Source of the DNA: Lacticaseibacillus rhamnosus
GTDB lineage: Bacteria; Bacillota; Bacilli; Lactobacillales; Lactobacillaceae
Assembly (NCBI RefSeq): GCF_900636965.1
Contig: NZ_LR134331.1
Span: 1,426,001 to 1,490,000 of the forward strand
Reading direction: 5' to 3'
DNA length: 64,000 bases
Part shown: positions 1 through 64,000 of the stretch, piece by piece
How the letters are laid out: every line of letters starts with the position of its first letter
Numbering within the stretch: the first letter of the stretch is position 1
The notes under the pieces: generated by a model
The model's database searches: none
The model's input: the letters and a program-made list of their open reading frames with translations, nothing else
What the model was told of the DNA's origin: nothing
Made by a program: the position numbers and the translations under genes

Positions 1-1161
1 TCACTGCGCGCTAATCAAATTACTAATGCGGTCGGACTTTTAAAAGAAGAAATGTGGCGGCTGCATTCCATTATCATGCAAAGTGCCGATGCAACCGCGG
101 TTCCTGCCGGTGGTGCGCTAGCCGTGGATCGCGAGCCTTTTTCCGAGCTGGTGACCCGGCAGCTGACAAACCATCCCCGTATTCATGTCATTCATGACGT
201 ATTAACCGATTTTCCGGCTGGCATAACCGTTGTGGCGACCGGACCATTGACAGCACCGGGGCTTGCCGATGCGATTGTTGCGTTGAATGGCGAAGCAGGC
301 TTGTCCTTCTTTGATGCTGCGGCGCCGATTATCGACGCCAGCACGATTGATAACGACATCGTTTATAAAAAATCGCGTTATGACCGGGGTGAGGCTGCTT
401 ATTTGAATTGCCCGATGAATAAGGAAGAATTTCAGGCATTTTACAAGGCGCTGGTGACAGCTGAGGTTGCTGAAGGTCACGATTTTGAAAAGATGACGGT
501 GTTTGAAGGTTGCATGCCAATTGAGGTAATGGCCAAGCGCGGGATCAAAACCATGCTATTTGGTCCGCTGAAACCGGTTGGCCTGGAAGATCCCAAAACC
601 GGCAAGACGCCATATGCAGTGGTGCAGTTGCGTCAGGATAATGCCGCAGCCAGTCTTTATAACATTGTTGGTTTTCAAACGCACCTTAAATGGGGTGAGC
701 AAAAGCGGGTTTTCCGCATGATTCCGGGTCTGGAACATGCTCAGATCGTCCGTTATGGCGTGATGCATCGCAATACATTTATGAAATCGCCAGTGGTTCT
801 TGAGCCGACTTATGCGTCCAAACGCCGGGCTGATCTCTTCTTTGCCGGGCAGATGACCGGGGTTGAAGGTTACGTTGAAAGCGCGGCTAGTGGCCTGATT
901 GCCGGTACCAATGCGGCGCGTCTGGCTTTGGGGCAAACGCCCATCGCTTTTCCGCAAACAACTGCGATGGGGGCTATGGCACACTATATTACCCACACCT
1001 CGCCGAGCCACTTTCAGCCGATGAATGCTAATTTTGGTATTATGCCGCCGTTAGCAATCAAGGTTCGGAATAAAAAAGAACGGAATCAACAACTGGCAGA
1101 GCGCGCATTGAATGATCTGGCAACTTTTCAAACTGAATTACAAAGCGTACATCAGTCCTAA
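1..1161 (+). CDS. trmFO: TrmFO, tRNA (uracil-54-C5)-methyltransferase, folate/FAD-dependent (5'-truncated by window)
   Basis: The frame is open from the first base, so the start lies upstream of the window; the visible C-terminal 386 residues end at a TAA. TrmFO uses methylene-tetrahydrofolate and FADH2 to make ribothymidine at U54 of the tRNA T-loop. Recognisable family segments are [31 protein letters not shown] and the FAD-domain end [18 protein letters not shown]. The downstream order trmFO-xerC-hslV-hslU is the classical low-GC Gram-positive arrangement, which supports the call. A small hairpin with a T-run follows the stop. Confidence 0.95.
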
Positions 1162-1173
1162 AATTGGAAAATG

Positions 1174-1196
1174 ATCTCGGGTAACCGGGATTTTTT
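1174..1196 (+). terminator. Probable Rho-independent terminator after trmFO
   Basis: ATCTCGG, loop GTAA, CCGGGAT (one G-U pair), then TTTTT. The stem is short, so termination may be partial. It separates trmFO from xerC. Confidence 0.55.
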
Positions 1197-1357
1197 CATG
1201 ATCACGGGTCGTCATGTTCACCAAGCAGTCAATGAGCGAATAATGGTGGCGGATTGCAATTTTTTTGCCTGTCTTCGCCTACATTTACGGCAGGTTTAGT
1301 GGCTGAAAACGTCAACAATCGTTCTTTTTATGTTAATCTATTAAGCGGAGGGATGTC

Positions 1358-2257
1358 GTGATGAAGCCACTTGCAGCGTTTCAGGAATACTTAACCGTTG
1401 AGCGCCAGTATTCGCCGGAAACGGTTACGGCCTATTTAAACGACATTCAGGAATTTCAGGCTTTTCTTAAGGCGAATGGTGGGTTTACCGACTTTAGCAA
1501 AGTGGACGACTTGGACGTTCAAACCTATTTAACGGACTTGAACAAGCAGGCGTTGGCGCGAACTTCCATTGCCCGTAAAATCAGTAGTTTACGGAGTTTT
1601 TATCGGTATCTTGTTCGGATTGATGTTGTGAAACGCAACCCGTTTGAATTGGTTGAGTTAAAAAAGCAGCATCATCATTTGCCGCAGTTTTTCTATGAGG
1701 CGGAAATACAGGAACTCTTTAAAACGGTAGAAGGGGAAACCCCGTTGGATCAACGTAATCGGGCATTACTCGAGGTTTTGTACGGTACCGGCATTCGTGT
1801 CTCCGAGTGTGCTAACTTGACGTTGAATCAAGTGGATTTTAATACCGGCTTATTGCTGATTCACGGGAAAGGCAACAAGGATCGCTATGTGCCGTTTGGC
1901 CGCTATGCCCAGCGTGCGTTGCAGACCTATCTCAAAGACGGTCGCCAGACACTGATGAACAAGCACGATGCCCAGCACCGATTTGTGTTCGTCAACCAGT
2001 ATGGCCGACCGATTACTGCACGTGGTATTGAATATATTTTGGATCAATTAATCAAGCAAACGAGTCTGACCGCGAATATTCATCCCCACATGCTCCGCCA
2101 TAGCTTTGCCACGCATATGCTGGATCACGGGGCTGACTTGCGCACGGTTCAGGAGTTACTGGGGCACGCAAGTTTGTCGACGACGCAGATTTATACTCAC
2201 GTGACGATGGCGCATTTGAAAAACGAATATATGAAATATTATCCGAAGCATAATTAA
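1358..2257 (+). CDS. xerC: Tyrosine recombinase XerC
   Basis: A 299-residue site-specific recombinase that resolves chromosome dimers by strand exchange at a dif-type site. The N-terminal SAM-like core-binding domain spans about residues 1-90 and the catalytic domain about 105-295. The catalytic set is complete: Arg147 (GTGIRVSE), Lys171 (HGKGNKDR), His244 and Arg247 (HPHMLRHSF), His270 (LLGHASL) and Tyr279. GTG at 1358 is directly followed by ATG at 1361; the GGAGGG at 1347-1352 is spaced better for the ATG, so the protein may be one residue shorter. It lies in the conserved trmFO-xerC-hslVU block. The window also carries a xerS-like gene at 17.4 kb. Confidence 0.93.
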   Translation: MMKPLAAFQEYLTVERQYSPETVTAYLNDIQEFQAFLKANGGFTDFSKVDDLDVQTYLTDLNKQALARTSIARKISSLRSFYRYLVRIDVVKRNPFELVELKKQHHHLPQFFYEAEIQELFKTVEGETPLDQRNRALLEVLYGTGIRVSECANLTLNQVDFNTGLLLIHGKGNKDRYVPFGRYAQRALQTYLKDGRQTLMNKHDAQHRFVFVNQYGRPITARGIEYILDQLIKQTSLTANIHPHMLRHSFATHMLDHGADLRTVQELLGHASLSTTQIYTHVTMAHLKNEYMKYYPKHN

Positions 2258-2375
2258 GACTAAAGCACGATGTAATTGCACGACGAATTTTTTAAAGTAT
2301 GAACATTGGCAGATTTAACAACACTGCCAGTTCTGATTGATTATCCGATATCAAGAAACAAAAAAGGAGCATACC

Positions 2376-2900
2376 ATGACAACAATTGCAGCAGTGAGAA
2401 AAGATGGCGTGACCGCTTTAGCCGGCGATGGCCAAGTTACTTTGGGCGAAAAAGTGATCATGAAAGGCAATGCCCAAAAGGTACGCCGAATCTATCATGA
2501 TCAGGTCGTTATCGGTTTTGCCGGCGGGGTCGCCGATGCGTTTACGCTTCAAGACTGGTTTGAAAAGAAACTAGAGCATTATTCCGGTAACTTACGACGT
2601 TCGGCTGTCGCCTTGGCTCAAGACTGGCGTAAAGATCCAACCTTGCAAAAACTTGAGGCCATGATGATCGTCATGGATGAGCATGATTTGCTGCTTGTTT
2701 CAGGGTCTGGAGAAGTCATTGACCCAGACGAGGACGTGGTTGCGATTGGGTCGGGCGGTAATTTTGCCCAAGCGGCCGCAATTGCAATGTTGCGGCATTC
2801 ACCAGACATGACGCCGGCTGATATTGCTAAAGAAGCGGTTAATATCGCTGGTAATATTGACATCTTTACAAATCATAATATTATCGTTGAGAGTTTCTAG
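2376..2900 (+). CDS. hslV: ATP-dependent protease subunit HslV (ClpQ)
   Basis: Proteolytic subunit of the HslVU two-component protease in the cytosol. I place the start at ATG 2376, not at an in-frame ATG at 2337, because AAGGAG at 2365-2370 is correctly spaced and the product then begins MTTIAAVRKDG, which exposes the family N-terminal catalytic Thr after Met removal. This gives 174 residues, the usual length. Further family segments are ALAGDGQVTLG, GFAGGVADAFTL and the C-terminal FTNHNIIVE. hslU follows after about 340 bp occupied by a palindromic repeat array, which is unusual because hslV and hslU are normally adjacent. Confidence 0.95.
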   Translation: MTTIAAVRKDGVTALAGDGQVTLGEKVIMKGNAQKVRRIYHDQVVIGFAGGVADAFTLQDWFEKKLEHYSGNLRRSAVALAQDWRKDPTLQKLEAMMIVMDEHDLLLVSGSGEVIDPDEDVVAIGSGGNFAQAAAIAMLRHSPDMTPADIAKEAVNIAGNIDIFTNHNIIVESF

Positions 2901-2925
2901 GGCGTGTGTGTTTGCGTTATAGGGC

Positions 2926-3226
2926 GTTCGTTGGTGCAGAGGTCTGGATGTAAAGGCTTATTGCGTGCTGGCTCACGCTCCATAACGCGTTCGCCAGCGC
3001 AGAAGTCTGCGTGTAAGGACCTTAAGCGCAATGGCCAAGACCGGGCCATCACGCCCAAGGCCGCTTACACTCCGATCCCTAACCGCGCTGGCTCACGCTC
3101 CATAACGCGTTCGCCAGCGCAGGGATCTGCGTGTAAGGACCTTGGTCGCAATGGCCAAAGACCGGCCATCACGCCCAAGGCCGCTTACACTCCGATCCCT
3201 AACCGCGCTGGCTCACGCTCACTTTC
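2926..3226 (+). repeat. Palindromic repeat array A (two units plus a degenerate partial unit) between hslV and hslU
   Basis: Two tandem units with an exact 120-bp period: the segment CGCTGGCTCACGCTC recurs at about 2966, 3086 and 3206. Each unit folds on itself: AGGGATC, GTGTAAG, CCTTGG and AATGGCC are mirrored by GGCCAT, CCAAGG, CTTACAC and GATCCCT. A degenerate partial copy starts near 2926. In the first unit the 5' arm (AGAAGTC, CTTAAG) does not match its 3' arm (CCCAAGG, GATCCCT), so it looks chimeric. The array ends a few bases before the hslU Shine-Dalgarno sequence. Related arrays occur at 31.6, 55.6, 61.0 and 61.7 kb. Confidence 0.92.
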
Positions 3227-3241
3227 TTTTAGGAGGTTCCC

Positions 3242-4651
3242 ATGGTAGAAGTACAAACACCGAAGCAAATTGTAGAAAAGCTTGATCAGTATGTGATTGG
3301 TCAGGATGAGGCGAAACGGGCCGTGGCGGTGGCTTTGTATAATCGCTATCGGCGGATGCAGTTGTCGCCGAAGATGCAAGAAGAAATCACGCCTAAGAAC
3401 TTGCTTATGATCGGGCCAACCGGGGTCGGGAAGACTGAAATTGCCCGCCGCTTAGCCAAGATCGTGGAAGCACCGTTTGTTAAAGTTGAAGCGACTAAAT
3501 TCACTGAAGTCGGCTATGTTGGCCGCGACGTTGAATCGATGGTGCGGGATCTTGCCGAAACGGCGGTTGCCATGGAGGAAGAAAAGCAGTTTAAAAAAGT
3601 CCGGGTTCGCGCGGAAAAAGAAGCTAACAAGCGGCTGGTTAAAATTTTGGTACCGGCTATTCGCAAAGAAAAAAATAGCAATCCCATGGCGGAAATGATG
3701 AGCATGTTGCAAGGCATGCAAAATGGCAAGATGCCCGCGGGTGACGATGCTGATGCTGGCGGTGAAGTGACGGATGATATTCGCAATCGCCGTTTAAGCG
3801 TGGCGGAGCAATTGGAAAAAGGCTTATTAGAGGATCGTGAAATTACCGTTGCCGTCAATGACGAGAAAAAAGGCGGCGGCATGAGTGATATGTACGGCCA
3901 AATGGGTATTGACCTTAGTGACACGATTGGCGCTTTGATGCCGAAGAAAAAAGTTGAACGCACGATGACCGTCAAGGAAGCACGCGAAATCTTCATCAAA
4001 GAAGAGTCTGATAAACTGGTCAATCATGCCGATATTTATCATGATGCGATTCAAAGCGCGGAAAATAACGGCATCATTTTCATCGACGAAATTGATAAAA
4101 TTGCAGCCGGTGATAAACACACGAGCGGTGAAGTTTCCCGTGAAGGCGTGCAGCGCGATATTTTGCCGATTGTTGAAGGCTCACAGATTAACACCAAATA
4201 CGGACCGATTAATACGGATCACATTCTGTTTATTGGCTCGGGCGCGTTTGCAGAAGCCAAGCCAAGCGATTTGATTGCTGAGTTGCAAGGACGTTTTCCA
4301 ATTCGCGTTGAGTTAAAAGATCTAACGGAACAAGATTTCGTGCGGATCTTGACCGAGCCGGACAATGCGTTGATTAAACAATACATTGCCTTAATTGGCG
4401 CAGACGGGGTCAAAATCACGTTTACGAAAGAGGCCGTTGAACGTATCGCAGAAATCGCCACTCAGGTCAACCATGATACCGATAATATCGGTGCCCGGCG
4501 ACTGGCAACGATTCTCGAGAAACTGTTGGAAGATGTGCTTTATGAAGGTCCGGATATGGCGATGGGCAGCGTCACGGTTACCCAGCAGTATGTTGACGAC
4601 AAGATTGGGCATATCGCCGCGGATAGCAACATGACGCGCTATATTTTGTAA
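3242..4651 (+). CDS. hslU: HslU (ClpY), ATPase subunit of the HslVU protease
   Basis: A 469-residue AAA+ unfoldase that feeds substrates to HslV. Walker A is GPTGVGKTE at residues 58-66 and Walker B is IIFIDEIDK near 280. The intermediate (I) domain lies about 110-240, and the sensor region is GARRLATILEKLLED near 420. The start is ATG 3242 with AGGAGG at 3231-3236. In Bacilli this gene is commonly followed by codY; here an aldose-epimerase-like gene follows instead. Expression with hslV requires transcription through repeat array A, or an unseen promoter within it. Confidence 0.95.
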   Translation: MVEVQTPKQIVEKLDQYVIGQDEAKRAVAVALYNRYRRMQLSPKMQEEITPKNLLMIGPTGVGKTEIARRLAKIVEAPFVKVEATKFTEVGYVGRDVESMVRDLAETAVAMEEEKQFKKVRVRAEKEANKRLVKILVPAIRKEKNSNPMAEMMSMLQGMQNGKMPAGDDADAGGEVTDDIRNRRLSVAEQLEKGLLEDREITVAVNDEKKGGGMSDMYGQMGIDLSDTIGALMPKKKVERTMTVKEAREIFIKEESDKLVNHADIYHDAIQSAENNGIIFIDEIDKIAAGDKHTSGEVSREGVQRDILPIVEGSQINTKYGPINTDHILFIGSGAFAEAKPSDLIAELQGRFPIRVELKDLTEQDFVRILTEPDNALIKQYIALIGADGVKITFTKEAVERIAEIATQVNHDTDNIGARRLATILEKLLEDVLYEGPDMAMGSVTVTQQYVDDKIGHIAADSNMTRYIL

Positions 4652-4690
4652 GGTAACTTTGAAGAACTGTTAGGTAAAGGATGAGAATGT

Positions 4691-5569
4691 ATGGTAACGA
4701 TTGCAAATGACTTTTTAACGGTTAACATCAGTCGGCATGGTGCTGAATTGACCAGTATTAAGGATAATCTGACTGGCCGTGAGCGACTATGGCAGGCTGA
4801 TCCTGAAGTTTGGCCACGCCATGCACCGGTTTTATTTCCAATTGTCGGTGCGTTGGCTGATCAGCAATATCAATACGCTGGCAAGACTTACCATATGGGG
4901 CAACACGGATTTGCGCGTGATCGTGACTTTACGGTTGTGTCCGCAACGCCTTTTAAAGCCAGTCTCGTGCTCAAAGACGATGACAAAACGCGGGCGATGT
5001 TTCCGTTTGCTTTTCGGCTCATCATTACCTATGCGCTAGAAAATAATAACCTGCACGTCACCTACCACGTCGATAACCCCGCTAAAACGGAACCGTTATA
5101 CTTCAGCATCGGTGGACACCCGGGTTTTAACGTTCCCATGACGCCGGATACCGAGTTTGCGGACTATTACATGAACTTCAAGCCGCGTAAGTCCCTGGTG
5201 CAGATTCCGCTTGTTGCTGGGCAAGGTATTGATTACAGTCATCGAACTTTGGCTGCGACCGATGCCAACCTGGCGCTCACACACGAAACGTTTAAAAATG
5301 ATGCGCTTATTTTTGCGCCGCTTGGTAAAACCACCTTCAATTTACTTTCTGATGAAACCAAGCACGGTGTCAGTGTGACCATGGAAGACGCCCCTTACCT
5401 TGGTGTTTGGAGTCCTTACCCTAAGACCGGTGATTTTGTCTGCATCGAACCGTGGTGGGGCATTGCGGATACGATCGGCACCACCGGAGATTTGACCAAG
5501 AAACTCGGCATCAACCGTTTGGAACCGGGAACGGCTTTTGAGAAAGGCTACACGATTAGCATTTTCTAA
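4691..5569 (+). CDS. Aldose 1-epimerase family protein (LacX/GalM-like)
   Basis: A 292-residue protein of the galactose-mutarotase fold. The start ATG 4691 follows AAAGGATGAG. Family hallmarks are the N-terminal ISRHGAELTSIKD, WPRHAPVLFPIVGAL, GQHGFARD (His of the active site) and FSIGGHPGFNVP (second His), plus a conserved acidic residue near the C-terminus (LGINRLEPGTAFE). Such proteins interconvert alpha and beta sugar anomers; LacX-type members are poorly characterised, so the substrate is unknown. It lies 39 bp after hslU on the same strand, and the pair ends at a strong terminator. Confidence 0.8.
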   Translation: MVTIANDFLTVNISRHGAELTSIKDNLTGRERLWQADPEVWPRHAPVLFPIVGALADQQYQYAGKTYHMGQHGFARDRDFTVVSATPFKASLVLKDDDKTRAMFPFAFRLIITYALENNNLHVTYHVDNPAKTEPLYFSIGGHPGFNVPMTPDTEFADYYMNFKPRKSLVQIPLVAGQGIDYSHRTLAATDANLALTHETFKNDALIFAPLGKTTFNLLSDETKHGVSVTMEDAPYLGVWSPYPKTGDFVCIEPWWGIADTIGTTGDLTKKLGINRLEPGTAFEKGYTISIF

Positions 5570-5611
5570 CCGATTAACGAAGCTTGTTAACGAAGATTGT
5601 TGTGCCATTAC

Positions 5612-5641
5612 AAAAAGACATCCGCCAAGGGATGTCTTTTT
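5612..5641. terminator. Bidirectional Rho-independent terminator
   Basis: AAAAAGACATCC, loop GCCAA, GGATGTCTTTTT. It lies between the convergent epimerase-like gene and plsY and can serve both strands. Confidence 0.9.
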
Positions 5642-5662
5642 GATTGTCAGGTATTTGGGTGA

Positions 5663-6286
5663 TTAGTCATGATGATGTTGGTTGCGCAGGTATAGGCCGA
5701 GCCCAAACGGTACCATATTTTCGTCACCGGCCTTGATGCGTTTGAAATTGGCGCGATGTTTGATGAAAAAGACAACCAGTAAGCCGCAAGCAACTGTCGT
5801 CAGTAGCCAATCGTGATACACCAATGACCAGCACGTGATAATCACCATCCCCAGCGTACTGGCCACACTCACCATGGACGTTAATAAGATCAGGCTAAAC
5901 CAGATGGCAAAGGCGATGAAGAAAAATGGCGGGTTATACGCTAACAAAATACCGGCACTGGTTGCGACAGCCTTTCCGCCTTTGAAACCAATGTAGATCG
6001 AAAAAGTATGCCCCAATACCGCTGCCAACCCGACAACCAAGATTAGCCAGTGGTGGTCAATCCCAAATAAAATCGGTAAACTGGCAGACAGTGTTCCTTT
6101 TAGAATATCCAATAGCAAGACTAGGGTACCGCCGACCGGTCCTAACATCCGGTAAGCATTGGTGGTTCCGATATTATGGCTGCCACCTTGGCGAATATCC
6201 GTATGATAAAATAGTTTGCCAACGACCACCCCAAACGGAATGGCGCCGATGAAATAGGCAAGTATAAAACAAAGCACAAGTACCAA
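5663..6286 (-). CDS. plsY: Glycerol-3-phosphate acyltransferase PlsY
   Basis: Integral membrane enzyme that transfers the acyl group from acyl-phosphate to glycerol-3-phosphate, the first step of phospholipid synthesis. I choose a TTG start at 6286 because GAGGAGGGG lies at the right distance upstream; the reading frame stays open further but without a ribosome site. The product is 207 residues with about five hydrophobic segments. Family motifs are GGSHNIGTTNAYR near residue 35-47, GFKGGKAVATS near 102 and the C-terminal basic region HRANFKRIKAGDE. It is divergent from parE-parC, a common arrangement. Confidence 0.93.
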   Translation of the reverse strand: MVLVLCFILAYFIGAIPFGVVVGKLFYHTDIRQGGSHNIGTTNAYRMLGPVGGTLVLLLDILKGTLSASLPILFGIDHHWLILVVGLAAVLGHTFSIYIGFKGGKAVATSAGILLAYNPPFFFIAFAIWFSLILLTSMVSVASTLGMVIITCWSLVYHDWLLTTVACGLLVVFFIKHRANFKRIKAGDENMVPFGLGLYLRNQHHHD

Positions 6287-6537
6287 ATGTGCCCCTCCTC
6301 TCAGACTAAAAACTATTTTAGCATTTTTGACTTTTGAGGGATACGCCGGTAAAATAATACGAACACACATTCGATCTGTGAACTATATTGCATCTTGACA
6401 GTTTCATACAGGCGTTTTTGACTGTGATATTTTGCCGGTGATCACAGAAATTGGGTTTTCTTAAACGTTCCTGCGCTCGCCCTCCGCTTCTGCGTGGTGT
6501 ATTCTATAAATTAGTTGTTTCAAAAAGGGAGTTTATT

Positions 6538-8550
6538 ATGGACAAAGCAACGCAAGCATATAATGATTCATCCATTCAGGTGCTACACGGATTAGAAGCC
6601 GTTCGTAAGCGTCCCGGGATGTATATTGGTTCCACCGATAGCCGCGGGTTACATCATTTGGTTTATGAAATCGTGGATAACTCAGTCGATGAAGCGCTCG
6701 CGGGGTTTGGGGATGAAATTAATGTCACGATTCACGCCGATAATTCTGTGACCGTGCAAGATCATGGTCGGGGGATGCCAACAGGAATGCATCCTAGTGG
6801 TAAGCCGACCATCGAAGTCATCTTAACGGTGTTGCACGCTGGGGGTAAGTTTAACCAGAATAGTTATAAAACATCAGGAGGCCTTCACGGTGTCGGCTCA
6901 AGTGTCGTCAATGCGCTGTCTGAGTCATTGACAGTTCGGGTTGTCCGGGACAAACACGCCTTTGAAGAGCATTTTATTAATGGCGGACATCCTGATGGCG
7001 GGTTGCAGAAGTTGGGCAAGGTTAACGAACCCAATGGCACTACCATTACGTTCAAGCCGGATCCGACTGTTTTCCAGACCACGGTTTTCAATTACGATAC
7101 CTTAGCCGAACGACTGCGCGAATCCGCGTTTTTATTAAAGGCGATCACCATTAATTTAACCGATGAACGGACCGGTAAGCATGATCAGTATCATTATCCG
7201 GATGGTTTGGTTAGTTTCGTGAAGTACCTTAATGAAGGTAAGGACGCCTTATCGCAAGTCATTAATTTTGAAGGCAAGAAAGACGGCATTGTCGTTGATT
7301 TTGCCGGTCAATATAATGATGGCTACTCTGAAAACATTATTTCATTTGTCAACAATGTTCGGACTGGTGATGGCGGCACGCATGAAATCGGATTGCGCAG
7401 TGGGATGACGCGTGCTTTTAATGAATTCGCCCGGAAAGTCGGGTTATTGAAAGACCGCGATAAGAACCTTGAAGGCAGCGATGTCCGCGAAGGTTTTGCG
7501 GGTATTTTGAGTGTCCGCATCCCGGAAGAGATCTTACAATTTGAAGGCCAGACCAAAGGCAAGTTGGGGACGCCTCAGGCACGGACCGTTGTCGATGGGA
7601 TTGTGTACGACCACCTTGCCACCTTCTTGATGGAAAACGGCGAAGAATCGCAAGAACTCGTGCGCAAAGCCATCAAAGCCCGCGATGCTCGTGAAGCCGC
7701 CCGCAAAGCCCGTGATGACAGTCGGACCGGGCGCAAACGCAAAAAGGATCAGGGGCTGCTTTCCGGTAAACTGACCCCGGCACAGACCAAAAACCCTAAG
7801 CGCAACGAACTGTATCTTGTCGAAGGGGATTCCGCCGGTGGTTCTGCCAAGCAGGGACGCGATCGTAAGTTCCAGGCAATTTTGCCATTACGCGGGAAAG
7901 TTTTGAATACGCAAAAAGCCAAGCTGCAGGATATCGTCAAAAACGAAGAAATCAATACCATGATTTATACCATTGGCGCCGGTGTCGGTGCCGATTTTGA
8001 CATCCAGCAGGCTAACTACAATAAGATCATTATTATGACCGATGCCGATACTGATGGTGCGCACATTCAGATCCTGCTGTTGACCTTCTTTTACCGATAC
8101 ATGCGGCCGTTAATCGATGCCGGGCGTGTGTATATCGCACTGCCGCCGTTGTACCGCTTGCAAAAAGGTGCTGGCGCTAAAACGAAGATCAGCTATGCGT
8201 GGACGGATGAAGAGCTAGCTAAGGAAACCAAGGCGATGGGCAAAGGCTATACCTTGACCCGCTTTAAGGGGCTTGGCGAAATGAACGCCGATCAACTATG
8301 GGAGACCACGATGAATCCCGAAACGCGGACACTGATTCGGGTTCGGATTGACGATGCGCAGCTGGCAGAACGCCGGGTTACGACTTTGATGGGCGATCGC
8401 GTTGAACCGCGGCGTGAATGGATTGAACATCACGTGAAGTTTGATCTGGATGATGAAGGCAGTATTCTGGAAACTCCAACGGCAAACCATGAAAAGTTGC
8501 AATTCGGAGCTAAGCAAATCGTCAAGCAATTAGATAAGAAAAGGAAGTAA
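6538..8550 (+). CDS. parE: DNA topoisomerase IV subunit B (ParE)
   Basis: ATPase subunit of topoisomerase IV, which decatenates daughter chromosomes. ATG 6538 has AAAAGGGAG upstream and gives 670 residues, preferred over an in-frame ATG at 6451 that would add an implausible tail. The GHKL ATPase domain includes EIVDNSVDEALAG, DHGRGMP and GGLHGVGSSVVNALS; the TOPRIM domain includes YLVEGDSAGGSAKQ and IIIMTDADTDGAHI. Adjacency to parC, six bases downstream, and to plsY distinguishes it from gyrB. Confidence 0.95.
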   Translation: MDKATQAYNDSSIQVLHGLEAVRKRPGMYIGSTDSRGLHHLVYEIVDNSVDEALAGFGDEINVTIHADNSVTVQDHGRGMPTGMHPSGKPTIEVILTVLHAGGKFNQNSYKTSGGLHGVGSSVVNALSESLTVRVVRDKHAFEEHFINGGHPDGGLQKLGKVNEPNGTTITFKPDPTVFQTTVFNYDTLAERLRESAFLLKAITINLTDERTGKHDQYHYPDGLVSFVKYLNEGKDALSQVINFEGKKDGIVVDFAGQYNDGYSENIISFVNNVRTGDGGTHEIGLRSGMTRAFNEFARKVGLLKDRDKNLEGSDVREGFAGILSVRIPEEILQFEGQTKGKLGTPQARTVVDGIVYDHLATFLMENGEESQELVRKAIKARDAREAARKARDDSRTGRKRKKDQGLLSGKLTPAQTKNPKRNELYLVEGDSAGGSAKQGRDRKFQAILPLRGKVLNTQKAKLQDIVKNEEINTMIYTIGAGVGADFDIQQANYNKIIIMTDADTDGAHIQILLLTFFYRYMRPLIDAGRVYIALPPLYRLQKGAGAKTKISYAWTDEELAKETKAMGKGYTLTRFKGLGEMNADQLWETTMNPETRTLIRVRIDDAQLAERRVTTLMGDRVEPRREWIEHHVKFDLDDEGSILETPTANHEKLQFGAKQIVKQLDKKRK

Positions 8551-8556
8551 AAGCCA

Positions 8557-10998
8557 TTGGCCAATCAGATTCAAGAGTTGACCTTAGAAGAGGTCATGGG
8601 CGACCGGTTTGGCCGGTACTCGAAATATATTATTCAAGAACGCGCACTGCCAGATGTTCGTGACGGGTTAAAACCGGTCCAACGACGCATTTTATTTGCG
8701 ATGAACCAAGACGGCAACACTTATGACAAAGGATTTCGCAAGTCAGCTAAGAGTGTCGGTAATGTTATGGGTAATTATCATCCTCATGGCGATAGCTCGA
8801 TTTACGAAGCGATGGTGCGGCTCAGCCAAGACTGGAAACTACGCGCACCGTTAATTCAGATGCACGGTAACAATGGGTCAATGGATGGGGATCCGCCAGC
8901 AGCGATGCGTTATACAGAAGCGCGGCTAAGCAAGATCAGTAAGGAAATGCTGGCGGATATTGATAAAGAAACCGTTGATATGGTTTTAAACTTTGATGAC
9001 ACTGCCCAGGAACCGACTGTACTGCCAGCGGGTTTTCCTAATCTCCTCGTCAACGGTGCTACCGGGATCTCTGCAGGGTATGCGACCGAAATCCCGCCGC
9101 ATAATTTGCGGGAAGTCGTCAATGCTATCTTGTATTTGCTAAAACATCCGCAAGCTGACTTAGCCGACTTGATGCAGTATGTTAAGGGACCCGATTTTCC
9201 AACCGGCGGCATCATCCAAGGGCTTGACGGGATCAAGCAGGCATACGAAACCGGCCGGGGAAAGATTGTCGTTCGCTCACGCACCCACATCGAAACCATT
9301 CGCGGCGGCCGCGAGAAGATTGTGGTCACTGAAATTCCGTATGATGTCAACAAGGCCCAAATGATTAAAAAAATCGATGAACTACGACTTAACAAAAAAG
9401 TCGACGGTATCGCTGAAGTTCGCGATGAAAGTGATCGATTCGGCTTAAGTGTTGTCATTGAGCTGAAAAAAGAAGCGGATGCCCATGGAATTTTGAATTA
9501 CCTCTTCAAAAATACCGATCTGCAAATCACATATAACTTTAATATGGTTGCGATTGCCGATATGCAACCGAAATTGCTTGGGCTCAAGGCGATGTTGGAA
9601 GCTTATGTGGCGCATCGCCGTGATGTGGTCACACGCCGGACACGTTATGAGTTAAACAAAGCGCAGGCACGGCAGCACATTGTTGAAGGCTTGATTAAAA
9701 TGTTGTCCATTTTGGATCAAGTCATTGCGGCGATTCGTGCATCCTCAGATAAAGGGGATGCCAAACGCAATTTGGTCAAACAATTTGATTTTTCCGAAGC
9801 GCAGGCTGAAGCCATTGTCTCCTTGCAGTTATATCGGTTGACGAATACCGACATTACCGCTTTGCAGGACGAGGCGGCACAACTGGCCAAGGCGATTGCC
9901 GAATATCAAGACATTCTAGCGCAGCCGGCTTCGCGTGATCGGGTGATTGAAAAAGAACTTAAACGGATTGCTAAAGAGTACGGGGATGATCGGCGCAGCA
10001 GTATTCAAGCCGAGATTGAAACGCTCGAAGTGGCAACGACGGTCACAGTGGCTGATGAAACCGTGATGGTCCAGGTGTCACGCGACGGCTATGTCAAACG
10101 CAGCTCCTTGCGTAGTTACCAAGCTGTTGATCCTGAAGATAACGGTTTAAAACCCAATGATTTGGCGATTTTTACCGGAGAGTTAAGCACCCTGCAACAT
10201 CTTTACATTGTCACGAATGCCGGTAATATCATTTATCGGCCCGTTTACGAAATTAGCGATGCGCGGTGGAAGGACACTGGGGAACATTTAAGCCAGACAG
10301 TTGGCTTGGGAACCGATGAAAAGGTTTTGGCAGTCTTTGCTTTTGATCAGCTAGATCTTGCTGGTACCTTTGTCCTTGGCTCCAGTGACGGCTACATTAA
10401 GCAGACGGCATTGAGTGATTTGCAGCCGCAGCGCACGTATAAACGCAAACCAATGATGGCAATGAAATTGAAAACACCGGGTGCCGTGGTTACCAATGCT
10501 TACTTCACGACCGATCAAGCCCAGGATGTTTTTGTTGTCAGCCGACATGCGTATGGACTCGACTTCCCACTGGCTGAAGTTTCCACGGTCGGTGCTCGGG
10601 CTACTGGGGTCAAAAGTATGGATCTCAAACCGGAAGATGAGGTAGTTAACTTTATTTTAGTTAAGCAACCAGAAAAAGCAGTGGTGGGCATTTTGACTCA
10701 GCGTGGTGCGTTTAAACGTATGGCGTTAAGCGAAGTCGGTCAAATGAGCCGTGCTCGCCGCGGATTGCTTGTTTTACGCGAATTAAAGCGTGATCCGCAC
10801 CGCATTGTCGCCATGATGCAAGTCGATGACAACACGCGTCTGGATGTGTTAACCGATGCCGATAAAGTGATCACGTTAACGCCTGTGAACCACCCGACAG
10901 GTGATCGCTACTCTAATGGTTCCTTTGTGATTGATACTGATGTCCAAGGAAAACCGGTTTTCGTACGCACACGTGAAGAAACACCGGTTGAACCGTAA
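8557..10998 (+). CDS. parC: DNA topoisomerase IV subunit A (ParC)
   Basis: DNA-cleaving subunit of topoisomerase IV, 813 residues. It starts at TTG 8557 after AAGGAAG at 8541-8547, overlapping the end of parE. The catalytic tyrosine is Tyr119 in AAMRYTEARL. The quinolone-resistance-determining segment HPHGDSSIYEAM carries the susceptible-type Ser80 and Glu84. The C-terminal DNA-wrapping beta-pinwheel begins near residue 490 (VSRDGYVKRSS and similar blade repeats). It is cotranscribed with parE and ends at a strong terminator. Confidence 0.95.
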   Translation: MANQIQELTLEEVMGDRFGRYSKYIIQERALPDVRDGLKPVQRRILFAMNQDGNTYDKGFRKSAKSVGNVMGNYHPHGDSSIYEAMVRLSQDWKLRAPLIQMHGNNGSMDGDPPAAMRYTEARLSKISKEMLADIDKETVDMVLNFDDTAQEPTVLPAGFPNLLVNGATGISAGYATEIPPHNLREVVNAILYLLKHPQADLADLMQYVKGPDFPTGGIIQGLDGIKQAYETGRGKIVVRSRTHIETIRGGREKIVVTEIPYDVNKAQMIKKIDELRLNKKVDGIAEVRDESDRFGLSVVIELKKEADAHGILNYLFKNTDLQITYNFNMVAIADMQPKLLGLKAMLEAYVAHRRDVVTRRTRYELNKAQARQHIVEGLIKMLSILDQVIAAIRASSDKGDAKRNLVKQFDFSEAQAEAIVSLQLYRLTNTDITALQDEAAQLAKAIAEYQDILAQPASRDRVIEKELKRIAKEYGDDRRSSIQAEIETLEVATTVTVADETVMVQVSRDGYVKRSSLRSYQAVDPEDNGLKPNDLAIFTGELSTLQHLYIVTNAGNIIYRPVYEISDARWKDTGEHLSQTVGLGTDEKVLAVFAFDQLDLAGTFVLGSSDGYIKQTALSDLQPQRTYKRKPMMAMKLKTPGAVVTNAYFTTDQAQDVFVVSRHAYGLDFPLAEVSTVGARATGVKSMDLKPEDEVVNFILVKQPEKAVVGILTQRGAFKRMALSEVGQMSRARRGLLVLRELKRDPHRIVAMMQVDDNTRLDVLTDADKVITLTPVNHPTGDRYSNGSFVIDTDVQGKPVFVRTREETPVEP

Positions 10999-11001
10999 CG
11001 C

Positions 11002-11042
11002 AAAAAAGTCCTCATCTGTATTAATACAGATGAGGACTTTTT
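11002..11042 (+). terminator. Rho-independent terminator of parEC
   Basis: AAAAAGTCCTCATCTGTATT is mirrored by its complement and ends in a T-run. The long perfect stem suggests efficient termination. Confidence 0.93.
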
Positions 11043-11164
11043 GATTTATTATATGACAGTACGGTTGTGCACAACTTATCAAGCTAATGATTAAGCTTTT
11101 TTTATGAAACAGGAAAGTACACCGAAAAAACAGCAAAACGCCTGTTATATCAGCGATAAAACGC

Positions 11165-11192
11165 TTGCATAGATTTGCCTTCGTGTTATACT
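11165..11192 (+). promoter_or_regulatory. Putative sigma-A promoter of pflB
   Basis: TTGCAT (-35), 16-bp spacer, TATACT (-10), followed about 50 bp later by the pflB start. No further operator could be assigned by eye. Confidence 0.65.
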
Positions 11193-11242
11193 GAGTTTGT
11201 AAGAACTGTCACATCTGTAATTCACTTTAGGAGGCAATACCT

Positions 11243-13504
11243 ATGAAACAGCTTGACGAAACCAAAGTTCCTAATTATTGGGAAGGCTTTAACGGCGGCG
11301 ACTGGCAAGAAGAAATTAACGTGCGCGATTTTATCGAGCATAACCTGAACCAATATGATGGGGACGAGAGTTTCCTTGCTGGCCCCACTGAAGCAACGAC
11401 CGTTTTAAATAATCAGGTTTTGAATCTGAAAAAGCAAGAACGTGCCAATGGCGGCGTGCTGGATGCAGATAACAATATTCCATCGACCATTACTTCTCAT
11501 GGCCCAGGTTATCTGAATAAGGACCTCGAAAAGATTGTCGGTGTCCAAACCGATAAGCCGTTTAAGCGGGCATTCATGCCATTTGGCGGTATCCGGATGG
11601 CTGAGGATGCTTTGAAATCCTATGGCTTCGAAACCGACGCTAATGAGCACAAGATCTTTACCGAATATCGTAAGACGCATAACCAAGGTGTTTTTGATGC
11701 TTATACGCCGGAAATGCGCAAAGCCCGCCACTATAAGATTGTGACCGGCTTACCGGATGCTTATGGTCGTGGTCGGATCGTTTCGGACTTCCCTCGAATT
11801 GCTATTTATGGGATTGACCGGCTGATGGCTGAGAAGTTCAACGATTACAACCTGACCGGCGATGGCGAGATGACAGATGATGTTATCAAACTGCGCGAAG
11901 AAATTAACGAACAGTATCGTGCCTTGAATGACATGAAGAAGATGGCCAAAGAATACGGCTATGACATTTCCCGCCCAGCTGCTAATGCTCAAGAAGCTGT
12001 TCAGTGGATCTACTTCGGTTACCTGGCAGCCGTTAAGACCCAAAATGGTGCGGCAATGTCTGTCGGCCGTATCGATACAGTGATTGATGCCTATATTCAA
12101 CGGGATATGCGTTTGGGCAAGCTGAATGAAGAGCAGGCACAAGAACTCATCGATCATTTGGTTATGAAGTTACGGATGGTACGTTTCATTCGGACTGAAG
12201 AATACAACTCACTGTTCTCCGGCGATCCGATCTGGGCAACACTGTCCTTGGCAGGGATGGGTAATGATGGCCGTCATCATGTTACCAAGACCGCGTTCCG
12301 CTTCCTGAAGACCTTGGACAACATGGGCGCGGCACCGGAACCAAACATCACCTTGTTGTGGAGCGAACGTCTTCCTGAAGGGTTCAAACGTTATGCCACT
12401 GAAGTGTCCATCCAAAGTTCAACCATTCAATACGAAAACGATGATCTGATGCGTAACGAATGGGGAACCGACTATTACGGCATTGCTTGCTGTGTTTCCG
12501 CGCAGCCAATTGCAGATGGTGTTCAGTACTTCGGGGCGCGAGCAAACCTAGCCAAGACCGTGCTGTATGCGATCAACGGTGGTAAAGACGAAATTCAGGA
12601 AGCACAGGTGGGACCTGAATACGAGCCGATCACCAGCGACTATATCGACTATGACGAGTTCATGAAGAAGTTCGACAAGATGATGGACTGGTTAGCAGAT
12701 GTCTATGTCAATGCACTGAATGTTATTCACTACATGCATGACAAGTACTACTATGAAGCTGCGCAGTTGGCATTGAAGGATACACGTCTGAATCGGACGT
12801 TTGCTACCGGGATTTCCGGTTTGTCACATGCGGTTGATTCCATCAGTGCCATCAAGTATGGCCACGTGAAGGCAATTCGGGATGAAAATGGCGTTGCAAT
12901 CGACTTTGTTGCTGACAATGATGACTATCCGCGTTATGGTAACAATGATGACCGGGCAGACAACATTGCTAAGTGGTTGGTTAAGACCTTCTACAACAAG
13001 ATGAATACACATCATCTGTATCGCGGTGCTAAGCTCAGTACCAGTGTTCTGACCATTACATCTAATGTGGTTTATGGTAAGAATACCGGGACAACACCAA
13101 ACGGCCGTCAGAAGGGCGAACCATTCTCACCTGGTGCCAACCCGGCGTATGGTGCTGAAAAGAACGGTGCTTTGGCTTCCTTGATGTCAACCGCCAAGAT
13201 CCCATATCACTATGCAACAGACGGGATCAGCAATACCTTTGGGGTAACACCGAACACCTTAGGCCATGACGATGAAACCCGTAAGGACACCTTGGTTCAC
13301 ATGGTTGACGGCTACATGGAAAATAGCGGCATGCACCTTAACATCAACGTCTTCAATAAAGAAACGTTGATTGATGCCCAGAAGCACCCAGAAGAATATC
13401 CAACCTTGACTGTTCGAGTTTCCGGTTACTGCGTCTACTTTGCAGACCTGACCAAAGAACAGCAAGACGATGTTATCGCTCGGACCTTCTTCGACGAAAT
13501 GTAA
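11243..13504 (+). CDS. pflB: Formate C-acetyltransferase (pyruvate formate-lyase)
   Basis: A 753-residue glycyl-radical enzyme converting pyruvate and CoA to acetyl-CoA and formate under anaerobiosis. The adjacent catalytic cysteines are Cys416-Cys417 ([11 protein letters not shown]). The C-terminal glycyl-radical loop is RVSGYCVYF with the radical Gly728. The start ATG 11243 has TTAGGAGG upstream. It is followed by its activase pflA, and its formate can feed the fhs product encoded at 56-57.7 kb. The enzyme is oxygen-sensitive in its radical form. Confidence 0.97.
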
Positions 13505-13522
13505 TCAAGTCAATCTATTCGC

Positions 13523-13584
13523 AAAACAGGAGATCATTCCTGTTTTGTCAAAAGACGGCAACGATGCTGTTGCCGTTTTTTGAC
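13523..13584 (+). terminator. Double hairpin between pflB and pflA
   Basis: Hairpin 1 (13523-13546) is AAAACAGGA with TCCTGTTTT. Hairpin 2 (13547-13584) is GTCAAAAGACGGCAAC with GTTGCCGTTTTTTGAC and a T-run. Only 57 bp separate hairpin 2 from pflA and no good promoter is visible there, so pflA may depend on read-through or RNA processing. Confidence 0.8.
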
Positions 13585-13641
13585 AAACTGAAATGAAAAT
13601 CGTTGAAAATTAGGTATTTATTTGCACTGGAGGCGGCATAG

Positions 13642-14493
13642 ATGAAACTCATCGATCAATCACAAAGCCCGTTAAATATTTTGGAACAAGTGGGACAGGA
13701 TCATGAAGGCCCAATAAAAGGATACGTTCATTCAGTCGAAAGCTTTGGTTCGGTTGATGGTCCCGGGATTCGGTTTGTCGTCTTTATGCAAGGATGCAGG
13801 ATGCGGTGCCAGTACTGTCACAACCCTGACACTTGGAATATCGGTGTGGGCGAGGAAATGACCGCTGATCAGATCCTGGCAGATGCACAGCGATATAAAG
13901 CCTTCTGGGGCGAACAAGGGGGGATTACTTGTAGCGGTGGCGAAAGTCTCGTCCAAATTGATTTTATCCTGGAACTTTTTACCAAAGCTAAGGAACTGGG
14001 TATCTCAACTTGTTTGGATACTTCGGGTGGTCCATTCACCCGTGATCAGCCGTGGTTTGGTCAATTTGAGAAACTGATGGCCGTCACGGATATTTCGTTG
14101 GTTGACATCAAGCACATTGATTCCGCGGAACACAAAAAGCTAACCGGTTTCCCAAACGAAAACATTTTGGATATGGTTCAGTATATGTCGGATCATGGCG
14201 ATGATATGTGGATTCGCCACGTACTTGTGCCAGAACGAACCGACTTTGATCCTTATCTCAAACGCTTGGGAGATTATATTGCCACTTTGGATAAACGCGT
14301 GGTCCAGAAAGTGGAAATTCTTCCGTACCATACGTTAGGGGTTAAGAAGTACCATGAACTAGGTATTACGTATCCGCTGGAAGGTATCGAGCCGCCTTCA
14401 GCTGATCGGGTCAAGAATGCAGAGAACTTGCTACACGTTGAGGACTATACTGGATGGCAAAGTTGGCGACCACAGCCAGCTAACAAGCAGTGA
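13642..14493 (+). CDS. pflA: Pyruvate formate-lyase activating enzyme
   Basis: A 283-residue radical-SAM activase that installs the glycyl radical on PflB. The [4Fe-4S] ligands are in GCRMRCQYCHNPDTW (CxxxCxxC). The SAM-binding GGE motif is SGGES. The start ATG 13642 has GGAGGCGG upstream. The protein is some 30 residues longer at the N-terminus than the shortest homologues (MKLIDQSQSPLN and so on before GYVHSVESFGSVDGPG). It lies downstream of pflB, separated by a double hairpin. Confidence 0.96.
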   Translation: MKLIDQSQSPLNILEQVGQDHEGPIKGYVHSVESFGSVDGPGIRFVVFMQGCRMRCQYCHNPDTWNIGVGEEMTADQILADAQRYKAFWGEQGGITCSGGESLVQIDFILELFTKAKELGISTCLDTSGGPFTRDQPWFGQFEKLMAVTDISLVDIKHIDSAEHKKLTGFPNENILDMVQYMSDHGDDMWIRHVLVPERTDFDPYLKRLGDYIATLDKRVVQKVEILPYHTLGVKKYHELGITYPLEGIEPPSADRVKNAENLLHVEDYTGWQSWRPQPANKQ

Positions 14494-14520
14494 TTTAGTT
14501 GAAACTTAACGTAACGATTA

Positions 14521-14550
14521 AAAACGCAGCAAATCCGTTGCGTTTTTTTT
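14521..14550 (+). terminator. Rho-independent terminator after pflA
   Basis: AAAACGCA and TGCGTTTT pair around a short loop and are followed by a run of eight T. Confidence 0.85.
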
Positions 14551-14614
14551 AAATGCCACTTATGATGATGGTTGAGTAACGTTATCAAATTATAAACGAA
14601 AGGGAAGCCGCCCT

Positions 14615-15583
14615 ATGAAGACGAAACAAGAGCGCATTTTTTCCTCCAAAACTCTCACGTATTTTTTGCAATTAGCAGAAACCATGAACTACACCCAGTC
14701 AGCCCAGTTGTTGGGGATTACCCAGCCGGCACTGACGCAGCAAATCAAGAAATTGGAACGAACAGTGGGGGCACCATTGTTTTATTCCGTTGGTAAGAAG
14801 TTGCATTTATCCGATGCCGGTCGCACGATGTTGAAGGCGACACACGAGATTTATGAAATTTTGAACCAGACGACTGACGAGATTCAGCAAAGCACCAGTG
14901 CCACAGTCGGCAAGATTAATATTGGCTTGTTAAGTTCAATTGAAGACAGTGCGTTTAATGCTTTTATCGCGCATTATTACGACCTTAATCCTGAAGTCGA
15001 AATCACGCTACGAATGATGACACGTCATGAGATCTGGGAAGCGTTGGAGAACAATCAGATTGATTTGGCCATCATGAATCTGCCTGATGAGACGATTAAG
15101 AACTGGAAGCCGTATGCAAGCAAGAAGATTCTTGATGAACAGTTATTGTTCCTGCATCATGATAATTCCTTGGCTAATCGCAAACGCCTGCATTTTAAAG
15201 ATACGCTGGCTGAGCCGTGGGTAACTTATCCAGACGACTATTTCCTGGGTCAGTTGTTGCATGAGGCGTATAAGAATCAGATGGTTGATTTTCCGCATGT
15301 TGTGGCGCATTTTACCACGCCATATCAGTTAACTCAGTTTGTCAACCATACCGGTGTTAACACCGCGTTACCAACCAGTTTTGTTGCCGCTCATGCTGAT
15401 CAAATCAAGGCGCATGCCGTTGCCTTTGAACCAGCGATTCGCTTTGAGACCTCGTTTGTGTATCGCAAGGAAAAAGCCGATATTCCGCGGATTGCCAACT
15501 TCTTTAAGACGTTTGACGCACATTTATCCGAGAAAGATTATCTATCGCGGGTCAGCGAAAACAGTGGTAAAATTGAACGGTAA
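14615..15583 (+). CDS. LysR-family transcriptional regulator
   Basis: A 322-residue protein. The N-terminal winged helix-turn-helix spans about residues 10-70 (TYFLQLAETMNYTQSAQLLGI, then PALTQQIKKLERTVGAPLF), followed by a linker helix and a substrate-binding-protein-like effector domain (about 95-300). Start ATG 14615 has AAAGGGA upstream. The effector and targets are unknown. It lies 29 bp before ppaC on the same strand with no terminator between, so the two are probably cotranscribed. Other LysR proteins are often autoregulated, but no clear T-N11-A operator was assigned here. Confidence 0.88.
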   Translation: MKTKQERIFSSKTLTYFLQLAETMNYTQSAQLLGITQPALTQQIKKLERTVGAPLFYSVGKKLHLSDAGRTMLKATHEIYEILNQTTDEIQQSTSATVGKINIGLLSSIEDSAFNAFIAHYYDLNPEVEITLRMMTRHEIWEALENNQIDLAIMNLPDETIKNWKPYASKKILDEQLLFLHHDNSLANRKRLHFKDTLAEPWVTYPDDYFLGQLLHEAYKNQMVDFPHVVAHFTTPYQLTQFVNHTGVNTALPTSFVAAHADQIKAHAVAFEPAIRFETSFVYRKEKADIPRIANFFKTFDAHLSEKDYLSRVSENSGKIER

Positions 15584-15612
15584 ACTATTCAGCTGAGGAG
15601 CGATCAGATAAC

Positions 15613-16545
15613 ATGACGACTTTGATTTTTGGACATCAAAACCCTGATACAGACGCGATTACAAGCGCCATGAGTTGGGCTGAATTTCAGAAGCAAGCAG
15701 GTAATACCGATGTTGAAGCAGTAGCACTCGGTGAACCAAACGATGAAACCAAGTTTGTATTGGATCATTTTAAGGTTGCTGCGCCGCGGGTCATTAAGAC
15801 AGCCGCAAATGAAACCGGGCACGTAATGTTGGTTGATCATAACGAATTCCAGCAAAGCGTTGCTGATATCGAAGACGTGCAAATCGATTCAGTGGTTGAT
15901 CACCACCGCATTGCCAACTTCCATACGGCGTCACCACTATATTACCGGGCAGAACCAGTGGGCAGTACCAACACGGTGATTTTCGAGTTGTTCCAGGAAC
16001 ACGGCTATGAAATTTCACCAACACTGGCAGGCTTAATGGCTTCTGGCTTGATTTCGGATACCCTGCTTCTGAAGTCACCGACTGCAACCGACAAGGACAA
16101 AAAGATCTTGCCGGAAATGGCTAAAATCGCTGGCATTGACCTGCAATCATATGGCTTGGCTATGTTGAAGGCGGGCACCAATCTAGCTGCCAAGTCGGAT
16201 ATGGATATCATTGAAGGCGATGCGAAGAGCTTTACGATGGGCGGTAAGTCTATCCGTATTGGACAAGTGAATACAGTTGATCTTGATGATATTTATGCGC
16301 GTCAGGATGAATTGGTGGCCGCTATGACCAAAGAAGCACAGGCGAAGGGCTATGATGACTTCCTGTTAATTGCAACCGATATTCTGAACAGCAATTCAAC
16401 GGGCTTTGCTGTTGGCGCAGATCGTGACAAAGTGGCCGCAGCATTCAACGAAAAGTTTGATGCAAATGACCGGTTGGCACTGCCTGGCGTGGTTTCACGT
16501 AAGAAGCAGGTCGTACCGCCAATGCAAGGTGCGTTTGAAGGTTAA
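15613..16545 (+). CDS. ppaC: Manganese-dependent inorganic pyrophosphatase (family II)
   Basis: A 310-residue cytosolic enzyme hydrolysing pyrophosphate, which drives biosynthetic reactions. DHH-family motifs are FGHQNPDTDAITSA (His and Asp metal ligands), MLVDHNEFQQS, SVVDHHRIANF and, in the C-terminal DHHA2 domain, SRKKQVVPPM. Start ATG 15613 follows CTGAGGAG. It is the usual housekeeping pyrophosphatase of lactobacilli and ends at a terminator. Confidence 0.96.
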   Translation: MTTLIFGHQNPDTDAITSAMSWAEFQKQAGNTDVEAVALGEPNDETKFVLDHFKVAAPRVIKTAANETGHVMLVDHNEFQQSVADIEDVQIDSVVDHHRIANFHTASPLYYRAEPVGSTNTVIFELFQEHGYEISPTLAGLMASGLISDTLLLKSPTATDKDKKILPEMAKIAGIDLQSYGLAMLKAGTNLAAKSDMDIIEGDAKSFTMGGKSIRIGQVNTVDLDDIYARQDELVAAMTKEAQAKGYDDFLLIATDILNSNSTGFAVGADRDKVAAAFNEKFDANDRLALPGVVSRKKQVVPPMQGAFEG

Positions 16546-16570
16546 TTTTGAACTTAATAATTGGTTTTAT

Positions 16571-16602
16571 AAATCGCAGCCGTTTGTGGTTGCGATTTTT
16601 TT
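16571..16602 (+). terminator. Rho-independent terminator after ppaC
   Basis: AAATCGCAGCC pairs with GGTTGCGATTT and is followed by a T-run. Confidence 0.88.
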
Positions 16603-17316
16603 GTGCTCAAAAACTTGGATGAACAAAAAGGATAGTTCAAATTTAAAACGAGGTGCAAAAAACGCAGCCTCATAACTACTTCGTATAATATATATTATGT
16701 AAACTAGAATGGAGATTTTGAGTCGTTGACTTTGACGTGACTTATTTGGTGTTCAAATGGCAAAACGATTGATGCAAGTCCCCTCACCTGACAGACAGCT
16801 CAAAAACTTTTGAGAGAAGCAAATCAATTGTACGGATGTGAGCGGTGCGCTTTATTTGTTTTTTCTGGTTTGAAAATGACCAGTCGTTGCTAAATATATG
16901 TAAATTCAGCATTAATCAAAGCAGATTTGTAGAAAGTATCATTTTGAGTCATAAACAGCATTCAAGTCGCAAGTGTTGCTGTCAGCTGAATTCTGGATCA
17001 AAATACGAAAATTGATTTGATTGCAGCCAATGAATCGTTGGTTAATTGGTTAAACTGTTGCTAAAGCGGCGCCGTGGAATCAGGACATCAGCACAGATGG
17101 TCCTGATCGTGCAGTAAATTCAAATTTGAAATGCAACTAAGTTTAGTGTCAAATGACAGATCAACAAATTTGGTGATTTAGCTGGCTTGATGATTAGAAG
17201 CCCATTTACCTTTGGATAATACTAAAACTTTATTCAGTTCTACACTGGTGCTTTTTTCGGCGCATATCGTTGCGAATTACCGATATTTTCGTCATTATCC
17301 CTCGCCACGCACTGGT
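16603..17316. other. Gene-poor, AT-rich stretch with several inverted repeats
   Basis: No coding frame here looks like a real protein. Visible elements are: an AT-rich TATAATATATATTAT block (about 16684-16698); a 16-bp inverted repeat CTCAAAAACTTTTGAG (16799-16814); a strong bulged hairpin ATCAGGACATC/GATGGTCCTGAT (17079-17107); and a 12-bp palindrome TTCAAATTTGAA (17120-17131). It could be decayed sequence or hold a structured RNA. I cannot tell which. Confidence 0.5.
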
Positions 17317-17350
17317 TTTTTCGCGTATACTGAAATTATCCAAAAGAAAA
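17317..17350 (+). promoter_or_regulatory. Candidate difSL-like site or promoter upstream of xerS
   Basis: The segment TTTTTTCGCGTATACTG followed by AAATTATCCAAAAGAAAA lies 23-56 bp before xerS. Its layout (T-rich and CG-containing left arm, ACTG centre, AAATTATC right part) loosely resembles the streptococcal difSL, which lies next to xerS in streptococci. The same bases could equally be a promoter with TATACT as -10. The comparison is from memory and weak. Confidence 0.25.
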
Positions 17351-17372
17351 CATATGTTCGAGGTGACTTTAT

Positions 17373-18485
17373 TTGTCGACACAGAACTATCCTAAATTAA
17401 TACAAGCCATGCTACCTTCCCTGCCGGACTATATTCAGGATTACTATCACAGCCAAAAAGCAATTCCCATCGCGGATTCTACCCTTTACCAGTACCTGCA
17501 CTTTTACCAGGAATTTCTGCATTGGCTTATCTCCAGTCGGGTCACGGACGCCATTTCGCCACAGAATGTGCCTTTGGAAACTTTAGAGCGGCTTTCCTTG
17601 CGTGATGCGCAGGCGTTTGTGGCGTATTTACTTGAGCGGCCGTCAAAAACCCATCCGAATAAACGTATGACGCGGCGCAGTGTGGCGTTACGACTGGTCG
17701 GGATCAAGGCCCTTTATCGGTTCTTAACCGAAGAAAGCGAACCAAATGCGGACGGTGAGCCTTATTTTTACCGCAATGTTTGGAATAAGGTGAAACTTAA
17801 GACCCATGCAGAGACGACGACTTACCGTAATCATAAACTGCAGGAAATGTTGTTTGTGGATGGCGAAGATGCGCGCTTTTTACAGTGGCTGGATCAGCAA
17901 TATGCTCAGCAGCTGCCATCGAAACCGCGTGCTTATTTTGAGGCGACGAAGGAACGAAATTTGGCGATCATTGCGCTGCTGTTTGGCTCCGGCGTGCGGG
18001 TTAGTGAATTGGTCAATATGAATTTGGAAGATCTCAATATGGATCGTCATACTGTGCAGGTGGTGCGTAAAGGTAATTTTCAGGATCGCGTTAACTTTGC
18101 TGACTGGATTGATCCTTATTTAACGGCTTACTTGAAGTCCCGAACCGCGATGATTGGTCAGCAGAAGCCTACTTCTCCGCTATTTGTGACGCAAATCGGC
18201 CAAATGGTAAACCGCATTCGCCAAAATACGATTGAAGCATTCTTCAAACGCTATACAACCGCTTATGGCCGCCCATCAACACCCCATAAAGCACGCCATA
18301 CCTTGGGAACCAATATTTATACCGTCACCAAGGATGTGCAGCAAGTTGCCGATCAACTCGGACAAACGACGACCAGCGCGACGGATCTGTACATCAATCT
18401 CAGCGATAAAAGTGGAAAAGCGGCCTTACGCGAAGTTTCGGAAACTGCCGCCAAAGCCTTGGATCAACATCCCCAGCAACCATAA
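17373..18485 (+). CDS. xerS: Tyrosine recombinase XerS
   Basis: A 370-residue tyrosine recombinase of the single-protein XerS type known from streptococci, lactococci and some lactobacilli for chromosome-dimer resolution. The N-terminus (YPKLIQAMLPSLPDYIQDYY) and length fit XerS better than XerC/D. It starts at TTG 17373 with GAGGTG at 17360-17365. Catalytic residues visible are Arg209 (GSGVRVSE), Lys233 (RKGNF), His305 and Arg308 (PHKARHT) and Tyr340 (ATDLYINL). The position usually held by His or Trp, nine residues before the tyrosine, is Gln331 (QLGQTTT). It ends at a strong terminator shared with the convergent ABC permease. Confidence 0.87.
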   Translation: MSTQNYPKLIQAMLPSLPDYIQDYYHSQKAIPIADSTLYQYLHFYQEFLHWLISSRVTDAISPQNVPLETLERLSLRDAQAFVAYLLERPSKTHPNKRMTRRSVALRLVGIKALYRFLTEESEPNADGEPYFYRNVWNKVKLKTHAETTTYRNHKLQEMLFVDGEDARFLQWLDQQYAQQLPSKPRAYFEATKERNLAIIALLFGSGVRVSELVNMNLEDLNMDRHTVQVVRKGNFQDRVNFADWIDPYLTAYLKSRTAMIGQQKPTSPLFVTQIGQMVNRIRQNTIEAFFKRYTTAYGRPSTPHKARHTLGTNIYTVTKDVQQVADQLGQTTTSATDLYINLSDKSGKAALREVSETAAKALDQHPQQP

Positions 18486-18590
18486 TGTCGGCGGTTAGTT
18501 GTCTGGTTAAGTCATGTTGCGGCGCTAATTAACGTCACAGTATTCAGTGAGATAACAGTGGCGACATTTTTTGATGCTGGTTGACATAGA

Positions 18591-18640
18591 AAAAAGCTGC
18601 CTGATCGCCTTTGATGGCTTGCGATCAGGCAGCTTTTTTA
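18591..18640. terminator. Bidirectional terminator between xerS and the ABC permease gene
   Basis: AAAAAGCTGCCTGATCGC and its complement GCGATCAGGCAGCTTTTT form a long perfect stem between convergent genes. Confidence 0.95.
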
Positions 18641-18660
18641 TACTATGCGTCAGACCGCCC

Positions 18661-20646
18661 TCACCCACGACTGGATGGCTGACGGCGGGAAACAATTCGA
18701 TAATAAACGTTGCCGGTCAAACGGTACATCAGCACGTAGATGACCGCAAAAATTGCAAGCGTGATTAACGAAACGGTTAAGAAGAATTGCCAATCCGGCA
18801 GGCCGAATAGCATCATAATACGTTGGACAAAGGGCAATGCAAAGCCCACGTGGATGGCAGCGACGATCAAAGGCAGGTAAAACAGTGTGAGTAGCTGACT
18901 ATTAATGGTAGCGCGAACTTCCCGAAGGCTCAGGCCGACGCGTTGTAAGATGGTATAGCGGCGTGCATCCGCGTAGCCTTCTGCCAACTGCTTGTAGTAA
19001 AGAATCAGCAAGGTTGCCAGGATGAAGGTCACCCCAAAGACAACCCCAAGGAATAGGAAACTGCTCATCATGCTGGCAGTATCATCGTAATTAGCGGCTC
19101 GCGATTGAACCGATTCCGGTAATGCAATCCCTCTTTTGACGACTGCATGATAAAGCTTGACCTGATTGGCGTGACTGCCGCTTAATGTTACGTCTTGATT
19201 AGTGGTCACGTCGGCTTTGAGCAGTGCCATTGACCTTTTTGGATAAAGCGCGTGTAAAGCGGTTAATAGTTGGACATCAGATGGGAGCGCAACAAACAAG
19301 TTAGGAATAAACGTTTTAGGCGCATTTGGAAAACTGGTGACTTGTTTGGCGACGTGGTAAGTCTGTTTGCCAATACGCAACGTGGCGGGTTCGTAATGAT
19401 TGGAGGCATAGATTAAAACTTCATGATTGTTAAGTGTCACATGCTTGCCAGTATAGCGGTTATAATTTTCGACGGTCATCAGCTGAACCGAACGGGCATT
19501 ATTGAAGCTAAACGGGCCGTTAAAGTTAGCTTGAGAATCTAACTTGTTTTTTTCTAATAAAGCAAGCGTACTTGAGGGTCCGTTAAAGGTTCGCATCGAG
19601 TGGATTTTGACGTGATGTGTTTTAGCCAGTGTCCGTAGTTGGTTCGCTGCATCCGGCCGCTTGGGGTTGATTGAGTATGCTAAATCAACCGGGGTTTGCG
19701 AGTTGACAATCTCATGAATGCCAAAGAATAACGTTGCGGTGGTTGCAAGTGTAATCAGCGTCATGGTGACTAAAATAGCAATCGAAGCCAACCCTGCGCC
19801 GTTTTGCTGCATCCGGTAAAGCAGATTCGAGACGTTGATAAAATGTTTAGGCTTGTAATAGTAGTTCTTGCGGTGACGCAGCCATTTCAAGACAAATACC
19901 GAGCCGGACGTGAAGAGACCGTAAGTCCCGACAATGACAAGGACGACCGCAAAGAAAAACAAGCTCATCGCTTGAAGCGGATTCTTGACGGTGACCGCAA
20001 TCGTATAACCGGCAGCCAGACTCGCAATGCTGACAATCAAAGTTAGCCACTTGGTTTTAGGTTCCCGTTCCCCAGCGTTTTGTTCGCGTACGAGTTCGAT
20101 GGGATGTTTGCGCAATAGCCAGAACTCGTCAACCAACATTAAAACAATGAACAAGCCAATCGTGATCAACCCGGCAATGCTGAAGGCAGTTTGACTCAAG
20201 CCAAAATCGAGATTGTGATTGACATGCAGCATTTTGGCCAAAGTGAGATAGCTAAGGCGTGACAGCACGGTTCCCAAAATTCCGCCGCACAATAAGGTTG
20301 TCAACAATAGCAGCAGCTTTTCCGTGGCCATCATTTTGCTTAATTCACGTTTGCCAAAGCCGATGATGTTGTAGAGCCCCAACTGGCGGATACGCTGTTT
20401 ACGCAAAAAGTTGTTGGCGTAGATGATTAAGATGACGGAAATGATTGCGGTCGTCATTGAGCCAAATGAAAACAGTGATTTGCCAGCTGCCTGTCCGAAC
20501 TGGCGGAACAATACATCACTGCTCGTGTAGGCGTTTAGCATGATCAAATTGATGGCCATCAAAAAGCTAGTGGTGATAACAAATGGCACAAATAAACGGC
20601 GATCGGCTTTAAGGTTGGTGGCGGCTAATTTGAAATAGAATTTCAT
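18661..20646 (-). CDS. BceB-type ABC transporter permease (peptide-antibiotic detoxification)
   Basis: A 661-residue membrane protein. About four N-terminal transmembrane segments form an FtsX-like bundle (residues 15-180), followed by further segments. A large extracellular domain lies about 310-520, typical of BceB/VraE permeases, and the C-terminal bundle is about 535-650. Such permeases, with their ATPase, sense and remove cell-wall-active peptides such as bacitracin or lantibiotics and activate the intramembrane-sensing kinase. It overlaps the ATPase gene by four bases (ATGA). The specific antibiotic cannot be read from sequence. Confidence 0.85.
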   Translation of the reverse strand: MKFYFKLAATNLKADRRLFVPFVITTSFLMAINLIMLNAYTSSDVLFRQFGQAAGKSLFSFGSMTTAIISVILIIYANNFLRKQRIRQLGLYNIIGFGKRELSKMMATEKLLLLLTTLLCGGILGTVLSRLSYLTLAKMLHVNHNLDFGLSQTAFSIAGLITIGLFIVLMLVDEFWLLRKHPIELVREQNAGEREPKTKWLTLIVSIASLAAGYTIAVTVKNPLQAMSLFFFAVVLVIVGTYGLFTSGSVFVLKWLRHRKNYYYKPKHFINVSNLLYRMQQNGAGLASIAILVTMTLITLATTATLFFGIHEIVNSQTPVDLAYSINPKRPDAANQLRTLAKTHHVKIHSMRTFNGPSSTLALLEKNKLDSQANFNGPFSFNNARSVQLMTVENYNRYTGKHVTLNNHEVLIYASNHYEPATLRIGKQTYHVAKQVTSFPNAPKTFIPNLFVALPSDVQLLTALHALYPKRSMALLKADVTTNQDVTLSGSHANQVKLYHAVVKRGIALPESVQSRAANYDDTASMMSSFLFLGVVFGVTFILATLLILYYKQLAEGYADARRYTILQRVGLSLREVRATINSQLLTLFYLPLIVAAIHVGFALPFVQRIMMLFGLPDWQFFLTVSLITLAIFAVIYVLMYRLTGNVYYRIVSRRQPSSRG

Positions 20647-21413
20647 TGCGCCTCGCCTTCCTTCGTCAGCATTGCGGTCATGGTTTCGCTGATTCGGGTC
20701 AAAAATTCGGGTTGCTGTAATTCACCGCGATACAGCTGATGGAAAATCTGACCATCGCGAATAAACAAAACGCGCTGGCTATGACTGGCCGCAACCGCAC
20801 TGTGCGTCACCATGAGGATTGTCTGCTTACTGTCGGCATTGACATCGGTTAGCAAGTCCAACAGCTCACTGGAAGTTCTAGAATCAAGTGCGCCGGTGGG
20901 TTCGTCTGCCAGTAGGATTTCCGGATCGGTGATCATCGCCCGGGCAGCGGCCACACGTTGCTGTTGGCCACCGGAAAGCTCATATGGGTATTTTTTCAAT
21001 AAATCGGTGATACCTAGACGCGGCGCCAGTTGGGTGAGCCGATTTTTCATGATTTCAAGCGGTTTCTTGGCTAAGACTAATGGCAGGAAAATGTTGTCCT
21101 GAACGTTAAAGGTGTCAAGCAAGTCAAAATCCTGAAAAATAAACCCGAGATGTTCCCGCCGAAATTTAGCCCGTGCGCCTTCTTTGACTTTGCGCAGGTC
21201 CTGTCCGTTAAGGCTGATTTCGCCGCCGGTAGGATCATCAAGCGTGGCGATTAAGTTCAGTAAGGTACTTTTGCCTGAACCGGATTCCCCCATAATCGCG
21301 ACAAATTCTCCTGATTCAACGGAAAAACTGATGTTCACGAGTGCCTGTACCGGTTGGGCACCGCGACTGGTATAAGTCTTTTCGACATTTTTTAACTTTA
21401 ATAATGTTGACAT
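20643..21413 (-). CDS. BceA-type ABC transporter ATP-binding protein
   Basis: A 256-residue ATPase partner of the downstream permease. Walker A is GESGSGKST, the signature is LSGGQQQR and Walker B is ILLADEPTGALD. I choose ATG 21413 (MSTLLKLKNVEKTY) because AAAGGGGCGG precedes it; an in-frame ATG at 21431 lacks a ribosome site. The 93-bp gap from the kinase gene holds an inverted repeat that may be the response-regulator operator. Confidence 0.93.
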   Translation of the reverse strand: MSTLLKLKNVEKTYTSRGAQPVQALVNISFSVESGEFVAIMGESGSGKSTLLNLIATLDDPTGGEISLNGQDLRKVKEGARAKFRREHLGFIFQDFDLLDTFNVQDNIFLPLVLAKKPLEIMKNRLTQLAPRLGITDLLKKYPYELSGGQQQRVAAARAMITDPEILLADEPTGALDSRTSSELLDLLTDVNADSKQTILMVTHSAVAASHSQRVLFIRDGQIFHQLYRGELQQPEFLTRISETMTAMLTKEGEAQ

Positions 21414-21465
21414 AAGATCCGCCCCTTTCATTTATCAGCTTAAAAGGGAAACTGCCGAAAAACTA

Positions 21466-21510
21466 CTTACAGTCGACGTGCGTTGCTTACAAGCTGGTAA
21501 GGTGGCTTAC
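21466..21510 (-). promoter_or_regulatory. Putative BceR-type operator upstream of the ABC genes
   Basis: CTTACAAGCTGGTAAG at 21486-21501 is a near-perfect 16-bp inverted repeat. In addition, CTTAC occurs at 21466, 21486 and 21506, exactly 20 bp apart (about two helical turns). The site is upstream of the ATPase start where the promoter elements look weak, as expected for an activated promoter. BceR-like regulators are known to activate their transporter genes; the assignment here is inference. Confidence 0.5.
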
Positions 21511-22466
21511 TCGGCCAGCCAGCGCGTTTGCGGGAAGTGAATGGCAAAGGTGCTGCCGACACCGACTTTTGATGTAACGGTCAGGGTTAACCCTAGCTTT
21601 TGGGCAATTTGCCGGCTTAAAAACAGGCCTAAGCCACTTGCCTTTTGATTGGCGCGACCGTTGTATCCAGAATAGCCTTGTTCAAAAATCCGCGGTAGAT
21701 CTTCTGGCAGGATACCGATACCGGTGTCAGCCACCAGCACGGCATCGCCCTTGGCATAAATCCGGATGCTCCCATGCGGGGTATATTTGATGGCATTGGT
21801 TAGTAATTGCTCGAAAATAAATCGCAGCCACTGACTATCACTCACCACAGTGGGCAAAGTTTCTACCGTGACGGTTAAGTCTTTGGCAATAAACAGTTTC
21901 GCTAAATCCCGCACGGTTTCGTTAACAAGCGGTTTTAGTGGTAATTCGGTTAACACCAAATCCGTATTCAGTGTGGTCAGTTTGAGGTAATTCAGCATCA
22001 CGGTTAGATAACGGTTGATTTTACCAACTTCAAGCCGCGCATCGCTGGCATTGACAGGTTCAACCTGTAATAAGAGATCCAGTGCAGTCAGCGGTGTTTT
22101 AATTTGATGGGTCCACAGTTGCAAGGTATCGACCGTTTCTTGTTCCTGATCACGATACGTGTCATGATTTTGACGTAAGGTCTGTTGCAGCATTTGGATT
22201 TTTTGAAAATAAACCTGCCCAAGCGGATCGGAAATTTGATCAGCCGCAAGCAGTGTAACATCGCCTTGGAGCTGCGACCATTCGCGGCGAAACCGCCAAA
22301 AATCGCAGCCGCCGATCACAAGTAACGGAATCAGTGCGAAAAACCAGCTGTTTAACGCGACTTCAAGCGAAGCGTTAATCAGCCAGTTTGCTAACAGACT
22401 GGCAACCAGTAAGATGAGCAAACTCAGCCAAACCATCCAGCGGGCGCGCAAAAAAGCTTTAATCAT
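21507..22466 (-). CDS. BceS-type intramembrane-sensing histidine kinase
   Basis: A 319-residue sensor kinase. Two transmembrane helices (about residues 10-30 and 37-53) are separated by a very short outer loop, the hallmark of intramembrane-sensing kinases that read the flux of their cognate ABC transporter. The phosphoacceptor is His120 (LWTHQIKTPL). ATPase boxes include N (QLLTNAIKYTPHG), G1 (VADTGIGI) and G2 (GLGLFLSRQIAQ). It overlaps the response-regulator gene by eight bases and is translated after it. Confidence 0.92.
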   Translation of the reverse strand: MIKAFLRARWMVWLSLLILLVASLLANWLINASLEVALNSWFFALIPLLVIGGCDFWRFRREWSQLQGDVTLLAADQISDPLGQVYFQKIQMLQQTLRQNHDTYRDQEQETVDTLQLWTHQIKTPLTALDLLLQVEPVNASDARLEVGKINRYLTVMLNYLKLTTLNTDLVLTELPLKPLVNETVRDLAKLFIAKDLTVTVETLPTVVSDSQWLRFIFEQLLTNAIKYTPHGSIRIYAKGDAVLVADTGIGILPEDLPRIFEQGYSGYNGRANQKASGLGLFLSRQIAQKLGLTLTVTSKVGVGSTFAIHFPQTRWLAE

Positions 22467-23154
22467 GGCCGCCCTCCTTGTTTGCTAAACGATAACCTTT
22501 TCCTTTGACGGTTTCGATCAGTTGGTTGAGTCCTACCGGGGCGACTTTTTTGCGTAGCCGATTCATGTTCACTGCCAAGGCGTTGCGGTCAATGAACTCA
22601 TCGCCTTCCCATAACTTCTCGATCATCGCTTCTCGAGTAACCACTTCACCATCGGCACCAAATAACAGGCTTAATAACTTGGTTTCTGTCGGGGTGAGGT
22701 CGATCACTTGAGTCGGCGAGCGTAGTTGGTTGTCGGTCGGGACCAGTGTAAACTCACCGTGACTTAAATTGGTATCGGTTTGCTGGTATTGGTAGGTTCG
22801 CCGCAACATCCCCTGAATCTTCGCCAATAAAACCGGTAGCTCGATCGGCTTAGCTAAAAAGTCGTCCGCACCGAGATTCATCGCCATCACCAGATTCATA
22901 TCATCCCCGGAACTGGTCAGGAAGATAACCGGGACCTTGCTATGTTTGCGCAATTCGCTCAGCCAGTGGAAGCCATTAAAATACGGTAGGCTAATATCCA
23001 TAATCACCAGATCCGGTGCGGCGGCACGGATTTCTGCGTCCACCTGATCGAATTTTTGGACCAATTCAACCGTAAATGCCCACCGATTAAGGTAGTTACC
23101 AATTGTCTTTGCAATCACGTCATCGTCTTCAACAATAAAAATCTTTTGCGGCAT
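22459..23154 (-). CDS. BceR-type response regulator, OmpR family
   Basis: A 231-residue two-component regulator. The receiver domain is 1-120 with acidic residues Glu9-Asp12, phosphorylation site Asp53 (IMDISLP) and conserved Lys (DDFLAKPIEL). The C-terminal OmpR/PhoB winged helix spans about 130-228 (LTPTETKLLSLLF, NALAVNMNRLRKK). It is the first gene of the RR-HK-ATPase-permease module; likely targets are the transporter genes downstream. Confidence 0.93.
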   Translation of the reverse strand: MPQKIFIVEDDDVIAKTIGNYLNRWAFTVELVQKFDQVDAEIRAAAPDLVIMDISLPYFNGFHWLSELRKHSKVPVIFLTSSGDDMNLVMAMNLGADDFLAKPIELPVLLAKIQGMLRRTYQYQQTDTNLSHGEFTLVPTDNQLRSPTQVIDLTPTETKLLSLLFGADGEVVTREAMIEKLWEGDEFIDRNALAVNMNRLRKKVAPVGLNQLIETVKGKGYRLANKEGGHD

Positions 23155-23251
23155 GTTTGTTATGCTCCCCTCGTGGTGATTCGTGGGCTTTTTAAGTCAA
23201 TTGCTTTAAACTAAAGTCAGCTTCTATTTTAACTGATTTCAGGTGTTAAAA

Positions 23252-24466
23252 GTGAGACAAGCCAAAATTGGGTGGCAGGGGCAAACTGCCGCCTTTCTCT
23301 TAAGTCAAAATTTATTTGTTTTTGGAACGTCCACCGTCTTTTTTGCGGTGCTCTGGGATATTGCGCTAAAAACCTCTTCCGGCGCGTGGATGACCTATGT
23401 TTCGTTAGCAACCGCCCTGCCAGCTATTTTAATTTCGCTTTCAGCAGGCGTCTTGGCGGATCGCTACAATCGTAAATGGCTGATTGTGATTTCTGCAGTC
23501 GGTGTGACTGTTTTGACCCTCGCAGTAGCTTATGTGTTTGCGTTTGTGACGCAAGAGCTATGGTTGTTGCTCGTCATCGCGGTGATTCGCAGTTTTGGTA
23601 ATGGTCTGGAGAATCCGGCGGCTAACGCGTTATTGCCGCAGTTGGTACCGGAAAAGCAATTGACGCAGGTGAATGGGTATAATCAGATGTTGATGGCCGC
23701 TATGCTCGTGATTTCCCCGCTGCTGGCCGGGTATACTTTGAGCGATCTGGGGATTTTTTGGATCTTTGTCATCGATGCGCTCACAGCGGTACTGGCAGTG
23801 TTGTGCTTAGGGATTGTTCACGTGCCAACACCGGTCACCAATCCGGATCAAGCAACCAAGCAGAAAAATGGCATTGTTGCCGGTTTGCGCTACGTGGGCC
23901 ACACGCCGGTATTGCTGGCATTTATGTTCTTCACCGGACTGGCGTTTATTTTAATTGCCCCTTCTTCCCAATTATCGACATTATATGTCAATCGTACATT
24001 CGGTTCGGAGGTCTGGCATCTGACGTTTAACGAGTGGTCATGGACAATTGGTGCCGGGTTAGGCGGTTTGTTCATTGCGCGGCACAAAAAGTTTCGGGAT
24101 CAGCTTGGTTTGATTGCGCTTGGTTTTGCGGGCAGCGGAATTGCATTTGCCGAAATGGGCTTGCCGCAGCCATTTATGACTTACTTGCTATTTATGTTGG
24201 TTTCCGGGATCTTTTATCCGCTGATTCAGGCCGGGCAAACTATCTACCTGCAGGAAAATGTGCCCGCGGATAAACTTGGGCGCGTCTTTTCGCTGTGGGC
24301 GATTTTGTCGACCGGGATTTATCCGTTAGCCATGTTGGGTTACGGACCACTGGCAGATCGTGTGCCGATCGGATGGATTTTCATTGTGACCGGTTTGTTG
24401 TTAATCGTTGTCGCTTATGGGTTCTGGCGGCGGCTTAAGCATCTGAATGGGTCATCAAATAAGTAG
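23252..24466 (+). CDS. Major facilitator superfamily transporter (MFS_3-like)
   Basis: About 404 residues with roughly 12 hydrophobic segments. The loop after helix 2 reads GVLADRYNRKW, the classical MFS A-motif region. It resembles macrolide-efflux-type exporters, but the substrate is unknown. GTG at 23252 is favoured because AGGTG at 23241-23245 is well spaced; an in-frame GTG at 23243 overlaps that site. It is divergent from the response regulator, which hints at a possible link to antimicrobial defence without proving it. Confidence 0.82.
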   Translation: MRQAKIGWQGQTAAFLLSQNLFVFGTSTVFFAVLWDIALKTSSGAWMTYVSLATALPAILISLSAGVLADRYNRKWLIVISAVGVTVLTLAVAYVFAFVTQELWLLLVIAVIRSFGNGLENPAANALLPQLVPEKQLTQVNGYNQMLMAAMLVISPLLAGYTLSDLGIFWIFVIDALTAVLAVLCLGIVHVPTPVTNPDQATKQKNGIVAGLRYVGHTPVLLAFMFFTGLAFILIAPSSQLSTLYVNRTFGSEVWHLTFNEWSWTIGAGLGGLFIARHKKFRDQLGLIALGFAGSGIAFAEMGLPQPFMTYLLFMLVSGIFYPLIQAGQTIYLQENVPADKLGRVFSLWAILSTGIYPLAMLGYGPLADRVPIGWIFIVTGLLLIVVAYGFWRRLKHLNGSSNK

Positions 24467-24477
24467 CATCTATTATT

Positions 24478-24538
24478 GAAAAAAGAACGCTATCACGGTG
24501 CAGTCCACAACTACTGCCACCGTGATAGCGTTCTTTTC
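24478..24538. terminator. Bidirectional terminator between MFS and GNAT genes
   Basis: AAAAGAACGCTATCACGGTG is mirrored perfectly by CACCGTGATAGCGTTCTTTT across a 17-nt loop. Confidence 0.95.
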
Positions 24539-24545
24539 TGACGGA

Positions 24546-24941
24546 TTAAAACTGCCGTTGAACTTTGAAAGCCGTCGGAACAGGTTTAAAGTCGACTTTG
24601 GGATAAAACTGCATGGCTGCTGGGGCCGATAGCAACATGATTGAAATGTTGGGTCCCTGGATGGTATGCAGTGTTTGCAATAGTGCCTTGCCCACACCTT
24701 GATGCTGGTGGCTTTTGATAACAGCTAGCTCGGAAACAAACGTGCAATAGGACTTGTCAGACACACCACGTAAAACGCCGATTAACTGGTGATCATCCCA
24801 TGCGGTGAGCAACACATTTGCGTTGTTAAGCATTCGCTGCATGCGCGCACGATCTTCAGTCGGCCGGTGAATACCGGATGCATCTAAAACGGCAATAAAC
24901 TGCGAGGCCGAGATCGGCTGATTATTTTCAATATGTAACAA
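24546..24941 (-). CDS. GNAT-family N-acetyltransferase (tandem copy 2)
   Basis: A 131-residue acetyltransferase-like protein with the acetyl-CoA-binding motif A segment HQHQGVGKALLQTL preceded by a beta strand (CTFVSELAVI). It starts at TTG 24941 with GGGAGGG seven bases upstream. Its neighbour, three bases upstream, is a clear paralogue with the same length and the matching phrases AWDDHQLIG and VWDDEHLIG, so the pair arose by tandem duplication. The substrate is unknown. Confidence 0.85.
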   Translation of the reverse strand: MLHIENNQPISASQFIAVLDASGIHRPTEDRARMQRMLNNANVLLTAWDDHQLIGVLRGVSDKSYCTFVSELAVIKSHQHQGVGKALLQTLHTIQGPNISIMLLSAPAAMQFYPKVDFKPVPTAFKVQRQF

Positions 24942-24944
24942 GGC

Positions 24945-25343
24945 TTATCCCTCCCGACCGATACGAAACATGTTGTCAGCGTGTGGCAAATTAATGCGTT
25001 CATAGAAACCTACTGCGCTGTCAGCCGCGCGCAATGATAAAGTAACCCTTGGGCCGATGTAAGCTTGTAACGTCGCGATCAATTGCCGCCCAATTTGGTG
25101 GCCTTCATAAGCGGGCAGAATTAAAATGTCACTCAGATAGCAACAGTACTCAAAGTCGGTCAGACAGCGTGCAAAGCCAATGAGATGCTCATCGTCCCAG
25201 ACACTCAAGACCAGTTGGGTTTCATCAATCATCACTTGTAGACGGGCAGCATCAGCGATGGGCTTGTCAAAATGCGTTTGCTGATAAAGATCATGAACTT
25301 GTTGAACCGTTAAGGGTGCGTTTACTTTGATGGTGTACGACAC
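24945..25343 (-). CDS. GNAT-family N-acetyltransferase (tandem copy 1)
   Basis: A 132-residue GNAT protein. Motif A is YEGHQIGRQLIATL and the preceding strand is CYLSDILIL. It starts at GTG 25343 with AAGGAG upstream. It is translationally close to its downstream paralogue and probably forms a two-gene unit with it. Substrate unknown. Confidence 0.85.
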   Translation of the reverse strand: MSYTIKVNAPLTVQQVHDLYQQTHFDKPIADAARLQVMIDETQLVLSVWDDEHLIGFARCLTDFEYCCYLSDILILPAYEGHQIGRQLIATLQAYIGPRVTLSLRAADSAVGFYERINLPHADNMFRIGREG

Positions 25344-25483
25344 AACATCAGCTCCTTTATAAGTTTGTCAACGGTCAGGTTACCAAAAAGACCGAGCAGC
25401 ACTCGGTCAAGGTTCATTATGAAAATCATATGGCAGGCACGTTTTTCAAAGTAAATAAAGTAAATAGTGATGTAATTGATGAT

Positions 25484-26119
25484 TTATTTGAAAACAGTGA
25501 CTTTGCTTGCCGGAATGCGATAAAGCGAGTCCGGTGCATTCTTGGGTTTGCCAATCGCAATCAGCAAGGTTGGCATGAAGTGGGCCGGATCCAAGTCAAG
25601 TGCCGGCAGAATCTTTTCGTGATCAAATCCTGTCATCGGGCCGGTTTCATAGCCATAAGCGCGGGCGGCCAACATCAGCGACATCGCTGCCAGACTACTA
25701 TTTTGAATGATAAATTCCCGCAGTGCTTGCTTGTCCTGTTTGAAATCAGCCAGCAAGTGATCAATCATCGGCTTTTGGTGTTCCACTGCCCGGTCCGTTA
25801 ACAAGCCGGCCGTTGCCGCGCGTTTGAACAAATCGTCTTCAAATGGTCCAAGGTCTAATTCGCCGCCGACAAGCACGACCGCCGAAGCAGATAAGATTTC
25901 CGGAGCATTGGTACCGGCGACACTGGCAATTTTCTCTTTGGCGGCATTATTTTGGGCGACTACGAACCGGGTTGGCTGCATATTCAAGGCACTCGGCGCT
26001 TTGGTTGCGTAAGTAATAATTTGCAGCAGTTCCCCTTTACTGATTGTGATTTCAGGATCAAATTCACGGGCAGTATGACGCTTCATGACAACTTCATCAA
26101 AGTTATTGTTTTCCAACAT
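25484..26119 (-). CDS. Nitroreductase-family protein
   Basis: A 211-residue FMN-dependent oxidoreductase of the nitroreductase fold. The N-terminus has KRHTAREFDPEITIS (FMN-phosphate-binding RxSxRxF-like segment), then APSALNMQPTRFVV, and the C-terminal part has LMLAARAYGYETGPMTGFD and LLIAIGKP. ATG 26119 is favoured since AGAGGTG precedes it; an in-frame GTG at 26128 overlaps that site. The physiological substrate is unknown. It lies downstream of the FAH-family gene but separated by about 100 bp. Confidence 0.85.
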   Translation of the reverse strand: MLENNNFDEVVMKRHTAREFDPEITISKGELLQIITYATKAPSALNMQPTRFVVAQNNAAKEKIASVAGTNAPEILSASAVVLVGGELDLGPFEDDLFKRAATAGLLTDRAVEHQKPMIDHLLADFKQDKQALREFIIQNSSLAAMSLMLAARAYGYETGPMTGFDHEKILPALDLDPAHFMPTLLIAIGKPKNAPDSLYRIPASKVTVFK

Positions 26120-26227
26120 CAAATTCACCTCTTAGATTTTTTAGACATCTTCAGGATACGCTATATGGTGGCGTTTTCCTAGTTATTTTTAAAATGGTAT
26201 AGGTTTTGATGGTTGGAATCGGCTGTC

Positions 26228-27037
26228 TTAGTTTTGCGTTGTTGCCATTGTCAGGTTCAATGCCCCTAACTGTGAAATGGCAGCCGTCACGTGATCACCC
26301 GGTTGCAAAAAGATTTGCGGGTCACGGCCCACGCCTGTTCCACTCGGTGTACCGGTAAAGATAAGATCTCCGGGTTGTAGCGCCACAATCCCGGCGAGAT
26401 AGTGAATTAAAGCAGGCACTTTAAAAATCAATTGATCAAGTTTGGCTTGTTGCATGATATGTCCATTTACGGTGGTCGTGATTTGTAATTGGTCGAGGTT
26501 TGTGATGGCATCTGTTGACGTCACCCAGGGACCAATGGGTGAATAGTTTTGGAAAGACTTGGCTAGCGAAAATTGCGGTTCGGCATTGGCAAATTGTACG
26601 GCACGATCGCTGAAGTCTTCGCCAACCAAAAATCCGGCGACATGTTTAAGTGCATCAGCCTCGGTAATATTGCGGCCACCCTTCCCGATTAACACAACTA
26701 ATTCGGTTTCCCAATCGGTTTTGGGTCCACGGATAGGTATCGTACTTGTCGGACCGGCCAGTGAGCTACTGAATTTAGTGAAGACGCTCGGAACTTCTGG
26801 CAACTTAATGTGAATCTCTTGCGAATGATCAAGAAAATTCATTCCGATAGCAAAAATCTGGGAACTAGCAGCTACCGGCGCCTCTAATTGTTCCGGCTTA
26901 AAGTTGATTTCAGAACCGAATGTTAAAGTGTCGCGGTGGGTTAAAGCTGTCAAAACATCGGCAGCATTGGTAATGGGTTGCGCCGTTGATGCAGACGTTA
27001 TCAGATAGGGATGGTTGTTTAATTTGGCAATTTTCAA
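26228..27037 (-). CDS. Fumarylacetoacetate hydrolase family protein
   Basis: A 269-residue protein of the FAH superfamily, which hydrolyses or decarboxylates 2-oxo acids in a metal-dependent way. The C-terminal FAH domain is about 55-265. Metal-ligand segments are DWETELVVLIG and LVGEDFSDRAVQ; FTGTPSGTGVGRDP is another family hallmark. Start ATG 27037 has AAAGGAAG upstream. It follows hisC1 by 70 bp on the same strand; whether it is part of the his transcript is unclear and its substrate is not known. Confidence 0.88.
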   Translation of the reverse strand: MKIAKLNNHPYLITSASTAQPITNAADVLTALTHRDTLTFGSEINFKPEQLEAPVAASSQIFAIGMNFLDHSQEIHIKLPEVPSVFTKFSSSLAGPTSTIPIRGPKTDWETELVVLIGKGGRNITEADALKHVAGFLVGEDFSDRAVQFANAEPQFSLAKSFQNYSPIGPWVTSTDAITNLDQLQITTTVNGHIMQQAKLDQLIFKVPALIHYLAGIVALQPGDLIFTGTPSGTGVGRDPQIFLQPGDHVTAAISQLGALNLTMATTQN

Positions 27038-27107
27038 AATAAATGCTTCCTTTCAGATGAGCCATTAGCCACACCATTATTTTACGCCTGCATGGTGGCG
27101 GTTCCAA

Positions 27108-28214
27108 TCACTTCAGCGCATTTGGCCCAGTGAGTTCTGCCTGAAAAGTTTCAATGATGCGCTGTACCGCCGTGTTTTGTGCCTCAGTGCCAAACGTGAC
27201 GCGCAGCCAGCCGGGTTTTAAGCCATCACGAACAAGAAAACCTTGTTGTAGCAGGCGCTTTTTTAAAGCCGATGCCTGCATTTTGGGGGCCTGAAAGAAT
27301 TGAAAGTTGGTTTGGCTGCGGGTGTGTGGCAGTCCGGTTTGGGTTAAAAAGCGTTCCCAACTATCGCGCGCTTGCTGCACCCGCTTGCGTGTCATCGTGA
27401 CAAAATCCTGATCAGCTAAGGCCGCCTGTGCGCTAACTTGGGCAATGCTGCTTAAATTGTAAGGCAGGCGAACGGTTTGCAAGTAGTTAACAAGTTGTTT
27501 AGGGAAAACACCGAAGCCGACCCGGAAATTCGCCAGTCCATAGATTTTTGAAAATGTTCGCAGCACGACTAGGTTTGGAAACTTTGATAATAAGCTGATA
27601 GCGCTCGTGGCTGGATAGTCATCAGTGAACTCAATATAAGCCTCATCCATTAAAACCAGCACGTCTTTTGGTATTTGTCGCAGCCATTCGGTCAGTGTCG
27701 CAATTGACAGCAGCGTGCCCGTGGGATTATTGGGGTTGCACACCCAAATCAGTTTCGTTTTCGCGGTTAACGCCTGCGCCATTGCAGGTAAATCAAAATT
27801 GCCAGCTTCACTGACGGGGACATCAATCACGGTGGCCCCTTCAATTTGGGCATGCAAGCGGTACTCGGAAAATGTTGGCCATGGTTCAATGACTTCATCC
27901 CCCGGGCTCAAAAAAGTGCGGGCAATTAAGGCAATGACTTCATCCAGACCATTGCCAAAAACCAACTGCTCTGCGGCAACGTCTAAATGTTTTGCCACCG
28001 CGGTGCGTAGTTGACTGGCATAGCCATCGGGGTAATCACGACTTTGCGTAAAATTCCAGTTGGTCACGGCCTGCTGAACTTTGACGCTGGTACCGAATGG
28101 ATTTTCGTTTGCTGACAGCCGCACCAGCTGTGGCAAGCCAAGTTCTTCTTTTAATACGGCAAGAGGCTTTTCTGGCGTATAGGGATGAAGTTGATGAATG
28201 GTAGGTTTAAACAT
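27108..28214 (-). CDS. hisC: Histidinol-phosphate aminotransferase, copy 1
   Basis: A 368-residue PLP-dependent aminotransferase converting imidazole-acetol phosphate to histidinol phosphate. ATG 28214 is chosen because AAGGAGG lies upstream. Family segments are LSANENPFGTS, WVCNPNNPTGT, VLMDEAYIEF and the PLP-lysine motif TFSKIYGLANFRVG. It is the last gene of the his operon proper. A second diverged hisC lies upstream of the T-box at 35.6-36.7 kb. Confidence 0.94.
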   Translation of the reverse strand: MFKPTIHQLHPYTPEKPLAVLKEELGLPQLVRLSANENPFGTSVKVQQAVTNWNFTQSRDYPDGYASQLRTAVAKHLDVAAEQLVFGNGLDEVIALIARTFLSPGDEVIEPWPTFSEYRLHAQIEGATVIDVPVSEAGNFDLPAMAQALTAKTKLIWVCNPNNPTGTLLSIATLTEWLRQIPKDVLVLMDEAYIEFTDDYPATSAISLLSKFPNLVVLRTFSKIYGLANFRVGFGVFPKQLVNYLQTVRLPYNLSSIAQVSAQAALADQDFVTMTRKRVQQARDSWERFLTQTGLPHTRSQTNFQFFQAPKMQASALKKRLLQQGFLVRDGLKPGWLRVTFGTEAQNTAVQRIIETFQAELTGPNALK

Positions 28215-28286
28215 AAACAACGCCTCCTTGTGATCTTGTTTGGTTTGGATGAGTTTCAAACGTGAGCGCTGGCTGGCAAGCGGTTG

Positions 28287-28619
28287 TCAATATTTGTTGA
28301 TTTTATCGCGCTCTTTTAAGCGACTCATTTTTCCTTCACGGCTCGCCAGTTCAGTCGCAATCTGATCAAGGGAGATGCCGCGTTCGACCATGAGTACCAG
28401 CACATGATAAGTCAGATCGGCGACTTCGAGTATAAAAGCCGCATCGTCGGGATTTTTGGCTGCAACAATGACCTCGGTGCTTTCCTCCCCGACTTTTTTT
28501 AAAATCTTGTCCAATCCTTTGGTGAAAAGATAATCGGTGTATGAGCCTGAAACTGGCTGGCTTTTCCGTGACTGGATGAGATCATATAATTCGGTAATGC
28601 TTTGTTTGGCAGCTGTCAT
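28287..28619 (-). CDS. hisE: Phosphoribosyl-ATP pyrophosphatase
   Basis: A 110-residue MazG-fold enzyme that hydrolyses phosphoribosyl-ATP to phosphoribosyl-AMP, step two of histidine synthesis. Start ATG 28619 overlaps the hisI stop (ATGA), with AAGGAAGGG upstream. Metal-binding motif residues are in [14 protein letters not shown] and [13 protein letters not shown]. It is separate from hisI, not fused as in many species. Confidence 0.94.
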
Positions 28620-28948
28620 TGGGTGCCCTTCCTTTCTGTATACTGACGATAAAAACAACTGGTGTGGCCAGTGTGGCAAGCGGGACCAGCGGGATTGACG
28701 GTGATGAGTAAGGTATCCGCATCACAGTCAACGGCGATAGCTTGAACCGTTTGGGTGTTGCCGCTGGTTTCGCCTTTATGCCATAGCATGTTCCGACTGC
28801 GCGACCAAAACCAGGTTTCACCGGTGGTCATCGTTTTTTCAAGGCTTTCGGCATTCATATAGGCAACCATTAATACTTGCTTGGTCGTTGCGTCTTGAAC
28901 GACGGTTGTGATTAAACCGGACGCCTTTTTAAAATCGAGTGGTATCAT
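28616..28948 (-). CDS. hisI: Phosphoribosyl-AMP cyclohydrolase
   Basis: A 110-residue zinc and magnesium enzyme opening the adenine ring of phosphoribosyl-AMP. Recognisable segments are [44 protein letters not shown] and the zinc cysteine region [12 protein letters not shown]. It overlaps hisF at its start and hisE at its end by four bases each, so the genes are translationally coupled. Confidence 0.95.
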
Positions 28949-29703
28949 CGAATCGCCACCTTTGCTTGTTTTAGCACTGTCTTGACTTGCGGTATCGTTA
29001 ATTCGCCGAAGTGGAAGATTGAAGCAGCGAGTCCCGCAGAAACATTCGTATCACGGAATAAGGTAACAAAGTCATTTGCGGATCCGGCACCGCCGCTTGC
29101 AACGACAGGCACCGAAACAATGGAGCTAAGTTGCTGGTAAAGTCGCAGGTCAAATCCCTGCTTGGTCCCATCGGCATCCATTGAGGTGATCAATAGTTCA
29201 CCAGCCCCAGCCGCAACTGCTTGCTGAGCCCACGTGAGCACTCCTAGATCAACTGGGGTACGCCCGCCGTTAATCATCACCTGATAACGATTCCGACTAG
29301 GTTGCCAACGCGCATCAATCGCGACAACAATTGCTTGACGGCCAAACTTTTCGGCCCCGGCGGTAATTAAATCAGGGTGTTTGACCGCCGCGGAATTTAA
29401 GGCAATTTTGTCAGCTCCGGCACGCAATAACTGATGCATGTCGGTCACTGAACGGATCCCGCCGCCGACCGTTAGCGGCATGAAAACCTGTGTGGCTACC
29501 GCAGCGACTGTTTGCGTCATGGTTTGCCGCGCATCGGTGGTGGCGGTGATGTCAAGAAAGACCAATTCATCTGCTCCTTGCGCCTCGTAAGCTTTGGCAA
29601 TTGCTACCGGGTCGCCGACATCCTTAAGCTGGATAAAATGAACCCCTTTTTTAACGCGTCCTTGGTCAACATCAAGGCATGGAATAATGCGTTTTGTCAG
29701 CAT
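28945..29703 (-). CDS. hisF: Imidazole glycerol phosphate synthase subunit HisF (cyclase)
   Basis: A 252-residue beta/alpha barrel that condenses ammonia from HisH with PRFAR to give IGP and AICAR. Catalytic aspartates lie in [15 protein letters not shown] (Asp11) and near [12 protein letters not shown] (Asp130). The phosphate-binding segment is VVASGGAGS. It overlaps hisA by 32 bases. Confidence 0.96.
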
Positions 29704-30421
29704 CGTTGTCCTCCAATTCTTTAAGTTTGTTCAAGGGAAAACTGCCGGTCTGCCAAGCTTTACCGATAACAGCCGCCTGGATCCCGGCTGTTTGCAAGGC
29801 TGTCAGATCAGCCAAAGTGTGCACGCCGCCACTGGCCACAATATTGACGTTAGGTACGGTTTGATGAAGCATTGCGAGCAATGCCACGTTAGGACCTTTC
29901 ATCATCCCGTCGCGGCCGATATCGGTTACGATAAAGGTAGTGACGCCGCGCCTGACCATTGCCTGTATTAAATGCGTTGGCGATTGGGTGCTTGTGGTCA
30001 GCCAACCATCAGTTGCAACCTTCCCGGCGCGGGCGTCAATACCAACAGCAATTTTATCGGCGCCAAATTTCTGAACAGCCTGCGTTACCAGTTCGGGGGT
30101 GGTGACAGCTACTGATCCAAGAATCAAGCGATCAATTCCGGCATTTAGATAGTGATCCATGATAGTTAAGGTACGAATACCGCCACCTAGCTCGATAAAA
30201 GCTGGTGTGTGTTGCCGAATTGTGCTAATGACGGCTTGATTGACTGGCTGTTGGGATCGGGCACCGTCGAGATCCACTAAATGCAAGTGTTTAAGACCAG
30301 CGGCGGTTAAATTTTTCACCTGAATCAGCGGGTCGGCAGTCAGACTGACTTGCCGGTAGTCGCCTTGAGTGAGTCTGACACTTTGGCCGGCTAATAAATC
30401 AATTGCTGGATAGAGTTGCAT
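29672..30421 (-). CDS. hisA: ProFAR isomerase HisA
   Basis: A 249-residue beta/alpha barrel isomerase, paralogous to HisF. The catalytic Asp8 is in [14 protein letters not shown]; other barrel signatures are [32 protein letters not shown] and [10 protein letters not shown]. It overlaps hisH by 23 bases and hisF by 32 bases, so the coding space is very compact. Confidence 0.96.
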
Positions 30422-31025
30422 CAGTCGTCATCTCCTTAAAACGCTGTAATCCGGCAAGCCCTACTGCACCGCTTTTTTCCGGATGAAATTGCGTTCCCAG
30501 AATATTCTGGCGCCGGACGATGCTCGTTAGCGGTTGACCGTAGTCGGTGATAGCCAGCGTGTAAGTGGGTTGGGTCTGGACGTAATACGAGTGGACAAAA
30601 TAAGTCGCTTGGTTGGCAAATCCGGCTGCAAAAGGATCGGGTTGAGTGATCGTATTGGTGTTCCACCCCATGTGCGGTGTCGGGAATCCCGCTCGTGGTG
30701 GAATTGCGACAACCGTGCCAGGGATGAGGCCCAGTCCCGCTGTTTCCCCGAATTCAAAGCTGCGATCGAATAACAATTGCATTCCCAGGCAAATGCCGAG
30801 TAAAGGTTTGCCGGTAGCCGCAAATTGACGGATAACCGGAACCAGATCGCGTTGGGTCAACGCAGACATGGCGGTTTTAAAAGCCCCCACTCCTGGCAGG
30901 ATTAAACCGGCCGCAGCCAGAATGACGGCAGGATCAGCTGAAAGTTGGTTGTCAATAGCCAGATAATCAAGCGCTTTTTTGACATTCAACGTGTTGCCCG
31001 TATCGTAGTCAACGATCACAATCAT
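30399..31025 (-). CDS. hisH: Imidazole glycerol phosphate synthase subunit HisH (glutaminase)
   Basis: A 208-residue class-I glutamine amidotransferase. The nucleophile is the Cys in [12 protein letters not shown]; the catalytic His/Glu are in [10 protein letters not shown]. It supplies ammonia to HisF. The start ATG 31025 overlaps the hisB stop by four bases. Confidence 0.96.
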
Positions 31026-31609
31026 GAAATCACTCCTTTGGTTGAGGGAATCCCCTTCACTGCCGGATTCAGCGCCACCGCCGCCTGCATACTACGGCCC
31101 AATGCTTTAAACAACGCTTCAATTTTATGATGCGTATTACGTCCGTATAAAACAGCGGCATGGAGATTGAATTCACCTGCAAAGGCCATAGCCTGGAAAA
31201 AATCTTCCGTCACTTCCGTATCAAATCCTCCGAGTCGTTGATTGGTTAATTCAGCATCAAACACAAGATAAGCGCGGCCGGAAAGATCCACCACCACGCG
31301 GGCGAGGCTTTCATCCATCGGCACAAATGCGTTGCCAAAGCGTTCGATGCCAGCTTTGTCACCCAGCGCTTGTTTAAAGCAACTTCCCAAGACGATGCCT
31401 GTATCTTCAATCGTATGATGCGGATCCACGTCTAAATCGCCTTGGGCTTTAACGATTAAACCCAAGCGTCCATGTTTAGCAAAAGCATCAAGCATATGAT
31501 CGAAGAACCCAATGCCGGTATCAATATCAATACCGCTTTGCTGGTCAAGGTTCAAACTAATCGTTATCGCGGTTTCCTTAGTTGTCCGAGTGATCGTTGC
31601 TGTACGCAT
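31022..31609 (-). CDS. hisB: Imidazoleglycerol-phosphate dehydratase HisB
   Basis: A 195-residue monofunctional dehydratase without a phosphatase domain. Manganese-binding histidine motifs are [24 protein letters not shown], and [17 protein letters not shown] 31609 with GGAGG directly upstream is the start. The frame stays open upstream into repeat array B and would add a repeat-derived tail (MAKTGPS and so on), which I regard as not translated. No histidinol-phosphatase is encoded in this cluster. Confidence 0.95.
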
Positions 31610-31627
31610 GATAAACCTCCTAGAAAA

Positions 31628-31996
31628 GTGAGCGCGAGCCAGCGCGGTTAGAAGTCGGAGTGTAAGTGGCCTTAAGCGTGATGGCCCGGTTTTGGCCATT
31701 GCGCTTAAGGTCCTTACACGCAGACTTCTGCGCTGGGGAGCGCGTTATGGTGAGAGCGCGAGCCGGCGCGGTTAGGGATCGGAGTATAAGTGGCCTTGGG
31801 CGTGATGGCCGGGCTTTGACCATTGCGCCCAAGGTCCTTATACGCAGATCCCTGCGCCGGGGAGCGCGTTATGGTGAGAGCGCGAGCCAGCGCGGTTAAA
31901 AGTCGGAGTGTAAGTGGCCTTAAGCATGATGGCCCGGTTTTGGCCATTGCGCTTAAGGTCCTTACACGCAGACTTCTGCGCCGGGGAGCACGTCCT
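31628..31996 (-). repeat. Palindromic repeat array B (three units) between hisD and hisB
   Basis: Three tandem units with a 124-bp period: GAGCGCGAGCC occurs at 31630, 31754 and 31878. In each unit both arms match: unit 1 has AGAAGTC/GACTTCT and CCTTAAG/CTTAAGG; unit 2 has AGGGATC/GATCCCT and CCTTGGG/CCCAAGG, with GTATAAG/CTTATAC instead of GTGTAAG/CTTACAC; unit 3 resembles unit 1 (AAAAGTC/GACTTCT). The array is oriented with his transcription and ends just before the hisB Shine-Dalgarno sequence. Confidence 0.95.
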
Positions 31997-32027
31997 AAAA
32001 CATCATTTCAACTCATAAAAACATGCT

Positions 32028-33308
32028 CTAACGCTTAATCCGTTTCAAAATCGCTTCCGCATGCCCATCCAGTCCTTCAGTTTGTGCCAGCGTCACAATT
32101 GCATCTGCTTGAGTTGCCAATGCCGCGGCACTATATTGAATGAATTGAGTGCGCTTCACGAAGTCATAAACGCCCAGTGGTGAGAAAAATCGTGCCGATC
32201 CGGCTGTTGGCAAAACATGATTTGGCCCGGCAACATAATCGCCAACTGGTTCGGCGGCATTTTCACCTAAGAAAACGGAACCGGCATTGTGAATTTCATT
32301 GAGATAAGTGATTGGATTAGGTAATTGAATTTCCAAATGTTCCGGGGCGATGGTATTCATTAAGCAAAATGCAGAAGCTACGTCAGGGACAATCGCGATA
32401 AAACCTTGGTTGGTGATCGCTGCTTGTGCAATCGCCTTACGCGGCAAACTTAGTAGTTGTGAGTCAACCGCCTTACTGACGGCATCTGCCAGCGCTGGAC
32501 TGGTCGTCACCAACATTGCGCGCGCGTTTGGATCGTGCTCTGCTTGTGACAAAAGGTCAGCTGCCACCCGTACCGGATCTGCTGAATCATCAGCAATAAT
32601 GCCGATTTCGGATGGGCCAGCGATCATATCAATCGCAACATCGCCAAAAACCTGTTTTTTAGCTTCAGCAACGTAGCGATTTCCGGGGCCTAAAATTTTA
32701 TCGACTTTGGGAATACTTTCAGTGCCATAAGTCAATGCGCCAATCGCTTGTGCACCGCCAATCTGATAAATTTCGTCCACCCCTGCCAGTTTTGCGGCCG
32801 CCAATACAGCTGGATTTAAACCTTTTGCTTGTGGCGGCGTTACCATGACGATTTTCTTGACCCCTGCGAGTTTAGCCGGAATTGCGGTCATTAGAATCGT
32901 GGAAGGATAAGCCGCGGTGCCGCCTGGGACATACAAACCTACCGCGGCTAGTGGGGTTAGTTTTTGACCACGGATAACACCGGGATATGGGCTATCAATA
33001 AAGCCTTGGCTCATTTCTAGCTGGTGAAAACTGGTGATGTTTTTTTGGGCAAGGGTTAATGCTGCCAGTAATTTTGGCGAGAGATCAGCCATTGCGGCAT
33101 CGATTTGTGCTTGTGGTACGCGGAGGTCGGAGATAGTGACATGATCAAAATTGGCACTGTAGGCAAGTAAAGCCTTATCCCCATTTAGTTTGACGTCTGC
33201 CAGAATTTTTTGAACGGTGGTTTGCACTGCCGGATTCTGGGCAACGGTTTGCTGGCGGGTGGTCACTTGTTGTTGAAGCTCGGTTAAGGTACCGGTAAGA
33301 ATTTTCAT
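32028..33308 (-). CDS. hisD: Histidinol dehydrogenase
   Basis: A 426-residue zinc enzyme oxidising histidinol to histidine in two NAD-dependent steps. Family segments are VGLYVPGGTAAYPSTILM, GAQAIGALTYGTESIPKVDKI, GPGNRYVAEAKKQVFG, IDMIAGPSEI, LLSQAEHDPNA and the zinc-binding APEHLEIQ. The start ATG 33308 is one base past the hisG stop. It is followed by about 420 bp of repeat array before hisB. Confidence 0.96.
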   Translation of the reverse strand: MKILTGTLTELQQQVTTRQQTVAQNPAVQTTVQKILADVKLNGDKALLAYSANFDHVTISDLRVPQAQIDAAMADLSPKLLAALTLAQKNITSFHQLEMSQGFIDSPYPGVIRGQKLTPLAAVGLYVPGGTAAYPSTILMTAIPAKLAGVKKIVMVTPPQAKGLNPAVLAAAKLAGVDEIYQIGGAQAIGALTYGTESIPKVDKILGPGNRYVAEAKKQVFGDVAIDMIAGPSEIGIIADDSADPVRVAADLLSQAEHDPNARAMLVTTSPALADAVSKAVDSQLLSLPRKAIAQAAITNQGFIAIVPDVASAFCLMNTIAPEHLEIQLPNPITYLNEIHNAGSVFLGENAAEPVGDYVAGPNHVLPTAGSARFFSPLGVYDFVKRTQFIQYSAAALATQADAIVTLAQTEGLDGHAEAILKRIKR

Positions 33309-33309
33309 G

Positions 33310-33939
33310 TTAAGCCTCCTGAGGGCGAACTTGTTGTAGCGACTGAATAAGCTGGTAAATGGCCGGCTTTTTTTGTTTTAACGCTAATCGATTAACCACC
33401 AGATGCGTTGAAACGGGCGTTAAAGTAGCAAAAATCTTGAGGTTGTTTTCGCGTAAGGTGGTGCCGGTTTCGGTGATATCGACAATGGCATCTGCCATCC
33501 CCGTGAGCGGCGCCAATTCTACCGATCCTTCAATCTTGATAATCTCAACATCTTCACCTTGGCTTTGAAAATAGCGCTGAGCAAGATGGGGGTATTTGGT
33601 GGCAATCAATTTGCGTTTGGTTTTTTGCGGATCAAAGTCGGGTGTTGAAGCTAGGATGAATCGGCACCGGCCGGTTTTAAGATCAAGCATGTCAAACTGC
33701 TGATGGCCTTGTTCTTCAAGGACATCTGAACCCACAATCCCGATATCAACGGTTCCGCGATTCAAATAAGTGAGAACGTCCGCGGCTTTGACAAGAATAA
33801 AGTGGTAGTCAGGGTTTTCGGTAAAAATCAAACGGCGGCTTTTATTCGAAAGTGCCTGGCAGTCAATGCCTGCTGCAGTGAGTAATGGCAAAACCTGAGT
33901 GGTCGTGCGCCCTTTTGCCAAGGCGATTGTGAGGGTCAT
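33310..33939 (-). CDS. hisG: ATP phosphoribosyltransferase catalytic subunit HisG (short form)
   Basis: A 209-residue short-form HisG lacking the C-terminal histidine-binding regulatory domain, so activity and feedback inhibition need HisZ. Segments are IALAKGRTT, VDIGIVGSDVL and the PRPP loop ADAIVDITETGTTLREN. It catalyses the first committed step. The start overlaps the end of hisZ by four bases. Confidence 0.96.
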   Translation of the reverse strand: MTLTIALAKGRTTTQVLPLLTAAGIDCQALSNKSRRLIFTENPDYHFILVKAADVLTYLNRGTVDIGIVGSDVLEEQGHQQFDMLDLKTGRCRFILASTPDFDPQKTKRKLIATKYPHLAQRYFQSQGEDVEIIKIEGSVELAPLTGMADAIVDITETGTTLRENNLKIFATLTPVSTHLVVNRLALKQKKPAIYQLIQSLQQVRPQEA

Positions 33940-35084
33940 TGCATTGCCTCCTTTGGGGATAAATCGATTAATTTGGCGTGATACTTTTGCGCCATCGTCT
34001 TGGCTTCAGCAAGCGAATCGACTAGGCAAAGTTGTGCGTGCGGGGTTGTCGCAACGACTGCCGCGGCCTCTTGCCATTGAGACGGACGGCCATAAACCAG
34101 TGTGAGGGCCGGTTTGGGATCATCCGGCAAAATATCGGTTAAGGCGTCCACATCAAAGGCCAAGCCGACAGCTGGCAGCAGGTCTTGCTGAAAGCTGGCC
34201 AACAGTTGATCATAGCGTCCGCCACTAAACAGATATTGACGACTATCACTGGCGTAGGCGTGGAAAAATAGCCCAGTGTAGTAAGATTGTGGCGGTTGGC
34301 TGGTTAAATCAACGGTTATCGTGACTTGGGGAAATTGATGTTGAAGAAAAGCAACAGTTTGTTGTAATGGCTTTAGGCGACTGTGCAGTAACGTTGGCGG
34401 CAACAGTTGGGCAAGCTGAGTGAAAATCGTGGCAGCCTCACCGAACAACCATGGCCATTGCTGCAAGAATGGGTATAACGGTTCCGCACGTAATGGCGCA
34501 ATGAGTTGTTGATAGGTACTGAGATTCTTTTTGAAAAATGCTGCTTGCAATGCGGATGCTGTCGCTGGATCAAGTGGTAATGCCTGCATGACTTGCGATA
34601 CGAACTGGGCATCAGACAATTCCAAGGTTAGGTCCGTTAATCCCAAGTCTTCACAGATCCGGGTTGCTTCGCTCAAGCAGGCCCATTCGGCTTTTATCGA
34701 GGCGTATCCGATTAATTCGATACCGGCTTGTGTCATTTGGTTATAGGTACCACTTAAGCTTTTTCGGACTCGAAAAACGTCTCCCACATACCACCATTGA
34801 ACAGGAGGCTGAATGCTGGTGGTACTCAGTAAACGCGCTAACGGTAATGTGAGGTCAGGACGCATCACAACCGCCTCTCCGGCATCATCTAACATTTGGT
34901 AAGGTTGTTCACCGCGAACCGTCAATGGCTGGAAAACATCACGGTATTCCAATAATGGCGTTTTAACGCGCTCATACCCTGAAGCAATGAATCGGTGGCT
35001 CATCATTTGAATGAGATTTTCTTTACGAATCGCCCGGGGACCGAATTCATCGCGGGTGCCGACTGGTAAGTGTCGATTTGACAT
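33936..35084 (-). CDS. hisZ: ATP phosphoribosyltransferase regulatory subunit HisZ
   Basis: A 382-residue histidyl-tRNA-synthetase-like protein that forms the hetero-octamer with short HisG. Motif-2-like VVMRPDLTLPLARLLS and the SGGRYDQLLASF segment are of HisRS type, but the genomic setting (first gene after a histidyl T-box and next to short hisG) identifies HisZ rather than HisS. The start ATG 35084 has AAGGAGCAACCCT upstream. Confidence 0.93.
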   Translation of the reverse strand: MSNRHLPVGTRDEFGPRAIRKENLIQMMSHRFIASGYERVKTPLLEYRDVFQPLTVRGEQPYQMLDDAGEAVVMRPDLTLPLARLLSTTSIQPPVQWWYVGDVFRVRKSLSGTYNQMTQAGIELIGYASIKAEWACLSEATRICEDLGLTDLTLELSDAQFVSQVMQALPLDPATASALQAAFFKKNLSTYQQLIAPLRAEPLYPFLQQWPWLFGEAATIFTQLAQLLPPTLLHSRLKPLQQTVAFLQHQFPQVTITVDLTSQPPQSYYTGLFFHAYASDSRQYLFSGGRYDQLLASFQQDLLPAVGLAFDVDALTDILPDDPKPALTLVYGRPSQWQEAAAVVATTPHAQLCLVDSLAEAKTMAQKYHAKLIDLSPKEAMQ

Positions 35085-35170
35085 AGGGTTGCTCCTTCCG
35101 TTTGCACGAAGCAGTGGTCATTAAGTGATCGCGTGTACGTTTTGTTGGGAAAAATCGAAACGAATTCAAC

Positions 35171-35474
35171 AAAAAAACGCCCTCGAAAACGGTTTTTAAC
35201 GTTTTCGAGGGCGAATCAACTTCGCGGTACCACCTCAATTTGTCTGGACCTTACGACCCAAACCTCATCTACCAATCCCATGTCGGCTTGCGCGAACTGT
35301 TATTGGCAGCGGTGATAACGCAACGGGTGCGTGATAGCTTACTCGGTTCGGCTATCAAGTTCTTAGATGTGTGTTCAGTCGGTCAATCACGCGTTCTCAG
35401 CAATCGGCGCTCTCTGTGGATTGGTGCCAACCTACTTGGTCTAATCACAACTTCATGGCTATTGATTTAATGTG
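35171..35474 (-). ncRNA. Histidyl T-box riboswitch leader of the his operon
   Basis: Read on the minus strand, the leader has the conserved T-box TGAGGTGGTACCGCG (35223-35237). This is followed by a terminator with a 14-bp stem (CGCCCTCGAAAACG and its complement) and a T-run at 35171-35213. Stem I contains an AGAGAG element, and on its 3' side the specifier context GAA-CAC-A with the His codon CAC at 35371-35373. Uncharged histidyl-tRNA would stabilise the antiterminator and allow transcription of hisZ onward. A sigma-A promoter lies just upstream. Confidence 0.95.
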
Positions 35475-35480
35475 ACTCTC

Positions 35481-35508
35481 ATCATAACGACATTTTAAAA
35501 ATTGTCAA
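35481..35508 (-). promoter_or_regulatory. Sigma-A promoter of the his T-box leader
   Basis: On the minus strand: TTGACA (35508-35503), 16-bp spacer, TATGAT (35486-35481). The predicted start near 35474 fits the T-box 5' end. Confidence 0.85.
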
Positions 35509-35599
35509 CCATATTTTTTGAATGTGCGGCAAAAAACTTTTTCAATGATCGATTATTTGTTTTTTTATTTTGGCATTTTTATAAACAAATATGCAAAAA

Positions 35600-36697
35600 T
35601 TAGCTAATATTTGAAGTCTGTTTGATTCCTAAAAAAGTCAGTAACAGTTGTTGAACTTCCGCATCTTGCTTTGGCGTTCCAAAGCTTTGACGAATCCAGC
35701 CAGGAACCATGCTGTCTCGCACCAGATAACCGTGCTGTTTCAGGAAAGTGCCCAGTGCTTGCGGATCATTGACCTGATAGAGCATGAAATTGGTTTGCGT
35801 GGCATAATGGCGGATTTGGTGCTGGTCAAAAAATTGATCCCATTGCTTCCGGGTGGCAAAAATCTGTTGTTTTACCTTGCGTGTGAATGTCTGATCTTCC
35901 CAGGCCGCTAAAGCCGCTGCCTGACTCATGCCGCTGATGTTGTACGGGAGACGAACATTTTGCATTTTGGGGATGAGTGCTTTAGGAACAATACTGAAGC
36001 CAACCCGGAAATTTGCTAACCCGTATAATTTCGAGAAGGTTCGCATGACGAGCAGATTGGGAAACTGATGGGTTAACGATAGCGTGGATGGCTCGGGCTG
36101 ATCGACAAAATCGATATACGCTTCGTCCACGACAACGAGAATGTTGGGCGGCACCTGCTTCATAAACTGCGTGATTTGATCCGGGGGCAAATAAGTACCT
36201 GTCGGATTGTTTGGGTTGCACACCCAGATCACTTTGGTTTTTGTCGTGATGTGGGCTAATAACGCGTCAAGATCAATCTCCCCGGTCGCCGCAATCACGG
36301 GGGCATTAATCGTTGTGGCTCCGGCAATGGCGGCTTGTAACTGGTACTCCGGGTAAGTCGGCCAAGGTTGTAGGCTCTCATCGCCTACTTCTAAAAAGGT
36401 GCGACAAATCAAAGCAATCATTTCGTCTAACCCACTGGAAAAAAGTAATTGCTCCGCTGGAACGCCCAACCGTTTGGCAACCGCGGTCCGCAATGGCAAA
36501 GCATCCGGATCAGGATAATTGCGTGCCTGGGAAAAGGCCCATTTTTCAAGCGCTGCCTGGACCTTTGGCGAGGTACCGACCGGATTTTCATTGAATGACA
36601 AGCGCGTCATTTTAGCCAAACCGGCCGCTTTGGCGATTCTTTCCGGGGTGCTGTCTGAGACATAATCCGGCAGCCCGGCAATACTGTTGCGTAACAT
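35600..36697 (-). CDS. hisC: Histidinol-phosphate aminotransferase, copy 2
   Basis: A 365-residue PLP aminotransferase clearly related to, but diverged from, copy 1. Matching segments are LSFNENPVGTS, WVCNPNNPTGTYL, VVVDEAYIDF and the PLP-lysine motif TFSKLYGLANFRVG. It lies on the same strand immediately upstream of the T-box, outside its control, so it may be expressed when the his operon is off. It may act on aromatic or other imidazole substrates as some HisC paralogues do; this is inference. Confidence 0.88.
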   Translation of the reverse strand: MLRNSIAGLPDYVSDSTPERIAKAAGLAKMTRLSFNENPVGTSPKVQAALEKWAFSQARNYPDPDALPLRTAVAKRLGVPAEQLLFSSGLDEMIALICRTFLEVGDESLQPWPTYPEYQLQAAIAGATTINAPVIAATGEIDLDALLAHITTKTKVIWVCNPNNPTGTYLPPDQITQFMKQVPPNILVVVDEAYIDFVDQPEPSTLSLTHQFPNLLVMRTFSKLYGLANFRVGFSIVPKALIPKMQNVRLPYNISGMSQAAALAAWEDQTFTRKVKQQIFATRKQWDQFFDQHQIRHYATQTNFMLYQVNDPQALGTFLKQHGYLVRDSMVPGWIRQSFGTPKQDAEVQQLLLTFLGIKQTSNIS

Positions 36698-36822
36698 TAC
36701 GCCACCTGCTTTCTTAATTGTCTTAGAGTTTACCCGTTATATCGAAAAATGTAAATATATTATGCATAAATATCCATATGAGTACAATCGTGTCTGCTCA
36801 TTTTTTGCGCAATCACGTTATT

Positions 36823-36878
36823 AAAAAACCAAGCCAGTACGCAACAGAATTTGCTAATGATGCGGATTGACTTGGTTA
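36823..36878 (-). terminator. Rho-independent terminator after the NUDIX gene
   Basis: On the minus strand AACCAAGTCA and TGGCTTGGTT pair around a long loop and are followed by TTTT. Confidence 0.7.
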
Positions 36879-36921
36879 AAGTTGGTTATTCATTCGTCAT
36901 AAAATGACAAAAATGTGCGCT

Positions 36922-37482
36922 TTATTTTTTGGCGACAAAGGCTAAGTAATAAGTGACCGCTGCTACCGTCTGAGCGGAATTGATTTTGCCACTTTTAACT
37001 CCGGCGACTAGTTCGCTGAATGGCACGAGCCGGCTGGTGACAAATTCATCGGGATCAAAATCCTGAGAAGTTTTGGCCGCCAAATCAAGTTTTGCCAAGA
37101 CGAGATGGACGGTTTCATCCGTCATGCCTTCGCTTGAACGGACGGCGGTTAACCACTGAAGATCATGCGTGATATAGCCGGTTTCTTCGCGCAGTTCCCG
37201 GCTGGCGGCAGTTTGCCAATCTTCACCGGCATCGATTAAGCCGGCGGGCAACGCATAAACTTCACTGTTCGTCGCCACGCGGTATTCACGATTAATTAAC
37301 ACCCGATTGTCATGAGTCAACGCCAACATTGCCACCGCGTTAGCATGCCGAATTAAGTCACGTTTAACGGTTAGGCCATCAGGCGTTTTGATTTTTTGCG
37401 TCACAATGTCAAAAATCGGGCCATGATAATGCGGGGTCTCACTCAAAATAGTCCCCTTTGCTAAAGGGTGATCAAAAAACAT
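36922..37482 (-). CDS. NUDIX hydrolase, probable ADP-ribose pyrophosphatase
   Basis: A 186-residue protein. The Nudix box reads GLIDAGEDWQTAASRELREE followed by TGY. The N-terminal VKRDLIRHANAVAMLAL and the overall layout match NudF/YqkG-type ADP-ribose pyrophosphatases. Start ATG 37482 has GAGGAG upstream. It is probably a cytosolic housecleaning enzyme. A degV gene lies upstream with a terminator between, so it likely has its own promoter. Confidence 0.9.
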   Translation of the reverse strand: MFFDHPLAKGTILSETPHYHGPIFDIVTQKIKTPDGLTVKRDLIRHANAVAMLALTHDNRVLINREYRVATNSEVYALPAGLIDAGEDWQTAASRELREETGYITHDLQWLTAVRSSEGMTDETVHLVLAKLDLAAKTSQDFDPDEFVTSRLVPFSELVAGVKSGKINSAQTVAAVTYYLAFVAKK

Positions 37483-37500
37483 ACCGCCATCTCCTCAATG

Positions 37501-37524
37501 AAAAAAGCCGCGCTGATACGCGAC
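37501..37524 (-). terminator. Rho-independent terminator after degV
   Basis: On the minus strand GTCGCG, loop TATCAG, CGCGGC, then TTTTTT. Confidence 0.85.
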
Positions 37525-37530
37525 TTGAAA

Positions 37531-38397
37531 TTAAGCTTTCGTAAAATCTTTCATCCATGCCAACGCAATCGCCTTTTCGCCCAGATGGGTACCGACAACC
37601 GGGCCAAAGTAAGATAGCTCGAACGGTACATTCGGAAACTTTTGCTCCAGATCGGCCATCCAGCGCTGCGCTTCTTCCGGATCGTTTGCGTGGATTACGA
37701 CCGCTCGAACAGGATAGTCAACCTTCGCCAATGTTTCCTGGAAAAGTGTTTCAACACGCGCGTAAGCTTTCTTGATCGAACGTATCTTTTCAATTGCAAC
37801 GATTTTGTGCGATTGATCATCAAACGTCAGTAACGGCTTGATCTTCAGCATGCCGCCGATAAAGGCCGAAGCATTGCTCAACCGACCGCCTCGAACCAGA
37901 TTCTGCAAGTCGTTGACAATAAAGTATTCACCCATGGTTGCCCGTAAATCATCCAGGCGCGCTAATATTGCTTGCGGGTCTTTGCCGGCTTCTGCCATTT
38001 GTGCGGCTGCCAGCACCAGCCAACCCATTAAAATGACCGTGATCTGGGAATCATAAACATAAACTTTAGCGCCATGAACCTCGTCAACCGCACCCTTTAA
38101 AGTATTCACAAACCCGGAGATTGTGCTGGCTAAGTGGATACTAATAATGGTGTCGTAACCTTCATTAGCAAGATTTTCATATAACTTCAGCATTTCGCCC
38201 AGCGGTGGTTGCGTGGTACTTGGAAACGTTTTGGCAGTTTTGAGTTTGGCATAAAATTCTTGTGTGGTAATATCTTTACCTTCGTCATAAACTTCGCCGT
38301 CAAGAATGACCGGAATCGGCACCACAGTGATGTGATGTTGATCAATTTCGGTTTGCGGCAGATAACAGGTACTATCCGTCACGATAGCAATTTTCAT
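37531..38397 (-). CDS. DegV-family fatty-acid-binding protein
   Basis: A 288-residue DegV protein, a FakB-like carrier that binds a fatty acid. The start motif IAIVTDSTCYLP and PSTTQPPLGEM with SIHLASTISGF are typical of the fatty-acid pocket and the Ser/Thr loops; RLSNASAFIGGMLKIKPLL is the conserved C-terminal lobe segment. ATG 38397 is chosen, with an in-frame GTG at 38409 as an alternative. FakA is not in this window. Confidence 0.92.
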   Translation of the reverse strand: MKIAIVTDSTCYLPQTEIDQHHITVVPIPVILDGEVYDEGKDITTQEFYAKLKTAKTFPSTTQPPLGEMLKLYENLANEGYDTIISIHLASTISGFVNTLKGAVDEVHGAKVYVYDSQITVILMGWLVLAAAQMAEAGKDPQAILARLDDLRATMGEYFIVNDLQNLVRGGRLSNASAFIGGMLKIKPLLTFDDQSHKIVAIEKIRSIKKAYARVETLFQETLAKVDYPVRAVVIHANDPEEAQRWMADLEQKFPNVPFELSYFGPVVGTHLGEKAIALAWMKDFTKA

Positions 38398-38560
38398 ACA
38401 GGCACCCACTTCTTCAAAAATGATTGTCTACATCATACCATAAAAAAACGAGTTGTAAGCAGCGCGCAACCAGGAGCGCTCGGAAATCCAAGCACGTTTG
38501 GCTGGGTTTGGAGCAGTTAGGTTCGTGGCTTTTTGAGTCAAACCCAAAAGCTTTAGCTGA

Positions 38561-39511
38561 TTAATTGGACCCCTCACCAGTTTGGGCAGTTCCGCTTGTT
38601 TGACTGCTAGTTGTACCGGTCGTATCACTGCTGTCATTGCCCGATGTTGCGGTGTCACTGGAAGTTGCAGCCGTATCATCCCCGGGTTCATTAGATGTGG
38701 TTGGCGGCGTGGCGGGCGTTGTATTGGAAGTGCCTGTTGTGTTACCGGTTGCCGCGCCAGTTTGATTCCAGTTGCCATAGCCATAGCCACTGTAATAGGG
38801 AGAAGTATACTGAGAACTTGAGGTATTGGCAGTATTGTTACCGTACGTATTCGCAGCCCCAGCCGTGTTGGCGTTAGTTGAACTCGTCGCCGCATCGCTT
38901 GTTGTGGTCTGATTGGTTGCAGGTGTCGAAGTAGTGGCGTTATCAGCAGTTGTCTGCGTTTCTGCAGGTTGGCTTTGCTTTTCCGGTGCTTTTTGAGCGA
39001 TTTGTTTCTGATACGCCCGCTTCAACTTGCTGGCCTTTTGCTTAATTGTTTGTAAAACATCGCGATTGTAGACAACAAGGCCTTGCTTGGTGAGATTAGC
39101 CAGCAATTTCTCAATTCCATCAAGTTTCTTTTGTAAGTCGGTGACTGAGATTTCTTTGAGCGCTTTTTTTGTCAACGTATTGTCTTTGAGTAACGCGTTA
39201 TTCTGGTCCTGAAAATATTTAACATCGCGATCGACATAGTTTTGATAACGCGCCAGGACTTCATTGCTCGCGTTAGTCTGTTTGGCGTAACGCTTTTCGG
39301 CTGCTTTTAACTTTTTAAGTGTTTGCAGACGTTGGGTGTCGTTTTTTTGTGGTTGACCATACTGTTGCTTAAGATTATTCAAAATCACCTGAGTTTTTTC
39401 GGCTTGTTGCTTTTCGCCTTGAACGTGCTGGTATTTGACAACGCCCAATAATACCGCCGCGGCAATTAAAACCACTGTAACAAGCAATAGAATGCTTCGT
39501 TTGCCCTTCAT
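38561..39511 (-). CDS. Hypothetical membrane-anchored protein with coiled coil and Ser/Thr/Gly-rich tail
   Basis: About 316 residues, not assigned to a family. A single N-terminal hydrophobic helix (SILLLVTVVLIAAAVLLGVV) is preceded by a basic stretch, so it is either a signal anchor or uncleaved signal. Residues about 30-190 are charged and helix-rich (coiled-coil-like). From about 195 to the end the sequence is low-complexity Ser/Thr/Asn/Gly, with a Tyr/Gly-rich patch YYSGYGYGNW. No LPXTG is present. ATG 39511 is preferred over TTG 39520 because AAAGGG is too close to the latter. Likely a cell-surface or envelope protein. Confidence 0.75.
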   Translation of the reverse strand: MKGKRSILLLVTVVLIAAAVLLGVVKYQHVQGEKQQAEKTQVILNNLKQQYGQPQKNDTQRLQTLKKLKAAEKRYAKQTNASNEVLARYQNYVDRDVKYFQDQNNALLKDNTLTKKALKEISVTDLQKKLDGIEKLLANLTKQGLVVYNRDVLQTIKQKASKLKRAYQKQIAQKAPEKQSQPAETQTTADNATTSTPATNQTTTSDAATSSTNANTAGAANTYGNNTANTSSSQYTSPYYSGYGYGNWNQTGAATGNTTGTSNTTPATPPTTSNEPGDDTAATSSDTATSGNDSSDTTGTTSSQTSGTAQTGEGSN

Positions 39512-39869
39512 TTTTCCCAATACCCTTTCATGAATAACTTTTTAACTGCCCTGCCCCATGCTGAGCAATTTTACGAACCAGACGCTGCCGAGAGCGATCA
39601 ATCCCAAAATATTATGCGCGAAGATTAGAAAGCCGGGTTAGCCTAGTCGTTTCGGTTACACTATCAAATCTATTTTACCTGTTGTGACGACTATTGCCTA
39701 CCACTAACAGACGATAATTAGTCTTGATGGAAAATGGTATGTGAGCGTCAGTCGGGCGTTATTCACAGATATCTTTTTAATCCGGCATGTCACGTGACGT
39801 TGACAGCTTTGCCTTACGCGCCTAAAACCGGTAAAATGATTGGGACAATTGGAAAGCGAGCGGATCGAT
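39512..39869. promoter_or_regulatory. Divergent intergenic region with the rqcH promoter
   Basis: About 360 bp between divergent genes. A plausible sigma-A promoter for rqcH is TTGCCT (39809-39814), 17-bp spacer, TAAAAT (39832-39837). The rest shows only a short TCACGTGA palindrome and no coding frame of note. Confidence 0.5.
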
Positions 39870-41573
39870 ATGTCTTTTGACGGAATTTTTACCCATGCCA
39901 TGGCCCAGGAGCTTAATACCACGTTAAGCGGCGGGCGGGTTGCTAAAATTCAACAACCTTATGAAAATGAAATTATCATCACGATTCGAGCTGGACGCAA
40001 GAACCATCCCTTGTTGCTCTCAGCTAATCCACAGTATGCGCGGGTGCAAATTACCCACATTCCATTTACAAATCCAGACGTTCCTGCAACCTTCACGATG
40101 ACGTTGCGGAAGTATTTTAACGCGGCTACGTTAACAGAGATTCACCAAGTGCAAAACGATCGGGTACTACACTTTGAATTCTCCACGCGGGATGAATTGG
40201 GGGATGAACTGGGGCTGCGCTTGATCATTGAAATGATGGGTCGGCACAGTAACATCTTTTTAGTCAGCAAGCGCACCGGCAAAATTATTGATCTCATTCG
40301 CCACGTTTCTGCGGATCAAAATCGCTATCGTCCGTTGATGCCCGGTGCCCCGTATGTCGAGCCGCCTAAGCAAGATAAAGTGGATCCGTTTCATGATTCG
40401 GAGCGGATTTATCACGAACTTGAACGTCAGGTAACACCTTCATTGAGTCGCGCCACCTTGCTTCAGCAACATTACCAAGGACTTGCTAAGGATTCTGCAT
40501 CTGAATTGGCCCTGCGACTCAATCAAGGCGATGCCGGCTGGGATAGCTTTTTTGCGGCGCTGGCAACACCTGAACCGACTATTACAACCCAAGGGAAAAA
40601 AGCCGTTTTTACCGCGATCCCGTATCAGTCTCTGACCGGCGAACAGCAACATTTTTCAACCTTAAGCGCGATGCTGGATGCCTATTATGCGCAAAAAGCG
40701 GAACATGACCGGGTTTTGCAACAAGGCGGCAACCTGATTCATGTGATCAAGAATGTGATTGATAAAGATCGCAAAAAGCAGCGCAAATTAAAGCGAACGC
40801 TGGAAGAAACCGAAAAAGCCGATGATTATCGAATTCGCGGCGAGATTCTGACGACTTATCTGAGTCAAGTCAAACGCGGCATGACGAGTATTGAACTGCC
40901 TAATTTCTATGCTGATAATGAGCCGATTAAGATCACCTTGTCCAATCAGCTGACGCCATCACGCAACGCCCAGAAATATTTTGCCAAGTATACGAAATTA
41001 CGCAATGCAGTGGCACATGTTCACCAGCAAATGCAAGAAAACCAAGAAGAACTCGACTACCTTGAAGGCATTATGGCGCAGATTGATGTAGCTAGTCCGA
41101 AAGATTTAGTCGATATTCGATTGGAATTACAGCAACAAGGCTATCTGCGTAAACAGAAGTCCGGGAAAAAAGGCAATAAACGCCAAAAAGTCTCCAAACC
41201 AGATCAATTCTATGCCAGTGACGGCACTAAAATCTGGGTCGGAAAAAACAACCTGCAAAATGATCAGTTGACCTTACACACCGCGAAGAAAACTGACATT
41301 TGGCTGCACGTCAAAGATATCCCGGGATCACACGTGATTATCGACAGCAGTGATCCCAGTGAGAAAACCTTGCTGGAAGCAGCCGAGCTGGCAGCGTATT
41401 TTTCCAAAGCGCGCGACAGTGCCAATGTTCCGGTTGACTGGATTGAGGTTAAAAAGATTCGTAAGCCTAATGGAGCCAAACCCGGCTTTGTCATTTACGA
41501 AGGCCAAAAAACAGTGAGTGTAACGCCTGACGCTGATTTAGTCGCCAAGCTGCGCAACCCGCCGACAAAATAG
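39870..41573 (+). CDS. rqcH: RqcH/NFACT-family ribosome quality control protein (formerly FbpA)
   Basis: A 567-residue NFACT protein. The N-terminal NFACT-N domain starts MSFDGIFTHAMAQELN; a central coiled coil lies about 270-440 (HDRVLQQGGNLIHVIKN onward); the C-terminal NFACT-R/DUF814 domain contains WVGKNNLQNDQLTLHTAKKT and WLHVKDIPGSHVII. In Bacillus RqcH adds alanine tails to stalled nascent chains on the 50S subunit; older annotations call it fibronectin-binding protein. ATG 39870 is favoured over an upstream in-frame ATG at 39840. Confidence 0.93.
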   Translation: MSFDGIFTHAMAQELNTTLSGGRVAKIQQPYENEIIITIRAGRKNHPLLLSANPQYARVQITHIPFTNPDVPATFTMTLRKYFNAATLTEIHQVQNDRVLHFEFSTRDELGDELGLRLIIEMMGRHSNIFLVSKRTGKIIDLIRHVSADQNRYRPLMPGAPYVEPPKQDKVDPFHDSERIYHELERQVTPSLSRATLLQQHYQGLAKDSASELALRLNQGDAGWDSFFAALATPEPTITTQGKKAVFTAIPYQSLTGEQQHFSTLSAMLDAYYAQKAEHDRVLQQGGNLIHVIKNVIDKDRKKQRKLKRTLEETEKADDYRIRGEILTTYLSQVKRGMTSIELPNFYADNEPIKITLSNQLTPSRNAQKYFAKYTKLRNAVAHVHQQMQENQEELDYLEGIMAQIDVASPKDLVDIRLELQQQGYLRKQKSGKKGNKRQKVSKPDQFYASDGTKIWVGKNNLQNDQLTLHTAKKTDIWLHVKDIPGSHVIIDSSDPSEKTLLEAAELAAYFSKARDSANVPVDWIEVKKIRKPNGAKPGFVIYEGQKTVSVTPDADLVAKLRNPPTK

Positions 41574-41580
41574 GAGATGC

Positions 41581-41898
41581 ATGTTTATGTCAGAATCATC
41601 AGCCCAAATCAGCCGCCCACTTCAGGAACATATCATCGCCAACAAAGTCAAACATGGCTGGAATACCACCGACACTAACTTTGAAATGCTGCTGGCTTAT
41701 CATGAAATGGCGGAATTGACGACAGCGTTGCTTAAACACGATCAAGCTAATATCGCTGAAGAACTGGCAGATGTTACCATTTACCTGCTGGGAATCGCTG
41801 AAATAAAAGGAATTGATTTAGCCCAGGCCGTGAACGACAAAGTGACAATCAATGATCACCGTGTATACGATGCTCAAGGACACAAGCATTTGGAGTAA
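41581..41898 (+). CDS. MazG-like nucleotide pyrophosphohydrolase family protein
   Basis: A 105-residue small protein. The MazG-type metal motif is visible as YHEMAELTTALL followed by IAEELADVTIYLLG (ExxE...ExxD). Such enzymes hydrolyse non-canonical or excess NTPs. AGGAG at 41572-41576 overlaps the rqcH stop. ATG 41581 is rather close to it and ATG 41587 (MSESS) has better spacing, so either start is possible. Translationally coupled to rqcH. Confidence 0.8.
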   Translation: MFMSESSAQISRPLQEHIIANKVKHGWNTTDTNFEMLLAYHEMAELTTALLKHDQANIAEELADVTIYLLGIAEIKGIDLAQAVNDKVTINDHRVYDAQGHKHLE

Positions 41899-41944
41899 GT
41901 ATGCTGGCTTTAGTGCGCTAAGATTGCTGCTAACTTTAAACCAC

Positions 41945-41996
41945 AAAAAATCGACCTTAAGCTAGCATGTTGATTGCTGCTCAAGATCGATTTTTT
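41945..41996. terminator. Bidirectional terminator
   Basis: AAAAAATCGACCTTAAGC pairs with GCTCAAGATCGATTTTTT (two mismatches or wobbles) between convergent genes. Confidence 0.9.
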
Positions 41997-42017
41997 GATT
42001 CATCTGCTGGTACTACC

Positions 42018-43160
42018 CTATCCCAAAAACTTAAAGACAACTTTACTATCAAATAGCTTGAATGTTTTTTCAAATAGTAACTTACTTAAAAGTGCAGCGG
42101 CAATTGGCACCGCGAACCAGCACAGTAAGACCAAGGGAATTGCCAGCCCGGCATCTAATGAAGCTAGTGGGCCGACCATACCGACCATACCAAAACCGGC
42201 TGATTGTGGGGTTCCGCTGACCCCTAGCAGCGCAACCGGAATGGCAGAAACGATGGCGGTGAATAGACACGGCAGTAGGATAATCGGATGTTTAAACAGA
42301 TTGGGCATCATTAACTTCATTGCGCCCAGTGCAATTGCCAGCGTCACGCCGGATTTATTGACATTCCAGGAGAAAACAACCAACGCAATAGCAGTTGCCG
42401 CCACACCCATAGCCGATGCGCCTGCCGAAATACCGTTCAGTTGAATGGCTAGCCCAATGGCAACGGTTGAAATCGGACTGATAATCAAAGTAGCAAACGA
42501 GCAGCAAATTAAAATGGCCATGAGAATTGGCTGCAAGGTGGTAAAGCTGTTGATGAGTTCCCCAATGGCGGTTGTGAAAGCCGCAATAAACGGTAGCAGT
42601 AAGACACCTATATAAGCCGTACCACAACCAACCAGAATCGGCATGGCCACTACTGCCGTTGAACCGAACCGATCTTTAATCCAGATCAGGAGAAGTACGG
42701 CAATCGAGGCAGTAATCATGGTATTGATCAAATCGCCGGTACCTGAACCCACATAGGCTTTCAGCGCCGGATTAAACTTAACGACTCCGGAGCCAACAAA
42801 TGCCGCTCCAGCTGTCACCATCATCTGCATGGGATTCAATTCGAACTGTAAGGCGATCAAGCCCCCGATAATCAATGGCGTGGCAAGTTGAAAAATGACG
42901 GCAATCTGTGTCAACGTCACCGCAAATGTATTCGTACCCAGATATTTCAGAATGCCGGATAAGACGGCATTGGGAATGAGGCCGATAATGACACCCAAAG
43001 CGGTACCTGATAAGACCTTATTAAGAAAAACTGTCACCGTTAATTTGGAAGACTTTTGCTTGGCGTGCCGATCTTCAACCAGCCCGCTTTCTTTGCCGGC
43101 TTCTTCCTCAGCTAGTGCATGTGCAGCAGCTGTTAACTCTTTATTTGCCGAATCTGCCAT
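42018..43160 (-). CDS. PTS EIIC-type membrane protein, PfoR family
   Basis: A 380-residue integral membrane protein with about nine or ten hydrophobic segments after a hydrophilic N-terminus of some 40 residues. It matches the EIIC_2/PfoR group (GTALGVIIGLIPNAVLSGI, QFELNPMQMMVTAGAAFVGSG, GLAIQLNGISAGASAMGVAAT, TPQSAGFGMVGMVGP). These stand-alone EIIC-like proteins lack EIIA/EIIB partners here, and the substrate is unknown. Start ATG 43160 has AGAGGTG upstream. Confidence 0.8.
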   Translation of the reverse strand: MADSANKELTAAAHALAEEEAGKESGLVEDRHAKQKSSKLTVTVFLNKVLSGTALGVIIGLIPNAVLSGILKYLGTNTFAVTLTQIAVIFQLATPLIIGGLIALQFELNPMQMMVTAGAAFVGSGVVKFNPALKAYVGSGTGDLINTMITASIAVLLLIWIKDRFGSTAVVAMPILVGCGTAYIGVLLLPFIAAFTTAIGELINSFTTLQPILMAILICCSFATLIISPISTVAIGLAIQLNGISAGASAMGVAATAIALVVFSWNVNKSGVTLAIALGAMKLMMPNLFKHPIILLPCLFTAIVSAIPVALLGVSGTPQSAGFGMVGMVGPLASLDAGLAIPLVLLCWFAVPIAAALLSKLLFEKTFKLFDSKVVFKFLG

Positions 43161-43311
43161 GGGACTTCACCTCTTCTATAATGTTGGATCTATATAAATC
43201 AAAATAACCATCCGCTTGTGATGATTGTTATGAGAATATTAACAGAAGATGGCATATTTAGTCCATAGTTAATTTTGGCTTAATACTACTCTCACCTTTT
43301 TAATATACGCA

Positions 43312-43355
43312 AAAAAATCGGATGCAAGATATTTTTAATCTTCCATCCGATTTTT
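43312..43355. terminator. Terminator of the pyr operon (bidirectional)
   Basis: AAAAATCGGATGCAAGAT and ATCTTCCATCCGATTTTT pair with one mismatch. It lies after pyrE on the minus strand. Confidence 0.88.
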
Positions 43356-43405
43356 AGGTATCATAAGAGTCCTACTTGTGCAGTATCGTCACAAGCTTAT
43401 GGTCG

Positions 43406-44044
43406 TTAAAACTGGACGCCCCACTTGGCCGGATCTTCACGCCATTGATGCAACGAAGCCAATTGGGCACTCGTAATCGCCCCTTGCGCTTCGGCGGTTT
43501 GAATCAAGGCTGTGTAATTCGTCAACGTGAAGAACGGTAGCCCTGCTTTGGCGAAGTTTGCTGTCACCGCGGCGAGTTGGTAACTGAAAATTGCTGCGAC
43601 TCCGAGAACGTTCACGCCGTCTTTTTGCGCGGCGGCAACGGCTCCAAGAACCGAGCCACCGGTTGACAGCAAATCATCAATGACGACTAACTTGGCATCT
43701 GCAGAAAGGTGGCCTTCGATCTGGCGTCCCTGACCGTGATCTTTAGGCTTACTGCGAATATACACCAGTGGCAGGTTAAGTAAGTTGGCAACCAATGCGG
43801 CATGGGGAATGCCAGCAGTCGCAACGCCACCAATGGCAGTCACATCAGGATAATGGGCCACAATCTCTTGTGCCAATCCAGCTGCGATTTTGCTACGAAC
43901 GTCTGGGTAGCCGATTGTGAGCCGATTGTCGGTATAGATCGGGCTTTTTAGACCACTTGCCCAAGTAAACGGTGCTTCTGGTCGTAAGGTTACCGCTTTG
44001 ATTCGTAACAAGTCGCTGGCAATTTGATTTTCTAATTTAGTCAT
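43406..44044 (-). CDS. pyrE: Orotate phosphoribosyltransferase
   Basis: A 212-residue type-I PRTase-fold enzyme that makes OMP from orotate and PRPP. The PRPP loop is LVVIDDLLSTGGSVLGA; YIRSKPKDHGQGRQIEG is the flexible catalytic loop. ATG 44044 is chosen with GGGAG upstream; it overlaps pyrF by eight bases. A longer in-frame reading upstream lies inside pyrF and is unlikely. Last gene of the pyr operon. Confidence 0.95.
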   Translation of the reverse strand: MTKLENQIASDLLRIKAVTLRPEAPFTWASGLKSPIYTDNRLTIGYPDVRSKIAAGLAQEIVAHYPDVTAIGGVATAGIPHAALVANLLNLPLVYIRSKPKDHGQGRQIEGHLSADAKLVVIDDLLSTGGSVLGAVAAAQKDGVNVLGVAAIFSYQLAAVTANFAKAGLPFFTLTNYTALIQTAEAQGAITSAQLASLHQWREDPAKWGVQF

Positions 44045-44756
44045 GTGCTGTCTCCCACGCTTTCTTAATTGATTGATAGGCTGCAACCGGGTCATCAGCT
44101 TGCGTAATCGGGCGACCGATGACAATAGCCGAACTGCCCAGACGTTTAGCACGGCCTGGTGTCACGACGCGTTTTTGATCGCCCACAGCGGTGCCGCGCG
44201 GACGAATACCCGGGGTTACCACCAGAAAATCAGGTTTGGTGACACTGCGAATGAGTGGTGTTTCTAAAGCACTCGCAACCACGCCATCTGCGTCACTGGC
44301 CTGGGCGATCGCTGCTAATCGTTGAACCGCCTGGCTAATTGGCATATCAATCGATAACTGATTCTCCAACATAGCTTGATCAGTGGAGGTTAGATGGGTA
44401 ATGGCCAACATTTTTGGTGCCGGCTGGTGGGCTGCCTTGGCACCGGCTAATAACCCGCGCTTGGCTGCTAACATCATGTCTTTGCCGCCAGCTGCATGGA
44501 CTGTTGTCAACGCGACCCCTAACCGCCCTAACTGCCACGCCGCCTTTTCAACGGTATTGGGAATGTCGTGTAGTTTTAAGTCTAAAAAGATGTCGACAGG
44601 GTGAGCGGCTTGAATCGCTTTGATAACGGCTGGCCCTTCCGCATAGAAAAGTTCCATGCCGATTTTGACAAATAATCGTTCGGTTTGAGGAAAAGCCTTT
44701 AAAAAATCTAGCGTGGTAGCCTGATCTTTGAAGTCGAGTGCAATGATGGGTGTCAT
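44037..44756 (-). CDS. pyrF: Orotidine 5'-phosphate decarboxylase
   Basis: A 239-residue barrel enzyme producing UMP. Catalytic charge network residues are in IFLDLKLHDIPNTV (Asp and Lys). The phosphate site is VTPGIRPRG and VIGRPITQADDP. It overlaps pyrD by four bases and pyrE by eight. Confidence 0.96.
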   Translation of the reverse strand: MTPIIALDFKDQATTLDFLKAFPQTERLFVKIGMELFYAEGPAVIKAIQAAHPVDIFLDLKLHDIPNTVEKAAWQLGRLGVALTTVHAAGGKDMMLAAKRGLLAGAKAAHQPAPKMLAITHLTSTDQAMLENQLSIDMPISQAVQRLAAIAQASDADGVVASALETPLIRSVTKPDFLVVTPGIRPRGTAVGDQKRVVTPGRAKRLGSSAIVIGRPITQADDPVAAYQSIKKAWETAHD

Positions 44757-45625
44757 ACCGCCTGTCCTTCCTGAATACGTGCAAATTCTGCGGCAATTTT
44801 GGGGATTGCCTGTTCTTGGTAATAATTAGCTGAACCGATGGCGACTGCCTTGGCACCGGCTGCCAGCATCTCGGCGACGTCATGACCGGAACTGACGCCA
44901 CCCATCCCGATAATCGGAATGTGAACCGTGTGCGCGACTTGATAAACCATATGCAACGCCATCGGGAACAGCGCCGGTCCGGAAACGCCACCGGTTACAT
45001 TGGTCAAAATCGGTTCGCCAGTTTGGATATCTAAGCGCATGCCGACAAAGGTATTGATCAAAGAAATCCCATCTGCACCTGCTGCTTCAACAGCTTTGGC
45101 AATCGTAGTAATATCCGTTACATTCGGCGTCAATTTAACAAAGATAGGAACGGAACTAGCTTCCTTGACTGCTTTTGTTACCGCAGCGGCCACGGAGGGA
45201 TCGGTTCCAAACGCCATGCCGCCTTGGTCGACATTCGGGCACGAGATGTTGACTTCTAGCGCTTTTACATTTGGGGCGGCGCTTAACTTTTTGGCTACTG
45301 CTGTATATTCAGCAACATCGGCGCCCGCAATGCTAGCGATAATCGGTAAGTCTGGGTAATGGGACGCGAGCCACGGCAGCTTTTCGTGTAACACGACCTC
45401 TGCTCCGGGGTTTTTTAGCCCAACCGCATTCAGCGTACTGCTTGGCCCGTCAGCATAAATCTTGCCTTGATTGCCGATTCGGGGCATTAAAGTCGTTGAT
45501 TTGGTAACCAAAGCACCTAATAGATTGAGATCATATTGTTTGGCGTAACCTTCGCCAAACCCAAATGTCCCGCTGGCGGGCATAAAGGGGTTCTTCATCG
45601 TCAAACCCGGTAACTGGATGGCCAT
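44753..45625 (-). CDS. pyrD: Dihydroorotate dehydrogenase, class 1B-like catalytic subunit
   Basis: A 290-residue FMN barrel. The active-site Cys is in EVNISCPNVDQGG, which with AFGTDPSV matches class 1B (NAD-linked, PyrDB) rather than 1A. FMN-binding segments are GGVSGPALFPM and GMGGVSSG. Class 1B enzymes normally work with the iron-sulphur flavoprotein PyrK, but no pyrK is present between carB and pyrD or anywhere in this operon. Electron acceptor therefore uncertain. Confidence 0.92.
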   Translation of the reverse strand: MAIQLPGLTMKNPFMPASGTFGFGEGYAKQYDLNLLGALVTKSTTLMPRIGNQGKIYADGPSSTLNAVGLKNPGAEVVLHEKLPWLASHYPDLPIIASIAGADVAEYTAVAKKLSAAPNVKALEVNISCPNVDQGGMAFGTDPSVAAAVTKAVKEASSVPIFVKLTPNVTDITTIAKAVEAAGADGISLINTFVGMRLDIQTGEPILTNVTGGVSGPALFPMALHMVYQVAHTVHIPIIGMGGVSSGHDVAEMLAAGAKAVAIGSANYYQEQAIPKIAAEFARIQEGQAV

Positions 45626-45676
45626 GTGCGCTTCCTCCTCCGCTAACCTGCGTATCCTTTTTTGGATCAGCTGATA

Positions 45677-48600
45677 CTAACTGCGAATCGGTGTCATTGA
45701 GAAGGCACGCGATTCCAATACTTTCAAAATGGCATCGGCCGTGTCAAGGCTCGTCATTAACGGCACGCCATGCTCAATCGCGGTTTCCCGAATGCGGAAT
45801 CCATCGCTTGACGCCTTTTTATCTGCCGTCATAGTGTTAATGACCAGTTGAATCTTGCGGTCGGCAATGTCTTCGAGAATCGTTTCTTTACCACTGTCAA
45901 GCTTTTCAATCGTCGCGACCGTAATCCCGGCGGCTTCAAACGCCTTTGCTGTGCCGCTGGTAGCAACTAACTGGTAGCCTACTTCACGGAAGCGCTTAGC
46001 CAGCTCGGTAGCTTCAACTTTATCGGCATCCTTAACCGTGATTAAAGCGCGGCCAAATTGTGGCAAGTGCATACCTGCTGCTTCGAACGCCTTGTATAAA
46101 GCTTTTGCCAGCGTTGTATCGCTGCCCATGACTTCTCCGGTGGATTTCATTTCCGGTCCAAGCAGACTGTCAACGTGATTGAGTTTGGAGAAACTGAAGA
46201 CCGGCGCTTTGACGTGGATACCAGCTTGATTAGGCAGCAGACCAGTCGTAAAGCCTTGTTCCTTCAAACTTAAACCGAGGATGGCCAAGGTTGCGACTTG
46301 AGCCAGTTTAACGTTTGTGACCTTGCTCAAAAATGGAACAGTCCGACTTGCCCGCGGGTTGACTTCAATGACATAAGCCTTGCCTTGATGAATGATGAAT
46401 TGCACGTTCATCAAGCCGATGCAGTTTAAAGCGCGCGACAGTTTGATGGTTGCATCGGTAATCTGGTCAATAATATCCTGACTAAATGTTTGCGGTGGAT
46501 AAACGGCCATCGAATCACCGCTATGAATGCCGGCGCGCTCAATGTGCTCCATGATGCCAGGCAGTACCACGGTTTCACCGTCGGAAATGCAATCGACTTC
46601 GCATTCTTTGCCGACTAAATAGTGGTCAATCAAAACTGGATGGTCGTGCGAAACCGATACCGCGCGATCAATGTAACTCGCTAATTCGTCAGCATCGTGA
46701 ACGATTTCCATTGCCCGGCCGCCTAAAACATAACTTGGGCGAACCAAAACGGGATAACCAATTTTATCGGCGACTGCTAAAGCGCCATCTTTGTCAGTAG
46801 CCGTACCGCCTTCTGGTTGCGGTAACTTAAGTTCTTTAATGACTTGATCAAACAAGTCCCGATCCTCGGCCCGGTTGAGGTCGGCTACCGAGGTTCCCAG
46901 AATCTTAATGCCCCGTTTTGCAAGCGGTTCGGCTAAATTAATCGCAGTTTGGCCGCCAAATTGAACGATAACCCCTTTTGGTTGCTCCAGGTCAATGACA
47001 TTCAGGACATCTTCAAGCGTCAACGGTTCAAAATACAGTTTATCCGCAATTGAAAAGTCGGTTGAGACGGTTTCGGGGTTACTGTTCATAATGATCGCTT
47101 CATACCCGGCTTTTTGGATCGCCTTAACACTATGAACCGTGGCATAATCGAATTCCACCCCTTGGCCAATTCGGATGGGGCCGGAACCGATTACCAGAAT
47201 ACTTGGTTTATCACTCTTGGTGCTTTCCGTGCTGCTTTCATAGGTGCTGTAGTAGTATGGGGTGTCGCTGGCAAACTCGCCGGCACAGGTATCGACCATT
47301 TTATAAACCGGTAAAATATGCTGTTCCTTACGCATCTGGCGAATTTGGTCGGCGTGCAATCCCCAGAGTTTGGCAATTTCTTCGTCCGCAAACCCATACC
47401 GTTTTACTTCAGCTAGTAATGATAAATCAGCTTTGTGGGCGGCTAATTCCCGTTCCAATTCAACAATATGCTTGATCTTGTCGAGGAAAAACGGATTCAT
47501 TTTGGATAATTCCGCAACTTCATCAATCGTGTAATCACGACGGAAGGCTTCGGCTAGATAAAAGAGGCGTTCATCGTTGGCCTGAATAATGTGTTTGCTT
47601 AGCTCATCATCACTTAGCTTAGAAAATTCAGGGCGCCGCGGGTGAATCAAACCGACTTCAAGCGAACGCACCGCTTTTAGTAAGCTTTCTTCAAGTGTGC
47701 GGCCAATTGCCATCACTTCGCCGGTTGCCTTCATTTGGGTGCCGAGGGTTCGATCACCATTTTCAAACTTGTCAAATGGGAACCGGGGTAATTTGGTGAC
47801 CACATAGTCCAGTGCCGGCTCAAATTCGGCCCAGGTTTTCTTGGTGACTGGGTTCTTAATTTCGTCAAGGTTTAAGCCAACTGCGATTTTAGCGGCCATT
47901 TTAGCGATCGGATAACCGGTTGCTTTAGAAGCCAAAGCACTTGAGCGGGATACCCGAGGATTGACTTCGATGACGTAATATTTGAAGCTGTTGCGGTCGA
48001 GTGCGAATTGGACATTGCAGCCGCCTTCGATCTTCAAGGCCCGGATGATCTTGAGTGCCGAGTCACGTAACATCTGGACTTCTTTATCCGTTAAGGTTTG
48101 AGTTGGCGCAAAGACCATCGAATCACCGGTGTGCACCCCGACTGGATCGAAGTTTTCCATGTTGCAGACAACGATTGCGGAGTCGGAAGCATCGCGCATC
48201 ACTTCAAATTCAATTTCTTTGTAACCGGCAATGGAGCGTTCGATCAAGACTTGGGTGACCGGGCTGAGGTTCAGGCCGTTTTCAGCAATTTCGGCTAATT
48301 CTTTTTCGTTGTCAGCGATACCGCCGCCAGTGCCGCCCATGGTGAACGCTGGTCGAATGATAACCGGGAACCCGATTTTGTCGGCAAATTCCTGCGCTTC
48401 TTGAACATTGTTTGCAATGGCTGATTCCGGCACCGGTTCGTGCAATTTTTGCATCAAATTTTTGAACAGTTCACGATCTTCGGCTTGGTCAATCGCGCTT
48501 AATTTGGTACCTAGCAATTCGATCCCAAGTTCGTCTAAAATGCCGGTATTGCTGAGCTTCATTGCAAGATTTAACCCGATTTGGCCGCCGATGGTTGGTA

Positions 48601-48859
48601 AAATGGCATCTGGCAACTCTTTGCGCAAAATCTGACTGACAAATTCGACAGTTAACGGTTCAATATAGACGCGATCAGCAATTTCGGTATCGGTCATAAT
48701 CGTGGCCGGATTGGAGTTTACCAAAACAACTTCATAGCCTTCTTCACGTAATGCGAGACAGGCTTGCGTCCCTGAGTAATCAAATTCTGCGGCTTGACCG
48801 ATGATAATTGGGCCAGAGCCGATCACTAAGATTTTATGAATATCTTGACGTTTTGGCAT
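45677..48859 (-). CDS. carB: Carbamoyl-phosphate synthase large subunit
   Basis: A 1060-residue enzyme with two homologous ATP-grasp halves (each starting [13 protein letters not shown] nucleotide motifs near residues 10 and 555), an oligomerisation domain between about 400 and 550, and a C-terminal methylglyoxal-synthase-like allosteric domain from about 935. Makes carbamoyl phosphate with CarA for pyrimidines and arginine. It follows carA by two bases. It lies within the PyrR-controlled operon, indicating a pyrimidine-regulated set. Confidence 0.97.
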
Positions 48860-48861
48860 GA

Positions 48862-49944
48862 TTATCCTTTCTGCGTACGATCTGAGAATGCATCCATCAT
48901 TTCCATAAATTCATCAAAAAGATGGTCGGCGTCGTGTGGACCTGGCGCAGCATCCGGATGGAATTGGACGGTGAAAGCCGGATACAGGCGATGCCGCAAC
49001 CCTTCTACCGTGCCATCGTTAATTTCCACGTGGGTGACCAGCAAGGTGTCCGGGTCAATGCTGTCAGGATCAACGGCGTAACCGTGGTTTTGACTGGTGA
49101 AATCAATGCGGCCGGTCGCAATTTCACGAACCGGATGATTGAACCCGCGGTGGCCGTATTTCATTTTGAAGGTGTCGGCGCCGTTTGCCAGTGCAAATAA
49201 CTGGTGGCCAAGACAAATCCCGAATAGTGGAATCTTACCTTCAATGCCGCGAATCATATCCAATGCTTCCGGCACATCTTTCGGATCCCCAGGGCCATTG
49301 GTTAACATGACGCCATCCGGTGCTAATTCTAGAATGGTAGCCGCAGTGGTTGTGGACGGCAACACGGTCACGTTACATTGACGTTTAGCCAGTTCCCGTA
49401 AAATGCTATGTTTGAGGCCAAAATCAATGACCACCACATTGCGGCCAGTACCCGGTGCCGGATAAGCCTGCTGAGTCGAGACTTGTTGTACTTGATTCTT
49501 TGGCAGTACCAATGCTTTGAGCTGGTCAAAGGCATGTTCGTCGGCGGCATCCACAATACTGGCTTTCATGGCACCGACTTCCCGGATTTTTTTGGTCAGC
49601 GCCCGGGTGTCAACGCCGCTGATACCGGGAATATGTTTGCGCTTGAGAAATTCATCCAGCGTCATCTGACTACGCCAATTACCGGTGACCCTCGCAACGT
49701 CTCTAACCACAATCCCCTTTGCAGTCGGATCAATGCTTTCGTAATCATCACGGTTAATACCGACATTGCCGATGAGCGGTTGCGTGAATGTAATGATTTG
49801 GCCATTGTAACTTTGATCCGTAATGGTTTCTTGGTAGCCGCTCATGCCGGTGTTAAAAACAATTTCACCAGTCGTGACCGTTTCCGCACCAAAGCCGACG
49901 CCAGGAAAAACACTGCCGTCTTCCAGAATTAAATAGCGCTTCAT
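48862..49944 (-). CDS. carA: Carbamoyl-phosphate synthase small subunit
   Basis: A 360-residue subunit. The N-terminal CPSase domain begins [13 protein letters not shown]; the C-terminal class-I glutaminase domain has its nucleophile in [14 protein letters not shown] and the catalytic His-Glu region in [13 protein letters not shown]. The latter reads HPDA rather than the more usual HPEA. Overlaps pyrC by four bases. Confidence 0.96.
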
Positions 49945-51215
49945 GCTTGTCCTCCCTTTTGATAGGCGATTTGGCCGTGACTAATGGTATATAACGCCTG
50001 GCCTTGCACCTCTTCACCGATAAATGGTGAATTTTTACCTTTTGAAAACCAATCGGCGGGATCGATTTTATAAGAAGTTTCCAGATCCAAAATGGTTAAA
50101 TCAGCGGGCCCACCAACTGTGATGTGACCACCTGGCAGTCCGAATTTGGCTGCCGGAATCGTGCTCATTTTGGCAATCAGTTGTTGGAGCGTGAACATTT
50201 TGGATTTAACGAACTTGGTGTACAGCAGTGGAAAGGCCGTTTCCGAACCGACGATCCCGAATGCGGCGGTTTTAAACGATCCCGTCTTTTCTTCAGCCGT
50301 GTGGGGTGCGTGATCCGTGGCAATCATGTCTAGTGTGCCGTCTTGCAAGCCTTCCAGTAATGCCAAATGATCAGCCCGTGAACGTAACGGTGGATTCATT
50401 TTAAACATGGGGTTATCGCCGGGGATGTTATTTTCATCAAGTAACAAATGATGCGGTGAGACTTCAGCGGTAACGTTGACGCCGCGTTTCTTGGCTTCGC
50501 GAATCAAGGCCACACTTTGGCGGGTTGAGATATGACAGGCGTGGTAATGAACGCCTGTGGCAGCTGCCAGGTCTAAGTCCCGAGCTAATTGACTGCTTTC
50601 GGTTTGGTTAATGATGCCAGGCAGGTTCAGTTTTTTGGCAACCGGACCGGCGTTGATCACGCCACCGTGCATGAGGCTTGCGTCTTCAATGTGAGCCACA
50701 ATCGGCGCGTTTAACTTGGCTGCCTGTAGCATGGCTCGATACATGGTGTCAGCATCTTGAACCCCGACACCGTCATTGGAAAAACCAAGTGCACCGGCTG
50801 CTTGTAAGGCGGGCATGTCAACCACTTGATCCGAGTGCAGGTTTCGTGTAATGGGGGCAAACTGGCGAACGGTGATTTTGGCATCGCTACGATTCTTGGC
50901 CAGTAACGGCTTCAAAGTGGCGACTGTATCCGGCACCGGGTTTAAATTACTCATGGCGACAACGGTTGTAAACCCACCATGTGCTGCTGCCTGCGCACCG
51001 GTTTTAATGGTTTCTTTTGCGGTAAAACCGGGTTCGCGAAAATGAACATGAACGTCAATCAATCCTGGCACAACTGTCGCACCGGTGGCATCAATCACCG
51101 TTTCATCGGCTCGAGCTGTCAGTTGCTGGCCGATTGCCGTGATCTGCTCGCCGGTGATCTGGATATCGGCAGTGTATTCGGTGTCGCTAACGATGTGGGC
51201 ATTTTTGATGAGCAT
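49941..51215 (-). CDS. pyrC: Dihydroorotase
   Basis: A 424-residue zinc amidohydrolase closing carbamoyl aspartate to dihydroorotate. The metal motif is [10 protein letters not shown]; other ligands appear in [17 protein letters not shown] and [10 protein letters not shown]. It starts at ATG 51215, three bases past the pyrB stop. Confidence 0.96.
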
Positions 51216-51218
51216 GAG

Positions 51219-52160
51219 TTACTCCTCTCCGAAGTGACGGGCATTGATGACCGCTTCCAGCATGGCCATTCGCATGAAGACGCCATTTTGCATTTGCGTA
51301 AAGATCCGTGATTGTGGTCCGTCAACTAAATCGCTGGCTAATTCAACATCACGGTTAACCGGTGCCGGGTGCATGAAAATGGCATTGGGTTTCATGGTTT
51401 TAGCCAAGTCATCGGTAATGCCATACTTAGCATGATAACTTTCTTTAGAAAAGGCTTCGCGATTATCCTGATTGAAGCGTTCTAACTGAACCCGCAGCAG
51501 CATCAACACATCGACTTGTTTAACCAACTCCGGCACGCTGATGAAGTCGCCATAACGGTCAAAGCTAGGATCATACCACTGTTGCGGACCAGCAAAATGT
51601 AACGTAGCACCAAGTTTGTGCAGCATCTGCATATCACTGCGGGCAACCCGACTGTGGCTAAGGTCGCCGACAATCCCGATGTTCAAGCCTTCAAAATGAC
51701 CGAATTCTTCGTGAATGGTCATCAGATCCAGCATCATTTGGGAAGGATGTTGCCCGGCACCGTCACCTGCATTCACAATGGCGGTTGTTGGCCATGCACC
51801 CATGAGTTCTTTATAATAGCCGTCTTTTGCGTGCCGCATCACCGCAATATTGACGCCGATTGCCCCAATGGTTTTAATGGTATCTTCCAGCGTTTCGCCT
51901 TTTGATACTGAACTGTGGGCCGGGTCGAACGGGATGACGGTTAGCCCTAGTTTGCGTTCGGCCATTTCAAAACTGGTATGCGTACGGGTACTATTTTCAA
52001 AAAATAAGTTAGCAGCATAAATTGGTTCCGGAAAATGAACGGTTTGACCGGCTTTGAAGTCTTCGGCGCGGTTGATTAACGCCATAGCACTTTTTTCATC
52101 AACCTGTTCAGCGGAAACAAAATCTTTAAACGGTGTATCTGTCAAATTAGATAAGGTCAT
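51219..52160 (-). CDS. pyrB: Aspartate carbamoyltransferase catalytic subunit
   Basis: A 313-residue transferase making carbamoyl aspartate. The carbamoyl-phosphate site is [19 protein letters not shown]; aspartate-side segments are [12 protein letters not shown] and [14 protein letters not shown] 52160 has AAGGGGC upstream and overlaps the end of pyrP by 14 bases; a longer in-frame reading to 52205 lies inside pyrP. No pyrI regulatory subunit, as usual in Firmicutes. Confidence 0.96.
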
Positions 52161-53454
52161 TTTTCTCTGCCCCTTCTTCATTAGCGGCATGTTCTGGTAA
52201 AACAAAGTTCAGGAAGATTCCGATCACGGTTGCCAGTGCAAGGCCGGAAAATTGATAGCCGGCAAATTGCAGACTGGCATTGCCGATGCCGATCACAAGA
52301 ATGGTCGAGGCAATCATCAGGTTGCGCTTCTTATCGAAGTCGACTTTGTTGTCAATTAAAACCCGTAAGCCATTGGAAGCAATCACCCCGAACAGCAGGA
52401 AACTAATGCCGCCAATAACCGGACTCGGGATGCTACGAATTAATGCGCTTAGCTTACCGATGAAGGCGAACAAGATGGCAAACATCCCTGCGCCGCCTAA
52501 TACATAAACGCTGTGCACCTTCGTCATCGCAAGCACACCGATATTTTCGCCATAACTGGTGACAGGCGGGCCACCGACGAATCCAGCAATGATTGACGCG
52601 GTTCCGTCACCGGCTAAGGTATGGTTCAAGCCGGGATCCTTAAAGAAATCACGTTTAGTCAATTTGTTGAGTACCATGATGTGGCCCATATGTTCGGTCA
52701 TCGTGACAAACGCAATCGGTGCCATGGATAAAATGGCTCCCCAGTAAAGTTGCGGCTGATAGCTGATAAAAGGCAGTTCAAACTTTGGCAGATCAAACCA
52801 TGCCGCTTGTTGTACCGGCGTCAGATCAACAATGCCAAACAGCAAGGCCACCACATAGCCGGTGACAATTCCGAGTAAGATCGGCAAAAGACTAATAAAT
52901 TTTTTGAGATACATGTTGTAAATGATGACGGATGCCAAGGTGATCATCGCAACGGCAAAGTATCGCAGGTCATAAACGCTCTTGGTGGCACTGATTGTAC
53001 GCATGGTCGCATCGGTGGCGGCTGTGCCTGCCAAGGATAAGCCAATGACCATGACAATCGGACCGACCACGATTGGCGGTAGTGCCCGATCAATCCAAGC
53101 TGATCCGCTGCGAGCAACAATCAAGGCAACGATGAGATAAACGACACCGACTGCTACGGTGCCTTGTGCGATGGCTGGATAACCCGCACCTTTCATCAAA
53201 GCTTGCATGATCGTGATAAACGAGAAACTCGATCCCATGTACGCAGGAATCTTGCCACGCGTAATCAGGATATAAACTAAGGTGCCGACACCGCTTGAAA
53301 ATAAGGCAATGCTTGGATCCAGTCCGACTAAAATCGGTACCAGCACAGTTGAACCGAACATGGCAAAAAGGTGCTGGATTGAAAGCCCCACCCATTGACC
53401 GAATTTCGGCTTATCACCGATATCCAGTACTGCTTCGTCATTATGAAAAGCCAT
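52147..53454 (-). CDS. pyrP: Uracil permease
   Basis: A 435-residue nucleobase-ascorbate/uracil symporter (NCS2) with about 12-14 hydrophobic segments. Family signature regions are [37 protein letters not shown], and [19 protein letters not shown]. It lies three bases after pyrR and imports exogenous uracil; control by PyrR fits. Confidence 0.94.
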
Positions 53455-53457
53455 TGA

Positions 53458-54114
<657 letters not shown>

Positions 54115-54231
54115 AAAAAAACGCCTCCTACCCAATTTGGATAGAAGGCGACCGTAGCCTGAATAATCCGCCGCAACGGAAAGGAAACCTTCTAAGCCTC
54201 ACTGGACTTAGTTAAAGGTGCTTGTTTGATT
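54115..54231 (-). promoter_or_regulatory. PyrR-dependent transcription attenuator of the pyr operon
   Basis: On the minus strand the PyrR-binding loop AGTCCAGTGAGGCT (54208-54195) matches the known ARUCCNGNGAGGYU pattern. It is followed by the terminator stem CGCCTTCTATCC with GGGTAGGAGGCG and a T-run ending near 54115. With UMP, PyrR would bind and favour termination before pyrR. Confidence 0.95.
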
Positions 54232-54237
54232 GAGTTA

Positions 54238-54266
54238 AGATTACCGAACGTTGCGGGTCTTGTCAA
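54238..54266 (-). promoter_or_regulatory. pyr operon promoter embedded in the end of rluD
   Basis: On the minus strand TTGACA (54266-54261), 17-bp spacer, TAATCT (54243-54238). The -35 is perfect and the -10 (which begins with the rluD stop codon TAA) is poor. The start would be near 54231, exactly where the attenuator begins. Confidence 0.65.
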
Positions 54267-55161
54267 TGCCTGCACGCAGATCGGTTAAGGTTTTTTCAAA
54301 AATTGGGGGTACCGGCGCGGTAAAAGTTAATAATTTTCCCGTGACCGGATGCACGAAGCCGAGTTTTGCAGCGTGAAGAAACTGACCATGACCAGGAAGG
54401 GTACGCTTAGGGCCATAGAGAGGATCGCCTGCTACCGGGTGATGGATGTAAGCCATGTGTACGCGAATCTGATGCGTGCGCCCAGTATCCAGAATGCATT
54501 TTACCAAGGTGTAGTTTGTAAAGCGCTCCAGTACTTGAAAATGGGTCACAGCATGGCGGCCATCTGCGACCACTGCTTGGCGTTTGCGATCGCGCGGGTC
54601 CCGACCCAACGGCGCATCAATTGTGCCCTCGTCTTCTTTAAACGTACCATGAACCAGTGCCAAATATTCCCGAATCGACGTTTTAGCCTTAAGCTGGGCG
54701 GATAGACTTAGCTGGGCGGCTTCTGTTTTTGCAACCATTAGCAAGCCGCTCGTATCTTTATCAATACGATGAACGATTCCCGGCCGAATGACGCCATTAA
54801 TACCAGGCAACTTGGTGTGATACAGCAACCCATTCACCAGCGTGCCGTCCGGATGACCCGGTGCCGGATGAACAACCATGCCTTGAGGTTTGTTAACCAC
54901 AATGACTTGGTCGTCTTCGTAAACAATCTCGAGAGGAATCGGTTCAGCAACGGCCTTTAGTGGTTTAACTTCCGGAATGGTCACCGTTACGACATCACCG
55001 GCCGTCACCTTAAAATTAGCTTTCACGGGATTGCCATTAACGGTGACCAAGCCGTCTTGGAGCCATTTTTGCACCTGGCTGCGGGTGTGGGTCGTCTCGT
55101 GGGCCGTGATGATCTTATCAATTCGGCCGCTTTCGGTGGTAATGGTGAAGGTATCGCTCAT
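54241..55161 (-). CDS. RluD-family 23S rRNA pseudouridine synthase
   Basis: A 306-residue enzyme. The N-terminal S4-like RNA-binding domain is about 12-75 (RSQVQKWLQDGLVTVNGNPV); the catalytic segment is GIVHRIDKDTSGLLMVAKT with the conserved Asp. Further motifs are DTGRTHQIRVHMAYIHHP. It corresponds to the ylyB/RluD-type gene between lspA and pyrR in many Bacilli. Start ATG 55161 overlaps the lspA stop by four bases. Its 3' end appears to carry the pyr promoter. Confidence 0.93.
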   Translation of the reverse strand: MSDTFTITTESGRIDKIITAHETTHTRSQVQKWLQDGLVTVNGNPVKANFKVTAGDVVTVTIPEVKPLKAVAEPIPLEIVYEDDQVIVVNKPQGMVVHPAPGHPDGTLVNGLLYHTKLPGINGVIRPGIVHRIDKDTSGLLMVAKTEAAQLSLSAQLKAKTSIREYLALVHGTFKEDEGTIDAPLGRDPRDRKRQAVVADGRHAVTHFQVLERFTNYTLVKCILDTGRTHQIRVHMAYIHHPVAGDPLYGPKRTLPGHGQFLHAAKLGFVHPVTGKLLTFTAPVPPIFEKTLTDLRAGIDKTRNVR

Positions 55162-55625
55162 GCTACCGCCGCCTTGTCACGATCAAACAGAATGTAGATC
55201 AAGACGAAAACAACCCCAAGCGTGATGCAGACATCTGCAAAATTAAAAATCGCATTAAAACGCCACTGATCAAGAAATTCGAGATGGAACATATCCGTTA
55301 CATATCGAAAACGCAAACGATCAATAAAGTTTCCGATCGCCCCCGCTGTGATCAAGGTCAACCCCATCCGATAAAACGGCTTATGCAGACTATCGCGCCA
55401 CAGCATGGCAACAACAACAAACGCCAGAATCGTAGTAACGTAAAAAAACCACTGCTTACCTTCAAACATCGAAAAAGCAGCACCAGTATTACGGATATGG
55501 GTGAGATCAATCACACCTGGAATTAATGACTGACTGTCACCAAGCGGAATATGAACCCTAACCCAAGTCTTAATCCCGAAATCAAGCAAAACCAAGACAG
55601 CAGCAACCATGACATAAATAAGCAA
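55158..55625 (-). CDS. lspA: Lipoprotein signal peptidase (signal peptidase II)
   Basis: A 155-residue membrane aspartyl peptidase with four transmembrane helices that cleaves prolipoprotein signal peptides. Catalytic aspartates are in AGAIGNFIDRLRF and FNFADVCITLG; the conserved RNTGAAFS segment is present. TTG at 55625 is the start, with perfect AGGAGG (55639-55634) eight bases upstream. The open frame continues upstream into repeat array C, but that tail (MAKTGPS and so on) is repeat sequence. It heads the lspA-rluD unit. Confidence 0.94.
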   Translation of the reverse strand: MLIYVMVAAVLVLLDFGIKTWVRVHIPLGDSQSLIPGVIDLTHIRNTGAAFSMFEGKQWFFYVTTILAFVVVAMLWRDSLHKPFYRMGLTLITAGAIGNFIDRLRFRYVTDMFHLEFLDQWRFNAIFNFADVCITLGVVFVLIYILFDRDKAAVA

Positions 55626-55638
55626 AGAAAAATCCTCC

Positions 55639-55890
55639 TGAGCGCGAGCCGGCGCGGTTAGGGATCGGAGTATAAGTGGCCTTGGGCGTGATGGCCCGGT
55701 TTTGGCCATTGCGACCAAGGTCCTTATACGCAGATCCCTGCGCCGGGGAGCGCGTTATGATGTAAGCGCGAGCCAGCGCGGTTAGAAGTCGGAGTATAAG
55801 TGGCCTTGAGCGTGATGGCCCGGTTTTGGCCATTGCGACCAAGGTCCTTATACGCAGATCCCTGCGCCGGGGAGCGCGTTATGATGTAAG
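55639..55890 (-). repeat. Palindromic repeat array C (two units) upstream of lspA
   Basis: Two tandem units. Unit 1 has matching arms (AGGGATC/GATCCCT, CCTTGG/CCAAGG, GTATAAG/CTTATAC). Unit 2 has AGAAGTC and CCTTGAG on one side but CCAAGG and GATCCCT on the other, so its arms are mismatched. The array directly abuts the lspA Shine-Dalgarno sequence and is oriented with lspA transcription. Confidence 0.94.
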
Positions 55891-55951
55891 CATCAGCTGA
55901 CTCCTACCTCAGCCGCGCGTCTAATGTTTGTTTCCTAGTGTACCGCGCCCA

Positions 55952-55983
55952 AAGAAAAACCGCCATCTTGAAAATGGCGGTTA
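55952..55983 (-). terminator. Rho-independent terminator after fhs
   Basis: On the minus strand AACCGCCAT, short loop, ATGGCGGTT, then TTTT. Confidence 0.88.
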
Positions 55984-56007
55984 ACGTTTCTCGCAGCGAT
56001 GACATGA

Positions 56008-57681
56008 TTAGAAAAGTCCGGAAATCTTACCATCGTCAGTAACATCCATGTTTAAAGCAGCTGGTGCTTTTGGCAAGCCTGGCATTGTCAAAACCGTGCC
56101 GGTCATGACGACCAGGAACCCGGCGCCTAGCTTAGGGATAATATCGCGCACATGAATGGTGAAGCCTTCAGGAGCGCCTAGTGTTTTAGCGTTGTCGGTT
56201 AACGAATACTGGGTTTTAGCCATGCAAATCGGCAAGTCCTGCCAACCGTTCTTGGCAATGGTTCGAAGTGCAGCATTCGCTTTACCTTCATAGACAACAT
56301 CGGCACCGCCATAAATCTTTTGAACGATGGTCTTGATTTTTTCTTTGACGTCGCTGTTGCGATCATAAAGCGGTGTGAAGTGACTTGGCTGATTCAAAGC
56401 ATCTAAAACTGCATCCGCAACTGCCAAACCGCCGCGGCCGCCATCTGCCCAAACCGTTGCGGTAACTGCCTTGACATTGAGTTTGGCACAGGCATCAATT
56501 AACCACTGAATTTCGGCATCGGTGTCACTTGTGAACCGATTGACCGCAACGACAACCGGCACGCCGTAACCTTGCATACTGTGGATATGGCGTTTCAGAT
56601 TGGCAAAACCTTTAGCTAACGCGTCCAGGTTTTCCTGTTGCAGATCGGCTAATGCAACCCCGCCGTTATACTTTAGTGCGCGAACGGTTGCGACGATGAC
56701 AACAGCATCCGGGGTTTTACCTAACACTGGGGTCTTGATATCCATGAACTTTTCACCGCCCAGATCAGCGCCGAAGCCAGCTTCCGTAATCGCGATGTTA
56801 CCCAGTTGCAAAGCGGTGCGGGTTGCTAAAACGGAATTACAACCATGTGCGATATTGGCAAATGGGCCACCATGAATAAATGCTGGCGTATGTTCAAGTG
56901 TCTGTACTAAGTTAGGCTTCAGGGCATCGCGCAATAACATGGCAATGGCACCGGTGACTTTTAAATCGCCGACCGTGACGGGTTTGCGGTCATAGGTATA
57001 CCCAATCACAATCCGGCCAATTCTTGCTTTTAGATCGGCAATGTTTTCGGCCAGACATAGAACGGCCATTAATTCGCTGGCGACCGTAATGTCAAACCCA
57101 TCTTCGCGCGGCACGCCACTGGTTGGACCGCCTAAGCCAATTGTTACATGGCGCAGTGCCCGGTCGTTGATATCCAACGCACGCTTCCACAAAATTCGGC
57201 GAGGGTCAATATTGAGTGTGTTTCCTTGCTGCAGATGATTGTCGATTAAAGCGGCCAGTGTGTCAACGGCAGTGGTCAAAGCATGCATGTCACCGGTGAA
57301 GTGTAGGTTAATATCTTCCATCGGTACCACTTGCGCATAGCCGCCACCGGTTGCGCCGCCTTTCATCCCCATGACCGGACCTAATGAAGGTTCCCGCAAT
57401 GCGATAACGGGATGCTGGCCGCGTTGTTGCAATGCATCACCTAAGCCGACAGTAATGGTTGATTTGCCTTCACCGGCGGGGGTCGGATTGATGGATGTGA
57501 CCAAAACGAGCTTGCCAAACGGCTTATCTTTCAACGCATTAAGCGCCGTAAAGCTGAGTTTGGCTTTTGATTTGCCATAAAGTTCCAAATCATCAGCGGT
57601 TAAACCGATACTTGCGGCAACTTTCGTGATTGGCCACATTGAGCTGGCTTCGTTAGCCTGGGCAATTTCAATATCAGACAT
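56008..57681 (-). CDS. fhs: Formate--tetrahydrofolate ligase
   Basis: A 557-residue ATP-dependent enzyme making 10-formyl-THF from formate. The P-loop is [18 protein letters not shown]; other segments are [19 protein letters not shown] and [21 protein letters not shown] 57681 (MSDIEIAQ) with AGGAG upstream is chosen; an in-frame GTG at 57690 is possible. It can use formate from the PFL encoded at 11-14.5 kb for purine and fMet synthesis. Confidence 0.96.
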
Positions 57682-57693
57682 ACAACACACTCC

Positions 57694-58098
57694 TTATTTA
57701 GTGGATGTTTCCAAACCTTTTTTGATCAACGCCACGATTTTTTGTTTTCGCTTTTTGCCGAACATCAGAAACGAAACGCGACCGTATTGTTTGGTTTTAA
57801 GCATAACGGTCAAACGGCCATTCGTAAAGTCCTCAATGTCCGCCCAAGCTAAATTAATCGTGTTACTTTTAAAAAAGCTGGTTAAACGAAGGCCTTTAGG
57901 CGTTGCGACTAGGCGGAGCAATAAAATCTGAACAATCGCAACTAAAATTGTGATACCTGCAACCGCGACCGCCAGCCATGATAAATTGGTGCTTTCCAGC
58001 TGAAGAATGATCGCTAAACTAAGTCCAAATACGATCGCACTCCAAAACATGCTAAAATCGATCCATGCAGGTTGATAATGTGTTCGATATCCTGCCAA
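57694..58098 (-). CDS. EbsA-like membrane protein
   Basis: A 134-residue protein with two N-terminal transmembrane segments (about residues 13-33 and 40-62) followed by a soluble beta-rich part (GLRLTSFFKSNTINLAWADIEDF). This layout, and the divergent neighbour of RNase HI type, fit the EbsA family of lactic acid bacteria, where older names such as pore-forming protein are not well supported. It starts at TTG 58098 with GGAAG upstream. Function unknown. Confidence 0.6.
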   Translation of the reverse strand: MAGYRTHYQPAWIDFSMFWSAIVFGLSLAIILQLESTNLSWLAVAVAGITILVAIVQILLLRLVATPKGLRLTSFFKSNTINLAWADIEDFTNGRLTVMLKTKQYGRVSFLMFGKKRKQKIVALIKKGLETSTK

Positions 58099-58122
58099 TT
58101 TGCCACTTCCTTAGGAGAAATC

Positions 58123-58521
58123 ATGCTTAAACTATACACAGATGGCGCCACAAAAGGCAACCCGGGACCGGCTGGCATCGGCATTCTGGTTAGCGGATTG
58201 CCTCAGCAAATTCAACATCATGCCGCTTTGCCTGCGATGAGTAACCACGAAGCAGAATTTGCTGCTGCCATTGCCGGGTTTAAATTATTGATTGAATCCA
58301 GCTTGACAACAGGCACAGTCGCTTACTACAGCGATTCCAAGTTAGTGATTCAAGCCATTGAAAAGCGCTATGCCAAACACTATCCGGCTTTAACGGCAGA
58401 GCTGCTGAGCTTAATTGACGAGTTTCCGCTGGTATTGCCCAACTGGATCCCGGATCGGCAAAATCGCGGTGCCCATCACCTGGCTCAACAAGGTTTGCAC
58501 CAAGCTGAAACCGAAAGTTAG
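58123..58521 (+). CDS. RNase HI-family protein
   Basis: A 132-residue RNase H-fold protein. Catalytic acidic residues are visible in LYTDGATKGNPGPAGIG (Asp), SNHEAEFAAAIAG (Glu) and AYYSDSKLVIQAI (Asp), with a C-terminal DRQNRGAHHLAQQG segment. Likely degrades RNA in RNA/DNA hybrids. ATG 58123 with AGGAG at 58113-58117. It diverges from the EbsA-like gene with only 24 bp between the two start codons. Confidence 0.9.
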   Translation: MLKLYTDGATKGNPGPAGIGILVSGLPQQIQHHAALPAMSNHEAEFAAAIAGFKLLIESSLTTGTVAYYSDSKLVIQAIEKRYAKHYPALTAELLSLIDEFPLVLPNWIPDRQNRGAHHLAQQGLHQAETES

Positions 58522-58558
58522 TGTCAGTCATCTTGTCGTTTCATGGATCGATTGACGT

Positions 58559-58606
58559 AAAAAAAAGCCTGAAACTCCAGCAATATTGGAAGTTTCAGGC
58601 TTTTTG
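58559..58606. terminator. Bidirectional terminator
   Basis: AAAAAGCCTGAAACTTCC-type stem: AAAAAGCCTGAAACT pairs with AGTTTCAGGCTTTTT between convergent genes. Confidence 0.93.
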
Positions 58607-58637
58607 ATCGAAACGTACCAGCTTGGGTTATAGCTGA

Positions 58638-59240
58638 TTATTTAAGCACTTTGAATTGTTGCTCACGATCCATGTAATCCTTGGCATTCGCTTCGCCTTC
58701 GATGGAACCGAATGGCATCTGAGCACGTAACTGCCAGTTTGCCGGGATATCAAAAGCTTCGCGGACAAGGTCGTCAATGATCGGGTTGTAATGCTGCAAG
58801 TTAGCACCGATACCGTTGTTAGCCAGCGTTACCCACGTGTTAAGCTGAGCCGATCCTTGTGACTGTTCTGCCCAAGTTGCAAAGTTATCGGCATACAGCG
58901 GGAAATTTTTCTCTAACTGTTTTACGACGTCGGTGTCGGTGAAGTATAAAATGGTTGCAAAAGCGGCTTTGAAACCGGCAATTTTCTTCTTGGTTGCCTC
59001 GTAGGCTTCCTCGCTTGGCACTTCACTCTTTAAGCGCTTGACCACAATGTCCCATAACTTATCATGTTGCTCGCCAAACAGGAAAACGGCCCGAGTAGCC
59101 TGTGAGTTAAAGGCTGTTGGTGTTTCTTGAATAACGGATTCGATTAATGCAACCAACTCGTCAGGATTTTGTTTGATATCCTTGCCGAGTGCATAGATGG
59201 AGCGGCGTTGTTTGAGCAGATTTAGAAGATCTTGATTCAC
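58638..59240 (-). CDS. Nitroreductase-family protein (oxidoreductase, Frm2/Hbn1-like)
   Basis: A 200-residue FMN-type oxidoreductase. The N-terminus has LLKQRRSIYALGKDI (FMN site), PTAFNSQATRAVFLFG and the C-terminal half LNTWVTLANNGIGANLQHYNP. It belongs to the small nitroreductase subgroup with fatty-acid-response or stress-linked members. Substrate not known. It is unrelated in detail to the nitroreductase at 25.5 kb. Confidence 0.87.
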   Translation of the reverse strand: MNQDLLNLLKQRRSIYALGKDIKQNPDELVALIESVIQETPTAFNSQATRAVFLFGEQHDKLWDIVVKRLKSEVPSEEAYEATKKKIAGFKAAFATILYFTDTDVVKQLEKNFPLYADNFATWAEQSQGSAQLNTWVTLANNGIGANLQHYNPIIDDLVREAFDIPANWQLRAQMPFGSIEGEANAKDYMDREQQFKVLK

Positions 59241-59474
59241 GAGATAACCACCTTTTTATTATTAATCAATACGTGTTCGGGCACACACCGTCAAACCCAC
59301 CCTCACCTATCACTGGCTGTGAACGTTAAAGGCGGTGCAACGCATGTGAGAACAAGCATAAGTTTACCAACTGACTATTAGTAAGTAAACCCCCAAGCGA
59401 AAATTTCTTGAAAAAGCGACTGGCTAAACTTGCATTAGTATACCGAATCCTGCTTAGCGCTTCTATACTATAAC

Positions 59475-59503
59475 GTGACAGTGACCGTTGGCTTGGGTAC
59501 AAT
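59475..59503 (+). promoter_or_regulatory. Putative cls promoter
   Basis: GTGACA (-35), 17-bp spacer, TACAAT (-10), 27 bp before the cls start; the AGGAGG-like GGAGGTG lies between. Confidence 0.5.
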
Positions 59504-59529
59504 AAAATTATTCTTCATGGAGGTGCGGT

Positions 59530-60999
59530 ATGTCGCTCATTACGTGGCTAATTATTATTATTTTGGTTTTGAATACCATTGGGGCGATTTTCACCGTCCT
59601 CCGCGAAGTCCGCGATATTTCAACGACCTGGGCTTGGTTACTAGTGCTGATTTTCCTGCCGATTATTGGTTTCGGTTTTTATCTATTCGCCGGTCGCGGC
59701 TTGTCAACCAAGAAGTTGCGGCGGATTCAACGCGAATATGAATCTGGCGTGAAAGCCTTCGTGTCACTTCAAAAACATGAAAATGCGCGCAATAAGCTAT
59801 TGCCGCCTACGGATTACACGCCAGCAGCTAAGGCGTTAACGGCCTTTTTTCTTAATACGGCCCAAGCACCGGTACTCGCGCACAACCAGGTTCAACTGTA
59901 CACGGATGGCGAAAAAAAGTTTGCGGCGTTATTTCGTGACATCGAAGCGGCCAAACATTATATCTATGTTGAGTATTACACCATTTATAATGACGAGCTA
60001 GGTAATCAGTTTCAACAACTACTTATAAAGAAAGCCAAGCAAGGCGTCACTGTAAAGGTTTTATATGATGCCTGGGGTTCAATGGGTGCCTCGGCTAAAT
60101 GGTGGCGGCGGCTCACTGATGTCGGCGGACAGGCTGAGAGCTATTTTAGCTCGAAACATCCCATCACCGACTTTCGGCTTAACTATCGCGATCACCGCAA
60201 GATCGTTGTGATTGATGATCACGTTGGCTATATTGGCGGTTTTAATGTCGGTGATCAATATGTTTCGCGTAAACCGAAATTCGGTTACTGGCGCGATACA
60301 CATTTACGCATTGTCGGGAACACCATTTATGCGTTGAAAATTCGCTTTACAATGGATTGGAACGCAACTGTCGATGAGCAAAAAGAAATTGCCTATAACG
60401 TCGAACAAAGCGGTGCCGAGGATCTGACCAGCGAAAGTATGACCGCAGGCAGCACGCCGATTCAAATTGTTGCATCCGGACCTGACCGCCCCACCCAACA
60501 AATCAAGCTGGGGTACACCAAGTTAATCACTAGCGCTACCAAATCAGTTTGGATTCAGAGCCCCTATCTGGTGCCAGATGATACGGTAATCGATGCTTTA
60601 GTCTCGGCGGCGATGTCCGGCATTGATGTCCGAATTATGGTGCCGGATATGCCGGATCATCCCTTTATTTTCCGTGCCACGCAATATTATGCCAATTATC
60701 TGGCGCGATCAGGGGTTAAAATTTATCACTACCAGCACGGTTTCATGCACGCCAAAACCGTGGTTGTTGATGATGCGATTGCCAGTGTTGGCTCGGCAAA
60801 TTTTGATATCCGCAGTTTCAAATTGAACTTCGAAATAAATGCGTTTATTTACGATCGCAAAATTGCCGGAACTTTGGCCGAAATCTTCCAAGCGGATATG
60901 GCCAAAAGCTATCTACTGACACCGGAAATCATTTCGAACCAAGGCTGGTGGTTACGGTTTAAGCAAGACTTTTCCAGGCTCCTGTCCCCTATTCTTTAA
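59530..60999 (+). CDS. cls: Cardiolipin synthase
   Basis: A 489-residue membrane-bound phospholipase-D-family enzyme joining two phosphatidylglycerols. Two N-terminal transmembrane helices lie in about residues 5-58. Two HKD motifs are present: YRDHRKIVVIDDHVGYIGG and FMHAKTVVVDDAIASVGS. Start ATG 59530 with GGAGGTG upstream. A repeat unit and a terminator follow. Confidence 0.95.
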   Translation: MSLITWLIIIILVLNTIGAIFTVLREVRDISTTWAWLLVLIFLPIIGFGFYLFAGRGLSTKKLRRIQREYESGVKAFVSLQKHENARNKLLPPTDYTPAAKALTAFFLNTAQAPVLAHNQVQLYTDGEKKFAALFRDIEAAKHYIYVEYYTIYNDELGNQFQQLLIKKAKQGVTVKVLYDAWGSMGASAKWWRRLTDVGGQAESYFSSKHPITDFRLNYRDHRKIVVIDDHVGYIGGFNVGDQYVSRKPKFGYWRDTHLRIVGNTIYALKIRFTMDWNATVDEQKEIAYNVEQSGAEDLTSESMTAGSTPIQIVASGPDRPTQQIKLGYTKLITSATKSVWIQSPYLVPDDTVIDALVSAAMSGIDVRIMVPDMPDHPFIFRATQYYANYLARSGVKIYHYQHGFMHAKTVVVDDAIASVGSANFDIRSFKLNFEINAFIYDRKIAGTLAEIFQADMAKSYLLTPEIISNQGWWLRFKQDFSRLLSPIL

Positions 61000-61018
61000 A
61001 TTGCTTCAAAAGCCTTTC

Positions 61019-61150
61019 ATTATAACGCGCTCACCGGCGCAGAAGTCTGCATGTAAGGACCCCTTAAGCGCAATGGCCAAAACCCGGCCATCACGCTTAA
61101 GGCCACTTACACTCCGACTTCTAAACGCGCCGGTTCACGCTCACTTTCTA
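61019..61150 (+). repeat. Palindromic repeat D (single unit) downstream of cls
   Basis: One full unit with matching arms AGAAGTC/GACTTCT and CTTAAG/CTTAAG, centred on AATGGCC/GGCCAT. Oriented with cls transcription and followed after about 16 bp by a terminator. Confidence 0.9.
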
Positions 61151-61165
61151 TAAGGCGCAAATGAT

Positions 61166-61218
61166 AACAACGCCGGTTCAACGATGTGATGTTTCGCTGA
61201 ACCGGCGTTGCTTTTTGA
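61166..61218 (+). terminator. Rho-independent terminator after cls
   Basis: ACAACGCCGGTTCA pairs with TGAACCGGCGTTGC and is followed by a T-run. Confidence 0.9.
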
Positions 61219-61325
61219 AAAATGGCTGATGAAGATACCGCGATTAAGTAAAATTATTACCAAAAAGGACTAAAGTCGTCTACTGAACGATACCCCGCGC
61301 TTGGAGACTTTCAGGACCGCGCGCA

Positions 61326-61652
61326 TTAACGCTGCCAATCATCCAATACCTTGGTGTGACCAAGAAGGTAATGAATCGCAGCATGAACTAACTCGTCGCG
61401 TGCCGTGAGTAATTCATCGCCGTCAAGATTATACTTATCGCGCAAATAACCCTCTGCAATCGCTTGATATTCTTTGCGCGCTTCGCCACCATCGTTTAAA
61501 TAAGTATCGATCGCTTCCAGATTATCTTTGGCCCGATTAGCCAGTTCTTCGGCCAGATCATCAACATGCGGCTGACGTTTGTGAGCGTAATCCATCAGCG
61601 TGTCATTCATATCAATGACGGCCGCTTCATCAGCTTTCTTGTCACGTTTCAT
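61326..61652 (-). CDS. Hypothetical protein, 108 residues
   Basis: No family recognised. A soluble, acidic and helical protein (MKRDKKADEAAVIDMNDTLM at the start; AEELANRAKDNLEAIDTYLN in the middle). ATG 61652 has GGAG about ten bases upstream; a longer in-frame reading would run into repeat array E and is rejected. No membrane segment. It is flanked on both sides by repeat units, and no neighbour gives a clue to its job. Confidence 0.75.
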   Translation of the reverse strand: MKRDKKADEAAVIDMNDTLMDYAHKRQPHVDDLAEELANRAKDNLEAIDTYLNDGGEARKEYQAIAEGYLRDKYNLDGDELLTARDELVHAAIHYLLGHTKVLDDWQR

Positions 61653-61708
61653 GGTTACTTCATCTCCTAATACTATTAGTATGCACCTATGACCTATTTT
61701 CATCAACG

Positions 61709-61960
61709 CTGAGCGCGAACCGGCGCGGTTAGAAACCGGAACATAAGTGGCCTTGGGCGGTGATGGCCCGGGCTTGGCCATTGCGTCCAAGGTCCTTATG
61801 TGCAGGTTTCTGCGCCGGTGAGCGTGTTATAGAAAGTGAGCGTGAACCGGCGCGTTTAGAAGTCGGAGTGTAAGTGGCCTCAGGCGTGATGGCCGGGGCT
61901 TTGGCCATTGCGACTGAGGTCCTTACATGCAGACTTCTGCGCCGGTGAGTCTGTTATAGT
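61709..61960 (-). repeat. Palindromic repeat array E (two units) between the Mga-like gene and the hypothetical
   Basis: Unit 1 has arms AGAAACC/GGTTTCT, ACATAAG/CTTATGT and CCTTGG/CCAAGG. Unit 2 has AGAAGTC/GACTTCT and CCTCAG/CTGAGG. Both sets of arms pair although they differ from those at the other loci, giving further compensatory changes. Oriented with the minus-strand genes. Confidence 0.93.
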
Positions 61961-62017
61961 GTGATTTCGTCATATAATTTCCGATGGTTCTGCCAGCAAC
62001 AAAATAACGGCCACCGA

Positions 62018-63469
62018 TTAACGATGCAAAAGCTGACGGGAGCGGTGGAACAATTCTTGATAAAGTGCTGACCAGCTCTCGAACCGATCACTTGCCAAAT
62101 AAAAAACAGGCGTGTCTGGTACAATCGGTTCCTCACCGGGAGCCAGCGCCTGAGCAGAAATCACGAGGTCCGGGTGTTGGGCAACAGTTACCAGTCGAAT
62201 ATAGGCGGGATGCATCAGATTAAGACGGACTGTTTCGTACAAAGGTTGTGGCATCATGGGATCAAGTGCCACTTTGAGTTTATCTGAAACGGCACTGTCG
62301 GTCATGAATGGCCAAAGTAATTGATAGAATCCGTCAACGATTTCAGGCCGGGATTTTTCGGTCGGCAGTTCCCGGGCAAAAAAGGCCTTAATAGCTGTCT
62401 CCAGACGCGGATAAAACGCGCGCATGGGACTGGCGGTTTTGGTTAAATCAATGTAAGCGCCGCCTGGGAAGATGCGTTCGCTAATTAAAATTTTTAGCAA
62501 GTTACCTGCCAAGGCGAGATCATTGGTCACGGATGGTGAAATTCCGACGAGTCGTGTGCTGAGTTCGGTGCGAATCTTAGCGACCGTTTGCCATGCTGGC
62601 GTCTCGTTAGCGGCATGATAGCCGACCAAGGTGGCAGCATCAAATTGTTGTTCCGTATGAAAGCGTGGAATCCGCCATTGTCCGAGATAAAGATAGAGCA
62701 TCTCGGCTTCAGCAGTGGCTCGTGGCAAGTTTGCTAAAGGTGCAGGTATTTTTTTAGGTAATGATGGCTGCGGTTTGAGCGCAGAAAAGTTCAAAGTACC
62801 GGCAATTGAGTGGTGGGCCTTAAGGCGATGCAAATTAATATTGGCTGAAAATAGCAACTGGGCGACCGAGAAATCGCGTTGTACCATGCCGGCCGCTTGC
62901 AACGCTTTGATGAGTTGGCGTGATTCGGGCAAAATATCGGCGAACAACGGATTCCCGATATCGACCAGTTGCCACAATAATTGGCGATAGATTTGGCGAA
63001 TTCGCGGTTCAGAACCGATCAGCGATAACGGGGTCAAATTAATCGAAACTTCAGCTCGGCGCAAATAGAGTCGTAATGCGGAAATTCGGCGAAAAAAAGC
63101 AGCGCGGGAAAACCCGGTTTCAGTCAATAGATCTGAAAGCGTTGACGTGGGCGCCATCAAAGTTTTGACAAGTAGTTTCCCCGGCAGTGACCGCCGATAT
63201 AAAAATATGCGATAACGAACGCGACTGATGGCAGGCGGTGCCGTCATGTTGCTATCACCGCGGTGCAATAACGGTGGTGCAGCAGGATCAATTTCATGCA
63301 AATCAGCGGCTACCTTCTCCATGAGCCGGCGAAGTTGCCGATAACTTTCACCACGCGCCATTGAGGTAGTCACAATGTTAAGCTGGTGGTTGGGTGCGTC
63401 GCGTAAAGTGCCGTAAATCGCTAACCGGTCTCGTTCTTCGCGGTCTAGAAAAATTTCTTCAAACGCCAT
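62018..63469 (-). CDS. Mga-like transcriptional regulator
   Basis: A 483-residue protein with an N-terminal helix-turn-helix region and the Mga-type middle domain signature (GFSRAAFFRRISALRLYLRR, then a NLTPLSLIGSEPRIRQ-type segment). Streptococcal Mga-family members couple sugar-phosphotransferase state to virulence or surface genes, but the PTS regulatory domains are not evident here and the targets are unknown. Start ATG 63469 has AAGGCGG upstream; a 19-bp palindrome overlaps its probable promoter. Confidence 0.75.
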   Translation of the reverse strand: MAFEEIFLDREERDRLAIYGTLRDAPNHQLNIVTTSMARGESYRQLRRLMEKVAADLHEIDPAAPPLLHRGDSNMTAPPAISRVRYRIFLYRRSLPGKLLVKTLMAPTSTLSDLLTETGFSRAAFFRRISALRLYLRRAEVSINLTPLSLIGSEPRIRQIYRQLLWQLVDIGNPLFADILPESRQLIKALQAAGMVQRDFSVAQLLFSANINLHRLKAHHSIAGTLNFSALKPQPSLPKKIPAPLANLPRATAEAEMLYLYLGQWRIPRFHTEQQFDAATLVGYHAANETPAWQTVAKIRTELSTRLVGISPSVTNDLALAGNLLKILISERIFPGGAYIDLTKTASPMRAFYPRLETAIKAFFARELPTEKSRPEIVDGFYQLLWPFMTDSAVSDKLKVALDPMMPQPLYETVRLNLMHPAYIRLVTVAQHPDLVISAQALAPGEEPIVPDTPVFYLASDRFESWSALYQELFHRSRQLLHR

Positions 63470-63491
63470 GGTGCCGCCTTCTTTTTCAAAC

Positions 63492-63510
63492 TTTGCTATA
63501 GTATAGCAAA
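63492..63510 (-). promoter_or_regulatory. Perfect 19-bp palindrome over the probable -10 of the Mga-like gene
   Basis: TTTGCTATAGTATAGCAAA is symmetric around one central base. On the minus strand it contains TATACT, a -10-like hexamer about 20 bp before the start codon. A repressor or autoregulator site is likely by layout. Confidence 0.55.
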
Positions 63511-63679
63511 TGGCGATTGTAAACTAGCTAAATAATGCCTGCTTGAGGCCACCCCTATTTTGAATCATTTTTGCCGCTCATTCAAAGTCTTCAAAGTAGC
63601 GACCACGTTGACGTGATGGTCATTGACAATATTTAACGCGTCCTTTTGCCGGTTGCCACTGGCGTTTACTATGCAATCT

Positions 63680-63764
63680 TGGTATACTAAAAGTAAGCAG
63701 AAATCGGATCGACACCATATGCTCGGGGGTATCAAAAAAATTAACCCCAAGATATGGTGTTTTT
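63680..63764 (+). ncRNA. Candidate short transcript upstream of nrdH
   Basis: An extended -10 TGGTATACT (63680-63688) is followed about 25 bp later by a strong hairpin with ACACCATAT/ATATGGTGT and GGGGT/ACCCC stems ending in a T-run (63712-63764). The -35 is weak. Either a small RNA or a terminated leader. Confidence 0.4.
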
Positions 63765-63766
63765 CA

Positions 63767-63795
63767 TTGACAGGCACCCCAATATTGAGTATTCT
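63767..63795 (+). promoter_or_regulatory. Sigma-A promoter of nrdH
   Basis: TTGACA (63767-63772), 17-bp spacer, TATTCT (63790-63795), about 35 bp before the nrdH start. Confidence 0.75.
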
Positions 63796-63829
63796 AAAAG
63801 ACATAAGATAACAAGAAAGGATGATACCT

Positions 63830-64000
63830 ATGCGTAACATCACACTGTTTACGCGCAATGGCTGTCCGCAATGCCGGATGACAAAGCGCTACCTCGATAC
63901 CCATAACATTTCATTTACCGAACACAATATCAACGAAGAACCTGAATACATCGACTACTTGAAGAAAAAGGGATTCCAGCAGGTTCCCGTTCTCGAAGCA
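63830..64000 (+). CDS. nrdH: NrdH-redoxin / glutaredoxin-like protein (3'-truncated by window)
   Basis: The visible 57 residues start MRNITLFTRNGCPQCRMTKR with a CPQC redox motif, followed by YLDTHNISFTEHNINEEPEY and GFQQVPVLEA, which contains the cis-Pro (VPV) of the glutaredoxin fold. ATG 63830 has AGAAAGGA upstream. NrdH reduces class Ib ribonucleotide reductase; nrdE/F would be expected beyond the window edge. Confidence 0.9.
   Translation, partial: MRNITLFTRNGCPQCRMTKRYLDTHNISFTEHNINEEPEYIDYLKKKGFQQVPVLEA

Follow-up and report, generated by a model that had tools for sequence, protein, structure and literature searches.

A family of shape-conserved hairpin repeats beside gene boundaries in Lacticaseibacillus, with same-plan relatives in other Lactobacillales

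Group IIC introns insert directly downstream of terminator hairpins, EFAR, which is related to Efa-1, inserts at stem-loop targets, and ERIC, which is not known to follow a boundary rule, is similar in length to the repeat unit considered here. In the accessible parts of PMC3049150 and PMC2267715, BOX, RUP and SPRITE of Streptococcus pneumoniae are presented as streptococcal repeats, of which BOX and RUP are suggested to possess IS-like terminal repeats; the authors consider these families parasitic and slower than IS elements. According to the available portion of PMC2267715, Efa-1 of Enterococcus faecalis is 163 bp long and made of two adjacent stem-loops, and ERIC is known from E. coli. REPs measure 20–40 bp and are tagged by GTAG or CGTC (PMC3733652, in the part accessible).

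The repeat analysed here was found in a stretch of 64 000 nucleotides of Lacticaseibacillus rhamnosus (hereafter the window). Like BOX, RUP and SPRITE it is intergenic, structured and of high copy number, BOX being in addition modular and variable in length; unlike them, it is one hairpin of fixed architecture present in 23 of the 74 genera sampled, with what looks like a one-sided boundary rule and with arrays showing a decay gradient, a distinction drawn from published lengths and structures (PMC3049150 and PMC2267715, in part). It resembles Efa-1 as a structured intergenic repeat in a member of the Lactobacillales, and is set apart by published length and structure (two stem-loops in Efa-1 versus a single hairpin; PMC2267715, in part). 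With REP/RAYT systems it shares a palindromic extragenic nature, many species-specific families on a common plan and an unpaired motif beside the hairpin, and these too have been hypothesized to be moved in trans (accessible part of PMC3733652). Unlike REPs, the units are ~120 bp long, GTAG, GTGG and CGTC occur in 0 of 181 units (terminal 12 nt, canonical strand only), and G000 and G005 lack a Y1 transposase. Unlike ERIC, the units have no Rfam match: at the gathering score, the matches of Rfam 15 in the window were the T-box and PyrR only, and a permissive scan of 31600–32020 returned MIR5274 with a score of 26 bits, below its cut-off of 100. Membership in a named RNA family is not supported by these Rfam 15 results. 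As with group IIC introns, units are found directly after terminators; unlike in that case, no reverse transcriptase (RVT_1) was detected in G000, G005 and G023. A literature search, conducted largely without subscription papers, gave no description of the repeat in lactobacilli, in agreement with the first-pass annotation, which had recognized no named element.

Units in the window and their fold

The five loci and about ten units reported by the first-pass annotation are all there. The window contains 10 full units (120–125 bp each as cut), each a long imperfect hairpin, and two decayed ones that had been overlooked. The first array (2918..3224, minus strand) is flanked by genes with matches to Pfam Proteasome and AAA_2, from which we read the names HslV and HslU. 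Its boundary-proximal full unit (3102..3224) abuts the antisense Shine-Dalgarno sequence of the HslU-like gene, and is followed by a full unit (2982..3101) and, at the distal end of the array, by a decayed third unit (2918..2981). At the second locus (plus strand), three full units run from the boundary-proximal one (31626..31748), near the antisense Shine-Dalgarno of the imidazoleglycerol-phosphate dehydratase gene, through 31749..31872 to the distal 31873..31996, beyond which lies the histidinol dehydrogenase gene. The third locus (plus strand) comprises 55636..55758, which abuts the antisense Shine-Dalgarno of the signal peptidase II gene, and 55759..55882; the latter and 2982..3101 are the two chimeric units of the window, with mismatched left and right arms. 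The remaining full units are a single one in a convergent gap (61022..61145, minus strand) and a plus-strand pair, boundary-proximal 61706..61830 and distal 61833..61957. The 5' flank of the 61022..61145 unit looks by eye like the end of a lost unit. The second decayed copy is a left end only (54081..54114, minus strand), immediately following the PyrR attenuator's T-run; at the orthologous sites of G005 and G023 full units are present.

The plan of the unit is as follows: a basal stem, a 7–8 bp stem, a one-sided 4-nt bulge adjoining an invariant G.T wobble, a second stem, an internal loop and a long stem. The arm pairs quoted earlier were correct, and the compensatory change between arms was borne out, with double changes at 12 of 43 predicted pairs among the 10 window units and at 20 of 36 pairs among 115 casei-type units (these came from 142 sampled units out of 235 eligible, 27 having been removed by hand by an unrecorded criterion). 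In the 115 units, 98.0% of cells are paired versus 91.1% after shuffling, a level reached in 0 of 500 shuffles, and slid partners pair at only 31.6–53.1%; the covariation exceeds that of the shuffles, which supports the earlier proposal, left open between RNA and DNA, that the hairpin itself is maintained.

An alignment across species was assembled from 30 of the 36 loci L270–L305 and 6 casei-type units. It is 90.4% paired versus 61.7% when shuffled, a percentage biased upward because L270–L305 were found with a model that favours pairing (R1) and oriented by motif. Double-change cells number 383 versus 118 and the covariation score is 0.762 versus 0.232; for all three measures, 0 of 500 shuffles reached the observed value. 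All four Watson-Crick types occur at 11 of the 36 pairs, and G8-C122, C19-G111 and the G20.T110 wobble are each found in 36 of 36 sequences. Two measures were weak: pairs with double changes numbered 32 versus 29.7 shuffled (a value reached by 36 of 500 shuffles), and the count of further pair types was 94 versus 86.4 (reached by 12 of 500). The shape is thus conserved both within and between species. On the wobble-bearing strand, wobbles outnumber A.C mispairs by 127 to 27 (91 to 27 once the invariant pair is set aside). Under the mobile-element explanation that we modestly favour as a whole, the strand bearing the G.T/G.U wobbles would be the one whose fold is maintained.

Placement, array polarity and turnover

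The flanks were analysed in 208 usable clusters (248 initially, 240 after removal of repeats of one place); nearest-neighbour figures for L. zeae predate that removal and count duplicate places. A T-run within 14 nt or an antisense Shine-Dalgarno within 22 nt, both classes being text patterns, is present at the 5' end of the wobble strand in 132/208 clusters and at the other end in 10/208. T-runs account for 74 clusters at the 5' end versus 4 at the 3' end (control places: 55/2080), and antisense Shine-Dalgarno sequences for 58 versus 6 (control places: 32/2080). The units adjoin boundaries in a fixed orientation, and a boundary rule seems to govern where they lie, the boundary being a T-run, an antisense Shine-Dalgarno or the end of a gene. 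However, 76/208 clusters have neither motif and a pyrimidine run is the sole feature common to the two commonest ones, so that placement may partly mirror where insertion is tolerated. By crude gene calls on the cluster set preceding removal of duplicate places, 207 clusters have a called gene on each side, and 197 of them are intergenic. The earlier description of the units as inserted inside operons captures part of this picture: 143 of the 197 lie between co-directional genes, while 40 have divergent and 14 have convergent neighbours.

Arrays are polar and decay away from the boundary: of 138 arrays, 117 have a boundary (first) unit that scores above the last one (Wilcoxon P = 8e-17), although the difference is not significant when L. 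chiayiensis is taken by itself (12 of 18, P = 0.18). In L195 versus G005, and in zeae 260995 and zeae 262032, also versus G005, a different unit occupies the boundary end and an older unit lies behind it. These three orthologous comparisons suggest that newer units lie at the boundary end, although a unit may instead have been lost or replaced in the other partner of the comparison.

Units also turn over. Their number and type differ between close relatives at one site, and whole units of a different kind can occupy one site in near-identical surroundings. The clearest empty sites are L142 versus L194 and L198 versus L176; among the clear ones, one has no duplication beyond 1 nt and another a possible ATTTT repeat. 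For window loci 2–5, no remnant was visible by eye at the G005 and G023 counterparts. Scars of hairpin deletion exist in plasmids and chromosomes; units are lost by this route. From L. zeae and L. chiayiensis, 80 of 96 loci were used. Mapping to G005 (~95% identity) succeeded for 19 of the 32 L. zeae clusters. Opposite 14 of these, G005 has units; opposite the other 5, a scar or a terminal fragment was recognized by eye, and none of the 19 faces a clean empty site. Reverse mapping placed 15 of 27 G005 clusters, 14 of which face units in L. zeae; shared occupancy is inflated in such pairs since they were taken from loci with matches. The lack of clean empty sites among the mapped clusters indicates that insertion at new sites is slow.

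Distribution and searches for an enzyme or carrier

The genome-wide and genus-wide search proposed by the first-pass annotation revealed ~300 units in the genome (an estimate of ~307, scaled up from pattern matches on the set with duplicate places still included). Two unit patterns had 110 and 177 exact matches genome-wide and none when read backwards, and in G000 a pair of 121-bp units at two distant loci is 100% identical. The 80 G000 stretches were picked for holding matches, and densities there are not genome averages. Within the genus, 26 of the 30 genomes contain matches to relatives on the same plan, one of the 26 by a lone match (E = 2.3e-4); of 16 control genomes outside the genus, 15 had no R1 match. 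Match counts within the genus may take one palindrome twice, once per strand (the two G016 matches are one place), and those of casei-group genomes are lower bounds (at least 120). The order-wide search with model R2 (E of 1e-5, stricter filters, 12 candidates scored per genome) found such relatives in 40 of 295 Lactobacillales genomes and left 255 without a match. Outside the casei-type units, relatives have 42–67% identity to a window unit.

Several candidate movers were rejected or found no support. PF01797 is absent from G000 and G005, which speaks against a RAYT/Y1 transposase; a search of 25 genomes, G016–G024 (G023 among them) being outside it, detected this family in 9, including L. 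zeae G010. With RVT_1 absent from G000, G005 and G023, a group II intron or reverse transcriptase as mover is not supported; G010 has one RVT_1 with a stop inside. No longer autonomous element sharing the unit ends was found in ~1.36 Mb of sampled DNA, and a viral carrier found no support, with no phage match and, for one strict pattern, no match to viral contigs. Transposase genes of the IS30, ISL3 or IS5 families lie near some plasmid copies.

Proposed mechanism and alternative explanations

The reading to which we incline, with some reserve, is that the units belong to a superfamily of small mobile non-coding elements in the Lactobacillales in which a strand recognized by its shape is moved in trans by a putative enzyme. 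Each unit would be one long non-autonomous hairpin of fixed architecture. The putative trans-acting enzyme would recognize the shape of the wobble-bearing strand, probably as single-stranded DNA, and attach that strand by its 5' end at a gene boundary, whether just behind a terminator T-run, next to an antisense Shine-Dalgarno or where a gene ends. With the target side left intact, more units could enter at the same point, so that arrays would grow from the boundary end while older units would move outward and decay, presumably mainly by hairpin deletion between short direct repeats. What was observed is the family itself, its conserved shape and fixed orientation, its position beside boundaries, the decay gradient and the turnover of units; we infer that an enzyme acts, that the intermediate is single-stranded, that insertion gives rise to the boundary rule and that the units have no host function.

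More tentatively, one may envisage an order-wide class of elements that keep their identity across generations mainly through the shape of one DNA strand; a vertically inherited, host-encoded enzyme would read bulge and wobble rather than sequence and thread the folded single strand into gene boundaries. Element and enzyme would drift together in each species, which would explain why sequences differ widely and the fold does not. We consider this broader version possible, though doubtful.

That the hairpin instead serves the host as RNA, as a signal for transcript processing or stability before Shine-Dalgarno sequences and after terminators, with selection on RNA keeping the pairing, appears unlikely. 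The largely intergenic clusters, many near a Shine-Dalgarno or T-run, the strong retention of pairing within and across species and the sites largely common to close relatives agree with it, as does the reported influence of ERIC, Correia and BOX repeats on transcripts (PMC3049150, in part). However, in 71 of 104 G000 clusters the left-hand neighbour gene runs antisense to the wobble-bearing strand, so that the mRNA of that gene would contain A.C mispairs, which argues against a role there; moreover, units vary in number and type at one site among close relatives, and distal units decay.

Less probable still is an ordinary MITE mobilized by a DDE transposase, the covariation of arms being then a by-product of template switching and unit swaps by gene conversion and not of selection on shape. 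Different whole units at one site within near-identical surroundings, the chimeric units of the window and the IS-family transposase genes close to plasmid copies would fit such an origin. Yet copying from arm to arm should wipe out the bulge, the internal loops and the G.T wobble, all of which persist across species. As for target duplications, clear empty sites show a single base at most in one case and a possible ATTTT repeat in another. Of the features listed for MITEs in the accessible part of PMC3049150, the units have the highly base-paired structure but are not AT-rich, their GC content being 0.607 over 181 units versus 0.478 for the window. Structure-recognizing site-specific recombination, comparable to that of integron attC sites with bare arrays lacking gene cassettes, is very improbable: an imperfect palindrome of ~120 bp keeping shape over sequence and arrays with newer units beside a fixed boundary would recall it, but the boundary differs between loci instead of being one attI, no cassettes lie between the units read, and R-box ends are not evident by eye.

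The change of almost all pairs across genera, with bulge, internal loops and one wobble kept, makes a shape-reading partner a concrete prediction that is testable in tractable food bacteria. Given the decay gradient, the arrays may constitute a record of past insertions. Should insertion truly seek terminators and ribosome-binding sites, the family would illustrate a parasite's way of persisting within compact operons while leaving the genes functional. Annotation would gain a model that covers intergenic stretches so far unexplained, up to hundreds of them in a genome.

Hairpin units and their common plan

The window holds ten full hairpin units spread over five loci, read here on the canonical strand, which starts GAGCG...GAGCC and finishes ...GCGCGTTAT; odd pairs on this strand are mostly G.T. 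RNAalifold gave 43 pairs for the ten units, 12 of them doubly changed. Arms of differing types occur in two units (2982–3101 and 55759–55882), the first locus also contains a decayed third unit (2918–2981), and a 34-bp left-end remnant (54081–54114) lies directly after the PyrR attenuator. Rfam places a PyrR binding site at 54115–54222 (−), where the remnant starts as the site ends, and a T-box leader at 35204–35457 (−). Two 139-bp stretches (27445–27583 and 35928–36066) are 71% alike and are probably parts of paralogous genes.

In the genome scanned as the window's own (G000), two patterns matched 110 and 177 times, and the same patterns reversed 0 times. Sampling covered the window and 80 further stretches picked around pattern matches, 526 kb altogether, and yielded 254 units. 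These form 115 clusters, of which 30 are single, 45 double, 29 triple and 11 larger, with a maximum of six units. Scaling suggests a whole-genome total of ~307 units. Some arrays (e.g. L033:2174–2604) contain a second unit type whose shortened left arm gives a period of 103 bp; it follows a full first unit.

Among 115 units, 98.0% of cells were paired versus 91.1% after shuffling (reached in 0 of 500 shuffles), double changes were found at 20 of 36 pairs, and sliding the partners cut pairing to 31.6–53.1%. A covariance model matched 26 of 30 genomes within the genus and 1 of 16 outside it. The relatives read out measure 116–126 bp and often stand in tandem; most share a common plan: basal stem, 3-nt internal loop, 7–8 bp stem, one-sided 4-nt bulge (usually NTTA), second stem, internal loop and long stem; the upper part deviates in relatives from three genomes (G024, G006 and G036). 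Identity to a window unit is 0.69–0.86 for other casei-type units and 0.42–0.67 for the remaining units.

Across species (36 aligned units, 12 genomes), pairing reached 90.4% of cells versus 61.7% in shuffles, with 383 double-change cells versus 118 and a covariation score of 0.762 versus 0.232 (both 0/500). Change on both sides was seen at 32 of 36 pairs, a number that shuffles nearly equalled (29.7; 36/500). All four Watson–Crick types occur at 11 pairs. Three pairs never vary: G8-C122, C19-G111 and the G20.T110 wobble. A second model had hits across the order, in 40 of the 295 genomes searched and 23 of 74 genera, and the plan is visible by eye in most of the 19 loci read out, three of them printed on the opposite strand. 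The pairing percentages are too high, since the sequences were chosen by a model rewarding pairing; better evidence comes from the bulge, the tandem arrays and the shared ends and length, though the model counts these as well.

Gene boundaries and array polarity

Flanks were usable for 208 clusters. Next to the canonical 5′ end, a T-run lies within 14 nt in 74 of these and an antisense Shine–Dalgarno within 22 nt in a further 58; the corresponding counts are 4 and 6 at the canonical 3′ end and 55/2080 and 32/2080 at nearby control places. Neither motif was seen in 76 clusters. The gap from the T-run end to the conserved GAGCG is 0–9 nt (83 clusters), and the antisense Shine–Dalgarno core lies 1–16 nt ahead of it (63 clusters). 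By a crude count, the subtype with A before GAGCG often (16/33) lies where a sense reading frame ends. In other species an antisense Shine–Dalgarno was seen by eye beside the unit at five loci (L276, L278, L288, L291 and L295). The 197 intergenic clusters occupy 143 tandem, 40 divergent and 14 convergent gaps. At three L. chiayiensis loci (L185, L192 and L201) the unit follows sequence resembling a 23S rRNA end, so that the element may be located in rRNA operons there.

The arrays are polarised: in 117 of 138, the unit at the boundary end outscores the last one (G000, 76/85; L. zeae, 25/31; L. chiayiensis, 12/18, not significant). In G000, nearest relatives at other loci are closer for boundary units (median 0.950) than for distal ones (0.908; P = 2e-8); in L. 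zeae, in a set including duplicate places, the two do not differ significantly (0.925 versus 0.917; P = 0.66). Three orthologous comparisons with G005, with flanks 91–98% identical, have a differing unit at the boundary and the older unit behind (L195, zeae 260995 and zeae 262032). Tandem duplication also seems to occur (zeae 241060 versus G005). In one L. zeae array (L204:5390–5902) the downstream units are mainly right halves, with a repeated linker between them.

Turnover within old sites

The 320 kb of L. zeae examined carry 32 clusters, 19 of which map to G005; the profile detects units or remnants opposite 14 of them and nothing opposite the other 5. By eye, all five profile-negative counterparts contain a scar or end piece. 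Conversely, 15 of 27 G005 clusters mapped to L. zeae, 14 of them opposite units. At this distance the sites are old and unit content changes inside them, which lowers slightly the odds of the reading that we favour, a non-autonomous mobile element, from fairly likely to somewhat better than even as a whole. Between more distant genomes the site sets differ: the pyr site is common to G000, G005 and G023, and no remnant is visible for window loci 2–5 in the latter two.

The clearest empty site (L142 versus L194) allows a duplication of at most one base; another (L198 versus L176) has a possible ATTTT repeat. A unit from L. zeae (L243:4168–4288) has 97–98% identical copies at four G005 places, hinting at a recently active subfamily. 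At a plasmid PTS IIB-IIC site, three plasmids (two from L. paracasei, one from P. inopinatus) have a unit, and an L. plantarum plasmid has ~14 nt of the unit's end. Two carriers of this site have clearly unlike units, yet the unit-containing stretch of 1101 bases is 96.9% alike. Further plasmids have two units, one unit or a scar unit alone, and yet others scars or a right-arm remnant. The single casei-type unit in L. suilingensis (G016) is located at the PTS site and is probably a plasmid-borne arrival that has not spread since.

Probable folding strand and enzyme searches

On the canonical strand, G.T cells outnumber A.C cells: the cross-species set has 127 against 27 (91 against 27 once the invariant wobble is left out), and the casei-type set has 82 against 46 (pairs with a Watson–Crick majority; binomial P = 0.002, assuming independent cells, which these are not). 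This strand is antisense to the left-hand gene in 71 of 104 G000 clusters, and selection for a hairpin in the mRNA of that gene should produce the opposite mispair bias. The G.T excess and the antisense orientation therefore lead us to favour a folded DNA strand, or the element's own RNA, over a role in host mRNA. Arm-to-arm copying would not account for the bulge, wobble and loops staying as the arms change; a partner reading the shape would.

No Y1 transposase was found in G000 or G005, no RVT_1 in G000, G005 or G023, no longer relative sharing the unit's ends in the sampled DNA, and no match to the unit in phages or viral contigs (the latter with one strict pattern). No description of order-wide shape conservation, a one-sided boundary rule or polarised arrays was found in the literature searched. 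EFAR, the length of ERIC, attC and group IIC introns are further points of comparison. Closest in kind are REP elements (PMC3733652), BOX, RUP and SPRITE (PMC3049150) and stem-loop families including Efa-1 and ERIC (PMC2267715). The element is of a known kind, a structured, probably non-autonomous intergenic repeat.
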